Source: Pomacea canaliculata
Taxonomy: Eukaryota; Mollusca; Gastropoda; Architaenioglossa; Ampullariidae
DNA: 64,000 nt
Reading direction: 5' to 3'
Assembly (NCBI RefSeq): GCF_003073045.1
Contig: NC_037590.1
Coordinates: 14,013,591-14,077,590 of the forward strand
The translations under genes were made by a program, and so were the position numbers. The first letter of the stretch is position 1. Every line of letters begins with the position of its first letter. Of the stretch, positions 1 through 64,000 are shown piece after piece. The notes beneath the pieces are model-generated. The model made no database searches, was not told the DNA's origin, and saw only the letters and a list, made by a program, of their open reading frames with translations.

Positions 1-2250
1 ACTAATATAGTTAACTCAGTTTTACCTAATACTGTATGTATAGTATATATACTGGCGGGCGGGCCGGTCAGAGACAGGAGGCCTTTGCCCAGGTCTGGTC
101 CAAAGCTCTCAAGAATCGTCGGCTTCGCTAGCTGTCTCCTCTCATTCTCCCCCTCACCTCTTCATCCTCCACCCCTCCCAACCACATCCGCGCACCTGCA
201 TCCTGTCGCTAGTCGACCCCCTCACACATTCCCTCTGTCACGTGGCTGTCACCCGGCCAGCGACCACCCCCCCCCCACATTGCCAGCCTCCACCCTCCCT
301 GTGTGCGTGCTATGTTCCATCCACCTAACTGCGATGTCCCACACTACCATAGAGTATAATAATCGAGCACTGTGCGGAATTTCACAACTTGTGTCTTTTT
401 AACAGTCACAAAAAAGTGGCATAGTAGGTGAGAGTAGGGGTGGCATAGTAAATTTTTTTTTACATTGAATTTATAGTCGGGACCGAGCAAAAGTGGCATA
501 ATACCGAGAGTGGCATAGTAGAGGGGTGGCATAGTAGGGAGATTTGACTGTATTTTGTTTTCCAGTCTCGCAGTCTATCATCATGTAAAACACACACTAG
601 CAAGACACTTATGCAATCGGTTATCAGCCCGTTTTTTCTTAGTAATATTCAAAGGAAAATTCGCTTATGCTGACCCTCACACTTAAATAAATAGACTAAT
701 GCAGCTCATGAGCTGGGCGATAGTAAAATATGCACTATTAATGTCAATGTTTGATTGCTTCATATGTTTGAAAGCACTCAGAAATAAGTAATATTGGTAA
801 AGGAAAACAAATACGTTTTGTTTATTACATTGTAAGAAATTATACTATTTTTTTACTCCTAAAATATCCATTATAAATGATTTTATTTTTTAAATATAGC
901 CATGGAAAAGCGTCTACAGATCCTTTCAAAGGACGGAACAAGGAATAACGAAGGCCGTCAAAGAAATAAAACTTTAGCAACAAATTACAAAAATACTCAG
1001 GTGAAATGAAAAAAAAAGCTATTAAACATTTCTCATGGATCTAATTCGTACAAATTCACCAATTTCAAAAAATCATACAAAAGTAACTGTAAGAGATAGA
1101 AAAAAAATTTAAACTAATAATACGAGATCAACCTGTGTGAAAAAAAAATGTTTACATCTGAATCCTGCATGAACAGTAACTTATTAGGTAATCCAAAGCA
1201 AATTAGGTATGTGTAATTGAATTTTAAAAAACTTTTCACAGGGTTGCACAGGATATATCATGCTAGCACAAGTTACACCTCCAGGAATCACACTTTAATA
1301 ACCGCATATAAGCTTGAAATCAATAAACATTGTTCTTGTCAAAAAGAGCATTTTAAAAACATTTGCGTGGTATTAATTTTAAGAATTATAGGTTCTGATT
1401 TCTTGTAGTAAGCTCACATCAAAGATAGTAACTGTATGGGGCAGAGATTTCAGAACCCGTCGCAAGTCACAAGTCAGATATTAAGAAAATTTTTTTTACA
1501 TGATATATATATATACACAAGCATAAAGTACCAAACAAGAAAATATTTTACTAACTCCTAACTGTTCATGAACTGCGGCATAACTAAGTGTGTGTTGAAT
1601 AAAAGGAAGGAAATCGATTGCAATTTTCTGAACCTGTAATTAATCCACCAGACCGTCAACACACGAGTTAAAATGTCTTCCAAAATGAGAAAAAAGTTTA
1701 ACTGAGATTGTTCTGATGGATTTAGTTCCTTTTGTACGATATTTACAAGGGGAAGCATTATTCTTATAGAAACTTTCACATCAAGTCTCAGAAAAATATT
1801 TCCCTCTTTATTCTTCTTTTCTCGGTCTTTCAACCTTTTTTTTGAATTGTCCAATTGTTTGCTTGGCTGGCTTGTTGTCTGGGTTTTGTTTGGTTGCTTT
1901 TTATTTCTTTCTTAAAGTCTTCATTATTTTCTTCATTATCTTCATCAATTCTTCTGTTCATTAGCTTACACATTTTAATGTCACGATTGGCGGGCATGAA
2001 TTTCAACTGAAGCAAACTAGAAAGTCACGAAGTGCTCATCGTGAGTCACGTAGCTGACTGATTTGTCTGATTAGCTGGCAACTGTTCTCAAGGTCTGTGA
2101 CACAAGGTTCCACTCCCTCGCTCGTGCGTCTTAGATGTTGACTGTCTGACGTGATGATCGTCTGCTTCGTGTTTCATGCACTTAGTGTACCCCACCACAT
2201 GTGTGCGGCATTCAGGATGCTTGTTATACGGTCTGCTTCATGTGCGCATG
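1..2250. other. Gene-free flank upstream of the transporter cluster
   Basis: I find no exon of the transporter family and no other convincing coding region here. Open frames are short and low in complexity. Positions 100-300 are rich in C and T and include a run of C at about 266-276. From about 410 to 535 a short motif, GTGGCATAGTA, recurs several times with small changes. The rest is AT-rich DNA without recognised features. Confidence 0.5.
407..537. repeat. Short interspersed repeats of GTGGCATAGTA
   Basis: The motif GTGGCATAGTA or a one-base variant (GTGGCATAATA) occurs about five times within 130 bp, at roughly 416, 440, 491, 510 and 526, separated by unequal spacers. Origin unknown; it may be the eroded end of a mobile element. 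Confidence 0.55.
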
Positions 2251-2254
2251 TTTC

Positions 2255-4440
2255 TCACGGAATTTTAATTCAAAATAGGAAAGTAAATGGGAGCACAGAA
2301 ACAATGGCTTTACATGTTTGTCAACAGGCCTGGCCAGGCTTCACGAGTTTGATGCACTATGGCGACTATACAATAAACCATACAAACCCGCGCATCTTTA
2401 TCCACATTTCTCTATTTAATGGCACGCGTAATAAGTATTAATCAACATAGCTAATTTACCGGTGTGTGAGGACCTTTGTCTCTTCTATACCCATGCACGT
2501 GCACAAACACACGCAGAGCAATGAGAGTAAGACTTTCCAATCACTGTCAAGTAATTTACAAAAAATAATTAAAAGAATAATGAAAAGAAACAACAAAAGA
2601 CATACAAGATTATTATTTTGGTACTGTATGTGTGTTGTAAATGCCTTTAACTTAATACAATACGTTTCCTATATTTTTCTATTTTATTTCGAAAGCAAAG
2701 CAAATAAATATTTTTGCTGAGAGAGAAAGAGAGGCTTCAAAGAGTAAACACATTTGACAGTGTTTGCGATATATCTGTGATTGAGTGGGAGCAATTAGTG
2801 TTGTTCATTAGCACTAATCTCACACCATGCTTTCGCTAATTTTGCAGTGGTAGAATGCCATGGAACTTCTTTTTCATTGGCAGCGACATCGGTCTAGTTC
2901 CTTGCTGCTGCTGATGATGACGATGATGGCGGCGGTGCCAGCCGCCCGGAGTGTCGATTGCGAATCATCAAAGCCTCTGAATTATGGTTTCGTTGCCAGT
3001 ATTATCGCTAAGATTTCCTGCTGGGAAAAAAAGATGAATTCCCTGCTGTACAAGACTTCTTTCTGTTTAAGATAATTGAGATGGCGACAGTGGAGGTTGT
3101 TGTGGTGCGAAGCACGTTAATGATTGTTACAACATAATATGCTCCATACCATATGCTGAAGATATTCTCACGTCAAGACTCAAACACAAAAGCAGGCTTG
3201 AAGCAGCCCTACATGATGTCACCACCCCCCTCCTCTTCTCCTCCCACCTCTCTGTGGTCTGACGGCGTCTGGAGCCTAGCCCTGGCGGAACTGCTGAAGC
3301 ATGACGCAATGGGTTGCACGTTGATGGAGTACAGATGAACTGCTGACCTTTGTCACGTGGCTTGTAACACGAATCTTTCTGTAGCGATGAAGGGAAGGGT
3401 AAAGAGGTGATCTTGATAGAGTGTAGTGTGTCGCTAGACAGAGTGTACGCGTGAGTTAGTGCATTAAAGCATCATCATTAAATTAAGTTTGGCAGTGTTT
3501 CATTTTGCTTTAACTTTTTTCAAGAGCTCTGTTTTTTGTGACATCTTTTTAATATTCAGCGTTGTATTTTAAACAACTTGTCACTTATTGTGATAAAAAT
3601 ACTCAACGAGAAACAAAGAAAAAAAAAATTTTTTTTAATTTAGAATTTTTTCGAAGTGATGAAACATATCTTGATTTCAAAATATCTAGCCTAAAAAAAA
3701 ATATATACACTGACACACGCAAAGGCACATCAATTTACGAATAAATATGTATACAGTCATCCATCCTTAATAAATACTACTTATAGTTTACAAAATTATT
3801 TCAACGATGTTTCCATATCTTGTCACTACACACATTAAGAATACAATAACAAAATTCTACATTGCCACAACTGCGAGTGTTCAGAAAAAAGAAGTATGAA
3901 CAATAGAGGTTATAGATCAATAAAATTGTTTAATATTTTAGTAATTGAGGTCCTGTGAGGTAAACATTAATTACGAGGTATTCATAGAAGTAAAGATCAG
4001 CTGTTTACATCGTTTTCTTTTTGAATGATGAAAACCTTGTTTATGGCGACATCATCTGTTGCGTTGTTTAGAAACAATTATCGTCAAGGACCACTTCACC
4101 GGCATTCAGATGCTGAAGATTTCCGGAAGGACACTTACGAGGTATAATGGATAAATTATTTTTAATTTTTAAGTGCTGTCACGTGACCTGGAGATCTACT
4201 GCACACCTTAACAGGTGTAGCGGGCACTGATAAAAGCTAATACACGAACATTTATGGTATAGTCCATGCCGTGACTTGGCAGCGGGTTTTTTTTTTTCAA
4301 AAAAGAGGCGATATATAATAATTAAATATAGCAAGTGCCGGTCATTAGGGCGATTTATCTGTCAAACAAGTCAGGGGATATGTTGATGTAGGTCTGTAAA
4401 CGAGACCGTATATTTAAGATCTGACAAAGATAGTAACTCA
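2255..4440. repeat. Upstream duplicated block, copy 1 (paired with 9895-11935)
   Basis: This block matches 9895-11935 in order along most of its length, broken by small indels. Shared landmarks include the stretch at 2260-2330 against 9900-9965, the CAGCGACATCGGTCTAG region at about 2880 against 10510, the AAGCAGGCTTGAAGCAGCC region at about 3192 against 10709, and the CAAGGACCACTTCACCGGCA region at about 4085 against 11560. The duplication that made genes 1 and 2 therefore carried about 2.2 kb of upstream DNA. No conserved protein is evident; antisense frames at 3127-3309 and 10646-10834 are similar but short. Confidence 0.75.
4409..4418 (+). promoter_or_regulatory. TATA-like core promoter of gene 1
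   Basis: A TATTTAA box lies about 65 bp upstream of the chosen ATG. It sits inside a block conserved with gene 2 (GAGACCGTATATTTAAG here, GAGACCGTGTATTTAAAG there). Its position suits a short 5' leader. This is a motif plus paralogue conservation; no transcript evidence is available. Confidence 0.4.
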
Positions 4441-4477
4441 GACACAAAAGAATAACAACAAAAGCAGTTTATGCGCT

Positions 4478-7400
4478 ATGTCGGTAGAAGAACAGAATAC
4501 AGAGATGGATGAGAAGAAAATCCACCAGAATGGCTTTGACAGCGAGGTTAACGTTAAGCCAATTAGTTGCATAGATCATGAGATGAACGTATTATCGAAC
4601 GGCAAGAATTGTTCTCAGCACGAACCAAAACATGGACATGGACCAAAGCATGGACACCACCATGGACCGAAACATGGACACCACCATGGACCAAAGCATG
4701 GGCACCATCATGGAGCGAAACATGGACACCACAAGGGTCCAAAAGATGGACACAACAATTCAGACAAGAGGTCGTTTCTACAGCGCAATGCTTTCTTCAT
4801 CACACTGTTACTTAACGGGATGATAGATGGTCTGGGTTACTCAGTGAAGAGTCAGTACAGATATCGCTTCTTTCACTCCAAGTACGCACACGACCTCCGC
4901 AAGTACAATGTGACTAAGGAGTGTGGTGTGGACCTGCTGCCTGAAGTCCAAGCAAGTATAAGTGTTTATATAGCTATGACAATATGCTTCAATGTCTTAC
5001 TTTGATTTTTAGTGCCTGAAAAACAAGAAACCTTTCGTCCTTCGAATCGATAAGGCATAAATACCAACACGAACATAGATTAATTTTCATATGGATGAGG
5101 TTTGCTTTTCTTTTTTATTTATATTCTTGGAAATGTTTGTAATGAGACAAGTAGCGAAAATTTTTTGATTATTGTTAAATGTTTCCTCTTTGTGTCTTTT
5201 TTTGTTTGTTTTGTATTACTTGTCTGCATAGCTGTTTTTTTCCTTTCATTGTTTGTATTCTATATCTCTTGCTTGGGATTATGCTCCTTTGTCCTTCGTG
5301 AGCAGCTCTTGTTATAAGAGCAAACATTACATTTCATCACTCTTATAACACGTAGAAGTCGAAGTCCGTTTGCTTGCAATGATGAAGTTTATTCTTCTAC
5401 AGTATTAACTATAATAGTTACGCAGTTTTTAATTTTTGTGAACAAACAGGATATAAATAATTGGTCCTATGAAGATGTGGACGGTTATTTAAATATTTAA
5501 TTAATAACGTGTAGCGTCTGTAGGTGACAATTTAAAATATCTCTCACTTTCCAAATAGCAGTTACTCAGTTAAGTATATGTTTTAAAGTTTTGTTGTTTG
5601 GAACATTATTTATGTAGCTATAAATATAAATAAAAAATGTAAATGTAAAATAGAATTTGCAATTTAACTGTCACTAAATAAAAGCTGCTGTGTGCAATGA
5701 GTTGTAGATTTATGCCGTTTTCTTTATTTTATTAATACAAAACCGCCGGAAATACAGCCTGAAAAAGAGAGAAGCTGGTGTCGAAGATATCTAAATAGAT
5801 GAGATGGAAAAGAAGTAAATTCTTGCAATAATTGAACAAAGTAGTAACGGCATTTTCTAAGCTGAAAACATTGGCTAGAGATTGTCATAATTATAAACAG
5901 GGGAAGCAACCTGCCGCGCTCACTACAGAGCAACTCAGGTTGCTTCCCCTGTTTATACCCAAATTCATCCTGCTCTGCAAGACTGATTGCTTAAGTTATC
6001 AATGAAAGTAAGACAATTTTCACGAATATTTTGTTGTGTAGGAGATTGAGGATACCATCAGTCGTGAATCAGCTCAATGGAGTTTATACAACGAATACGT
6101 CACATTAGTCCCTCACATCCTGACCGCTCTGCTGATTGGCCTCAAGTCAGACCAGATGGGCCGTCGTTTTGTTTTCCTCTACCCTTTCTTGACAGCTATT
6201 GTGGACTACATTCTCCTGGCTGTAATCATCCGGTGAGTACATCCACGATATACACATCCCTGTATCATTTCAATAAAAATAACCAATCCTTTATGGTAGA
6301 CAAGCACTTCAGCCTTCGTAACAAACTTTAAACAACTGTAGGTAGAGAACCCGTACGCCTTCAAAATGTGCAATATAACGCCAAACAGATTTAGCACTTC
6401 TAATTAGGATACACGGCTAGACAGTCAATATACATATATAAATATACATATTATAACTTTCTCCAGTTATGCCTATGTTGGTGTTTACATGTCTTGCAGA
6501 TGTTTTCTTAATTTTTATCTCTAATGTTTTCCTAGGAATATGTCTTGAATAGTAGGCAGTGCAAGTTATTACATCAAAGTATGTTGATTTTAAAATATTT
6601 ACTTAACATTTTTTTCTGGTGTTAAAATTCTTTTCAGATTGAATCTGCACTTCGGTTACACGCTCATAGGCGACTTTGTCAGGAGTGTATCCGGAGGAAC
6701 AATAGGCATGCACTTGGCTGCCTACGCCGATCATCTCAGACACACATGGAAAGAAGAAGGAACCGGCAGATGACAACAAAATTCCGGGGAGGCAGCAAAC
6801 TGCCAGAGAAAGCAAAAGAACAAACTGATGACACCGAAGACGACTTCGACATGTCCAGAGAAAATCAGCGGACCTTCAAAATTGTACTCCTAAACGTTGC
6901 CCACAGTCTGTCGTCAAGCATCATCTCATTTGTCACCGGCTATGTCATCCAGTACGCTGGCTTCTTTTACACTCTCATTATTTCTCTTGGCCTTAAATGT
7001 CTTCTTTTTGTTTTCGCATATATCTTTATCACGGAGACAGGTCAGCAGAGGAAGAGTTCAGGATTTATCACTCCACTCAAGATCATCTTAAGGAGAACGA
7101 GAAATCCCAGAAATCGTCGCACTCTTTTCCTCGTTAACTTTGCCGTCGTCTTCACGGTCGTGTCCTTCGTCGTTGAGGGCGAGGTTATGAGGACCTACCA
7201 GATGAGTCCGCCGTTTTGCATGGACTCCGTGCAGTTGGGCTACTTGAGCAGCGAGTCTCGTCTGAAGGGCATCTTGACCATTCCTGTCTTGTGGATGTGG
7301 CGACGATTGGGTTTGATGGAGTCGACCATCGCTGCTGTTGGCCTCTACGCCGACATCGCTTCGACTCTGATGGTGGCAACTATACGGAAGATCTGGGTCT

Positions 7401-9256
7401 TTTTTGTAGGTGCGTGCCTTTATGTATATATGTGTGTGTGTGTGCTCTAGCGCGCGTCGGTAATTGCACTCGATGTTACACTGCATGCATGACTGAAGAG
7501 TTGAACAGACACCGTTTCGTGAGAACGCTATTTAATTGGTCCATTACGTTCACTAAATCTAATGCCGAGGTACAAAAGAAGGAATATAAGTATGATATAC
7601 ACATCAAATGTCACTAAAATCTTTCCAAAATTTAGAGGAAACGACCACTAATTTTACACCAATATCCAACAATCACATAAAGTTTCCCTCCACGCTCTCA
7701 AAAGCGAGGAAACGACAAAAAATATTGAAAGTGTTCAAGAACGCGTATATCAGAACTGTTCATGGACATATTGTTTGTTAAGGGTTACAGCCAATGAGGA
7801 GGCTAGGACCACATACTAGTAAGGCGTATCTCTATACAAACTAATGTTATGGGTTTAGGGTTTAAAGGGATTCTCAAGGTTTGTTATAAGGCTGTGGTGA
7901 CGGTCAAAACGTTGTAAAAATTATGTTTAATTACGATTGCAGTGCACGAGAGCCATGCAGAAGAAATAAATGATTCACTTCTCACTTAATTACCACTCAT
8001 TAGCACTATTTCGGTTGCCGATGTTTATAAAAATCGAAAAAATCCAGTGAAATCGACCCTTGTATCCTTCCGCCGAGTAACCACGATAGCTTCTGGCACA
8101 GTTATCATTCTGGAGGCGCGGAAGTGGGCTTTCGAAGTCTTCGTGACAAGATGGTGGAGATAACAATAGCTGGAAGAGGGGCTAGTCTCGGCATCTGCAA
8201 ACTCCGAGTTCTTTAATATTTCTTTTTATTTGATTTTCTGTCATGGGTAGTTTTTTAGTTCGTGTCGTCTTTGTTTAATTTCAGCTCCCATTGTAGCCAT
8301 TCCTGGATCGCTGTCATCATCCATGACAAAAGCCATCTCGTCTAGGCTGGTTGGCCGTCAAGCCCTGGGTAAGTTGTTTTTTCAGCAAATCCAGTTTTTT
8401 TTAATATAAAGTGGTTCTTTTGAACCCAGCGACCCTGTAAACCTTGTATTCATCTTGTTTTATCAAACATTTCAAGCACTTTCTCTTTACACACCATCTC
8501 TTTATCCACAGTTGCATGTGGCTGCAGAGAAGAAATTTAAGGATATATGTATATGTCAACAGTTTTACACATCTTAAAACAGATAAAAGAGCTGTACTTT
8601 TGTAACAGTTTTCTTTAAAGTAAAAGTAATTTTTGTTGACCTGTGCTGTCTCTAGCATCTTCGTTTGCCGTGATGTTGGCCATTGACACTGTGTTTGCGT
8701 TTGCCGGAGGACAGGCGGGTAACTACCTTTACCAAAGTTTCTTAAGAACACTGCCGACTGCTCCCTTCTACCTGGCCTCTGCCGCCCTGGCAGTGTCTGC
8801 GGTCTTGTATACGTGAGTACAGCTTTTAGTCTTAAATACCGTCTTCGTCGCCATTATTGTCTTGTGTAAAAAAGTCGTGTATAGCTCCCTCTGAAGCATG
8901 GATGTTTTAAGTGGTCGGGTAACACGTTTCCCCCATTTCCTTTAGAATATTTGTATGTTTGTGCGGATTTATTATATTTCTACGTCCATTTAAATTATTT
9001 CGACTAGAGGTGAGCTGTACAAGTGTTGTTATCTCCCTTTAAGAAGCTACCATCGATAAACATTTTTTGTTTATGTACATAATGACAAGTGCCTCATCAT
9101 CATCATCATCATCATCGTCATCATCATTTCGTCGTCGTCGTAAAAGTTTTTGTTAAAAAAAATCTTTTCTTTCTTTTTTTTTTGTCCAGACTTGAAACCA
9201 TTTTACAGCGCGTGTACGCCAAGATAGACTCAAGCAAAGCTGAGCTACATGCATAA
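4478..9256 (+). CDS. Gene 1: SLC46-like MFS transporter with His-rich N-terminus (frame broken in exon 3)
   Basis: Predicted 12-segment transporter of the SLC46/proton-coupled folate transporter type; the substrate is unknown. Exons: 4478-4951, 6042-6232, 6638-7409, 8285-8368, 8656-8812, 9190-9256, giving about 581 residues once frame is allowed for. Exon 1 encodes a soluble tail with five to six PKHGHHHG-type repeats (residues about 50-92), then membrane segment 1 and an extracellular loop with the sequon NVT at residue 144 and a cysteine. Exon 2 carries segments 2 and 3 and the loop motif SDQMGRR. Exon 3 carries a charged loop, SRENQRTFK and YQMSPPFC. Intron 1 starts with GC (4952-4953). 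The nearby GT at 4956 would throw exon 2 into a stop. Exon 3 contains an extra base near 6728 and another indel between about 6775 and 6800; splice sites are intact. A pseudogene is possible, but sequence error seems likelier. Confidence 0.85.
4625..4756 (+). repeat. 24-bp minisatellite encoding the His-rich tail of gene 1
   Basis: Units of 24 bp beginning CCAAAGCATGGACACCAC lie at 4643-4666, 4667-4690, 4691-4714 and 4715-4738, flanked by 18-bp partial units at 4625-4642 and 4739-4756. Each full unit encodes about PKHGHHHG. As the unit length is a multiple of three, copy number can change without breaking the frame. Gene 2 keeps one full and two partial units at the same place. Confidence 0.9.
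4950..4957 (+). other. GC 5' splice site of gene 1 intron 1
   Basis: Exon 1 ends with the codon CAA at 4951 and the intron begins GCAAGT. Exon 2 begins in phase 0 at 6042 (GAGATTGAG), as in all paralogues. Only the GC border keeps the frame: the GT at 4956 would give AGA GAT TGA across the junction. Confidence 0.8.
5892..5957. repeat. Perfect 22-bp inverted repeat (hairpin) in gene 1 intron 1
   Basis: The left arm 5892-5913 and right arm 5936-5957 are exact reverse complements, separated by 22 bases (5914-5935). The transcript of gene 1 could fold into a 22-bp hairpin here. The arms contain AAACAGGGGAAGCAACCTG. The matching part of gene 2 intron 1 has other sequence. It may be a young inverted duplication or a fold-back element end. 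Confidence 0.85.
7862..8100 (+). mobile_element. Truncated Kolobok-like element end in gene 1 intron 3
   Basis: From TTAA at 7862-7865 followed by AGGGATTCT, about 230 bp match the reverse complement of the right part of the full element at 44982-45655, including TTTCGGTTGCCGATGTTTAT and CCGCCGAGTAACCACGATAG. The second inverted end is not found before exon 4 at 8285, so this copy is one-ended. The corresponding intron of gene 2 (15112-15542) lacks it, so it probably arrived after genes 1 and 2 separated. Confidence 0.75.
9094..9141. repeat. Trinucleotide microsatellite (ATC/TCG)n in gene 1 intron 5
   Basis: A run of CAT/ATC triplets is followed by GTC triplets. It is non-coding and lies between exon 5 and exon 6 of gene 1. 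Confidence 0.9.
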
Positions 9257-11975
9257 CCACACGGTTTCATTCCACAAAGAAAAACATAATAATTGTTTCT
9301 TATTTAAACGAGAAGATATACTGCCATGTTTATCCTGCTTATTTAGGTGCTAGACAAGCATTTATACAATATATAAATATGCTATACAAGGCATGAATGT
9401 ACACTCTTATATATGTACATAATATATTCATATTATTTATTAATGTACTAAATAAGACAAAACATTAACTTGAGCAATGGAATAAGTTGATATTTTCATC
9501 TGTGATTTCTCAATCGTGCCAAATATGTAAAATGAGCTAATTGTGATATACTCCTAGTTACCATCACATTTAAATTTTAAAAAAAAATTGCTTAGAGTAT
9601 TTTTATATTTATTTTTATAAACAGGTATACTGTCATAGTATGTATAATACACGAAAGATTAAGAATTCAGAGAAAAATATCCACGTCTGTAGGTGTGCTT
9701 GCGTCTTTCAGATGCCATGAGCAGGAGGCTGTGTGAGCGTACAAACATGAGTTGTCACGTGGTATCATTTGTGAGATTGTGTTATGTGTAATATGTGGTT
9801 CACATAACGGATAAAAAAATGCACGAGTGAGTGCTTTAATTTTTGTGTGTCATGTTGGTGTACGCGTTATTAGTCCTCCTTCATGTACATAATTTTCTCA
9901 TGAAATTTTAATTCAAAATAGGAAAGTAAAAAGCAGCAAAGAAAGATGGCTACACATGTTTGTCAAATTATGTACAAATTTCTCTATATTATGCGCGCTT
10001 ATTGAATAAAATGTTTATAAACCAATTTGCCTGATGTGTGAGGACATTTGTCTCTGTGTGCGCGCGCACAAATATACGCATATATGTATATAGACAAACA
10101 CACACTTTGTAGAGTGATGAGAGAAAAGAGAGCTTTTCCACATAAGGTAAACTAGAAAAAAGGTAAAACTCAAACAAAATAATTGAAACAAAAGAACAAT
10201 GAAAAGAAATAATAAAAAATATAAAAGAATTTATTTTAATACTTTGTAGGTGTTGCATATGCCTAATAAAGTATTACACTACGTTTTCCTATACTTTCAT
10301 TTTTTCACGTCTTAAGCGAGGCAAATGAACATTTTTATTGAGAGAGAAAGACAGGCTGCAAAGAGGGAACACATTTGTGTTTGGGATATGTGTATGATTG
10401 AGTGAGACCAATTAGTGTCGTTCATTAGCCCTAATCTGATGCCGTTGTAGAATGCCACGTGTGGCGTCGCCAAATACAATTGGCTCCATTGAACTTCTCT
10501 TTCATTGGCAGCGACATCGGTCTAGTTCCTTGCTGAGGAAAAAGAGAATGAGAATAAGCATACGGCTCTCTTGCTTACTCTGAATAATGTTGACGACGAC
10601 GACGACAGTGGAGGTTTTTGTGGTGCGAAGCCCGGTTAATGATTGTTACAACATAACATGCTCCATACCATATGCTGAAGATATTCTGACGTCAAGACTC
10701 AAACACAAAAGCAGGCTTGAAGCAGCCTGCATGATGTCACCCGAAGTACCACTCCCCCTCCTCTTCTCCTCCCACCTCTCTGGTCTGACGGCGCCTGGAC
10801 CTAGCCCTGGCGGAACTGCTGAAGCATGACGCAATGGGTGGCACGTTGATGGAGTAGAGATGAACTGCTGACCTTTGTCACGTGGTTTGGAACACGGAAC
10901 TTTCTGCAGCGACAGGGGGGAAGGAGTGAAGTGGTAAAGAGGTGAGCGTATGAGAGTGTAGTGTGTTAATTTTCTGTAATACTTGACAGTGTGTGCGCGT
11001 GAGTGAGTATATAAAAGTCCTCCTCATCAATATTTGGCAGCGTGCCAAATTATTTTACAATTTTAGGAGTTGTGTTTTTGTGACATCTTTTTAATATTCA
11101 GCGTTGTATTTTTACATAACTCGACATCTCTTGTTATCAAATATTCATAAAGTAAACGAGAAAAAAGATATTCAACTAATTTTAAAATAAAAAAAATTTT
11201 TTAAAAGCCGGAAAGAATATTCTGTTGTCAATATATCTAGTCTGAAAGGAAAAATAATTACACACTGACATCTAATATTGCCGAAATCCATCTATTCATC
11301 CCTCCATCCATCATGAACGTGACTTATAAACAATCAAATACGAGTCTGCATAAAAAGAAGCATACATACATAACCCTAAGATAAACAAGACTTTAATATT
11401 TTATTAGCTTTTTATTTGTTTACGTGCCGTGAGGTAAACATTATTTACGATGTATAGAGAAAAGTCGAAATCAACCTTTTTCATCGTCCTCTTTTTTTTC
11501 ATCGATGAAGAACCTATTTTTTGCGATAACGTCTTTAGCGTGTTGTTCAAAAACAATTGTCAAGGACCACTTCACCGGCATCCACAGTTGCTCAAGATTC
11601 CCGGAAGCACACTTAGCGAGGTATCATGGATAAATTATTTAATTCTTCAGTGCTGTCACGTGCTTAAGGTCTACTGCACATCTTACAAAGATGTGGCGCG
11701 AACTGATAAAAATAATACACGAACGATTGGTCTATGCCGTGATTTGGCAGATTTCTTTTTAAAAAAGAGGCAGTATATAATAATAAAATATAGTAGGTGT
11801 CAGTCATTGGGCTGATTTGCCCATTCAACAAGTCAGTGGATATCTTGATGTACGGCTGTGAAGGAGACCGTGTATTTAAAGATCAGAAGAAAACAATACG
11901 ACATTGCGTCAGCAAAAAACAAAAAGCAGTTAACGCACAGGGTCATTAGAGGAACAGCAACAAGTGAATATAAAA
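9257..11975. repeat. Intergenic DNA containing upstream duplicated block, copy 2 (about 9895-11935)
   Basis: The first 600 bp are the 3' flank of gene 1 and match the 3' flank of gene 2 (16561-17160). From about 9895 the sequence is the counterpart of 2255-4440. Relative to copy 1 it has lost the CTG/ATG triplet tract near 2905-2930. No coding exon is supported here. Confidence 0.75.
11873..11880 (+). promoter_or_regulatory. TATA-like core promoter of gene 2
   Basis: TATTTAAA lies about 100 bp upstream of the chosen ATG, in the block conserved with gene 1 (see 4409-4418). This is motif and paralogue evidence only. Confidence 0.4.
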
Positions 11976-14900
11976 ATGGATGACAAGCAAATCTACCAGA
12001 ATGCCTTTGACAGCGAGGTTACCATTAAGCCAATTAATCGCGAAGATCATGAGATGAACGGGTTATCAAACGGAAGGAATTACGAACCAAAACATGGACA
12101 TGGGCCGAAACATGGACACCACAAGGGTCCAAACGATGGACACAGCAATTCAGACAAGAGGTCGTTTCTACAGCGCAATGCTTTCTTCATCACACTGTTA
12201 CTTAACGGAATGATAGATGGTCTTGGCCATTCAGTGAAGAGTCAGTACAGATATCGCTTCTTTCACTCCAAGTACGCACACGACCTCCGCAAGTACAATG
12301 TGACCAAGGAGTGTGGTGTGGACCTGCTGCCTGAAGTCCAAGCAAGTATAAGTGTTTATATAGCTATGACAATAATATGCTTCAATCTCTTGCTTTGATT
12401 TTTAGTGCCCTGAAAAACAAGAAACCTTTCGTCCTTCGATTTGATAAGGCATAAATACCAACACGAACATAAATTAATTTTTATTTATGAGGTTCGCTTT
12501 TCTTTTATATTTATATCACTTGTCTGAAAACTGAACTTGTCTAACTGAGAGAATGCTCTTTGCGAGCTATGAGAGATACAGTGATACAGGTGATAACGAA
12601 GCGCTCCTAAGAAGATGTGGAGTTAAATAGCTAATTAATAATGTATATCATCTGGAGGTGACCGTTTAAAATATCTCTAACTTCGAAAATAGCAGTCTTT
12701 AATTTATGTATACGTGATCAAGTTTTATTGCTGTTTGGAACATTATTTATTCACATAGATGTAAATAAATTTTGCCTTATAACTGTCATTGAACAAAAGC
12801 TGATGAGTGCAATGAGTTGTAGATAATAAGACGAATGTACACTTACCTTGTATACGCACGACGTATTGCACACACACACACAACACTCGACTTGTAGGTG
12901 AATCGAATCGAAGAGGCTCAAGTTCAGAGCAATGTCACTGAGAGTCATAAAGAAGATGGCGGACGAAGACCGTTGTTTTTTCCCAGTTACTCTGGCCATT
13001 AGAGAAAAACGTGCTTTTCTTTTACATGACGTCTTTTTCTGCTTCAAGTGACGTGGAACAAATGACGCACACAAGATGTCAGACACAAGACACCAGTCGT
13101 ACACGAGACAATACGAGACCTGCCACAACTCATGACATAGATTTATGCCGGCAAAAGAGAGGAGCTGATGTTGGGGGTATCCAAATAGAAGACATGGAAG
13201 AGTTGTAAATTCTTGTAACACTTGAACAAGGTATGAACGGTTTTAGCATCAGAGAAACACCTTGTTCCTAGCACTTGTTGGATCTAAAGCTCTGGACACT
13301 CTTCAGGCACGTCCATGCTGCAGGTATCGTAAGTAAAGCCTTGAAATAGTAGAAGACTGAGCACACCATAATTCGTGAGATATGCAGTTGAGCGTTTTTT
13401 CTTCAGGTGACTTGTTGACGACTAAATACCGTGAAAGATGAAGGATCCCACAGCCAAAAAGGCAGCGAACGTAGAAGGACACGGTATTTCCAGAGCAGAA
13501 TTCAGAAATCCTAACATGCAGTTCTTATCTCCCCTGATGACTTAGTATCCATTTCTGTAGAGCAGGATGAGTTGAGGGTGGGATGGGATTTATTTCCATA
13601 GGAACAAGTGGGTCTTGAATCCCTGAGCTATTCCGTAATTAAGCGCGTTAATCCCTGGGCAAGATTATTATTATGACTATCTTTAGGCGACGTGTCTATT
13701 ATTAATCAACATTTTTAACATACACCGCAATAGTCACGAATATTCTGTTGTGTAGGAGATTGAGGATACCATCAGTCGTGAATCGGCTCAATGGAGTTTG
13801 TACAACGAATACGTCACGTTAGTCCCTCACATCCTGACCGCTCTGCTGATTGGCCTCAAGTCAGACCAGATGGGCCGTCGTTTTGTTTTCCTCTACCCTT
13901 TCTTTACAGCTTTGTGGACTACATTCTCATGGCTGTAATCATCCGGTAAGTATCCATAGACAGATATACACGTCCCTGTTTTGTGTCTCTGTATTATTTA
14001 AACAAAAATAATCGATCCCTTATGATAGACAAGCACTCAGCCTTCGTAACAAACTTCAACATCTGCAAGTAGAGAACCCCTCAAAAATGTGCAATATAAC
14101 GCCAGAACAGACTTAGCACATCTAACCAAGATACACAAGATAATCAAAAAAGTATCATTATATATGTAAGTATATATCAATAGACTCATGTTAACATGTC
14201 CTGCAAATGTTTTCTTGCTAGGTATCTTTAATGTTTTCCTGAGGGTAATATATGTTTACCTTGAATAATAGACAGTGGAAGTTATTAAACCAAAGTACTT
14301 TCCATTAAAATATTTTTTCTGGTGTCAAAATTATTTTCAGATTGAATCTTCACTTCGGTTACACGCTCATAGGCGACTTTATCAGGAGTGTATCCGGAGG
14401 AACAATAGGCATGCACTTGGCTGCCTACGCGATCATCTCAGACACACATGGAAAGAAGAAGGAACCGGCAGATGACAACAAAGTATCCGGGAGGGCAGCA
14501 AACTGCCAGAGAAAGCAAAAGAACAAGCTGATGACACCGAGGACGACTTCGACATGTCCAGAGAAAATCAGCGGACCTTCAAAATTGTCTCCTAAACGTG
14601 GCCCACAGTCTGTCGTCCAGCATCATCTCATTTGTCACCGGCTATGTCATCCAGTACGCTGGTTTCTTTTACACTCTCATTATTTCTCTTGGTCTTAAAT
14701 GTCTTCTTTTTGTTTTCGCATATGTCTTTATCACGGAGACAGGTCAGCAGAGGAAGAGTTCAGGATTTATCACTCCACTCAAGATCATCTTAAGGAGAAC
14801 GAGAAATCCCAGAAATCGTCGCTCTCTTTTCCTCGTCAACTTTGCCGTCGTGTTCACCGTCTTGTCCTTTGTCACTGAGGGCGAGGTGATGAAGACCTAC

Positions 14901-16560
14901 CAGATGAGTCCGCCGTTTTGCATGGACTCCGTGCAGCTGGGCTACTTGCACAGCGAGTCTCGTCTGAAGGGCATCTTGACCATTCCTGTCTTGTGGATGT
15001 GGCGACGACTGGGTTTGATGGAGTCGACCATCGCTGCTGTTGGCCTCTACGCTGACATCGCTTCGACTCTGATGTTGGCAACTATTCGGAAGATCTGGGT
15101 CTTTTTTGTAGGTGCGTGCCTGTGTGTGTGTGTATGTCCGCGCGCATATACCCGTAAAGGGTGATTAAAATTTTCCCAGCATTTACGTAATATGACCACT
15201 AATCTTCCACGGGTATTCAAACAATTACAAAAAGTTATCTAAAGCGAGGAAAATAAAAAACGAAACAAAACAAAAAACATTGAAGGTAGAAGCGAAGACT
15301 GTACATGGAGACTACTCTTGTGAAGGTTACAGCCGATGGGAAAGCTAGGACCACATGTTAATAAAGCATATCTGTGTACATACGTTACGTTAGGAATTTA
15401 GTCTCTTTCAGTACAATGTTTGTAGGCGAGTGTCCCAAAAAAGGAAAGAGGGATGTATGCATTTATGTAAATCGTTGGGTTTTTTTCCTTCTCTATTGTT
15501 GTTAGCTAAGCTCTTCAGTTTGTCGTATTTCTTTAATTTCAGCTCCCATTGTAGCCATTCCTGGATCGCTGTCATCATCCATGACAAAAGCCATCTCGTC
15601 ACGGCTGGTTGGCCGTCAAGCCTGGGCAAGTTGTATTTCTTAAGAAAATGCAGTTTTTAAATATAAAGTGTTGATTCTTTCACCATCAGCAACCCTTTAA
15701 ACCTTGCGTTCATCGTGTTTTATTAAAATTGTTGAAAGCATTTCTAGCACTTTAAAGACCACGTTAGAACGATCACATCATTTCTTTATTTGCATGTCTG
15801 CAGAAAAGAAATTAGTTTATATATATATATATATGTCTGTACAGTTTTTCATAGCTTAAAACAAAATTTAGAGATGATTTTTGTAACAATGTTTCTTAAA
15901 AGTAAAAAAGTAATTTTTGTTGACCTGTACTGTCTCTAGCATCTTCGTTTGCCGTGATGTTGGCCATTGACACTGTGTTTGCATTTGCCGGAGGACAGGC
16001 GGGTAACTACCTTTACCAAAATTTCTTGAAAACACTGCCGACTGCTCCCTTCTACCTGGCCGCTGCCACCCTAGCAGTGTCTGCAGCCATGTACTCGTAA
16101 GTACAGTCTTTGTCTTATAGTCTTTACTGTCGTCATTGCTTACAACAGTCGTGTATAGCTTCTATTGAAACTTATGGTTTTTGGAAGTAGGGGCATTTTC
16201 CCTGATATACTTTAGAATATTTGTATATTTGTGCGTATTTATTATATTTCTGCTTTTATTTAAGTAACTCTCACTAGGTGTACAAATATTAGTTATCTCC
16301 CTTTAACAATTTAAAGTCAATAAACAATTTTACGTACACGAGTGCCTTTGGATATGAGAACTATTTGTGCAGCCAAGCCCTTAATAATCAGGTACTGCTC
16401 GAAAATCTGTTAGTGTGCAATTCTGAAAGCCTTTTTGTTAATAAATTTCATTGACAGATTTTTTTAAAAAATCATTCGTTTTTTTTTGTCCAGACTTGAA
16501 ACCATTTTACAGCACGCATACGCCAAGACAGACTCACGCAAAGCTGAGCTACATGCATAA
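11976..16560 (+). CDS. Gene 2: SLC46-like MFS transporter, closest paralogue of gene 1, with four frame breaks
   Basis: Same family and architecture as gene 1. Exons: 11976-12341, 13756-13945, 14341-15111, 15543-15625, 15940-16096, 16494-16560, about 545 residues if frame is kept. The ATG that starts gene 1 is not preserved, so the start is placed at MDDKQIYQNAFDSEV. The His-rich region is short (12087-12146). Exon 2 is 190 bp instead of 191 (one T missing near 13912). Exon 3 has one base missing near 14490 and one near 14589. Exon 4 is 83 bp instead of 84 (one C missing near 15621). Intron 1 begins GCAAGT, and intron 4 also begins GCAAGT where gene 1 has GTAAGT. It carries the most lesions of the cluster, so it is the best pseudogene candidate, but all AG acceptors are intact. 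Confidence 0.8.
12087..12146 (+). repeat. Contracted His-repeat minisatellite of gene 2
   Basis: It comprises one full 24-bp unit (12105-12128) flanked by two 18-bp partial units. Compared with gene 1, three full units (72 bp) are absent and the frame is preserved. Confidence 0.85.
12340..12347 (+). other. GC 5' splice site of gene 2 intron 1
   Basis: Exon 1 ends with CAA at 12341 and the intron begins GCAAGT, as in gene 1. The next exon begins GAGATTGAG at 13756 in phase 0. Confidence 0.8.
12825..13140. mobile_element. About 315-bp insertion in gene 2 intron 1 relative to gene 1
   Basis: Genes 1 and 2 share AATGAGTTGTAGA and then TTTATGCCG, but in gene 2 about 315 bp separate them. The inserted DNA holds a CA run (12872-12882) and a frame starting GAAGATGGCGGACGAAG near 12955 that stays open for about 30 codons. 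No inverted ends are obvious. It could be a short retroposon or a captured first exon; I do not recognise it. Confidence 0.4.
15624..15631 (+). other. GC 5' splice site of gene 2 intron 4
   Basis: After CTGG at 15622-15625 the intron begins GCAAGT, where gene 1 has GTAAGT after the same bases. One C of the preceding run is also missing. Either this is a second GC border in one gene or a decayed site. Confidence 0.6.
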
Positions 16561-17112
16561 CCACAAGGTTCCACTGCCTAAAGAAAAACATAATAATTGT
16601 TTCTTATTTAAACGGGGAGAGAGATATACTGCCATAGTTATCCTGCTTATTAAGGTGCTAGACAAGCATTTATGTTAAGCGAGCATTTATCACAATATAT
16701 GTATATGCTAAACAAGGCTTGAATATATATACATGTTTCCTCTATATTAATGTACTAGAAAATAAAAAAATTATTGTGAGCAATGTAAATGTCCATTTTG
16801 TGCACTTGCGATTTCTTAATCGTGCCAAATATGTGAAATGAGCTAATCTTATAAGTTCTTTGCATTTAAAATACGTCATTGCATTTAAAATTTCAACAAA
16901 ACAAATTCTTGAGAGTATTTTTCATGCTATTTTTAAACAGGTATTTTGTTATCGTTTTTAAAATACAGGAAAGACTAAGAATTCAGAAAAATGTTTCCGC
17001 TTTTGCGGGTGTGCTTTGTCCTGCCAACGTATAAAGGAGGTTTGTGATTATGCAATCATAAGTTGTGAACGTGGAACAATTTGGAGATTATGTTACGCAT
17101 ATTTGGGCTTCA

Positions 17113-17125
17113 AATAAAGAATAAA
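17113..17125 (+). terminator. Poly(A) signals of gene 2
   Basis: Two overlapping-type AATAAA hexamers lie at 17113-17118 and 17120-17125, with GT-rich DNA 25-35 bp downstream (GTTCGTGTGTGTG). The homologous site after gene 1 (about 9810) reads GATAAA. The predicted 3' UTR is about 560 bp. Confidence 0.5.
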
Positions 17126-18502
17126 ATATTCAATGAATGCTTTGATTTGTTCGTGTGTGTGATTCTGGTGTCTACGATACAAACAGCACTCCTTTTCGCA
17201 GCATTTTGCGTGTGAACGCTTGTGTGTCTCCCTTGAGAATATAATCTGTTTGTTCGTCTAAAAGACAACCTCAACAAAAAAATGTGGGTGTGGGTGGTTA
17301 GGGTATAACTAGTGGACTTACTCCTCTTAGAAACAACAAGAATCCACATCCTTTGGAAGTGTTTTTTCTGGTTAACTTTCTGCATGTCTACCTCATTTTC
17401 TTTAACGTCCCTGTCAACTATAAACTCTGACCTGACCTCTTCAAGGTTTATTTTATCTACATGAACGCATCAAGTAGACGCAAGATAATTGTTGACCTTC
17501 CAACCCCTTAACAACGGATGAGGAGTGATGTCTGTGTGTGCGAAACGCCTTAAGGTGCACGTCAGTCATCGCTATCGACATCAGCAAGAGCATCAACACT
17601 GCGTGTGACTCAGCGAAAAGATTTATCATCTTTCTAGGTACCAACAGACTTTTACTGAGTCCTCGGTTAGTGGAACTGGGGACAAAGCACGAAAATAAGT
17701 CTATCATTCATTTCAAGAATGGATACAAATTGAAATCTTTACTTCTTCAGTATAAAAATGTCACTTTTCGTTTCCTTGACGTTTTCTTTTTTAACACTTT
17801 GGCCAGAAACTATTACATACACATAAAAATTACATACACATATACACATAATCTACAAAGAGTCTTTCTTCCTAGACAGAAGTGACGACGACAACGATGA
17901 TGATGATGTCTTACAGCCGATAATCGGAAGGACTGCCAGTCAATACCTTAACCTAACTCACCTCCGTGATTCAGACGCACATGAACCGCGAATAATTTGA
18001 CACATTTATTTATTTATTTTTTTTTTGTGTTATAAATTGTACAAGTGGTAAAACATTAGTCGGAATGTGTCTTTAAGCTCTTCATACAACTATTAACATT
18101 AATTATTTTTTGCCAATGATCAGTTCTCGCAAATGGGGTTTTTCCCCTGTGTTTTTACATAAAACGTGTGTTTTTTTATTTCTTAAGCCTTGTGTGTGAG
18201 GAAAGATAATAAAGGGTCATGGAGGCATATGATCCTGTACAGTTACAGCAGATGATCATGCACTGATAGCTTCATATCTTCAAGGGTTGTACATCTTTCC
18301 ACTTGCATCTATGAATCTCAAGGACAGGCACGTGAAAATATGTGACAGCTGCATCGAGGCTAGGTTTGAATTTGCAAACGTTTGCTATTGCTATTCTGTA
18401 GTCGAGAACACTGTCCATAAAATGTCTTGACAAACCAACAACGCGTATTTGTGAATGTAAATAGAAAATGTTCAATCAGTTAAGCCTTTTTACCCAAAGA
18501 TA

Positions 18503-18522
18503 CTACTACTACTACTACTACT

Positions 18523-18562
<40 letters not shown>

Positions 18563-18583
18563 GCAGCAACAGCAACAACAACA
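18503..18583. repeat. Triplet microsatellite (ACT)n(AAC)n
   Basis: A run of ACT triplets is followed by AAC triplets with CAG interruptions, in intergenic DNA. Confidence 0.9.
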
Positions 18584-19397
18584 CGTAACTTAAGTAGGGC
18601 GCTGCCACAACATTCGGGTTATTATTTTTTGAAGCATTAATCAATTGTATAAACAACACAAAGCCACAATTTTACATCTTATGCCACAGTGAGAGCTACA
18701 GGTAATATGGAACAGCAGCTCGGTTGAACTCCAAAACTTTTAGTGCATTAACTTTTTTCTTTACTTCCCACCATGTCTACAATGCATTTTTGGTTTACCT
18801 GTTCAGTGTTAATTTTTGCATGTTCTTCCCATCAATAATATTTTAATATTTAATATTTTATATGTTTATTATTAGTTAAAGATAGCTTGTAGTTAACGTC
18901 TCTCTCTCGGCGTTTTCTGTGTTCATATTTTGTTCTCTGTCCAGAAGGTAGTTGCTGTTCAAGACCACTTCAATGGTACAGAAAATTGTTCGTACAGATA
19001 GTGTGATTCAGAGCACACATTTTAGTATAGTTTAGTCCTTTTGCACTGCATCACCTGTGACCATGAGAGATAGCATTTGAGTTGGGTGGGGTTGTTCAGA
19101 GTGACATCGCACACGACGATTTTCTTTTTAAAATATGTGTTATATAATAATGCCATTCAGCATGCTGTAGTCATTATACTAGTGCTCCAGCAAGAAGGTT
19201 CCTAAATATTGTGAAATAAGACTTTCAGACGGGTGGAACATTATTATACATAAGAACTTTACATGACGGGCTACTTGTGATCAAAGACAAAAATAATTTC
19301 TTTTATCAGTTGTAACCATAGAAGCGGTTTCGAATTGACCACGGTGAACTATTCAATCCTTGTCAACACAAAGTGCCACACCCAGAAATTTCTAATA

Positions 19398-22300
19398 ATG
19401 GAAAAGGCTGGGAATAACGTTGATACCTTTACAACAAAGAAACAATTCAGTTACGGAAATTATGCGAATCACTGGACACCAAGTCTTTCAAAGAATACAA
19501 CTCGCCCTAGCCCGGACTATGTACGGCATGATCAGTCAAAGAATGAACACCAAGCGTGAGCTAAAGAATGGACATGATCATGGTCATCACAACAGATCAT
19601 TCCTGCAGAAAAACGCATTCTTCATCACAATGCTGCTGAACAGCATGATAGATAATCTGGGCAATACTGCAAGGACACAGTACCGCTACGAGTTCTTTGA
19701 GTCCCAGTTCGCCCACGAGCTTCAAGAGTTCAACGTGTCCACGGAGTGTTCGGAAAGCCGTCATCCCGAAGTCAACGCAAGTAGAAGTGTTTATGTGATC
19801 ATGGCCAATCTTTAACACCATTTATTCAGCCCACAGTTTGTACTAGAAACCTTAGTAGTGAGTATAGACATTATAGAAACATTTGGACGACTTCGTCTAC
19901 AAAATCGAAGCACGACTTCAGTTTTAGTATGATGTTCCTTCCGCATGTAAACGTACTTGTCTTTTTTTTTAGTCTGAAATCTGAAGATTTTGTTGGGTCT
20001 GGGAGTGGTGACAGTAATAGGTTTGGTAGAAAACTTAGGATCGTCATGGAAAAGCTGTCCCTAGTGTACATTTTTGTCTATCTTTTAAATTTCTGACTTC
20101 CAAGCGTTTGCGTTAATGGTAATGTTCATGTTTAGTGAGGTTTGACCGATCCTTGAATTTTCTGCCTTCTCACTTTACTCTATGATGGTTTAGTCGGCAT
20201 CATCATGGGATAATCCTTACAAATTTTTGTATTGTGCTTACCTAATGTTTTAAAAAAAAAATGCAACGTATGTATTCGGTGTCATTTGATAAGCCATTGC
20301 AAAGGCCACACGGAAATACGGAATATTTCTGATCAGATGCAAAGGTAAAAGAGACCAGTACCTCATCCTGTTACGATGAGTCCTTTGTTCCTTAACCAAA
20401 GTTAATCTTTGGGAAACATATTCGTAGTCATACAGACGTTCTTAATGAGAGCATAATCATGAACATCTTTAGGTTACATGACTATGGACATCAACATCTT
20501 CTGCAGGAGATTGAGAATACCATCAGTCGTGAGACGGCTCAGTGGGCCTTATACAGCGATTACGTCACCATTGTACCTCAAATCTTGACAGCTTTGGTAA
20601 TGGGCCTCAAATCGGACCAGATTGGTCGTCGCTTTGTCTTCCTCTACCCTATCTTCACATCTTTTGTGGACTTCAGTATCTTAGCTGTAACCATCGAGTG
20701 AGTACACTTCGTGAGATTTACTTCCCCACAATCAGCAAATTGAAAGTGTTTGTGTTTATTATTGAAAAAATCTTCAGGTTCAGATTTAGAAGATGCAACT
20801 ATTAGGTTAGTCGCTTTATACCCGCTGAATAATACATGTGGGTTGTCAAACAAGATTTCGCGGATAAGGCATTTCAGTCATTATTTGCGGGTAGCAGATT
20901 TACCCATATGGGAATGCTAAGCAAACTGGAGAAAATATGTTTCATAAATATGAACAAAATCAGTAGCTACCAACGGTAGGGGACAAAGTTCATTGACCAA
21001 CCAATCAGTATTTAAAGCTGTTCTTACATCATTTTGAAATATAACAATCTTTCTTTTAGAGCATGCAGCACATTTTGTTTGCCACTGAAATCTTTTTCAG
21101 GCTGAAACTGCACTTTGGCTTGACACTCGTAGGTGACTTCATGAAAGCTTGTCGGGAGGAGCATCAGCCATGCATTTTGCTGCTTATGCTATCATCTCCG
21201 ACACACACGGAAAGAAAAGAGAAGAGGATGGGACAGCAAAAAGCCTGACGAGACCAGCAAAATACTTGATAAGCATGGAAAAGAAGATGATGATTAGCGA
21301 CAACGACCTGGACGTGACTCGCGAGAAACAACGAACCTTCAAAATAGTTCTCCTTCATATTGGAAATGAATTGGCTTCCGGTTTAGTCTTGTTTGTTACT
21401 GGCTACGTCATCGAGAGTGCTGGCTTCTTCTACACCGCGTGCATCACCCTCGGGCTAAAGTTTCTTCTTTTCATTTTCGCTTTCGTCTTCATTACTGAAA
21501 CAGGTGAGCAGAAGAAGAGTCCAGGCTTCATCGCGCCTCTCAGAACACTCTTGGAGACCACGAAGAATCCTAGAAATTTCTGCACCCTTCTCCTCGTCAA
21601 TATGGCGATCGTGTTCCTGGTCGTGTCGCGGATTGCCGAAAAGGACGTCATGACGATCTACCAGATGAGTCCACCGTTTTGTATGGACTCCGTGCATCTG
21701 GGCTACCTGTCCAGCGAGACTCGTCTCAAAGGCATCTTCGCCATTCCTGTCCTGTGGCTGCAGCGACGACTGCACTTCATGGAGTCCACCATCGCTGCTG
21801 TGGGGATGTACTCTGACGCCGCTTCAAACTTTGTGCTAGCAATTATTCGTCAAAGCTGGGTCTTTTTTGTAGGTATGTGCTCTAAACTTGGGATGTTTAG
21901 CTTGAATGTGTGTTTATTTTGTGTGTGTGTGTGTGCGTGCAATGTGCGAATGTCTGTGCTTGTGTAGTATCTTAGCAGCAGTTCCTGTTAGTTTTCATGT
22001 TTCATTTATCTCTTTTACGTTTCAAATTAGCGTTTATAATGCTTTCTGGACATCGTAAGATCCTTGGTCCTTGTGTTTCCTTTCATATATTCTTATGGAC
22101 ATTTAAATCACCAGGTTTATTTTTTTCAGTCCCTATTGTAGCTATTCCTGGTGCGCTGTCATCATCAATGACAAAGGCCATAACGACACGGCTGGTGGGA
22201 CGTCAAGCACTCGGTAAAGTTCGATCAAAAAACAAAACTAAAATAAGAAAACAAAAAGCAATTTGCAGTTGTAAATGAATTTTTTAAGAACTCTCATTGT

Positions 22301-23043
22301 ATTATTGTTTTTCTATTTTTATTTATTTTTTTTGTTCTATCAAGAACATCACATTTTTTCTCATGTTATCGAAACATTAATAAATATATGTAGAACTCTT
22401 GTCTGCAGATAAAATCAAACTTAAGTAATGCAGATCACATTTGGGAAGTATGTTTATTTCGCACTTGCAGGTTGATGGAAAAATACAATTTAAAAATCAT
22501 ATCGGGTTCATTATTTCATATTTCAAAGATTTACCAAAATTTGACAAAGGCGTCTTTAACTACATTTTTGGAATTTTATTATTACTGATAACATCTAACT
22601 GTTTTCACAAACTAAACTTTTTTTTTTTGTTTTTGACTTTTGTTTTGTGTGTGTGTGTGGGGGGGACCGTGAGTAGCGTCCACGTTTGCCTTGATACTGG
22701 TTGTTGAAGAACTGTTTTCATTTGGAGGAGCACAGGCTGGAAACTACCTTTACCAACATTTTGTAGACACTCTGCCAACAGCACCCTTCTACCTAGCATC
22801 ATCTACGTTTGTAGTATCAGCAGTCTTGTACACGTAAGTGCATACCTTGTTACAAATCTTATTGAAATCATCGTCTTCATGAAAGCTACCATTCTTTTTG
22901 AACAGATTTTAACATTTACAATAGACTTACTGGTGTCGCATTCTTTGTGCAGAGCCGAAACCATGTTGCAGCGCAGGTATGTGACGACAGACGCTCAAAG
23001 GGAAGTAAATGTGGTTCCAGCCCTAAAACAAAATAATACCTGA
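19398..23043 (+). CDS. Gene 3: SLC46-like MFS transporter, divergent + strand copy
   Basis: Exons: 19398-19776, 20507-20697, 21101-21872, 22130-22213, 22677-22833, 22953-23043. From exon 2 on the family pattern is clear: SDQIGRR, SDTHGKK, SREKQRTFK-like (TREKQRTFK), YQMSPPFC, and an end exon of 30 codons. The N-terminus is uncertain. The frame starting MEKAGNNVDT at 19398 is hydrophilic like its paralogues but stops at 19557. The frame joining exon 2 is open from ATG 19462 and contains NGHDHGHHN. Either an indel lies near 19550 or translation starts at 19462. Exon 3 lacks one A in the run at 21144, which breaks MK-SLSGG. Intron 1 begins GCAAGT after codon AAC. The exon 5 acceptor follows a GT repeat and seven G, an unusual context. 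Confidence 0.8.
19775..19782 (+). other. GC 5' splice site of gene 3 intron 1
   Basis: Exon 1 ends with AAC at 19776 and the intron begins GCAAGT. Exon 2 begins GAGATTGAG at 20507 in phase 0. Confidence 0.8.
22649..22676 (+). repeat. GT repeat and G run directly before gene 3 exon 5
   Basis: A (GT)n tract and seven G replace the usual pyrimidine tract just before the acceptor GAGTAG at 22671-22676. The T-rich stretch is about 40 bp further upstream. Confidence 0.8.
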
Positions 23044-25427
23044 TGTTGAGCTTTATATTGTATAGTCATCGCTAACCACGACAACATGTACATGTGCTAA
23101 GCTAGGCGATGCATACTAAGGAAGGATGTCCATCTTGCAACTGTATTTTTTTTCAGTTGGTTGATATACTTGAATTGGTTCTTTCGCAATCGTATTCGCT
23201 ATCGCACAGCTTTGCAGTTGTAAGCAGAATATTCATGTATAAAGATGTAAAACAGAAGTAACTACTTTGTGTACGTGTGTACATGTGTCTCTCTATGGAT
23301 ATGTGTTCCCTACCAGGAACTGAGGGGCAAGCATGTGTGTGGGAGAGACAGAGAGAGAGAAACTTTCTAAACTGTGATACACCTCATTTATATACCAGAG
23401 TTTCTATATTAATGATTGAAGAAAACACTTGTTTAAACTGTGATACACCTCTTTTATATACCAGAGTTTCTGCATTAAAGTTAATGATTAAAGAAAATAT
23501 TTGTTCGTGTGTTGTTTTTTAGAGTGTTCATGGTGCAGCGTACTTTCTCTTACTGGTCAAGCTGTTAAATGGTTAGCTAGGGACTGGCTAGGGACTGGCA
23601 GGGAAAAGAAAGGGATCGACGGAGACGAGCGAAAATTATTCTTGTATAAAGTTTGCACCAAGATAATTGCCATTTCTAACACCTCAATCCTAAGTCCCAA
23701 GCTCCCAAATGACGTTTTTAAAAGAACTGCTTTTTTATCATTGTCCTCATGACTTGAGTTTTCTTTTATTTTAAATGTAAAATATGGAAAAAATGTTTAA
23801 TAGCCTCATGTTTTAACTATATCTATTGTCATGCATCGACTACCATTTGTAAAATACACATCAGCTTAACGTTTTAAATGAAAAGAAAACCACAAGGTGC
23901 TGTACTCTTTGTCTTTAAAAACCAAAGACTCAAGCAGTTCATTTGAAAAGGGAACTGAATTTGGTCTTCAGCACAGCAACCTGTTGACTTTAAAAAGGCT
24001 CCTGCTTTGCGATACGGAGAGGACAATCCAGATGCTCAAGAACAAGTTCATGAAGAAACTGAACAAACCCTACGAAACACTTGTTATTTGTTGTTGATCG
24101 TTAGTCAAATAATTCAATGTTTAATTTTATATGACAGCTTTTAGAAGCTTTGTTATCTTTAAATAATGTTTTTGGTTGGTTTGAGTGTTTGGACGAGCGC
24201 TTAGCATTTCTGTCAATCGTCACGGCTTATCGCTGGCGTCACCTGACCCGACCTCCTTTTGAAGTGGTGTCAACCTGTTGCTCCTGACCCGACCCTCTCC
24301 AGCACATGTGGTCTTTCTTGTATCTAGATTAAACGCTGTGACTCGTAGTTCACTTGTAAAATAAATTTCTTGACCTTATCAAAGGTATCAATGTTGATGA
24401 TATTGATGAATGGTGTTGGTGCTGACAGAGATGAAGAAGCAACTAAAGAAAAAATGGACAAAGGAGTGTATGGATCATTTTCTTTTTTTCTCTCTCTCAT
24501 ACACACGCATTTGCAACTTACTCATATTTGGTGACACATAAATACATGTTTACACAAATCACACTGCTTAAATTAATTTTTATCAAAATTTCATCTCCCA
24601 CACAGTTGTCAGTGCAGTTTAAGTTACTTATTAAAAATCGCACATCTTTTGAATTTTGCAAATGGGATTAAGACATATATGCATGTGTGTTAAACATAAA
24701 ATACGTCTGTCCACAATTAAGGACAGAGTGGAATATGCAATATGGAATGATATCTGTCCTTCACTCCCCTCCAGGACAAAAAATTTAGAAAACATCTGTC
24801 AGTAAAGATTTTGGTCCAAACTTCAAGCCACTGGAAAGATGACAAGTTAACAATAGTGATCTCAGTCTCAAAGCTTTTCTAATCTCTTCCCTCTTAAATT
24901 AAGCGTAGTATTTATTGAAAAAGTATTCAAAAGAATTGCAAACCACTGTTATAAATGTGTATTTCTGTTATCAGTGAGTGTGTATTATTAGAAGGCTCGT
25001 CACCTTTGCGCACGCGCTTTTTAAGGTGTCCCCCAAAGCAGTCGCCTCTCAAGATGATATTATTACAGCTAAGAGATCTTCAAGATATTTGGTGTAGCTC
25101 TTGTGCAGCCTACGTGCCTCGAAAATAATGTATTCAATGAGATCACGTGATCGTGATGCTGGCTGCACTGAACAGGTTAAGATAGCATGACAGGCTACAG
25201 AGACTTTGCGCAATGTTTTGGTAGGAGTGTTTTACTTCTACAAAATACAACCTGGTATATAATACACACCTGTTCTGTCTACTGGACCAGTGTCTCAGTG
25301 CAGTGCCTAATGCTGTCCAACATCTGGAATGCCGATCTCACATAACAAAAATTTTAAAAGCTGATTTACAAGAAAAGCGAAACCGTGGTGAACAACTTTT
25401 AATGAAAACAAAGAATATAGAACGGAA
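23044..25427. other. Intergenic DNA between genes 3 and 4
   Basis: No exon is recognised. A direct duplication of about 66 bp lies at 23366-23500. Several short frames occur without family motifs or conserved counterparts. Confidence 0.5.
23366..23500. repeat. Direct tandem duplication of about 66 bp
   Basis: AAACTGTGATACACCTC followed by TTTATATACCAGAGTTTCT occurs twice, starting near 23369 and 23435, and both copies continue with TTAATGATT and GAAGAAAA-type sequence. Confidence 0.8.
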
Positions 25428-28400
25428 ATGGAAAATAAGGAAAAAGTTTCAAAGAGCGTGGAATACGATCTGAACAAGAATCAACAAATAAATGAGCCAT
25501 CAAACAAAAAGAATGTTTTACAGAACAGCAACCACGACGGCATAAAACATGGCTGCCATGACGGCCCAAAGCATGGACCCCGACGGTGAGTCCAAGCACG
25601 GCGCCATCATGGACGAAAACATGAATCTCGCAATGGCTCAGAACATGGACACCACGATGGACCAAAACATGGCCACCATCACGGGTCACATAAGAGGTCG
25701 TTTCTAGAGCGCAACGCCTTCTTCATCACCCTGCTGCTGAATGGAATGATAGACGGTCTGGCCCTGGCTGCCAAGAGTCAGTACCGATACCGGTTCTTTC
25801 ACTCCAAGTACGCCAGTGAGCTCCACAAGTACAATGTCAGCAAGGAATGCGGTGTGAGCCTTCAGCCAGAAGTCCAGGCGAGTAGAAGTATATATATATA
25901 TGCAACAATTGTTTTAAAGAGAGTTAACATATTTTCAATAAATTGTTTATTGAATAAAAACATACGTCCGTCAGTTAAATGCTACATGTCATAAATGAAG
26001 AGAGAGTGTTTTTGTCTATGTCTGTGTGTGTTTTTTTGTTGTTTTGTTGTTGTTGTTTTTTTCTACCAGTATCAATGTAAATATGTCGAGTGCCTAAATA
26101 TAAATGTAAACATAAAACTGCAAACATAAAATTTTTTGTTGAAGTACATGATATAACCACGAACATCTTCTTTTGTAGGAGATTGAGAATAGCATCAGCC
26201 GTGAGACGATCCAATGGACTTTGTACAATAACTACGTCACCATTGTACCTCACATTGTGACCGCTCTGGTGATGGGCCTCAAGTCAGATCAGATAGGCCG
26301 CCGTTTTGTTTTCCTTTACCCTTTCATTACAGCTTTCGTCGACTACATTCTTCTAGCCGTAATCCTTCAGTAAGTTGACTGTAGACTCTGCAGGCACATG
26401 ACAATAATCAATTATCATAATAACAAAATTCTAAAGAAAGTGTTTGATCTAGAACAAGGTTTACTGTGTTTACTTTTATAACCTCCTGGTTCTTGAGAAC
26501 ATTGTGTAATCTAGAGCTGAAAGAGAAGTTCTAAATCGAGTTTAATTGGGAAAATTTGTTGTTCCTATTAATAAATATCCTTCAGTCATAAGCATAAACG
26601 AAATGAACTGTACAAAGGTGGTAAAATATGGTTTAATTTAAAATTGTTTGAACTGTGAATAAACTTAAGATGGTAATAGCTGAACTGAAATTGGGATAAT
26701 TTCAAATGTTTAAATAACAGATTCCTGTAAAGTATTTGTTAGCTACACTTTGTCCTTATCATGGAAATCCTTTTCAGGCTGCAGCTACACTTCGGCTTCA
26801 CACTTATAGGTGACTTTGTGAGGAGTTTGTCTGGAGGAACCATGGCCATGAGTTTGGCTGCTTATGCTGTGATCTCAGACACGCATGGAAAGAAAGAGAA
26901 ACCAGAGGAGGAGAACAAAACTGCCGACAAACATGAACAAAAAGACGATGACGTCGAGAACGACCTCGACATGTCTCGAGAGAAGCAACGAACCTTCAAA
27001 ATCGTTCTTCTTCACGTCGCGCATGATCTGGCCTCCAGCATCATCTCCTTTGCCACTGGCTACGTCATCCAGTACGCTGGCTTTTTCTATACGGTGTGCA
27101 TCACCCTCGGTCTCAAGATTCTGCTGTTCATTTTCGCTCTCCTCTTCATCACTGAGACAGGCAAGCAAAAGAAGAGTCCAGGCTTCATCACACCGCTCAA
27201 GATCATCCTGAAGAGAACAAAAGATCCCAGAAATCGCCGCACCCTGTTCCTCGTCAACATGGCGGTCGTCTTCCTCGTCGTGTCCTTCGTCACGGAGAGG
27301 GAGACGATGACGATCTACCAGATGAGCCCTCCATTTTGTATGGACGCAGTGCAGCTGGGCTACCTGTCCAGTGAGACTCGCCTCAGAGGCATCTTCACCA
27401 TTCCTGTCCTGTGGCTGTGGCGACGACTGCACTTCATGGAGTCCACCATCGCTGCAGTCGGCACCTACTTCTCGGTTGCTGCAACATTTCTGTTGGCATC
27501 AGTTCGTCAAACCTGGGTCTTCTTCGTAGGTACGTCTACGCTGGTGTCCATTTAAGTGTCCATTAAATATCCACCATATAATTCTTTTAAATAATATTGC
27601 TTTACCACATAAGTAGGGTTTCTCTTTATAAGATATAGGTTTTATTTTATATGTAACTCTATTTTACTCTATTCTAATTTTTGTCCTTCGTCCATCTCTT
27701 ATTTCTGTCTTCTTACACGCACTTGCTCACACAACGTCTCCATAGAAACAAGCCAAGCACTGGTGATGAAATAGTGAAGTTAAAGGTTATTTAAAGAGAA
27801 ACTACTCAAGTGGTATTCAAATCCTTATTTTCTTGTAACCTTTCTTTCACTTCAGTGCCTGTTGTAGCTATTCCTGGGTCGCTGTCCTCGTCCATGACAA
27901 AGGCCATCACTTCACGGCTGGTTGGTCGCCAAGCCCTCGGTTAGTATGGAGTTTCTGATAAACTTTCAGGTTTTAAACATGTTTCAAGTTTATTTTCTCC
28001 CACTAAAAATATAAGAAATGTTATCGCTCTTCTCGATAACGAATCCACTTCGGGTTTTATATTAATCCTGTATTAAATAAAGCAACACAAATATAATATA
28101 TATATACACTGTAAGTAGTAAGTTAAGAGAAATATTTTCTCAAGTCTGGGTGGAGTAGGTATTCTAATACAGAAAGAATTATTTGGTGTAGGCAACATTT
28201 CTTTAGACAGTCGCAAAGCGATGTGTATCTGCAGAGTGATGTTTCTGTAACTGAAGAGCATCTTCTCAAGTTTCTTCTTTGCACTTTCATCCCCAGCATC
28301 TTCATTTGCCGTGATGTTGGCTATTGACGAAGTGTTTTCATTTGGAGGAGGGCAGGCTGGAAACTATTTATACGAAAAGTTTGTGGACACTGTACCGACA

Positions 28401-29052
28401 GCTCCTTTCTACCTGGCCGCGGCTACCTTCGCAGTGTCAGCAGCCATGTATACGTAAGTACAGGCCGTGCTTTTACCATGCTTAGTGTCATCGTCATTAT
28501 CGTCTTTATTGTCGAAAATTTGTTTTTGTATTTTTTCTTTTGGCTTGCTCTTTGTAGATTTGTAACTGCATAGGTTGTCGAACTTCGTGTGTGTGTGTGT
28601 GTGAGAGAGAGAGACCCTACTTGAAATGTCCCTTTCCGCGAGTGGGTTTCATAATTTTTCTGGCCATTTTATGAAAGGAAAGGGAGATACGATGGCTGAC
28701 ATAGTTTAAACACAACTGTAGGACTAACTAGTCTAGGATATTTGCATTTTTTACGAATATAGTGTCTGCCTCTTAAATAACTGTGTACATGTACCTGGTT
28801 GAACTAGTTTTACATTTCCCTCTGAGTCTTAAATTACCAGACTTTCTTTAAGTAAAAACTTGAAGTTATTTTCTTGTTTTTAATGATAATCTCTTTCTGA
28901 ATGGATCACACACTATTTGAAAGTTTGGCATGTCATCATTGTGTGTGTGTGTTTGTGCTTGCAGAACCGAAACTATTTTACAGCGGAGATACTCCAGGAC
29001 AGACACCCAGACCGAGATAAACATGGATTCACCCACTGTAACCAGTCCCTGA
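25428..29052 (+). CDS. Gene 4: SLC46-like MFS transporter with His-rich tail and an in-frame TGA
   Basis: Exons: 25428-25877, 26179-26369, 26778-27529, 27856-27939, 28297-28453, 28965-29052, 573 residues. Exons 2-6 are undamaged and give the cleanest + strand copy: SDQIGRR, SDTHGKKEKPEEENK, SREKQRTFK, YQMSPPFC, and RLVGRQAL at the exon 4 end. The N-terminal tail is rich in His and Gly (KHGCHDGPKHG, HHDGPKHGHHHG). At 25587 the frame reads TGA (codon 54), just after a CCCC run. Reading one base over for about 35 bp gives PDGESKHG, close to the paralogue repeats, and the original frame is resumed with HHGRKHES. Two compensating indels would therefore explain the stop. Intron 1 begins GCGAGT. A downstream ATG start is possible, but it would remove segment 1 or most of the tail. 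Confidence 0.85.
25876..25883 (+). other. GC 5' splice site of gene 4 intron 1
   Basis: Exon 1 ends with CAG at 25877 and the intron begins GCGAGT. Exon 2 begins GAGATTGAG at 26179 in phase 0. Confidence 0.8.
28588..28613. repeat. (GT)n(GA)n microsatellite in gene 4 intron 5
   Basis: A GT run is followed by a GA run inside the intron between exons 5 and 6 of gene 4. Confidence 0.85.
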
Positions 29053-29250
29053 CAACCAGACTCTCTTAGGACTCATTTAACAGAGATTTATTATACACAT
29101 ATATATATATATTGATAATGTTTATGCTAAGCAAGACTACGATGTACATTTTGTTAATTTTGTAAATTTGATGGATAGATCGGTGTCTTCCACTGTATTT
29201 AATACTGGTAACATATTCTGCATCTGTGAATGATATATAGAAGAGTTGAA

Positions 29251-29256
29251 AATAAA
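29251..29256 (+). terminator. Poly(A) signal of gene 4
   Basis: AATAAA lies about 200 bp after the stop codon and is followed by the T/G-rich stretch TTTTCGGTGTTG. Motif-based call. Confidence 0.45.
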
Positions 29257-29799
29257 AAAACGACATTATTTTCGGTGTTGACTACAATCTTACAAACCCG
29301 TTACCCTGCTACGACTGGCTCAGACTCAAAGTCAAAAATCATTTAATGATAATTACAGCAGTAACCAAGTAATTTTGATTATTTATTTTTGAGACTTTTT
29401 AAAATATAAATAGATATTGTACTAACAACTCTAAAACTGCATTTAGCCTTTATGTATGTGGTTTAGTGTAAGTACTTATGCTCAAGTGAGGTTTGGCATG
29501 TAAATATGGTGTACAGTGCACAGTCAGGTACAAATTATGCCAAGAATAAAGTGAAAGTACTGAATCAAGACTTTTTTAATGTTCATGCTGTTTGATATCA
29601 TATTATTGCAACTGAGAAAGGGCGGGTGAGGCTGTTCAACCTTTTCATCTATTTCTACTTATATCTATCCATACATACACTGCTAGCAAGTTCTCTGTTC
29701 TTTGTCTCTTTTCATCCACCTCATCATCTGCGAGTCTTTTACCGATTCTACCTGCTTGTTAGACAAACGCCAATTACTGAAGGTAAAACAAATAGTTAT

Positions 29800-30212
29800 C
29801 GCTGTAGCTATAGCAACTATACACACAGTAGCTATAACAAACTACACACAGTAGCTACAACTATACACACAGTAGCTATAAAAACTATACACAGTAGCTA
29901 TAACAACTATATACAGTAGCTATAACAAATTACACACAGTAGCTATAACTACTACACACAATAGCTACAACTATACACACAGTAGCTATAATAACTATAC
30001 ACAGTAGCTATAACAACTACACACAGTAGCTATAACAACTATACACAGTAGCTATAACTACTACACACAGTAGCTGCAACTATACACACAGTAGCTATAA
30101 CAACTACACACAGTAGCTATAACAACTACACACAGTAGCTATAACAACTATACACAGTAGCTATAACTACTACACACAGTAGCTACAACTATACACGCAG
30201 TAGCTATAACGT
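29800..30212. repeat. Minisatellite with unit ACACAGTAGCTATAACAACT
   Basis: About 18-20 imperfect tandem units of 18-23 bp are built on CACAGTAGCTATAAC plus a variable AACTA or TACTA part. Higher-order alternation of CTACAACTATACACAC units is visible. No spacer-repeat regularity of a CRISPR array exists, and the host is an animal. Confidence 0.9.
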
Positions 30213-31093
30213 AGACTGAGATACGGAGAGATGAAGCTGGTCAGAAAGATGACTGGAGTTTTATTCACGAGTAATTTAAAAAAAGACTAATACGAAATAG
30301 GGACGAGTTATCAACAGACTTATCTATGGTCTAAGATTGACAAGATAAAAACCCATAGGTCAAACCAGAGCTGTGCTTGACCTCAGTCTCGTAAGACCCA
30401 TCCTCTGTAACAGCAACAGGAAAAGCAACAGCAACAACAGCAACAACAAAACCCTCACAAGCACATACAGGATACAAGGCTTCGAAATGACATATAAAAT
30501 GTTTTTTAGAGTTGCAAAATCCTTTGCAATAATAATATGAGCGAACTAAATTATTCCGATTTATGAGTACTATCTGTACTTTATGTACCACACATTGATT
30601 TAATTGACCTCCCATTGAATCAAGCGCTGAGTGCCTGCTCCTATGTGAGCATCATTTTGCGCTATATAAATTGGATAATATTGTTGTAGCTTGTGAATAA
30701 GCTTCGCATCTTTAAAGATGTATTAAAAGTATCACTGCTACATGGACAGCTGTAGAAGATATCTCACTTGGGAAAAAACCCCAACCAAAACAACAACGAT
30801 TGGTCTAAAGGCATTGCTATTTTAAGGTCCTGAAGCCTGTTAAAGTAGCCCTCAAACTAAAATGAGGGTAAGAATTGCATCAACAACATTGGTTCGTGAT
30901 TCATCTTCAAACGAACTTTTTTTCCATCTAACGAGTGGCTTTACACCAAAGTTGGCACCGATTAGTACATAAGAACTTTTATCAAGCAGATATTGTCACC
31001 CTGCTTGTGTTTCGGATTTTTTCCCTCGGCTACCTCTCGCAAAACGCAACAGATATTTACTCCTTCCTCTCGACCATCGCACCAAACCAAAGG

Positions 31094-34000
31094 ATGGCAG
31101 CCGAAGGAAAACTTGTCAGTGGCAGGACGAGGAACGAACCGTCATCGGGACATCCACACGGTGTTCAATGTCAACAGGAAGTCAACGGCGCAATGACCAG
31201 CATCAACCTTGGGATGTCTGATAACGAGAAGCAGGAACCGGAAGGACGAAACTTGTTGCAGCGACATGCGTTTGTCGTGACGTACATGATGAGCAACATG
31301 CTGGACGACCTGCAAGCGGCGGTCAAGGGTCAGTTCCGCTACAACTTCTTCCACAACCTCTACGCGTCGCAACTGTCGAAGTTCAACATCACCAGAGAAT
31401 GCGGTGTTGCACTGATGCCAGAGGTGCAAGTAAGTGTTTCGGAAACACACTCATATACTCGTTTGATTTATCTACACATTTAAATGTACTCATTCTCAGG
31501 TATCAAAGATGGATAGAATAAGGATTAAATTGCAAGATTGATATTAAAACGGGATTTTTAATGACTGACTCTGAATTTTAAATGACAGGATGGAAGAGTA
31601 AATTAGTAAAGAAAAAAACTATTTACTTACTCTTTAGATTCTTAGCGAGTCTTAGAACATGTTGGTGGGATTTCTCTAGAACCCCTGACCTTCAATAATA
31701 TTACAAACCACAAAAAATAATCATGACAACACTAATGTTTGAATCACGTGGACAGGAGATTGAAAACAGCATCAGTCGCGAGACGATCCAGTGGGAGATG
31801 TACAGCCAGTACGTCACCACCCTGCCATGCATCGTCGCCGCCTTCATCATTGCCCTGAGGTCAGACCGCATCGGTCGTCGCCTGGGTTATCTCCTCCCGT
31901 ACGTCGTCATGACGCTGGACTTCATGCTTCTCGCTGTCATCATTCGGTGAGTGCGCGTGTCCTCTGTCTTATAAAGCCTTTGGTCTGTGTCTGTGAAGCT
32001 GATTTCAAACCTTACACCTGGGAATTCTCTGGAAAGGGACGGAGGGGAGAAGGTTTCACATGCACTGTTCAGTAAAGATTTACCATAAGAGAACATAAAA
32101 ACTAAAACCTAAAATGGTAAAAGAAGCAAGCACAAAGTCAATTGTATTTTCTCTGACCAAATGCTCCACACATTAGACAAAAATATCTTCATTCTGTCTT
32201 TATTTGAAAACAAAGTAAGCTAAGGAATAAAGGAGGAACAGCATCTTGTGGACCGTGAAGATTGATTTCTATGGCGTCTGTCAGTCTCAGATTATCACCA
32301 ATACAAAATCGTATTTGCTAAACAGTTCTCCACCAATATTTGACATGCAATTTAAAGTAGCATGTAGTTTAAAGAATAATGTTTTGTATTTATATAAGGT
32401 TTTTAATTTTTTTTATGTTAGCTTCTGATGAACTAGTTCAGTCCCAATCCCCGTGTGATTGTTCAGAAAATATGTCTTGTTTCACTTTCAGACTAAAACT
32501 GCACTTTGGTTTCACACTCGTTGGTGATTTTATTAAGAGCCTGTCTGGAGGATACATCGCCATGAACCTCACAGCCTATGCGCTCATCTCAGACACGCAC
32601 GGGAAGAAAGGCGAAGCTGAGAAAGAAAGCTCTCCGTCCGATAATGAGAAAAGTCAGAAGGAGGACAGCGATGAGCTGGACATGTCACGGGAGAATCAAA
32701 GGGCTTTAAAAATAGTGTCGCTGACAGTTGCAAAAACCTTTTTGTCTAGCCTTCTCTCCCTTGTCACTGGCTACATCATCCAAAGAACGGGTTCTTTTTA
32801 CACCCTCTGCGGCGTCATCGTCCTGAAGATCCTTCTTTTCACCTTTGCTTACACTTTCATCGCCGAGACTAGCCAGCAAAAGAAAAGCTCGGGTTTCTTC
32901 GCGCCCGTCAAGACGATTTTCCTGACGACAAAAAATCCGAGAAAGAGACGAACCCTCCTGCTGGTCAACTTGGCGGCTATTTTTACTGTCGTGTCCTACG
33001 TGACGGAGTTCGAAGTGATGAGGATCTATCAGATGAGTCCTCCATTTTGTTTGAACTCCGTGGACCTGGGTCACGTGTCCAGCGAGACTCGCTTTCGAGC
33101 CATCGTGACCATTCCCCTGCTGTGGCTGTGGCGAAAAATCGGCCTCACAGAGTCCACCATTGCCGCCATCGGTGTCGTCTGCGAGATCATCGGGACTGTG
33201 CTTCTGGCCACCGTTCGCAAGATCTGGGTTTTCTTTGCTGGTGAGTATTCCCGTTGTATCACCGAGTTGTCCTCAACACTGGACAAATCCCCCAAACCTT
33301 ATTTTACAGTCAGGTCTTCTCTTCTTGTCATTGTGTCCCCTGCTGATTTCCTTCTCACAAGTCTGAATGTCTAAGTCTTAGATATCTCTGCTCTCTTACT
33401 TTAGTTAAACCATAGTAATAGTCTAATAAATTATACTCTTCAATTATTAGTCTACATTAATATCTTCTTTTTATTAAAAAATATAACTTATGATTTTAAA
33501 TTATCAACATTTACTGTTCGTTTATATTATTGTGCAGCGCCGATCATCGCTGTTCCTGGCCTTCTGTGCTCTTCCATGACAAAGATCATCATCTCGCGAC
33601 TGGTCGGACGTCAAGCCCTCGGTATGTATCCGTGTGGTGTCCTCTATTTCTCTTTGTTAGTCTTTTTCTTGGATTTGTTTTGTTTGTTTGCTTTTGTGCT
33701 TTTTTTCAACTCCTCTTTTCTTGTCTGGGCATGTGATGTTGACCACATCGGGTTCAAGCATGCATTTCTTGGTGAACTCGCTGTTTTGTTTTTGTTTTTT
33801 GTTTGCAATATTGTATCCACAATAAAAGTCGCTTACGTTGCCGCCTGCTGGGTTTTTCTCTGTTTGGATAAAAATGTTTTATTGCTCCTTTTGTTGTTCC
33901 AGCAACTGGTATAACTAAGGTTTAACTATTTCACTCACACCTGCTTTTTGAAAGAAAGAATAAAGTACTTCGAATCTTTTCCTCTGTGTTTTTTTTAAGC

Positions 34001-34603
34001 ATCATCCTTTGCTGCAATGTTGGCTATTGATGAGTTGTTTGGTTTTGCTGGAGGGCAAGCTGGCAGCTACTTGTACAAGACATTTATAGACACCGTGCCT
34101 ACCGCCACCTTCTATATGGCCACAGCCACGTTTACCGTGTCTGCAATAATGTACACGTAAGTATTTAACTTCTTGGCTTACAACTGTATCATCACTAATC
34201 TCAGTTGTATTTAATCGTTTGCCTGTCACAATCACATTCACATAGACTTTAAATGCGAGCAAGGGGAGGTGACTTGTCTCATACTTTGCATTGTGGAAAT
34301 AAGTATCAACTTCTCTCCCTTACTGCACGTGTGCACCGAGAATCGCTCAGTCGGGAGGACGTCCTACATATACGTCTTCTGAATGAAGTAAAAATGTTGG
34401 CCTAAGCCTTTGATTTGATGAAGTTATTGTCATGAAAAATGTAAATGTTACACTTGTGTATTCTATATTTCACTTTACTACTATTACTGCCTGTAAGTGT
34501 GTTTAATTTTTGTTTTGTCTTTTGAAGCATCGAGTCCATTTTACAACATTCATACGCGAAGAAAGACGCCAGTGGACAATCAACAGTTCCGGTATCACCC
34601 TAA
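31094..34603 (+). CDS. Gene 5: SLC46-like MFS transporter, intact frame
   Basis: Exons: 31094-31429, 31756-31946, 32492-33240, 33538-33621, 34000-34156, 34528-34603, 530 residues with no frame break. It is the reference copy for the + array. Residues 1-55 form a hydrophilic tail without His repeats. LLQRHAFVVTYMMSNMLDD begins segment 1. The first loop has FNITRECGV (sequon plus cysteine). Exon 2 carries SDRIGRR, closer to the canonical MFS motif. Exon 3 carries SDTHGKK, a Lys/Glu/Ser-rich cytosolic loop, SRENQRALK, YQMSPPFC and the later segments. Exon 4 reads APIIAVPGLLCSSMTK and RLVGRQAL. Intron 1 uses GTAAGT, not GC. The start is the first ATG in frame; the frame is open further upstream but has no ATG. 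Substrate unknown. Confidence 0.9.
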
Positions 34604-36886
34604 CGAGGAAAAGTCCCATCTTTTCTTTGACAAATATATTATTTCGACAATTGATCAATGTTCTTGTAGTTTGTTGTATTTGTTCATTGATTATTTTAAT
34701 GAAAAATATGTTGTTTTTATTTGCATTCATTAAGACTAATGCACGCGAGCACACATACACGAAGGCAGTGCTGCCTCGTTGGCGAAAGCAAAATGATGTA
34801 CTCCCTCCTCTCCTCTCAAAACTGAACCATTTTGGAATAATTATACGTTTAGGCTTAACTCTATTGTCTTAAATTTTTAAAAGAAGGTTTAAATATTACC
34901 GGTATCATCACTAATCAAATTTGCATTCGCGAACACACGTGCAGCCCAAATATTTATCAATCATTCGACAAGTCAATCGACAATGCCAATTAATTTGTAA
35001 AGAACTATTTTTGTTGACGTGTATAACCTAGCTGAATGTTCATCACGTGTGACATTCCTTACTTTCACATAATAGCAATAGCATAATAAGCCATTAAAAA
35101 CTACTTTCAAATTTTCGTCCAATAGAGCATAACAACTAGGTATCTGTTTAAACTTTATATACATAGATATACTCTTAAATAATAAACACGACACTTTGAC
35201 AACTAAAGACACCATTTAATAGAGACTAATAATAAACTTAGCAACTAAATAGGAAAGTGAAATATTTAGTACAGTAAGTACAAAACTATAGATCATCAAA
35301 TCACAATCACATCACCGGTGTACACAGCCTTAATGAGAGAACAGGTTCGTGAGAATGAATTAAAGAAATCGAAATGAAATTTGGCAAGAAAGTAGATATT
35401 TTATTCAACTTTGATTTACTCTGCATTGACAGCTGTTTCTTAAACATTTTAATACTCTTGCGTTTAAAGTTCGTACTTGAAAAAATATTGAGCGTAACAA
35501 AATTGTCAGTGTTGTGTTCCCTGAACTCAGTATTTTTTTTCTATACATAAGTTTGAAACTTTTTCCGACTTCAGAAAGAAGAGAAAGGTAAGGATGACAT
35601 GTGGTCCCATCCATCCTAGGGGCCCGCCCTTCCCCCTCCACCAACGCCGCCCCTCCCCTGTCCCTTTGCCATGAACCTCCCAGCAGGTTGCCTGGTCACT
35701 TAAAGAGCGGTCTTCCCGCCCTCCTGTAATAAATATCTTGATGAAGTCACCCAGCAAGCAGAGAAAAGGTTACCTGTAAATGTTGTTCTATGAAAAGAAT
35801 TTTTTTCTCTTATATTATTCATCACTTTATAAAATGTAGCAGGCCATTCTCTGTGACTGTGCCCTGGGCGACTGCCTACTTCACTTAATGGTAGAATCGA
35901 CGTTGTTTACATGACTGACATTTTCGCCTTCTCCTTACGTCCACAATTTTAGAATAAAATGTTCTTTCCCCGTTAATAAAATTCAAGAGGAAGTGTGAGT
36001 TTATTGCTTAAAGAAAAAAATTGAAATGTAATCAGTTTGACATCAATTGAAAAGTGTGATGGAGGCGATAGTTGGTGAAATGTATTACTTTAAAAAAAAT
36101 TTCGGAAGGTTATAAATCTTACTCAGGTCAAGGGTCATCTAACTTGTCTCCCGGAGACTGCTATAGGTACGTCGATCAGCTTAAATAGGTGGTAATAGGA
36201 AATTTTTTATTCAGTCCAATTAGAGGCAGAACAGGAGACTTGTACCTACACACAACGTTGGGCTCTGCAGCGCCATCAAACTCCTTGACAGCCTTCAAGA
36301 AGCTTTTTTTCTGTCTCCCTAATTCCCGGACGAAGACGAAGAAAAAAGGTCAGGTCAGGATTTTCGCGACAAACGAGATAATCATAAACTCACTCAACCA
36401 CTCAGGAAAGGTCGTGGGCTGTTGTTTATACCAAAGAGAATACAGGCTTTATTTTAGTCTTTTGGTTGAATAAAGGGAGTCAACAATCCTTAGTCATTTG
36501 AGACATTTTAGTTAGTACACTTCAAAGGCATCGCAATCTCAGTGTGAAACTATTTTCAATTACAGATTTTTACTATTTTTAAATTATGCAAGGAAATGCA
36601 CTGACAGACAAATGTTTTTAATTACCACAAATAGCGGGATCTATCCACAGTTCTCTATTATAGTAAAAACGAAGGAGAGGCAAGAACAATGGTTTAATGG
36701 TGCTGGAGGTGGACATCAAGAAATTTTAGACATAGCAGCAGTCCAAAACCTTACAAAGAAGATAAAAGGTTTTGACTTAATATTAGTGGTCATGACCAGC
36801 CATTACATATTTTCAGACAAATCCATTCTAACCGTTGTAACCATCGCACTCCCACCACACACTCTTATTGTAATATTTTCCGAGCT
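34604..36886. other. Gene-free stretch where the + and - arrays meet
   Basis: Neither strand shows a transporter exon. A GC-rich island (about 35610-35725, many C runs) stands out in otherwise AT-rich DNA. On the - strand an AATAAA (complement of 36448-36453) about 435 bp after the gene 6 stop may be its poly(A) signal. This interval must hold the breakpoint where orientation changed. Confidence 0.5.
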
Positions 36887-39800
36887 TTAGCCGGGAAAGG
36901 ACATCTCAGCAGTCGGTGCAGTCGGACGTCGCCACTGGCGGATTGTCTCCGCTCTACAAACAAAGATAACAAGATAAAGTAAGGGTGTGTTGGCTAAGAT
37001 TACTGGCAGAATATGCGTACATTGTTTATTAGTTTGCACTAATCTGAAGAAGACGAGGAATAATCAAAGAACCACGAACACGCTCTGAACATATCTTACT
37101 AGTGCATTGTTGTTAACCCTTCCAGACCGGAGGCCCTCAACCTAACTGCCCCTATACCTGGGCACACACTCTACAAACAAAGATGACAAGCTAAAGTAAG
37201 GGTGTGTTGGTTAAGATTACTGGCAGAATATGCGTACATTGTTTATTCGTTTGCACTAATCTGAAGAAGACGAGGAATAGTAGAAGACCAACGAACACTC
37301 GCTGGACATTTCTTACATTGTTAAACTGTAGTTAGGTTTATTTCCTTACTTCCATATTATTTGTCGACAATTTCAGAGCTTAATTGGGATTCAACACCAC
37401 TGCGGCAATTTTCATCAGATAATGTTCTTGAGGATTGTTTGGGCCAAAGCGTGTAAACAAATGTGTAGACATGGGCTAGATACTAGACACTCACATGTAG
37501 AAGATGCCGGCAGCAGTGAAGGAGGAACCAGCGAGGTAGAGAAAGGCTGTGGGCACCGTGGACACTGTGTACTGGTACACGTAGTTGGTCGTCACATTTC
37601 CAATGACGGAAGATATCTCCATGGATAACATTATCAGGGCGAATGTAGAAGCTGAAAGAAAAGAAAATTTTAAGCCACAAGTCACCTGGTCTCTATTTTT
37701 GACACACTGTAGAGTTCTCTTAAAATTTTCATCCGCGTCTTTTTTTGTTTTTTTGTTTGTTTGTTTCTTAATTGATTCTTTTTCCTCTCTGTTATTTTCT
37801 AAATATGAATTGTTCATTTTTATTCTTTGGTTTTGTACTTTATATGTACTTTCTACTTTTCTATCTTTCTTTCTTTGTTTTGTCAATTTATTCATTCATT
37901 CACTTCATCTCTTGTCTCAGTACTTTTTTGAATATGCATTTTTTTATTCTTTCTTTCTTAAATTAGTTTATTCATTCATTATCTTTTCTATTTTGTTTAA
38001 AGTATATAATTTTTCTTTCTCTTTTCTTTTTTTATATTCCTTTTTGTAAATGTAGTGTAGAGAGGAATAAAAATAATGCTGCGAGAGGAGTGTGTAGTCG
38101 GAATAAGGTTAAAATTATGATTTCTCATTGTTTGATGAAACTTTTACACAGCGTGACATTATAATGTAAACTACATTAATATTATTTTAGTTTACAAGCA
38201 GGTCTCTTATATTTGTGTTGATCGTTAACATCCAGAAACTTCTTACCGAAAGCTCTTCGACCAATCATCCGAGAAGTGATTGCTTTTGCCATCACTCCTG
38301 CCAGTTTCCCCGGAATGGAGATGAATGGGGCTAAAGGTGGCAACATCCAAGCACCATGTCAAGGAAATAGAAAGCTTATTTAAAATAGTATTTCATTAGA
38401 AAAAAGGATGACTACATCTATAGTTGCCAAAATAAGACAAAGATTGGTACTCGCAAAGAATATCTCTCTTTTACAGTTGACATTTTTCACTATTAATAAA
38501 TAAATATCAGAAGGTCTAAACTACACATCAGTTATCAACCAGCACAGATTTCAAACATTTCTTACAATGCAGAGGTTCTTAACCTTGTTTGAGATAGCAA
38601 ACCCACAAGTTTCACATGAACATTTACTGAACCCTTCATTAGTGTCATCACAAATTTACATAATCAGTCTGGTGTGTCTTATCCTCCGTGGCGGAGGCTC
38701 CGCCGAACCCCTGAGACCAACTCAACGAACCCCGATAGAACCCCGGTTGAGAACCACTGTTACAATGCAACAAAAGTCAGGGGAAAGACTAACTCACCGG
38801 CAAAGAAGACCCATTTCATGCGCACAGTGGCCATCAGGAACTGACTAGCAGTCTCAAAAGCCATTCCAAGGGCTGCAATGGTCGACTCGGACAAGTGGAG
38901 TCGCTGCCAGAACCAAAGCACAGGCATGGTAAAGAGGCTAATCACATTGCTCTCTCCACCGATCCACCCAAGCTCCTCCGAGTTGAGACAATACGGAGGA
39001 CTCATCTGATAAGTGGGCAAGACGTTCGTTTCGCTGACGAAAGCGAAGATGGTCAACACGTTGGCCACGTTGATGAAAATAATGGTGAGCCTTTTGCGAG
39101 GGTCCTGTAGTGCTCGGTAGATGATCTTCAATGGCAGAATGAAGCTGATGCTCTTCTTCTGCTGGACAGACTCCTCAATGAAAGCGAAGGCAAAAATGAA
39201 GATGGTAAAATTGACGACTAAAACGACAACCAGGGAGTAGAAAAAACCCAGTCCAGTTATGATGTAACCTGAGGCGAAGCCCATGGCACTAGAGCCTAAC
39301 ATGTTGATGATGTCTACAAGAACAAACTTAAAAGTCCTACTTCCCTCTCTGGAAAAATCCAGGTCCGTGTCTTCCGACTCGGCAGTCTTCTGCTCCCCGT
39401 CTCTGACATGTTCTTTGGTCTTGTCGTCTTCAGGGTTGCTATAGTCATCGGAGATGAGCGCCAGGGAGGCAAAGCTCATGCTAATGCTTCCTCCAGAGAC
39501 GGCCCACAAGAAAGTGCCAACTAGCGTCCATCCATAGTGTAGGTTGAACCTTACGTTTAAAACCTCGTTTTTTTAATATGCAGACGATTAATACAATACG
39601 AAAATAAAAATTATGGAAAATATGTAGATAACAAAGTATGCATCCAGACATATAACTCATGCACTGGTTAGTGTTGTTACATATGAAATAACCTGCGCAG
39701 TTCCAAAAAAAAAACATCTTTTTTTCTCTTTCTCTATTAACATCCGTTTTCGTATCAGTTGACTTAGTACTTTGTAAAAATAAACGTCCATTCAAGTCCA

Positions 39801-40268
39801 AATCTATTCCTTCCGTCACAGTTGTTGTTTACAGTCCCTGGTAATGAGATGTCCCCACTTTACTACCGGGCGAACAGGAGGAAGTTTTCCACACTCGATC
39901 GTTTCACACGAGATCCGCAGGACTCACTTGGTACTGTATTTCTCTTTACACGTGCTTCTAGCAGTTTATATAAAAGCTACCGTGTTGATATTTAGTCCAC
40001 GAGCATCACTCTTTACACCAATGAATATATATATATACACATCAAAACTTGTGATTTTAGTCAGTTAACTTGTGCTCCTGCTGGTCTATCTCTACTTATG
40101 ACACTCTCCATGCTCATTGTTTGTTCACTAATTTCTAGTTGTGTCAGTTATGTTTGTCGTTCATCGCTTGTCTGTTTCTTTTTTCGTCCTTTGTATTGTG
40201 TTTATGTCTCCTACTTAAGCACTGAGAGCTTTCTCCTTAGTGAGCGTGATTGTGTGGTGTTGTTGTTG

Positions 40269-40305
<37 letters not shown>

Positions 40306-41237
40306 TACTACTACTACTACTTACCAGATGACCGCCATCCACAAGCCACACTCTGCCAAACTCGTTGCGAAAGGGAAGAGGAATAGAAAGCGGCGACCAA
40401 TCTGGTCCGACTTCATCCCCAGAACAACAGAAGCCACCATCAGTGGTGGCATGAGGACCAGAAGGTCATACATATTCCACATGGAGGTCTCTTGGCTGAT
40501 CTTGTTCTCGATAGCCTTTGATAATTGCAAACATTAATGAACCCGTGAACTACACCAAGACTACAGTGGTGTAGAAACAAATTTTTGCTGTAGGTCTTTT
40601 ACTCCTTGTCTTTATGTTCCTGAGTAGCTAATCTTGTCACACCAAAACAAGGTTTAAAGCAATCTTAAGAGGGAACTTAAACCTTGACCAAACTTTGAAC
40701 CCACCCATCCCCAAAAACCAGTTGGTGTTGTCCTCTAAGACCAAGACCTTGTCCGTCGCCTATCTCCCCGAAGCACGAAGGTCTCGCATTCCCCTGACTT
40801 TTTCCCCGCGAACATCCCTGCGAAGGAAGCTACCCAAAGATGTATCTTTTACTTTCTTCATAATAGTTGCCAGTTACATTGTGAACTATCGTTCTAAAGG
40901 GTAGCATACCTTCTCCTCGGGTAGCTCCTCTCCACACTGGACCGCTGTCGTTGTAGCTGCGAAGCTCGTCCTCGTGCAGCTGGTGGAAAAATCTGTATCG
41001 GTACTGACTATAAACAGATATAGTCAGAGCGTCCATCGATGAGTGCAGCATCATGGTGATGATGAAGGCGTTTCGTCTCACGGCCGCCACCATGGCGCCA
41101 CATCTCGTCCTTGGTGCCTGTTGGTGCCTTGGTGCTTTGTTGTAGTTGGCACCACTCTCATATCCGCTCCTGTGATCATTACTGGCGTTTTCTTTCTCTT
41201 CTTTAGGATGAGACTTGGGTGGATGTTCTTTTGTCAT
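36887..41237 (-). CDS. Gene 6: SLC46-like MFS transporter, first - strand copy (one extra base in exon 1)
   Basis: Exons in coding order: 41237-40910, 40515-40325, 39549-38798, 38330-38247, 37651-37495, 36953-36887; 525 residues when the extra base is discounted. The N-terminal tail is Lys/Glu/His-containing but lacks HG repeats; RTRCGAMVAAVRRNAFIIT precedes and enters segment 1. Exon 2 carries SDQIGRR, exon 3 YQMSPPYC. The ending is AETIRQWRRPTAPTAEMSFPG. Exon 1 is 328 bp instead of 327: GG at 40939-40940 where gene 7 has one G, shifting the frame 29 bp before the donor. Intron 1 begins GTATGC. Intron 3 holds a hAT-type insertion, intron 5 a mosaic duplication, and a triplet repeat starts within the intron 2 donor. 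All borders are canonical. Confidence 0.88.
36952..37330. repeat. Two tandem copies (offset 217 bp) in gene 6 intron 5
   Basis: The stretch from the exon 6 acceptor (CTCTACAAACAAAGATAAC) to GAAGACGAGGAATA occurs at about 36952-37065 and again at 37169-37282. After copy 1 the sequence follows gene 8 (AACACGCTCTGAACAT ... TATACCTGG). After copy 2 it follows gene 7 (GAACACTCGCTGGACATTTC). The second copy also duplicates the acceptor sequence. This suggests unequal exchange between paralogues. Confidence 0.85.
38562..38767. mobile_element. 190-bp hAT-type non-autonomous transposon in gene 6 intron 3
   Basis: The element spans 38570-38759. Its ends are CAGAGGTTCTTAACC and the inverse of CAGTGGTTCTCAACC. 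It is flanked by the exact 8-bp duplication TTACAATG (38562-38569 and 38760-38767). The internal part contains CGGAGGCTCCG and GAACCCC motifs. Eight-base target duplications and CAG...CTG ends are features of the hAT superfamily. The same intron of gene 7 has a single CTAACAATG at about 45725, the unoccupied site. It has no coding capacity. Confidence 0.92.
40259..40324. repeat. Triplet microsatellite abutting the intron 2 donor of gene 6
   Basis: On the + strand GTT, then ATT, then ACT triplets run to the exon 2 border at 40325. On the coding strand the intron begins GTAAGTAGTAGTAGT, so the repeat includes the donor hexamer. The matching repeat in gene 7 is at 46893-46982. Confidence 0.9.
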
Positions 41238-41323
41238 TTTTAGTCAATTTTCAGAAATAAACCTCTCTTTTTTCGATTTATAAAACAAACTACTTTCTAC
41301 TTGTTTGATTTCACAACGCGAGC

Positions 41324-41450
41324 ATGTGATGCGTTGTGTCAGTGTTGTGGTCCTAATGATCAATGCTTATTTACACTATAGTAATCTGCTTACTGTCTTA
41401 TCCAAAGTGAAGAAAACTAGTACTTTGCCGGCATTTTATGCATGAGAAGA
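41324..41450 (-). promoter_or_regulatory. Conserved upstream block and TATA-like box of gene 6
   Basis: This block is repeated upstream of gene 7 (about 48000-48125), gene 8 (54505-54635) and, weaker, gene 9 (60500-60610). It includes GTTGTGTCAGTGTTGTGGTC and, on the coding strand, ATAAAATGC (complement of 41431-41439). Equivalent TTTTAT or CTTTAT boxes are at 48114-48119, 54622-54627 and 60597-60602. They lie about 200 bp upstream of each ATG, so a leader of about 170 bp is plausible. Motif and paralogue conservation only. Confidence 0.4.
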
Positions 41451-42409
41451 AACACTGGAACAATGCCAGATTTTTTTTGAAGAGTTTGTTAAGTGGTCTT
41501 AACAATGACTCTACAATATATAATTATCTCTTACCCTACTTCTGTATGTTATTTCAACATCGAGATAGCGCATACATAGAGTGAAAAAAAAATTCTCACA
41601 GAATATTTACTCATCAAAACTTTTAATAGCGAGAAATTGTAAATTTCCATTTAACTTTACGTTCAATTTTTCTACTTGCTTGATTCTTAGGTTTTCTTTC
41701 TGAACTAAACACGAGATCAAAGAAATTTGATCAAAGAATATAGCCTTAGGTGCATACTAACTGTAAAGTGTTGTTTTTCCCAGTAACATCATAAAATAAT
41801 GATACTACACTTTTGTAAAGTGACTGGCAACTCGTGTGTCTGTGCGCGTGCCAATGTAGCGCGGATGTGTATTGTTGTTTGTGTGAGTGGGCGTGTGTTG
41901 TAGTGTGTCTTTGGTGTTGTACATCTGTGTATAGGCAACACATGTCTGTATATATTTGTATGCGTACAAATAAATCTCGCTGTGTGTGTGTGTGTGTTTT
42001 GGGGGGAGGAATCGTCTGAGTTACTGTATGAGCACAAAACATTCCCAGTCGAATACTCAACATGACACTGTATATTGCTGCTTTATGAAAAACACTTATC
42101 CGCTGGCTTGTGACATATGCTATTAAGGAACTAATTATGATTTATGTTATTATTCTTGCTAAATTGGGGAAAATATATACAATGTGGGATTTACACTTTA
42201 TCTCTTTAAATCTAGCTCATTCGAAACCTATCTCCGTTCTGTCTTCCAGCCTCCCCCATGTTGACACACGACAATGACTGTAGTGTCAAGATAATGAACG
42301 TAGAATCCTTTGGAAGTTGGCAGTGTGTAATAAAATTATAGGGAGAGTTTAGAGTTTTGCATTTTCAGTTAGAAAGATTCTTGTATATAAGAAGCCAACG
42401 GATTTTTAT

Positions 42410-42540
42410 GATATAGCCAGACTCGAAATTCCGTGACGGCCGTATCAGTAGTATCTACCAGGTAAATGATCTTCAGGGAGATAATCTTGGCAGTCTTGTT
42501 GATCTCCCTTGACTTTCCTAAATCATCGGTGTTTGCTTTC
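42410..42540 (-). pseudogene. Relic of transporter exon 3 (copy 1)
   Basis: The - strand reads DDLGKSREINKTAKIISL and then IIYLVD, which lines up with DLDFSREGSRTFKFVLVDII and the similar part of exon 3 in all paralogues (SRE, three residues, T, any, K, I/F). Only about 40 codons are similar and no other exon is nearby. It appears to be the eroded remnant of an older copy. A second version lies at 49440-49530. Confidence 0.5.
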
Positions 42541-43621
42541 TCCTTTGAGTTTTTCACTTAACAGGTGATACCCAAAATGCTGAATCTCTTTTGTGTACTT
42601 TTTTTTACTTTGCGCATGTTTTACTCGCTTTTTAACGAGTTAACACCAGCTTTTCCCTGAGCTCTACTAATTTTGCTTTTCGACCACTCAGGAAAGGACA
42701 TTTGTTGGCCTTGATACCAAAGAGAATACATTCAGAGTTTTCAAACATCTTCAGGTTGTTAAGACATTTTAACTGGACTATTGGCCAGGTATTGCAGATA
42801 CAATTTACCAAGTATTTAGAAAAATCTTGTTTTTTACTACCAGAGAAAACTTTACAACGGATAAAAAACTTAACTATTCATCGCCTGACAATCCTTCATG
42901 TGCAACAGGTCATATGCAGTTTGTTCACAGCAATAAAGTAAAATAAAACACCATTAACAATAAAATAAAAACAATACTACATCAATAATATATTTTAAAA
43001 TTAATAAAATAATAACAACCCACCTGATTTTGTGATAGATGTTCAAAAGAGTAATGTAAAATAAAGTTAAATCAAATAAAATGTGATAATCATATTTAAA
43101 AATCCAATAATGTAAATAATATTATATTTGTAATAAAGAAGATCAAAACACTTCTCATTTCGTGGTAGATTTTTTTAAGAAGAGCCTGTATTTTTTCACA
43201 TATTCTTTTGCGACTGGATTCATTCGTTTTAGTCCCTAGATTGAATTTATGAGTCAACAACTCTTAGTCATTCAAGATTTGTTTTATTGTGATGCTCCAA
43301 ACGCCTTGACAATATCAGTTTGAAACTATAACGATTGTTTTATTTTATTATAGAAGGAAAGGTGATGATAACCATTCTTTGTTAATTACTACAAATAATA
43401 CGGATCCACACGCAGTTGTGTATTATAGTCAGAAAGAACGAGAGTAAAGAACAATCCATTAATCGTACTAGAGGTACAAATCAAAATATTTTAGAGATTA
43501 CAGCACCCCAAAAACCTTAAAAAAACTAAAGGGAAAATTCCTTGACTTAACATTTGTGTTTCCTAGTCATTGTAACCCTCACACTCCCACCACACACTCT
43601 TTTTGTAATATTTTCCGAGCT

Positions 43622-46600
43622 TTAGCCGGGAAAGGACATCTCAACAATCGGTGCAGTCGGACGTCGCCATTGGTGGATTGTCTCCGCTCTACAAACAAAG
43701 ATAACAAGATAAAGTAAGGGTGTGTTGGCTAAGATTACTGGCAGAATATGCGTACATTGTTTATTAGTTTGCACTAATCTGAAGAATACGAGGAATAGTA
43801 GAAGACCAGCGAACACTCGCTGGACATTTCTTACTACTTCATTGTTAAATTGTAGTTAGGTTTATTTAATTACTTCCATATTATTTGTCGACCATTTCAG
43901 AGTTTAATTGGGATTAAACACTACTGCGACAATTTTCATTAGATAAAATTGCCAAAGCGTGTAAACAAATGTGTAGACAGGACTAGACACTCACATGTAG
44001 AAGATGCCGGCAGCAGTGAAGGAGGAGCCAGCGAGGTAGAGAAAGGCTGTGGGCACGGTGGACACTGTGTACTGGTACACGTAGTTGGTCGTCACATTTC
44101 CAATGACGGAAGATATCTCCATGGATAACATTATCAGGGCGAATGTAGAAGCTGAAAGAAAAGAAAATTTTAAACCACAAGTCACCTGGTCTCTCTATTT
44201 TTGGTATACTGTAGAGTTCTCTTTATAATTTTCATCTGCTTCTTTTTTCGTTTTTTGTTTGTTAATTGATTATTTTTTTTCTTTCTGTTATTTCCTAAAT
44301 ATAATGTTTTCGTTTTCATTCTTTGGTTTTTTTTATACTTTCTATCTATTTTTCTTCCTTTGTTTCTTCGTTTTGTCAATTCATTCATTCACTTCGTCTC
44401 TTGTCTCTGTACTTTTCTGAATATACATTTTTTTATTCCTTCTTTCTTTCGTTAGTTTATTCATTCATTCTCTTTTCTATTTTGTTTAAAGTATATAACA
44501 TTTCTTTCTCTTTTCTTTTTTATATACCTTTCTGTAGAGTAGTGTAGAGAGGAATAAAAATAATGCTCCGAGAGGAGTGTGTAGTCGGAATAAGGTTAAA
44601 ATTTGTCATTGTTTGATCAAACGTTTACACAGCGTGACATTATATATGTAAATTACATTAATATAATTTTAGTTTACAAGCAGGTAACTTATATTTGTCT
44701 TGATCTTTAACATCCAGAAACTCGTTACCCAAAGCTCTTCGACCAATCATCCGAGAACGTGATCGTTTTTACCATCACTCCTGCCAGTTTCCCCGGAATG
44801 GAGATGAATGGGGCTAAAGGTGGCAACATTCCAAACACCATGTCAAGTAAATAGAAAGCATATTTAAAAAAGTGTATTTCATTAGCAAAAAGGATGATTC
44901 CATCTAAAGTTGCCAAAATATGACAACAGATTGGTACACTCTAAGAATATTTTTTTTACGGTTGACATTTTTCACTATTAAAGGGATTCTAAAGGCAAAA
45001 TAAAACTGCTTAGAATCGCGTAAGGAGTAGGATAAATTTGAATCTCGTCTATGTATATATGTGTTCATGTGGAAAACGTTGAAAGTTTTTAGTAGAATGT
45101 TGTGTTTAATAAGAGAAATTACACGGGACTCTTTTTTTGCTTCCATGAAGTCTCGTTCTCCGTCACGTGACCCTATGACGTGTGGTTTCCATAGTGAGAA
45201 CCATGCGTCGAGAATGTGCTGCACCCGATTGCCACGAAAAGATGGAAAAAGATTCAAATTTTTCTTTTCATCAGTTTCCGACAGACAGAGCCTTACACAC
45301 AGAGTGCGTCATAGAATAAAATGACGTCAAATCTTCGCAATGATACAGATACAGACACTTCCTGTCAGAGACTGACGTCACAATAAGACTCTGACATCAC
45401 AAGAAGACTCCTCTGCTTGACCATCTCGGGAAGCTATCGTGGTTACTCGGCGGAAGGACACAAAGGTCGATTTCACTGGATTTTTTCAATAATTATAAAC
45501 ATCGGCAACCGAAATAGTGCTAATAAGTGGTAATTAAGTGAGAAACGAATCATTTATTTCTCCTGTATTGCTCTCGTGCTCTGTAATTGTAACTAAATAT
45601 ATTTTTGAAATGTTTGACCGTCGTCAGAGCCTTATCACAAGACTTTAGTATCCCTTTAATAAATAAATATCAAAAGGTCTAAACTACACACCAGTTATCA
45701 ACCAGCACAGATTTCAAATATCTCTAACAATGCGATGTCACAGGAAAGACTAACTCACCGGCAAAGAAGACCCATTTCAGACGCACAGTGGCCATCAGGA
45801 ACTGACTAGCAGTCTCAAAAGCCATTCCAATGGCTGCAATGGTCGACTCGGACAAGTGGAGTCGCTGCCAGAACCAAAGCACAGGCATGGTAAAGAGGCT
45901 AATCACCCTATTCTCTCCAGCGATCCACCCGAGCTCCTCCGAGTCGAGGCAATATGGGGGACTCATCTGATAAGTGCGCAAGACGTTCGTCTCGCTGACG
46001 TAAGCGAAGATGGTCAGCACGTTGGCCACGTTGATGAAAATAATGGTCAGCCTTTTGCGGGGGTCCTTCAATGCTCGGTAGATGATCTTTAGCGGAAGAA
46101 TGAAGCTGATGCTCTTCTTCTGCTGGACAGACTCCTCAATGAAAACGAAGGCAAAAATAAAAATGGTAAAATTGAAGACTAAAACGACAACCATGGAGTA
46201 GAAAAAACCCTAGTCCAGTTATGATATAACCTGAGGCGAAGCCCATGGCACTGGAGCCTACCATGGTGATGATGTCTACAAGAACAAACTTAAAAGTCCT
46301 ACTTTCCTCTCTGGAAAAATCCAGGTCCGTGTCTTCCGACTCGGCAGTCTTCTGCGCCCCGTCTCTGACCGGTTCTTTGGTCGTTTCGTCTTCAGGGTTG
46401 CCATAGTCGTCGGAGATGAGCGCTAAGGAGGCAAAGTTCATGCTAATGCTTCCTCCAGAAACGGCCCACAAGAAAGTGCCAATCAGCGTCCATCCATAAT
46501 GTAGGTTGAACCTTACATTTAAAACTTTGTTTTTTTAATATGCAGACGATTAATACAGTTACAAAATAAAAAATATGGAAAATATGTAGATAACGAAGTA

Positions 46601-47914
46601 TGCATCCAAACACATAACTCATGCACTGGTTAGTGTGGTTACAGATGAAACAACCTGCACAGTTCCAAAGAAACAACTCTTCTTTCTTTTTATTAACTTA
46701 TCCCTTATCGTATCAGGTGACTCTATTTATGACACTCTCCATGCTCATTGTTTGTTCGCTAATTTCTAGTTGTGTCAATTATGTTTGTCATTCATTGCTT
46801 CGTCTGTATCGCTGTTTCTTTTTTCGTCCTTTGTATTGTGGCTATGTTCCTACTTAAGCACTGAGAGCTTTGTCCTTAGTGAGCGTGATTGTGTTGTTAT
46901 TGTTGTTGTTATTGTTGTTATTGTTGTTGTTGTTGTTATTATTATTGTTATTGCTATTATTGTTAGTATTATTATTATTTACCAGATGACCGCCATCCAC
47001 AAGCCACACTCTGCCAAACTCGTTGCGAAAGGGAAGAGGAATAAAAAACGTCGACCGATCTGGTCCGACTTCATCCCCAGAACAACAGAAGCCACCATCA
47101 GAGTTGGCATGACGACGAGAAGGTCATACATATTCCACATGGAGGTCTCTTGGCTGATCTTGTTCTCGATGGCCTTTGATAATTGCAAACATTAATGAAC
47201 CCGTGAACTATACATAGTTAAAAACTTCATTTTTCTTACAAACATGACTTAAGTGGCGTAGAAACAAATTTTTGCTATGTCTTTTACTCCTTGTCTTTAT
47301 GTTCCTGAGTAGCTAATCTTGTCACCAAAACAATTCAAAGCAATATTAAGAGGGAATTTAACTTTGACCAAAATTTGAACCCACCCATCGCCCCAAAACC
47401 CGTTGGTGTTGTCCTCTCAGATCAAGACCTTGTCCGTCAAATGTCCCCCCAGAAGCACGAGGGTATCGTATTCCCCTGACTCTTCCCCTGCCACCTTCCC
47501 TGCTAAGGAAGCTTTCCACAGATGTATCTTTTCGTTTCTTTATAATAGTTACAAGTTACATTGTGAACTATCGTTCTAATGGGCAACATACCTTCTCCTC
47601 GGGTAGTTCCTCTCCACACTGACCGCTGTCGTTGTAGCTGCTAAGCTCGTCCTCGTGCAGCTGGTGAAAAAATCTGTATCGGTACTGACTATGAACAGAC
47701 ATAGTCAGGGAGTCAATCGTTGAGTACAGCATCATGGTGATGATGAAGGCGTTTCGCTTCACGGCCGCCACCATGGCGCCACATCTCGTCCTTGGTGCCT
47801 GTTGGTGCCTTGGTCCTTTGCTGTTGGCACCACTCTCATATCCGCTACTGTGATCATGTCTTGAGTTTTCTTTCTGTTCTTTAGGATGAGACTTGGGGGA
47901 AGTTCTGTTGTCAT
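43622..47914 (-). CDS. Gene 7: SLC46-like MFS transporter, - strand copy with three frame breaks
   Basis: Exons in coding order: 47914-47592, 47173-46983, 46511-45759, 44813-44729, 44151-43995, 43688-43622; about 524 residues if frame is kept. It is very similar to gene 6 throughout, including introns. The ATG matches that of gene 6; the exon 1 frame slips one base at the C run complementary to 47895-47899. Exon 3 is 753 bp (extra base near 46211, after GLGFF). Exon 4 is 85 bp (extra A near 44757). The exon 4 donor is GTAACG and the intron 2 donor GTAAAT, both weaker than in gene 6. Motifs SDQIGRR and YQMSPPYC and the ending AETIHQWRRPTAPIVEMSFPG are kept. Intron 3 holds the Kolobok-like element. 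Either a recent pseudogene or an error-bearing sequence. Confidence 0.82.
44978..45659. mobile_element. 674-bp Kolobok-like non-autonomous transposon in gene 7 intron 3
   Basis: The element (44982-45655) begins AGGGATTCTAAAG and ends CTTTAGTATCCCT, imperfect inverted ends. TTAA stands on both sides (44978-44981 and 45656-45659). Gene 6 has the uninterrupted site CACTATTAATAAATAAAT at 38488-38505, so the insertion duplicated TTAA. A THAP zinc-finger fragment lies inside (45203-45319). TTAA duplications combined with a THAP protein are known for Kolobok transposons; piggyBac also uses TTAA but does not usually carry THAP. Two full TGACGTCA sites lie at 45322-45329 and 45373-45380. A one-ended relative is at 7862-8100. 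Confidence 0.85.
45203..45319 (+). pseudogene. THAP zinc-finger fragment inside the TTAA element
   Basis: A 38-codon frame starts MRRECAAPDC and contains NFSFHQFPTDR before TAA at 45317. It has the first zinc-binding cysteine pair (C5, C10) and the FHxFP-like core of a THAP domain. The later Cys and His pair is missing, so it is a truncated remnant of a transposase or THAP gene and probably not functional. Confidence 0.65.
46893..46982. repeat. (GTT/ATT)n microsatellite at the intron 2 donor of gene 7
   Basis: An imperfect triplet run reaches the exon 2 border at 46983. On the coding strand the intron begins GTAAATAATAATAATAC. Confidence 0.9.
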
Positions 47915-48652
47915 TTTTAGTCAATTTTCAGAAATTAGCCTTACATTTTAAAAGAAACTACTTTCTACTTGCTCATTTCACGACCTTAGCATCAAGTGAT
48001 GCGTTGTGTCAGTGTTGTGGTCCTAATGATCAATGCTTATTAATACTATAGTAATCCGCTTGGTGTCTTATCCAAAGTAACGAGAACTAGTATTTTGGGA
48101 GCATTTTATGCATGAGAAGAAACATTGGAACAACGCCAGATTTTTTTTGAAGAGTTTGTTAAGTGGTCTTAACAATGACTCTCTACATTATATAATTATC
48201 TCTTACCCTACTTCTGTATGTTATTTCAACATCGAGATAGCGCAGACATAATCTGTAAAACATTTTTCTTAGAGAATATTTTCTCATCAAAGCTTTTAAT
48301 GGCAAGAAATTGTAAAGGTTCATTTAACATTACTTTTGATTTTTCTACTTGCTTGGTTCTTATGTTTTCTTTCTGAACTAAACACGAGTCCAAAGAAATT
48401 TGATAAAAGAAAATAACACCTGGGTTTATACTAACTGTAAAGTGTTGTTTTTCCCAGTAACATCTTAATATAATGATACTACACTTTTGTAAAGTGACTG
48501 GCAGCTCGTGTGTCTGTGCGCGTGTCAATGTTGCGCGGATGTGTATTGTTGTTTGTGTGAGTGGGCATGTGTTGTAGTGTGTCTTTGGTGTTGTACCTCT
48601 GTGTATAGGTAACATATATCTGTATATATTTGTATGTGTACATATAGATCTC

Positions 48653-48700
48653 GCTGTGTGTGTGTGTGTTTTTTTGGTTTTTTTTTTTTGGGGGGGAGGA
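48653..48700. repeat. (GT)n, T run and G run
   Basis: The string is a GT repeat, a T-rich stretch and a run of seven G. The gene 6 unit has a shorter version near 41980-42008. Confidence 0.85.
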
Positions 48701-49063
48701 ATCATCCAAGTTACTGTATGAGCACAAAACATTCCCAGTCAAATACTCAACATGACACTGTATATTGCTGCTTTATGAAAAACACTTATCCGCTGGCTTG
48801 TGACATACGCTATAAGAAACTAATTATGATTCTATTATTATTCTTGCTCAATGAGGAAAATATATACAATGTGTGATTTACACTTTATCTTTTTGAATCC
48901 AGCTCATTCTCCGTTCTGTCTCCCAGCCTCCCCCATGTTGACACAAGACAATGACTGTAGTGTCAAGATAATGAACGCAGAATTCTTTGTAAGTTGGCAG
49001 TGTATGATAAAATTATGGGGAAAGTTTAGAGTTTTGCATTTTCAGTTAGAAAATTCTTGTATT

Positions 49064-49398
49064 ATAAATTTTTTTATCTGACATTCGTAAATTCTATTTG
49101 TCGAAGCGAGCGCCAAAAACAAAACGAAAAACAAACTGAAAGCATAAGATTTCTCAGTAAGACATTGTGTGAAAATGGTCTCACCAACACACCCATTTTT
49201 ACGAAACAGCAGCAGAATGCATTACACAATGACGCAGCCCGTGGAGAGATTCAGTTTCATCCAGATCCACATCAACATCAGGAGAATACACTTTGACCTG
49301 TTCTCACTAATAATTCAGTCCAGCACGATGAAGAACGGTAGACGCGTCTGAGACTTACAGGTGCTGTTAGGATTTCACACGACTAACGAGAAACCATG
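49064..49398. mobile_element. About 330-bp insertion relative to the gene 6 unit
   Basis: The gene 6 unit reads TTCTTGTATATAAGAAGCCAAC without interruption at about 42380-42400. Here TATA is followed by about 330 bp of unrelated, less AT-rich sequence and then TATAAGAAGCCAAC. The repeated TATA could be a 4-bp target duplication. No inverted ends or coding region are recognised. A deletion in the gene 6 unit is the alternative. Confidence 0.45.
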
Positions 49399-49439
49399 GG
49401 CTATAAGAAGCCAACGGATTTTATAATTATAGCCAGACG

Positions 49440-49530
49440 GCCGTATCAGTAATATCTACCAGGTAAATGATATTAAGGGAGATAATCTTGGCAGTCTTGT
49501 TGATCTCCCTTGACTTTCCTAAAATAATCG
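49440..49530 (-). pseudogene. Relic of transporter exon 3 (copy 2)
   Basis: The - strand reads GKSREINKTAKIISLNIIY and then LVD, nearly the same as the relic at 42410-42540. It arose with the gene 6/gene 7 unit duplication. It is not attached to any other exon. Confidence 0.5.
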
Positions 49531-50427
49531 ATGTTTGCGTGCTCCTGAGGTTTCCCGAGATATCCAAAATGCTGCGTTCACTTTTGTGTACTTTCTTTTT
49601 TACTTTGCGCGTGTTTTGCTCGCTTTTTGAACGAATTAAGACCGGCTTTTCCCTGAGCTCTCATAATTTTGCTTTGTCGACCACTCAGGAAAGGACATTT
49701 GTTAGCATTTATACTAAAGAGAATACATTCAGAGTTTTCAAACATCTTTACCTTGTTGAGACATTTTAACTGGACTATCGGCAAGGTACTGCGGATACAG
49801 TTTACCAAATATTTAGAAGAATCTTCTTTGACTACCAGAGGAAACTTCAGAACGGATTTATATATAACCTGACAATCCTTGATGTACGACAGGGCATATG
49901 CAGTTTGTTCACAGCAATAAAGTGAAATAAAACATCGTTAACCTTAAAATAAAAATAAAAACTCAACACTACATCAATAATATATTTTAAAATAACAACT
50001 CACCTGATTTCGTGATAGATGTCAAAAGTAATGTGAAAAAAAGTCAAATCAAAAGAAAATACAAACGTGATAATCATATTTAACAATCCAATAATGTAAA
50101 TAATATTATATTTGTAATAAATAAGATAAAAACACTTCTTATTTCGTGGTAGATTTTTTTTAATAAGAGCCTGTATTTTTTCACATATTCTTTTTGCGAC
50201 TGGATTTATTCGTTTTAGTCAAACAACACGGATCCACACGCAGTTGTGTATTAGAGTCAGAAAGAAAGAGAGTAGAGAACAATGAATTAATCGTATTTTA
50301 GACATTACAGCACCCCAAAAACCTTAACAAAAATTAAAAGTGAACATTCTAGACTTAACATTTGTGTTTCCTAGCATTGTAACCCTCGCACTCCCACCAC
50401 CAGTCTTTTTTCAATATTTTCCGAGCC

Positions 50428-53400
50428 TTAGCCGGGAAAGGACATCTCAACAGTCGGTGCAGTCGGACGTCGCATTGGCTGATTGTCTCCGCTCTACAAA
50501 CAAAGATAACAAGATAAAGTAAGGGTGTGTTGGTGAAGATTACTGGCAGAATATGCGTACATTGTTTATTCTTTTGCACTAATCTAAAGAAGACAATGAA
50601 TAGTCGAAGAACCCCGAACACGCTCTGAACATTCTTACTAGCGCATTGTTGTTAACCCTTCCAGACCTGAGGCCTCAACCTAACTGTCCCTATACCTGGA
50701 CACTTGAGCATTTTCACGTACTAGGCAAAGTACCAAAAATTAGGTACAGCTGCACTTACCGAAATATCGGTACAGTGGTCTGGTAGGGTTAAACTGTATT
50801 TAGCTTTGTTTCCTTTCTTCCGTATTGTTCTCCGACCATTTCAGAGCTTAATTGGGTTTAATTAAACACCACTGCCACAATTTTCTTTAGATAAAGTTCT
50901 TGAGGATTGTTTGGGCTAAAGTGTGTTAACAAATGTGTAGACATGGGTTAGACACTCACATGTAGAAGATGCAGGCGGCTGTGAAGGAGGCACCACCGAG
51001 GTAGAGAAAGGCTGAGGGCAGGGAGGCCACTGTGTACTGGTACACGTAGTTGCTCGTCACAGTTCCAATGAAGGCAAATATCTCCATGGATAACATCATC
51101 AGGGCGAATGTAGAAGCTGGAGATTTTAAACCACAACAGTCACATGTTCCCCCTATTTTTGATACACTGTATAGTTCTTTTTATAACTTTCACTCTCGTT
51201 TTCCTCTGTCAATCCATTCATTCGACCTCTTGACTTTGTTCTTTGCTAAGTATTATTTTATTTGTGTACATTCCTTTTTTTTTCCTTTCTTCATTTATTT
51301 TGGTTTTCCTTCTTCGTTTGCTAATTGATTCAAATTTTTTTCTTCTTTCTAAAATATACATTGTTCGATCTTATTCTTTCTTTCTTTTGTCAATTTATTT
51401 CGTTTTGTTCTCTTTCTTCTCTTCTTAATATAACAAGATTTTATTCTATTCCTTTCCGTAGTTATTGTGTAGAGAGGAATTAAAATGATGCTGCCAGAGC
51501 AGTGTGTAGTCGAAATTAACGTAAAAATATATATTTCTCAGCGTTTGATGAAAACTTTACACATCGTGACATTATACATGTTAACTACAACTGAATGTAT
51601 AAGCAGGTAACTTAAATTTGTCTTGATTGTTAACATTCAGAAACTTCTTACCGAAAGCTTCTCGACCAATCATCCGAGACGTGATCGTTTTTGCCATCAC
51701 TCCTGACAGTTTCCCCGGAATGGAGATGAATGGGGCTAAATGTAGCAACACCAAAGCATTCATGTCAAGGAACTAGACAGTATATTAAAAATAAAGTGTA
51801 TATCGTTAACATAAAGGATTACTATATAGTTGCCGAAGTGAGACAAAAGATTGGTACGCTCTAAGAATATTTTTTTATGGTTGACATTTTTCACTATTTA
51901 TAAACAAATATTAATAGTCTAAACTGCACACCAGCTAACAACCACACAGCTTTCAAATGTCTCTAACAATGAAATGTCAGTGGAAAGACTAACTCACCGG
52001 CAAAGAAGACCCATTTCATGCGCAGAGTGGCCATCAGGAACTGACCAGCAGCCTCAAAAGCCATTCCAATGGCTGCAATGGTCGACTCGGACAAGCGAAG
52101 TCGGTGCCAGAACCAAAGCACAGGCATGGTAAAGAGGCTAATCACCCTGTTCTCTCCAGAGATCCATCCGAGCTCCTCCGCGTTAAGGCAATACGGAGGA
52201 CTCATCTGATAAGTCCTCAAGATGTTCAGCTCACTGACGATAGCGAAAACGTACAGCACGTTGGCCACGTTGATGAAAATAAGAGTGAGCCTTTTGCGAG
52301 GGTCCTTCAATGCTCGGTAGATGATCTTCAACGGCAGAATGAAGCTGATGCTCTTCTTCTGCTGGACAGACTCCTCAATGAAAGCGAAGGCAAAAAAGAA
52401 GATGGCACATTTCACGACTAGAACGATGGTCATGGAGTAGAAGAAACCTACTCCAATAATGATGTACCCAGAGGCGAAGCCCATGGCACTGGCGCCAACC
52501 ATGTTGATGATGTCTAGAAGAACAAACTTATAAGTCCTACTTCTCTCTCTGGAGAAATCCAGGTCTGTATCTTCCGACTCGGCAGTCTTCTGCGCCCCGT
52601 CTTTGACATGTTCTTTATTCCTGTCGTCTTCATGCTTGTTGTAGCTGTCGGAGATGAGCGCCAGTGAGGCAAAGTGCATACTAATGCTTCCTCCAGAGAT
52701 GCCCCACGCGACACCGCCGATGAGCGTCCATCCATAGTGTAGCTTGAACCTTGCGTTTTGAAACCGCGTTCTTAGTATACAGATGGTTGTTACATAATAA
52801 AAATAACAATTATGAAAAATATGTTGAAAACAGAAAACATCAACGAAATATGCATTGAAGAATAATACTCCTGCACCAGTTATTATGACTACAGATGAAA
52901 AGTAATTTGCATAGTTCTTAAGAAACTCTTCTTTTCTACTCTCTGTTAGCTTATTCGTTATTCAATGAGATAGGTTAATAATGTGTAAAACATAAGGTCC
53001 ATCTAAGCGGTTGACTGATTTTTAGTGCACGGAATATGGAAATGTCTCCGCCCACGACCACCAACCACTTTTTACAGTCTGGTAATCATATGTTTTCTTT
53101 TTACTGCTGGGCTCACAGGAGGGAATTTTCACACACAATCGTTTCAGATGTGGAGGTCTCATGATTCACTTGGTATTTATGTATCTTGAAATAAACATTA
53201 GCAGTTACGTAAAAGAATGTTAACACATTACTGTTAACACCAGAGTTACTGCCCCCTTACACCAATCAACATAGTTGTCAGTAGATTTGCTTATTGTCAA
53301 TGGTCTAGTCCACTGCTGGTCCTTCTCTAGCCATTAATGACAACTCTAGCATTATTGTTTCTTCTCTGATTCCCATTTGTGTCTTATATGTTTGTCTTGC

Positions 53401-54416
53401 ATTACTTGTCTGCTTACTTGTTTCTCTTTCCGTCCTTTGTTTTCTGCTCATGTAATCTAGAGACCAAAGAGATTTTGCTTCTCAATTAGCGCTATATAAA
53501 TCACACATTTATTGTTATTATTTATTGACATCATGAACTAGGAACTCACCATATAACTGCCATCCACAAGCCACACTCTACCAAACTTGTTGCGAAAGGG
53601 AAGAGGAATAGAAAACGGCGACCGATCTGGTCCGATTTCATCCCCAGAACAACAGAAGCCACCATCATTGGTGGCAGGACTACGAGAAGGTCATACATAC
53701 TCCACATGGAGGTCTCTTGGCTGATCTTGTTCTCGATGGCCTTTGAGAAATGCGGACAGAAGGCAGAAACATTAATAAACTTTTGAAATACTCATACTTA
53801 AAACCTTCACTTTCTTCACATTCAAGAATTCAGTGGTATTTCGCTGCGACTCTCATACTCCTTGTCTTTGAGTTCCTGCTTAGCTCGCCTTGCTGTTACA
53901 CCAAAACAAGATTTAAAGTAAGCTTATGTTTGAACTTAAACCTTGCTGTTCTCGACTGACCAAGACTGTCCGTCGCCATTCCCCCAAATTTTGTAGATCT
54001 GGTATTTCCCCAACTCCCCACCTCGAGGAAAACTTCCCACCGATGTATCTTTGTTGGTTCATAAGTTATTTTGCACATGGATAACATACCTTCACCTCGG
54101 GTAGCTCCCCTCCACATTGATTGCTGGCGTTGTAGCTGTGAAGCTCGTCCTCGTGCATGTGGTGGAAAAATCTGTATCGGTACTGACCACGAACCGCCAT
54201 GGTCAGCGACTCGATGGTTGTGTTCAGCATCATTGTGATGATGAAGGCGTTTCGCTTCACGGCCGCTAGCATGGCGCCACAACGAGTCCTTGGTGCCTGT
54301 TGGTGTCTTGATGCTTTGTTGTTGTTGGCACCATTCTCATATCCGCTCCTGTGATCATTACTTAAGTTTTCTTTTCCTTCTTTGGAATGAGAATTGGGGT
54401 GACGTGCTCTTTCCAT
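50428..54416 (-). CDS. Gene 8: SLC46-like MFS transporter, intact except the last exon
   Basis: Exons in coding order: 54416-54090, 53740-53550, 52749-51998, 51735-51652, 51116-50960, 50493-50428. Exons 1-5 are open and of family-standard length. Motifs: RTRCGAMLAAVKRNAFIIT, loop with YNASNQCG, SDQIGRR, SDSYNKHEDD charged loop, SRERSRTYK, YQMSPPYC. Exon 6 is 66 bp instead of 67 because one C of CC is missing near 50473. Reading on past the normal stop, the frame ends at 50355 with a different Cys/Lys-rich tail. With the missing base the protein would be 525 residues. Intron 1 begins GTATGT. The pyrimidine tract before exon 5 (TTTAAAATCTCCAG) is poorer than in genes 6 and 7. Confidence 0.88.
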
Positions 54417-56755
54417 TTCTACTCGTTTTTTTCAGAAAAAAATCTCAGAAATACTCGTTAAGGATAGACAGACTCTCTTTTTTCTTTTGTTCTTAGACTG
54501 CAAGCATTAAGTGCTGCGTTGTGTCGGTGTTGTGGTCCTAATGGTCAACGTTTCTGTCGACCAAAGTAATCTGCTTGGTGTCTTTACTCAAAGTAAAGAG
54601 AACTAGTGTTTGTGCCCAGCACTTTATGTGTGAGAAGAAAAACTGGAAAAATGCCAACTTTTTTTTGAAGAGCTTGTTGAGGGGTCTTAACAATGACTCT
54701 CTACATTGTATCAAATCTCTTACCCTAGTTCTTATGTTATTTCAACATTAAGATAGCCGAAATGTAATCGGTAAAACATTTTTAGAAAATGTTTACTTGT
54801 AAAACCTTCCAATCTCAAGAAGATCCATTTAAAAATACGTTCATTTTTCTACTTGCTTGATTCTTAGGAATTTTTCTTTATGATATCAACAAGGAAAATC
54901 TTTTGAATAAAGAATATATAGAATATATATTTACTAACAGTAAAGTGGTTTTTTTTTCCAGTAACGTCTTAAAAGAATAAACTACACTCTTTTAAAATTA
55001 ACAGCTCGCGTTTCTATGCGCATGTCGATATTGTGCGGATGTGTGTGTGTGTTTCTTATAGTGTGTCTATGTATGTGTGACGGTGTTGTAAATGTGTGTG
55101 TAGGTAAAATTGGTCTGAATATATTTGTATGTATAGATATAGATTTCGCTGTGTGTGTGTGTGTGTGTGTGTGTGTTGGAGAAGGAATTGTTGGAGTAAC
55201 TGTATGAGCACAAGTGTGAAGCATTTATACGTTTCTAGCCCACAAAATTTCCTGACATAACATGAAAATTTATTTTTGTTTTATAGGCTGGTTTGTGACA
55301 ATGACCTTTTTACCGAAGTATATCTGACAGGAATAATCTCAACATAATCTGGTAAAAATCTAATAAAACTCAAGTATGCCTGTTGGTTTTACCAGTTCCT
55401 TGAGTAGGTTAAGCAGGGAGATGTTTTTAAACCAATTAAGATCCTCTTTGGAACTGGGAACACTGTTGGTACATCCTTTGGCCTTACTTTACAGCCAACC
55501 CCTCCTGGTGACTCAACAGTATATAACTCGGTTAAAAGATCAGCGCGGGTTTTATATCGTTGTTCTGTAATAAATGACGAGAGAAATAGACCAGCTTTTC
55601 CCTAAGCTCTTGTAGTCTTTGTCAACACACTCAGGAAGGAAATTAATTAGTCTTTATAATGCACTCAGAGTTTTCAAACATCTTTTTGACAATGACAATA
55701 ACAATTCTTTATTTACGAGAGGTAAAGTAGCAAGAAAATGCTTTTTTTTCCTTTTAGCCCTCGCCTTTACAGTGAAGAAAATTAACTACGTAATAGAAGT
55801 AATTAAGTTTTAGAGAGTAATTTGTAGTAAACATAAAGGAAGGTTTTACTTTGTTAAGACATTTTCACTGGGCTATGGGTCAGGTACTACAAATACAGAT
55901 TATCAAATATTCAGAACCATCTGGTTACTTCTTTGACTACCAGAGAACACTTTTTACATCGGAACTTAATTACTTGTAATCTTGGAATCCTTCATGGAAA
56001 ACAGGTGATACCCAGTTTGACCAAAGCATTAAACTAAAAAAAAAAACCAATAATGAAAGAAAATAAAAATAAAAACTCAACACTACATAGATAATCTAAT
56101 TTTAATAAATCAAATTAAAAAACCCACCTTAAATCATGGGAGATGTCAAAAGTAATGTCAAATAATGTTATATCAAATGAAATGATACATATATATATTT
56201 AAAAATCCAATAAAGTAAATAATATTATATATTTAATAAAAAAAAGACAAAAGCACTTCTAATTTTGTGATAGATTTTTTAATAAGAGCTTATATTTATT
56301 TACATTTTGTTTGACGACAGGCTACATTCGTTTTAGTCCCTTGAATAAAATGAGTCAACAATCTTTAGTCACTTGACATTGTTTATTTGGATACTTCAAA
56401 TTCCATCACATTGTTAGTATTTTAATGACAATGGTTCCATTTAATTATAGAAGGAAAGGTATTGATAGACGTGTTTTGTTAATTATCGCAAATAACACGG
56501 ACCCACCCAGAAAGAAGGAGAATCAAGAACAATGGATTTCCCAGGTAATTGTGCTGGAGGTCAAAATCACAAAATCAAAATAGTTTAGACATTGCAGCAT
56601 CCCATGACCTTATAAAAATTAAAGGAAGAAGAAAATTCTTGACTGAGCATTCATGTTCACGGCGCAACATTCCATAATTAGCTAGTTCAAAAGAAATCTC
56701 TTGATTGCTAGTGTAACCATCATGCCAACCACTCTACTGTAATATTTTGCGAGCT
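54417..56755. other. Intergenic DNA between genes 8 and 9
   Basis: It contains the conserved promoter-side block of gene 8 (54505-54635), a GT-rich region (55020-55176) and the AT-rich 3' flank of gene 9. The relic exon fragment found in the two previous units is not seen. Near 55625-55690 the short 3'-flank motif CACTCAGGAAGG and TTTTCAAACATC is shared with the other units. Confidence 0.6.
55153..55176. repeat. (GT)n microsatellite
   Basis: An uninterrupted GT run of about 12 units, located as in the gene 6 and gene 7 units. Confidence 0.9.
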
Positions 56756-59700
56756 TTAGCCGGGAAAGGACATCTCAACAGTCGGTGCAGTCGGACGTCG
56801 CCATTGGCTGATTGTCTCCGCTCTACAAACAAAGATAACAAGATAAAGCAAGGGTGTGATGTTAAGTTCACTGGTGTCATCTGAGTACATTGTTTATCCG
56901 TTTACACTGATCTGAAGAACAGTAGCAGAATGAAGAACACGAGCTGGACGTTTATTAATACTCAATTGCTGAACTGTAGTTAGGTTTATTTCCTTTCTTC
57001 CATATTGCTCTCCGAACATTTCAGAATTTTATTGGGATTCAACATTACTGCGACATTTTCATTAAAGTTCTTGAGGATTGTTGGGCCAATGCGTTTTAAC
57101 AAATGTGTAGACATGGGCAAGACACTTACATGTAGAAGATGCCGGCAGCAGTGAAGGATGCAGCACAGAGATAGATAAAGGCTGAAGGCAGGGTGGCCAC
57201 TGTGTACTGGTACACGTAGTTGCCTCGTTAAAGTTCCCAAAAAGGCAAATATCTCCGTGGATAACATCATCAGGGCGAACGTAGAAGCTGGAGATCAGAA
57301 ACGACAAAAATCACATGGTTCTCACCTTTCTTTGACAAACTGTTCGCCATATAATTTTGCTCCTCTTCTTTCCTGTTTTGTAAATTTATTCATTCTCTTC
57401 TATGCTTAAGATATTCTTTTATTTTTTAAACTTTATCTTCCTTTCTTACTTTCTTTCTTTTTTGGTAAATTCGTTCCTTCATTCGTTTGTTCATTCATTC
57501 ATTCTCTTTCTTTCTTCTAAGCTTACATTTTTCGGCCTTTTTCTTTCTTTCTTTTTTCTTTCTTTATTTCTTTCCTAATTGTTGGCTCATTTGTTCATTC
57601 ATTCTCTTCTCTCTGTTGTCTTAAGTATGTATTCTTCGCTTCTATTCTTTCCTTCTTTTTCTTTTTTGTCTTTTCCTTTATGTCATTTTAGTGTCGAGAG
57701 GAATTAAAATAATGCTGCCGAGAAGTGTAGTCGGAATTAAGATTAAAATTAAAATTTCTCAACGTTTGATAAAACTATTACACATCGTGACATTATAGAT
57801 GTAAATTGTTACTGAATGTACTTTTAGTTTACAAGCAGGTAACTTATTTGTCTTAATATTTAGCATTCAGAAACTTCTTACCGAAAGCTTCTCGACCAAT
57901 AATCCGAGAAGTGATCGTTTTTGCCATCGCTCCTGCTAGTTTCCCCGGAATGGAGATGAATGGCGCTAAAGATAGAAACATCAAAACATTCATGACAAAA
58001 CTAAGGAAGTATAGAGTATATTTAAAACAAAGTGTAGATTGGGTAGCCAACAAATTGGTACAGTCTAAAAATATATTTCTTTAATGGATCACTTTTTTTA
58101 TTTCTTATAATTAAATTTTAATACTCTAACATGTACACCAGGGACCAGCACAACTGTTGTCAATCACTTTTAACAATGAAACAAACATCTAAAAAGAAAA
58201 AAAACCACTCACCGGCAAAGAAGACCCATTTTATGCGCACAATGGCCATCAGGAACTGACCAGCAGCCTCAAAAGCCATTCCAATGGCTGCAATGGTCGA
58301 CTCGGACAAGTGGAGTCGGTGCCAGAACCAAAGCACAGGCATGGTAAAGATGCTAATCACCCTGTTCTCTCCAGAGAGCCATCCGAGCTCCTCCGCGTTA
58401 AGGCAAAACGGGGGACTCATCTGATAAGTCCGCAAGATATTAATCTCGCTGACGAAAGCGAAGACGGTCAGCACGTTGGCCAAGTTGATGAATATAATGG
58501 TCAGTCTTTTGCGAGGGTCCTGCAGTGCTCGGTAGATGATCTTCAATGGAAGAATGAAGCTGATGCTCTTCTTCTGCTGGACAGACTCCTCAATGAAAGC
58601 GAAGGCAAAAACGAAGATGCTACATTTGACGACCAAAGCGATGGTCATGCAGTAAAAGAAACCTACTCCAGTAATGATGTAGCCAGAGGCGAAGCCCATT
58701 GCGCTGGCACCCACCATGTTGATGATGTCAACAAGAACAAACTTTAAAGTCCTACTTTTCTCTCTGGAGAAATCCAGGTCCGTGTCTTCCGACTTCGCAG
58801 TCTTCTGCGCCCCGTCCTTGGCATGTTCTTCGGTCCTGTCGTCTTCATGCTTGCCGTAGCTGTCGGAGATGAGCGCCAGGGAGGCAAAGCTCATACTAAT
58901 GCTTCCACCAGAGATGCCCCACGTGACAGCGCCGATGAGCGTCCATTTCCATAGTGTAGCTTGAACCTTTTGTTTAAAACCGCGTTCTTAATATACTGAG
59001 GGGTAATACAATATTAAAATAATAATTACAGAAAATAAGAAGATAACAGCAAAAAAGTATGCATCCAGGAGTATAACATGCACCAGTTAATGTTACTATA
59101 GAGGAAAAGTAGCTCGCGCTGTTTTTGTCTCCTGTCTGTTAACTTACCCGTTATCATATCAGATCAGATGAATCAATACTATATACAACTTGAGGTCCAA
59201 TTAGTGGTTGACAGATTCTCGTGGATGGAATATGGAAGACAGTCCATCTCTCTCCGTCCTACCCATGCACCCCAAAAGAACTTTTCACAGTTTCTGGTGC
59301 CCTTTATCTGCTTACTGTACATGAGGGACTCTCCATTGTTTCAGATCCGCAGATTTTTAAGAATCATTTGCTATTTATGTATCAATAAACGCTTTATTTC
59401 TTCACACGCTGCTAGCAGTTGTGTAAAAGATACTGTTTTGGCATTATAAAATACGTGCTTACCAGATGACTGCCATCCACAAGCCACACTCTACCAAACT
59501 CGTTGAAAAAGGGAAGAGGAATAGAAAACGGCGACCGATCTGATCCGACTTCATCCCCAGAACAACAGAAGCCACCATCAGGGGCAGAATTATGACAAGA
59601 AATTCATACATATTCCACATGGAGGTCTCTTGGCTGATCTTGTTCTCGATGGCCTTTAAGGAAATGCGGACAGAAGGCAGAAACATTAATAAACCTAGCT

Positions 59701-60371
59701 GAGTTACAACATAATTAAAACTTCCTTTTCCTCACAGTAAATAATCCAATGACATACATTTTTTTTCAAGTCTCACACTCTTTGTCTCTAAGTTCTTGAG
59801 GAGCTCACCTTATTGGTATTACCAAAATAAGATTTAAACTAAGTTCATGCTTGACAAAGGTAGACCTAAATTTAAACCACCCTGAAACCCGTCTCTGCTC
59901 TCTTCGGCTAACCAAGACCCAGTCCGTCACCAGTCCTTCCATGTTCCTTATTCTTCCAACTCCCGACCATCGGGGAAGCTGCCCACCGATGTATCTTTGT
60001 TGGTTCATAAAATCTGCAAGTTATTTCACCCATGGATAACATACCTTCACCTCGGGTATCTCCTCTCCACACTGACCGCTAGCGTTGTATCTGTGAAGCT
60101 CGTCCTCATGCAGCTGGTGGAAAAATCTGTATCGGTACTGACCACGAACCGATATGGTCAGAGAATCGATGGTTGAGTTCAGCATCATGGTGATGATGAA
60201 GGCGTTTCGCTTCACGGCCGCTAGCATGGCCCCACATCTCGTCCGTGGTGCCTGTTGGTGCCTTGGTCCCTTCTTGTTGTTGGCACCATTATCATATCCT
60301 TTCCTGTGATCATTACTTGAGTTTCCTTTCTCTTCTTTGGAATGAGAATTGGGGGGACGTTCTCTTTCCAT
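56756..60371 (-). CDS. Gene 9: SLC46-like MFS transporter with two frame breaks
   Basis: Exons in coding order: 60371-60045, 59653-59463, 58966-58213, 57965-57882, 57287-57130, 56822-56756; 525 residues if frame is kept. Exon 1 is open (RTRCGAMLAAVKRNAFIIT; loop with YNASGQCGEE). Exon 2 carries SDQIGRR. Exon 3 is 754 bp instead of 752: two extra bases near 58946-58947 (complement reads GGAAATGG where gene 8 has GGATGG). From there on it is open through SREKSRTLK and YQMSPPFC. Exon 5 is 158 bp instead of 157 (extra base near 57224, CC where gene 8 has C), which diverts the frame before the last segment. All splice borders are canonical. The same alternatives apply as for gene 7. Confidence 0.84.
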
Positions 60372-63300
60372 TTCTACTCGATCTTCAAAAATAACCCCTA
60401 AGAAATTTTGTTCACTTTTATTCCAAGATCTCTCAGTTGAAGAAAAGTCTGAAGAAAAGTTGAACTACTTTTTACCTATTTGTTTTCAGATCACAAGTTG
60501 CAAGGTCTGTGCTGTGTTAGTATTGTGCTTCTAATGATTTATGCTGCTTGAAGTTATAGTAATACACTTGGTGTGTTACCCAGTTTTTGCCCCGAATTTT
60601 ATCCTTAAGGAGAAAGACTGGAAAAATGCCAAGTTTTTTTAAGAGCTTTCTGAGGAGTCCTAGCAAGGGCTCTGAACATTAAATGTGTCTTACCCTTGTG
60701 CTTGTATGTTTTCTTAACATCGAGATAGATGACATGTAATCTGTAACACATTTTTTTTTACAAAATATATACTCGTCAAATCTGTTTTTCACGTGAAATT
60801 AAAAGGTCCTTGTCAGAAATATATTCGATTTAAATACAAAACAAAAAAAAAAAGAAATAAATTGAATAAATAATGAAGCAAATAGGTAAAGTGTTTTTAG
60901 TGCATTCCATGTGTTTATTACAAAAACAATATATAGTTTATTTGACATCAGGTGTGTTATTCTAATTGTAGAATAGTCAAACTACGCTGTAAAATATTGT
61001 TGCTGTACATGGACAGGTGCTGCAAAATAATTGCATTAAGATAGGAAATGAAGAAGTGTTTCACAACATTGTCCTTAGACACAATTATTGCCCAACTGTT
61101 GAGTACCTATGGTGGCAAACACTTGCTTTGTGAGGTTTTCATGACTTGCATGCGCAGTAAGTAAACTTTAACTGGAAAATAGAACAAAGACATCTTGTTC
61201 CAGTTAAAACCCTGACTAGGAAAGATAAATGACAGCAGGTGGCTACTGCAAGGATTTTGTCTTTGTGTTTTGTTTGTGCTGTTTATTGTTTTACAAACCA
61301 AAGAATATTTTCTAATAATACTTTATGCATCAAGACTTTGTTGCGTAAGAATAAAGTAACGGTTTTGGAATTACAAAAATTACATCAGCTGTTTATATAT
61401 TATTCAGTACACAGCACGGTAAGCTTAGTATTCAGACCTCTAGTGCAGTTTCACAATGTAGCATCCATTTGATTGACCTCTACAGCGTCTCCATCCTAAT
61501 CTTTCATGTTAGTCGTTTCGTCAATTTTATTCGTCGTCTGCATTTAAAGACTTGGTTGGGTGAAAACATTTTTTTTAATGACTGCGTAAAATCCAGTGTA
61601 AAGTACTATTTCCAAAATCTGAGTGAATATCCCCCTCGAAATATACATTTACAAACCTCACAATGTAGAGAAGGTGATCACAATCGCGAGGTCACGTGTG
61701 TACACATTCTTAACAAACCCATGGTTCCAGGTGTCCCATGAGGTGTAGTCTTGACAACCTAAACCTACCCTTAAAGTAACGTTGCCCACTTTCTGTGTAC
61801 AGCAAGCATCTCGAAAGATGGAAGAGGGGTCACCAGAGGGAACCCAGATTTGGGGTAATAGCATCTTACACTAACCTTTACCGAGTCTTAAAAAAATAGT
61901 GCACAGAAAAAGAACTTAAAAAAGAACAATGAGCTAGTTTTAATGTATATATTATCACCAAAATTTCAGCTAGTCCTGGTCGTTAGAGTGGGTAGATGAG
62001 GATGAGATAAGTATTCGTTCCCTAATTAGTTGAAAAGCCTTTTCAGACATCTTAACCTGATAGTGTCCAGAGATAAGATAGCACTAATTCTACATTAGCA
62101 ACTGTCAGTTTGAGGTTTCAGTATTATTCTGTCGAAAATATTCTTTGCTTAAAATAATAGCATGAAGAAATAACTTTCTTCATATAATGCAAATAAACAT
62201 CTTAAAACTTAAGTGCTTCTCTTCTGCTTGTCGTATACTTGCATCCAACATCTACACAACAAACGTCTCATGTCATTTCTGTATCTTCACAAAATTTAAA
62301 TCAGCGGTTGCTGCTGGAGTCATCATTTGTGGGTGTGATGAAGATGGTAGATGAGGCACATAAATTTCCACAAATATGTCCTAGACTGTCTACGTATATA
62401 AACCGAGTGAAGAGATTTAAGAATTTGAGGAGATAGAAGTTTAAATAAGAAAGATATTGTCATGTCTGTTTCTAGAAGAGTAGAAAGCACACATGACAGT
62501 GTGTTTCTCACAGCGCCACAATAGCTATGTTTATGGTTTAAATCTTTGTTATCCTGTTCACTCGTCTTTGTTCACTTCAAACTTAAAGGGTTCTTGGTGG
62601 TTTTGATTCTTCTTTAATACTTCAAGTGTGGCAAATGAAGTGTTAAGTGAACGGCTTTTATATTTTGGAAAAAATAAAGTCTGTAAGCGCCTGAGCATTG
62701 TACCACGCTGCATCTTGTTTCCTTTTCATTCCCAACACTGACTGTTTATGGCAAGTAACACTGAGCAGTGTAGACTATAACTACTATTCCTTTTGTAAAT
62801 TCGTATTTGAAGATTTGCTCCAAGTGGTGGTAGCTATACTACACGTCCTCTGTAAATAAGATAACGGGCAGGCGTGTACAAATCAACACCTGCTAGAAAC
62901 ATTATGTTTGTGTTTGGAGCTGTCAGTACAAGCTGTCAAGTGAAAGTCTTAAGGGTTTATATTCTCTTATTCTGTCAAATAGACACTTTATACCGATTTA
63001 AGTATGTGTTTATTTTTTCATTGAAATTCCGCTTTATTTCGTATGATTTAAATCAAGCTGTGTTTCCATAGAGTATAATCAACTTTCTATAATGATGGCA
63101 CTAGAAATTATAATCCCACGATAAACGAGTCTCCTATCACCTGTTCATGCTACCACGGTGTGAATCATTAGCAGTTCTGCGATTAATCATTATAGAAGAA
63201 TTTTTTTTGTCGAAACCTCTGTACGCGGAGATTAAGAAAAAAGATAAAAGTTTAAATTGTATTTTATTTTAGTATGATTACAATACAAAACAGCTCCTTT

Positions 63301-63595
63301 CAGGAGAAAAAAAAATTAAATACATGACTAGCATGTATTCATACTGTTTGACATACTAGAGAGGTGAAATTAGATGTTAAATACTGTTTGTTTAATTTAT
63401 TTCTTATTGCTTGTATGTATAGTTATGTAGACACTTCCCACAGATAAAATAATTCTTAAAATATTAATTCATTTCATTCGACAATTCCAACAGATTGCGA
63501 AAATATTAAACTCTTTACAAAAGAGATAAATCTACAAAGTTTATCTTTCTGCTCTTTTTTTATTATGGAGTCCATTGAAGTATCCTGTAACCTGC
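60372..63595. other. Intergenic DNA between genes 9 and 10
   Basis: About 240 bp upstream of gene 9 the promoter-side block is weakly conserved (60500-60610). Beyond it I see no exon, no relic fragment and no clear repeat. Short frames lack conserved features. Confidence 0.5.
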
Positions 63596-63686
63596 TCATT
63601 TCCTGGTGCCTGCCATTTCTTGAACATTGACTTCGACATCATCGTCACCTGCTGGGTTTTTACGTCGACTGTTAAATGTTTCGATG
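63596..63686 (-). CDS. Gene 10 (partial): last exon of a further SLC46-like transporter
   Basis: After an acceptor TTTTTCAG (complement) the 91-bp exon reads one leading base, then IETFNSRRKNPAGDDDVEVN and VQEMAGTRK before TGA at 63598-63596. Leading phase and length equal those of exon 6 in gene 3 (91 bp). The start resembles IESILQHSYAKK of gene 5 and LETILQR of gene 1. Its distance from the gene 9 stop (6.8 kb) fits the spacing of the - array. The other five exons should lie beyond the right edge of the window, as 63687-64000 looks intronic. Confidence 0.65.
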
Positions 63687-64000
63687 CTGAAAAACAACAC
63701 GTAAACAGTCCATGAAGCAAAATGATATAAATATATTGAAAAAAAACAAATTCAAAATATAAATCTGAATCTTAACATATAGTGTGTATTGCTGTCTCCC
63801 ATCTATTGGAATCAAAAGGGGTTTGTAGTGGTGCTGTGCTTTAAGCGTGCTTCTAAATGTCTTTTAAAGGAGTTTCCCATAATTATGTTTATTTACAACA
63901 TAGTAGCTAAAGCATTTGTGCTTGAAGCTTTTACGAGCGAAACTCGTCTCTTAGACAATGAGACATAAATTCCAAAGCACACATAACATTCCCCCTCCCC

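What the first reader, a model, noticed from the sequence alone, without database searches (positions are those of the whole stretch)
4949..25883. Same intron uses a GC 5' splice site in four adjacent paralogues
Intron 1 begins GCAAGT in genes 1, 2 and 3 and GCGAGT in gene 4, while gene 5 has GTAAGT and the - strand genes GTATGT or GTATGC at the same phase-0 position. A nearby GT in gene 1 (4956) would give a stop in exon 2. GC-AG introns are known as a minority class often tied to alternative splicing. Retention through at least three duplications suggests constraint or one ancestral change inherited by this subgroup.
Basis: partly seen in the sequence, partly recalled or inferred. Interest (0 to 1): 0.7.

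Follow-up and report, generated by a model that had tools for sequence, protein, structure and literature searches.

The report
Inherited GC splice donor in transporters
Four neighbouring snail transporter genes share an unusual but well-known "GC" splice start, most likely inherited from one ancestral copy with a single-letter change; this is a normal minority type of splicing, with a small conserved stretch beside it that could be worth a test.

Summary
Observation confirmed. Intron 1 starts GCAAGT in genes 1-3 and GCGAGT in gene 4; gene 5 and four minus-strand paralogues have GT at the same phase-0 position. Downstream GTs shared by all four genes (offsets +4, +10) frameshift into an early stop; a shared in-frame GT at -6 is very weak.
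The genes are a tandem SLC46/PCFT-like transporter array, probably Pomacea canaliculata (assembly size). Best reading: ordinary GC-AG splicing, from one T>C change in the ancestor of genes 1-4. Tree support is only 77-78% and rivals are not rejected. Chance retention is about 0.5, so sharing is no evidence of constraint.
One odd feature: +7..+20 of intron 1 match in 10 of 14 columns across genes 1, 3 and 4, against 1-4 in introns 2-5 (nominal P 0.005, post hoc). Alternative splicing is untested: no RNA data.

The parts
4952..6041 (+). gene 1 intron 1, GC-AG, 1090 nt (donor CAA|GCAAGTAT)
12342..13755 (+). gene 2 intron 1, GC-AG, 1414 nt (donor CAA|GCAAGTAT)
19777..20506 (+). gene 3 intron 1, GC-AG, 730 nt (donor AAC|GCAAGTAG)
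25878..26178 (+). gene 4 intron 1, GC-AG, 301 nt (donor CAG|GCGAGTAG)
31430..31755 (+). gene 5 intron 1, GT-AG comparison, 326 nt (donor CAA|GTAAGTGT)
15626..15939 (+). gene 2 intron 4, a fifth GC-AG intron, 314 nt (TGG|GCAAGTTG; gene 1 has GTAAGTTG); a one-base deletion relative to the gene 4 template lies at about 15620
4958..4971 (+). gene 1, conserved +7..+20 stretch next to the GC donor (ATAAGTGTTTATAT)
12348..12361 (+). gene 2, same stretch (ATAAGTGTTTATAT)
19783..19796 (+). gene 3, same stretch (AGAAGTGTTTATGT)
25884..25897 (+). gene 4, same stretch (AGAAGTATATATAT)
59654..60044 (-). minus gene m1 intron 1, GT-AG
53741..54089 (-). minus gene m2 intron 1, GT-AG
47174..47591 (-). minus gene m3 intron 1, GT-AG
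40516..40909 (-). minus gene m4 intron 1, GT-AG (GTATGC)

Best explanation
Intron 1 of genes 1-4 is an ordinary GC-AG intron removed by the major (U2-type) spliceosome. A single T>C change at +2 arose in the common ancestor of genes 1-4, after it split from gene 5, and local tandem duplication then passed it to all four. U1 snRNA recognises the site because the rest of the donor stays fairly close to consensus (all four keep AGTA at +4..+7; +3 is A or G). The junction at GC keeps the protein in frame (PEVQ|EIE or PEVN|EIE). Shown: the sequences, the frame, best trees needing one change, and canonical full-length U1 genes. Inferred: that the GC site is the one used in the transcripts, and that one event rather than two explains it.
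For: Junction sequences, phase 0 and AG acceptors at all nine homologous positions. Downstream GT donors shared by all four genes (offsets +4, +10) give a stop two codons past the junction codon; the in-frame GT at offset +12 is missing in gene 4. In U1 pairing energy, in a fixed register, the GC site beats every GT from -30 to +60 in genes 1, 2 and 4. One change on the best protein and DNA trees. Purifying selection: omega 0.15-0.26 among genes 1-4, so these are not old pseudogenes. 19 of 20 U1 copies over Rfam's cut-off begin ATACTTACCTG (42 candidates scored, so the copy number is a lower bound), so no special U1 is needed. Literature: GC-AG is 0.98% of animal introns (PMC7072748, Table 1); in mammals 298 GT>GC against 40 GC>GT conversions (PMC2490688, part 1 of 2 of the text).
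Against: No transcript data. Clade support for genes 1-4 is only 77/76 and 78/89 (44/75 on third positions), and a tree with gene 5 grouped with genes 3+4 or with genes 1+2 is not rejected (p-AU 0.122 and 0.217 protein; 0.114 and 0.155 DNA), which would mean two changes. Compensation is uneven: of 45 donors ranked by U1 pairing energy, genes 1 and 2 (-2.7) and gene 3 (-0.9) lie among the weakest five, and only gene 4 (-9.4) is strong. In gene 3 a GT at offset +59 scores better (-2.4) than the GC site. An in-frame but very weak GT lies at offset -6 in all four genes.
Confidence: 0.83

Rival explanations
1. The GC donor and the +7..+20 stretch beside it together form a selected, deliberately weak or regulated donor: regulated splicing of intron 1, with the shared frameshifting GTs at offsets +4 and +10 acting as unproductive alternatives.
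For: Positions +7..+20 are identical in genes 1, 3 and 4 at 10 of 14 columns, against 1, 1, 1 and 4 of 14 in introns 2-5 of the same genes (with gene 2 in place of gene 1: 10, against 2, 1, 0 and 5); letting each gene slide by up to 4 bases raises introns 2-5 only to 3, 4, 5 and 4. 48 of 140 four-fold sites are identical in the same three genes, giving P 0.005 for 10 or more of 14. Conservation stops at +21 (2 of 14 for +21..+34). Donors in genes 1-3 pair weakly with U1. [quoted passage not shown]
Against: The stretch was picked after looking at five introns (about 0.025 after correction for five, and its ends were chosen post hoc). Gapped scores of the 60 nt after +6 do not single out intron 1 (z -1.2, 1.2, -0.6 for the three pairs), while intron 3 of genes 1/3 (z 4.9) and intron 5 of genes 1/4 (z 3.8) do stand out. 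No RNA data. The RNAalifold pairs all lie in exon 1 and leave the stretch unpaired. Neutral retention of GC is about 0.5.
Confidence: 0.15
2. A different donor is really used, for example the in-frame GT at offset -6 or +12, and the GC only looks like a junction because GCAAGT resembles a donor.
For: An in-frame GT lies at offset -6 in genes 1-5, and one at offset +12 in genes 1-3.
Against: Offset -6 sites pair poorly with U1 (+5.2 to +6.8 kcal/mol in genes 1-4) and would remove two residues that align with residues encoded in the GT paralogues. Offset +12 is AT in gene 4. The GC falls exactly at the homologous junction of five GT paralogues.
Confidence: 0.05
3. Genes 1-3 are decaying pseudogenes or poor assembly, and the GC donors are decay or sequence error.
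For: Frameshifts relative to gene 4: gene 1 two, gene 2 four, gene 3 three in about 1430 nt each. Gene 2's second GC donor lies beside one of them.
Against: No in-frame stops; omega 0.26 between genes 1 and 2 and 0.15-0.22 among the other pairs of genes 1-4; gene 4, also GC, reads open through the modelled part (it was the template, so a frameshift count of zero is by construction); the same C in four genes is not random error. Frameshifts also occur in the GT genes m1, m3 and m4, which points to long-read indel errors (PacBio assembly, PMC6129957, passages).
Confidence: 0.07
4. Two or more independent T>C changes, or one gain followed by a reversal to GT in gene 5.
For: Trees with gene 5 inside the group are not rejected. 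Gene 2 intron 4 shows that a separate GT>GC difference exists in this array.
Against: The best protein and DNA trees need one change. Genes 1-4, not gene 5, share the +7..+20 stretch.
Confidence: 0.15

Closest known systems
Wheat polyphenol oxidase genes Ppo-A1, Ppo-B1, Ppo-D1, intron II (PMC13412282, passages)
   Same: The same intron has a GC-AG boundary in several related copies of one gene family.
   Different: Plant homoeologues, second intron; splice variants are reported there. Here: animal tandem paralogues, first coding intron, no transcript data.
Endoglucanase (GHF5) genes of plant-parasitic nematodes, introns 13, 17a and 17b (PMC2633302, passage)
   Same: Animal gene family in which one intron position has GC-AG in some homologues and GT-AG in the rest.
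   Different: Three positions, a minority of homologues; the passage gives no history of the change. Here one position, four adjacent tandem copies.
GNAI1 intron 6 in sauropsids and mammals (PMC5896119, passages)
   Same: A GT>GC switch in an ancestor, then long conservation with an extended GCAAGT context.
   Different: Conserved among orthologues of one gene, not among tandem paralogues; no exon-skipping isoform was supported there.
let-2 intron 10 of C. elegans (described in PMC2490688, part 1 of 2)
   Same: A conserved C at +2.
   Different: There the GC is reported to be essential for developmentally regulated splicing; nothing of the kind is shown here.
Gastropod haemocyanin introns (PMC7931591, passages)
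   Same: GC-AG introns in a snail gene family, 0.7% of splice sites.

Membership tests
GC-AG introns of the U2 type | GC at intron +1,+2 | tested here: met
   4 of 9 paralogues at intron 1, plus gene 2 intron 4
GC-AG introns of the U2 type | AG acceptor with continuous reading frame | tested here: met
   Acceptors at 6042, 13756, 20507, 26179; phase 0, in frame across the junction
GC-AG introns of the U2 type | Rest of the donor closer to consensus than in GT introns | tested here: inconclusive
   Matches to CAG|G.AAGT outside +2: 7, 7, 6, 7 of 8 for intron 1 of genes 1-4 and 6 for gene 2 intron 4, against a mean of 5.72 for 40 GT donors; but by U1 pairing energy genes 1-3 are among the weakest five of 45
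GC-AG introns of the U2 type | Spliced transcripts across the junction | not testable with these tools
   No RNA reads or cDNA of this species on hand
GC-AG introns of the U2 type | Standard U1 snRNA available | tested here: met
   19 of 20 U1 copies over the Rfam cut-off begin ATACTTACCTG; the other (L055) has a diverged 5' end
GC introns under regulated alternative splicing | More than one isoform, dependent on the C at +2 | not testable with these tools
   No RNA data
SLC46 / proton-coupled folate transporter-like MFS proteins | Sequence homology over the transporter core | tested here: met
   Profile of 3 of the 9 proteins against PDB: one hit at E up to 0.01, 7bc6 (proton-coupled folate transporter), E 2.6e-16; Pfam MFS_1 over its cut-off for 1 of 3
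SLC46 / proton-coupled folate transporter-like MFS proteins | Transport of folate or a related substrate | not testable with these tools
   No functional data; substrate unknown

The most novel reading that the evidence does not exclude
In the genes 1-4 lineage, the weak GC donor is kept together with a new, selected 14-nt element (AKAAGTRTWTATRT, +7..+20) that makes an otherwise poor site usable or regulated. This would be a co-inherited "weak donor plus downstream helper" module spread by tandem duplication. A natural candidate reader would be a U-rich-binding factor of the TIA1 kind (recalled, not tested).
Probability: 0.13. Interest if true: 0.5.

Novelty: new member of a known kind. Interest (0 to 1): 0.24.

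Why it matters
It is a clean natural series: one intron in nine tandem paralogues, five with GT and four with GC. It can be used to ask whether GC donors drift neutrally or are recruited for regulation, which the mammalian study discusses as alternatives (PMC2490688, part 1 of 2). By itself it shows inheritance of a minority splice site and does not change what is known about splicing.

Tried and rejected
Constraint inferred from retention alone: rejected as an argument, since neutral retention is roughly 0.51 on a star tree from rounded four-fold distances. Special U1 for GC donors: none found among the copies over the Rfam cut-off. One truncated chimera on contig 14 (L061, 34.8 bits, under the cut-off) begins ATACTTGCCTG, which would pair with a C at +2, but its body after about 55 nt is not U1. 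Conserved RNA structure across the junction: RNAalifold gave -3.7 kcal/mol (folding -4.2, covariation +0.5); 3 of 13 pairs have a change on both sides in at least one sequence, but all 13 lie in exon 1. A pairing between the +7..+20 stretch and the acceptor region was looked at by eye and not pursued. Gapped scores of the 60 nt after +6 did not single out intron 1 and did single out intron 3 (genes 1/3) and intron 5 (genes 1/4), so the stretch is short and shows only without gaps. Acceptor-side conservation (-4..-17 identical in genes 1, 3, 4) is 7 of 14 for intron 1 against 8, 6, 1 and 4 for introns 2-5: not special. Outgroups: the distant relatives on contigs 1 and 8 were compared by tblastn only. 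The three contig 8 genes are open through the intron 1 position; the contig 1 pair gave no exon 1 match at E 0.05. Neither can polarise the change. The species' own genome-wide GC-AG rate was not measured; I used the published animal mean. Papers on GC introns shared within gene families: searches; three listed papers that I opened (PMC3413518, a reference only; PMC3505178, one intron of one gene; PMC6406514, none found there; passages) gave no closer case.
Full report
What was checked. Intron 1 begins GCAAGT after 4951, 12341 and 19776, and GCGAGT after 25877. Gene 5 has GTAAGT after 31429. The minus-strand genes (called m1 to m4 from the right end) have GTATGT at 60045, 54090 and 47592 and GTATGC at 40910. 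All nine introns end in AG, and the junction is phase 0 in all, within a conserved protein motif (PEVQ|EIE in genes 1, 2, 4 and 5, PEVN|EIE in gene 3, PEVK|AIE or PEEK|AIE in the minus genes).

Whole family. Nine genes with five modelled introns each give 45 introns. Forty begin GT and five begin GC: the four above and gene 2 intron 4 (TGG|GCAAGTTG after 15625, where gene 1 has TGG|GTAAGTTG). Introns in untranslated regions were not modelled, so "intron 1" is the first coding intron found. Searching the whole genome with exon 2 and exon 3 proteins found these nine genes and only distant relatives elsewhere: two places on contig 1 and three on contig 8 (the tool scores only the best candidates). 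No search with exon 1 was completed. The proteins are SLC46-like: a profile of three of the nine matched one molecule in the PDB at E up to 0.01, the proton-coupled folate transporter 7bc6, E 2.6e-16. Pfam MFS_1 was over its cut-off for one of three. NCBIfam gave only weak, far-below-cut-off matches to MFS efflux models, which I read as general MFS similarity. The assembly (440,159,624 bases, contig 1 of 45,418,568) fits the published Pomacea canaliculata assembly (440.1 Mb, 14 large scaffolds, longest 45.4 Mb; PMC6129957, passages); the species is inferred from this alone.

Is the GC the donor? Between -30 and +60 around the junction, the GT dinucleotides present in all four genes are at offsets -6, +4 and +10. 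Offsets +4 and +10 shift the frame and meet a stop two codons after the junction codon. Offset -6 is in frame but pairs very poorly with U1 (+5.2 to +6.8 kcal/mol). An in-frame GT at +12 exists in genes 1-3 but is AT in gene 4. In U1 pairing energy, in a fixed register, the GC site is best in genes 1, 2 and 4. In gene 3 a GT at offset +59 scores -2.4 against -0.9. Outside +2, the five GC donors match the consensus at 6 or 7 of 8 positions against a mean of 5.72 for the 40 GT donors. Against the idea of compensation, the intron 1 donors of genes 1-3 rank among the weakest five of 45 by energy, and only gene 4's is strong.

Are the genes alive? A frameshift-tolerant alignment found 2, 4 and 3 frameshifts of one or two bases in genes 1, 2 and 3 against gene 4, three each in m1, m3 and m4 against m2, and no in-frame stops. 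Genes 4, 5 and m2 were templates, so their zero is by construction; they do read open. The last frameshift in m1, m3 and m4 sits at one homologous place and is more probably a deletion in m2. Some of those in the variable linker of exon 3 are placed only roughly. The modelled part starts at the exon 1 core; by eye, gene 4's N-terminal part upstream of it also looks shifted. Omega is 0.26 for genes 1-2 and 0.15-0.22 for the other pairs among genes 1-4. This fits working genes in a long-read assembly with residual indels; recent decay of some copies is not excluded.

How did it arise? Protein and DNA trees put genes 1-4 on one side of a branch, with support 77/76 and 78/89 (44/75 on third positions alone), so one T>C change suffices. 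Holding gene 5 with genes 3+4, or with genes 1+2, is not rejected (p-AU 0.122 and 0.217 protein; 0.114 and 0.155 DNA); holding gene 5 with gene 4 alone or gene 3 alone is rejected on the protein tree (0.0072 and 0.0048). Genes 1, 3 and 4 differ by 0.61-0.87 substitutions per four-fold site. On a star tree from those sites, the transition length is 0.68, so C would be kept in all four lineages with probability about 0.51 even if GT and GC were equivalent. Retention is therefore no evidence of constraint. In mammals, GT>GC changes outnumber the reverse, 298 to 40 (PMC2490688, part 1 of 2 of the text).

The one unusual feature. In genes 1, 3 and 4 the bases +7..+20 of intron 1 are identical at 10 of 14 columns; in introns 2-5 the same window gives 1, 1, 1 and 4. 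With 48 of 140 four-fold columns identical in the same genes, 10 or more of 14 has P 0.005, about 0.025 after allowing for five introns, and the window was chosen after seeing the data. The match ends at +20. Gapped alignments of the 60 nt after +6 do not single out intron 1; they single out intron 3 of genes 1/3 (z 4.9) and intron 5 of genes 1/4 (z 3.8). The predicted consensus fold leaves the stretch unpaired. This is a lead for a helper element next to a weak donor, not a demonstration.

Machinery. 19 of 20 U1 copies over the Rfam cut-off have the standard 5' end ATACTTACCTG. One truncated U1-like chimera under the cut-off begins ATACTTGCCTG; its body is not U1, and I do not propose that it works.

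Compared with what is known. GC-AG introns average 0.983% of animal introns (PMC7072748, Table 1) and 0.7% of splice sites in haemocyanin genes of one gastropod group (PMC7931591, passages). They are enriched in first introns in human and mouse (PMC7242645, abstract and passages). Sharing across related copies of one family is reported in wheat Ppo genes (PMC13412282, passages), and one-position GC-AG in some homologues in nematode endoglucanases (PMC2633302, passage). An ancestral GT>GC switch conserved without exon-skipping isoforms is reported for GNAI1 (PMC5896119, passages). This finding is a new member of that known kind. I saw no report of this array or this intron in the listings of searches; supplementary files were not open to me.

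Noticed in passing
window 15620-15640: Gene 2 intron 4 is a second, separate GC-AG intron, next to a one-base deletion relative to the gene 4 template.
   Followed up: partly
window 4616-4780, 12080-12160, 25540-25690: By eye, genes 1, 2 and 4 encode a histidine-rich N-terminal tail before the transporter core (PKHGHHHG-like repeats in gene 1); gene 3 has a short version, and gene 5 and the minus genes seem to lack it. Possibly metal-binding.
   Followed up: no
window coding exons of genes 1-3 and m1, m3, m4: One- or two-base frameshifts without in-frame stops, probably long-read assembly indels.
   Followed up: partly
G000 contig 14, about 12.59-12.64 Mb (L057, L059, L061, L065): Chimeric U1-like copies: the first ~55 nt of U1 joined to unrelated sequence, with an upstream region like that of nearby full-length U1 genes. 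One (L061) has G in place of A at U1 position 7.
   Followed up: partly
window 29795-30215: By eye, a minisatellite of ACACAGTAGCTATAACAACTAT-like units between genes 4 and 5.
   Followed up: no
window 5896-5953: By eye, an inverted repeat (AACAGGGGAAGCAACCTG ... CAGGTTGCTTCCCCTGTT) inside gene 1 intron 1, perhaps a small mobile element.
   Followed up: no
window 46983 and 40325: Intron 2 of m3 and m4 starts with trinucleotide-rich runs (AAT/AAC units; m4 also AGT) directly after the donor.
   Followed up: no
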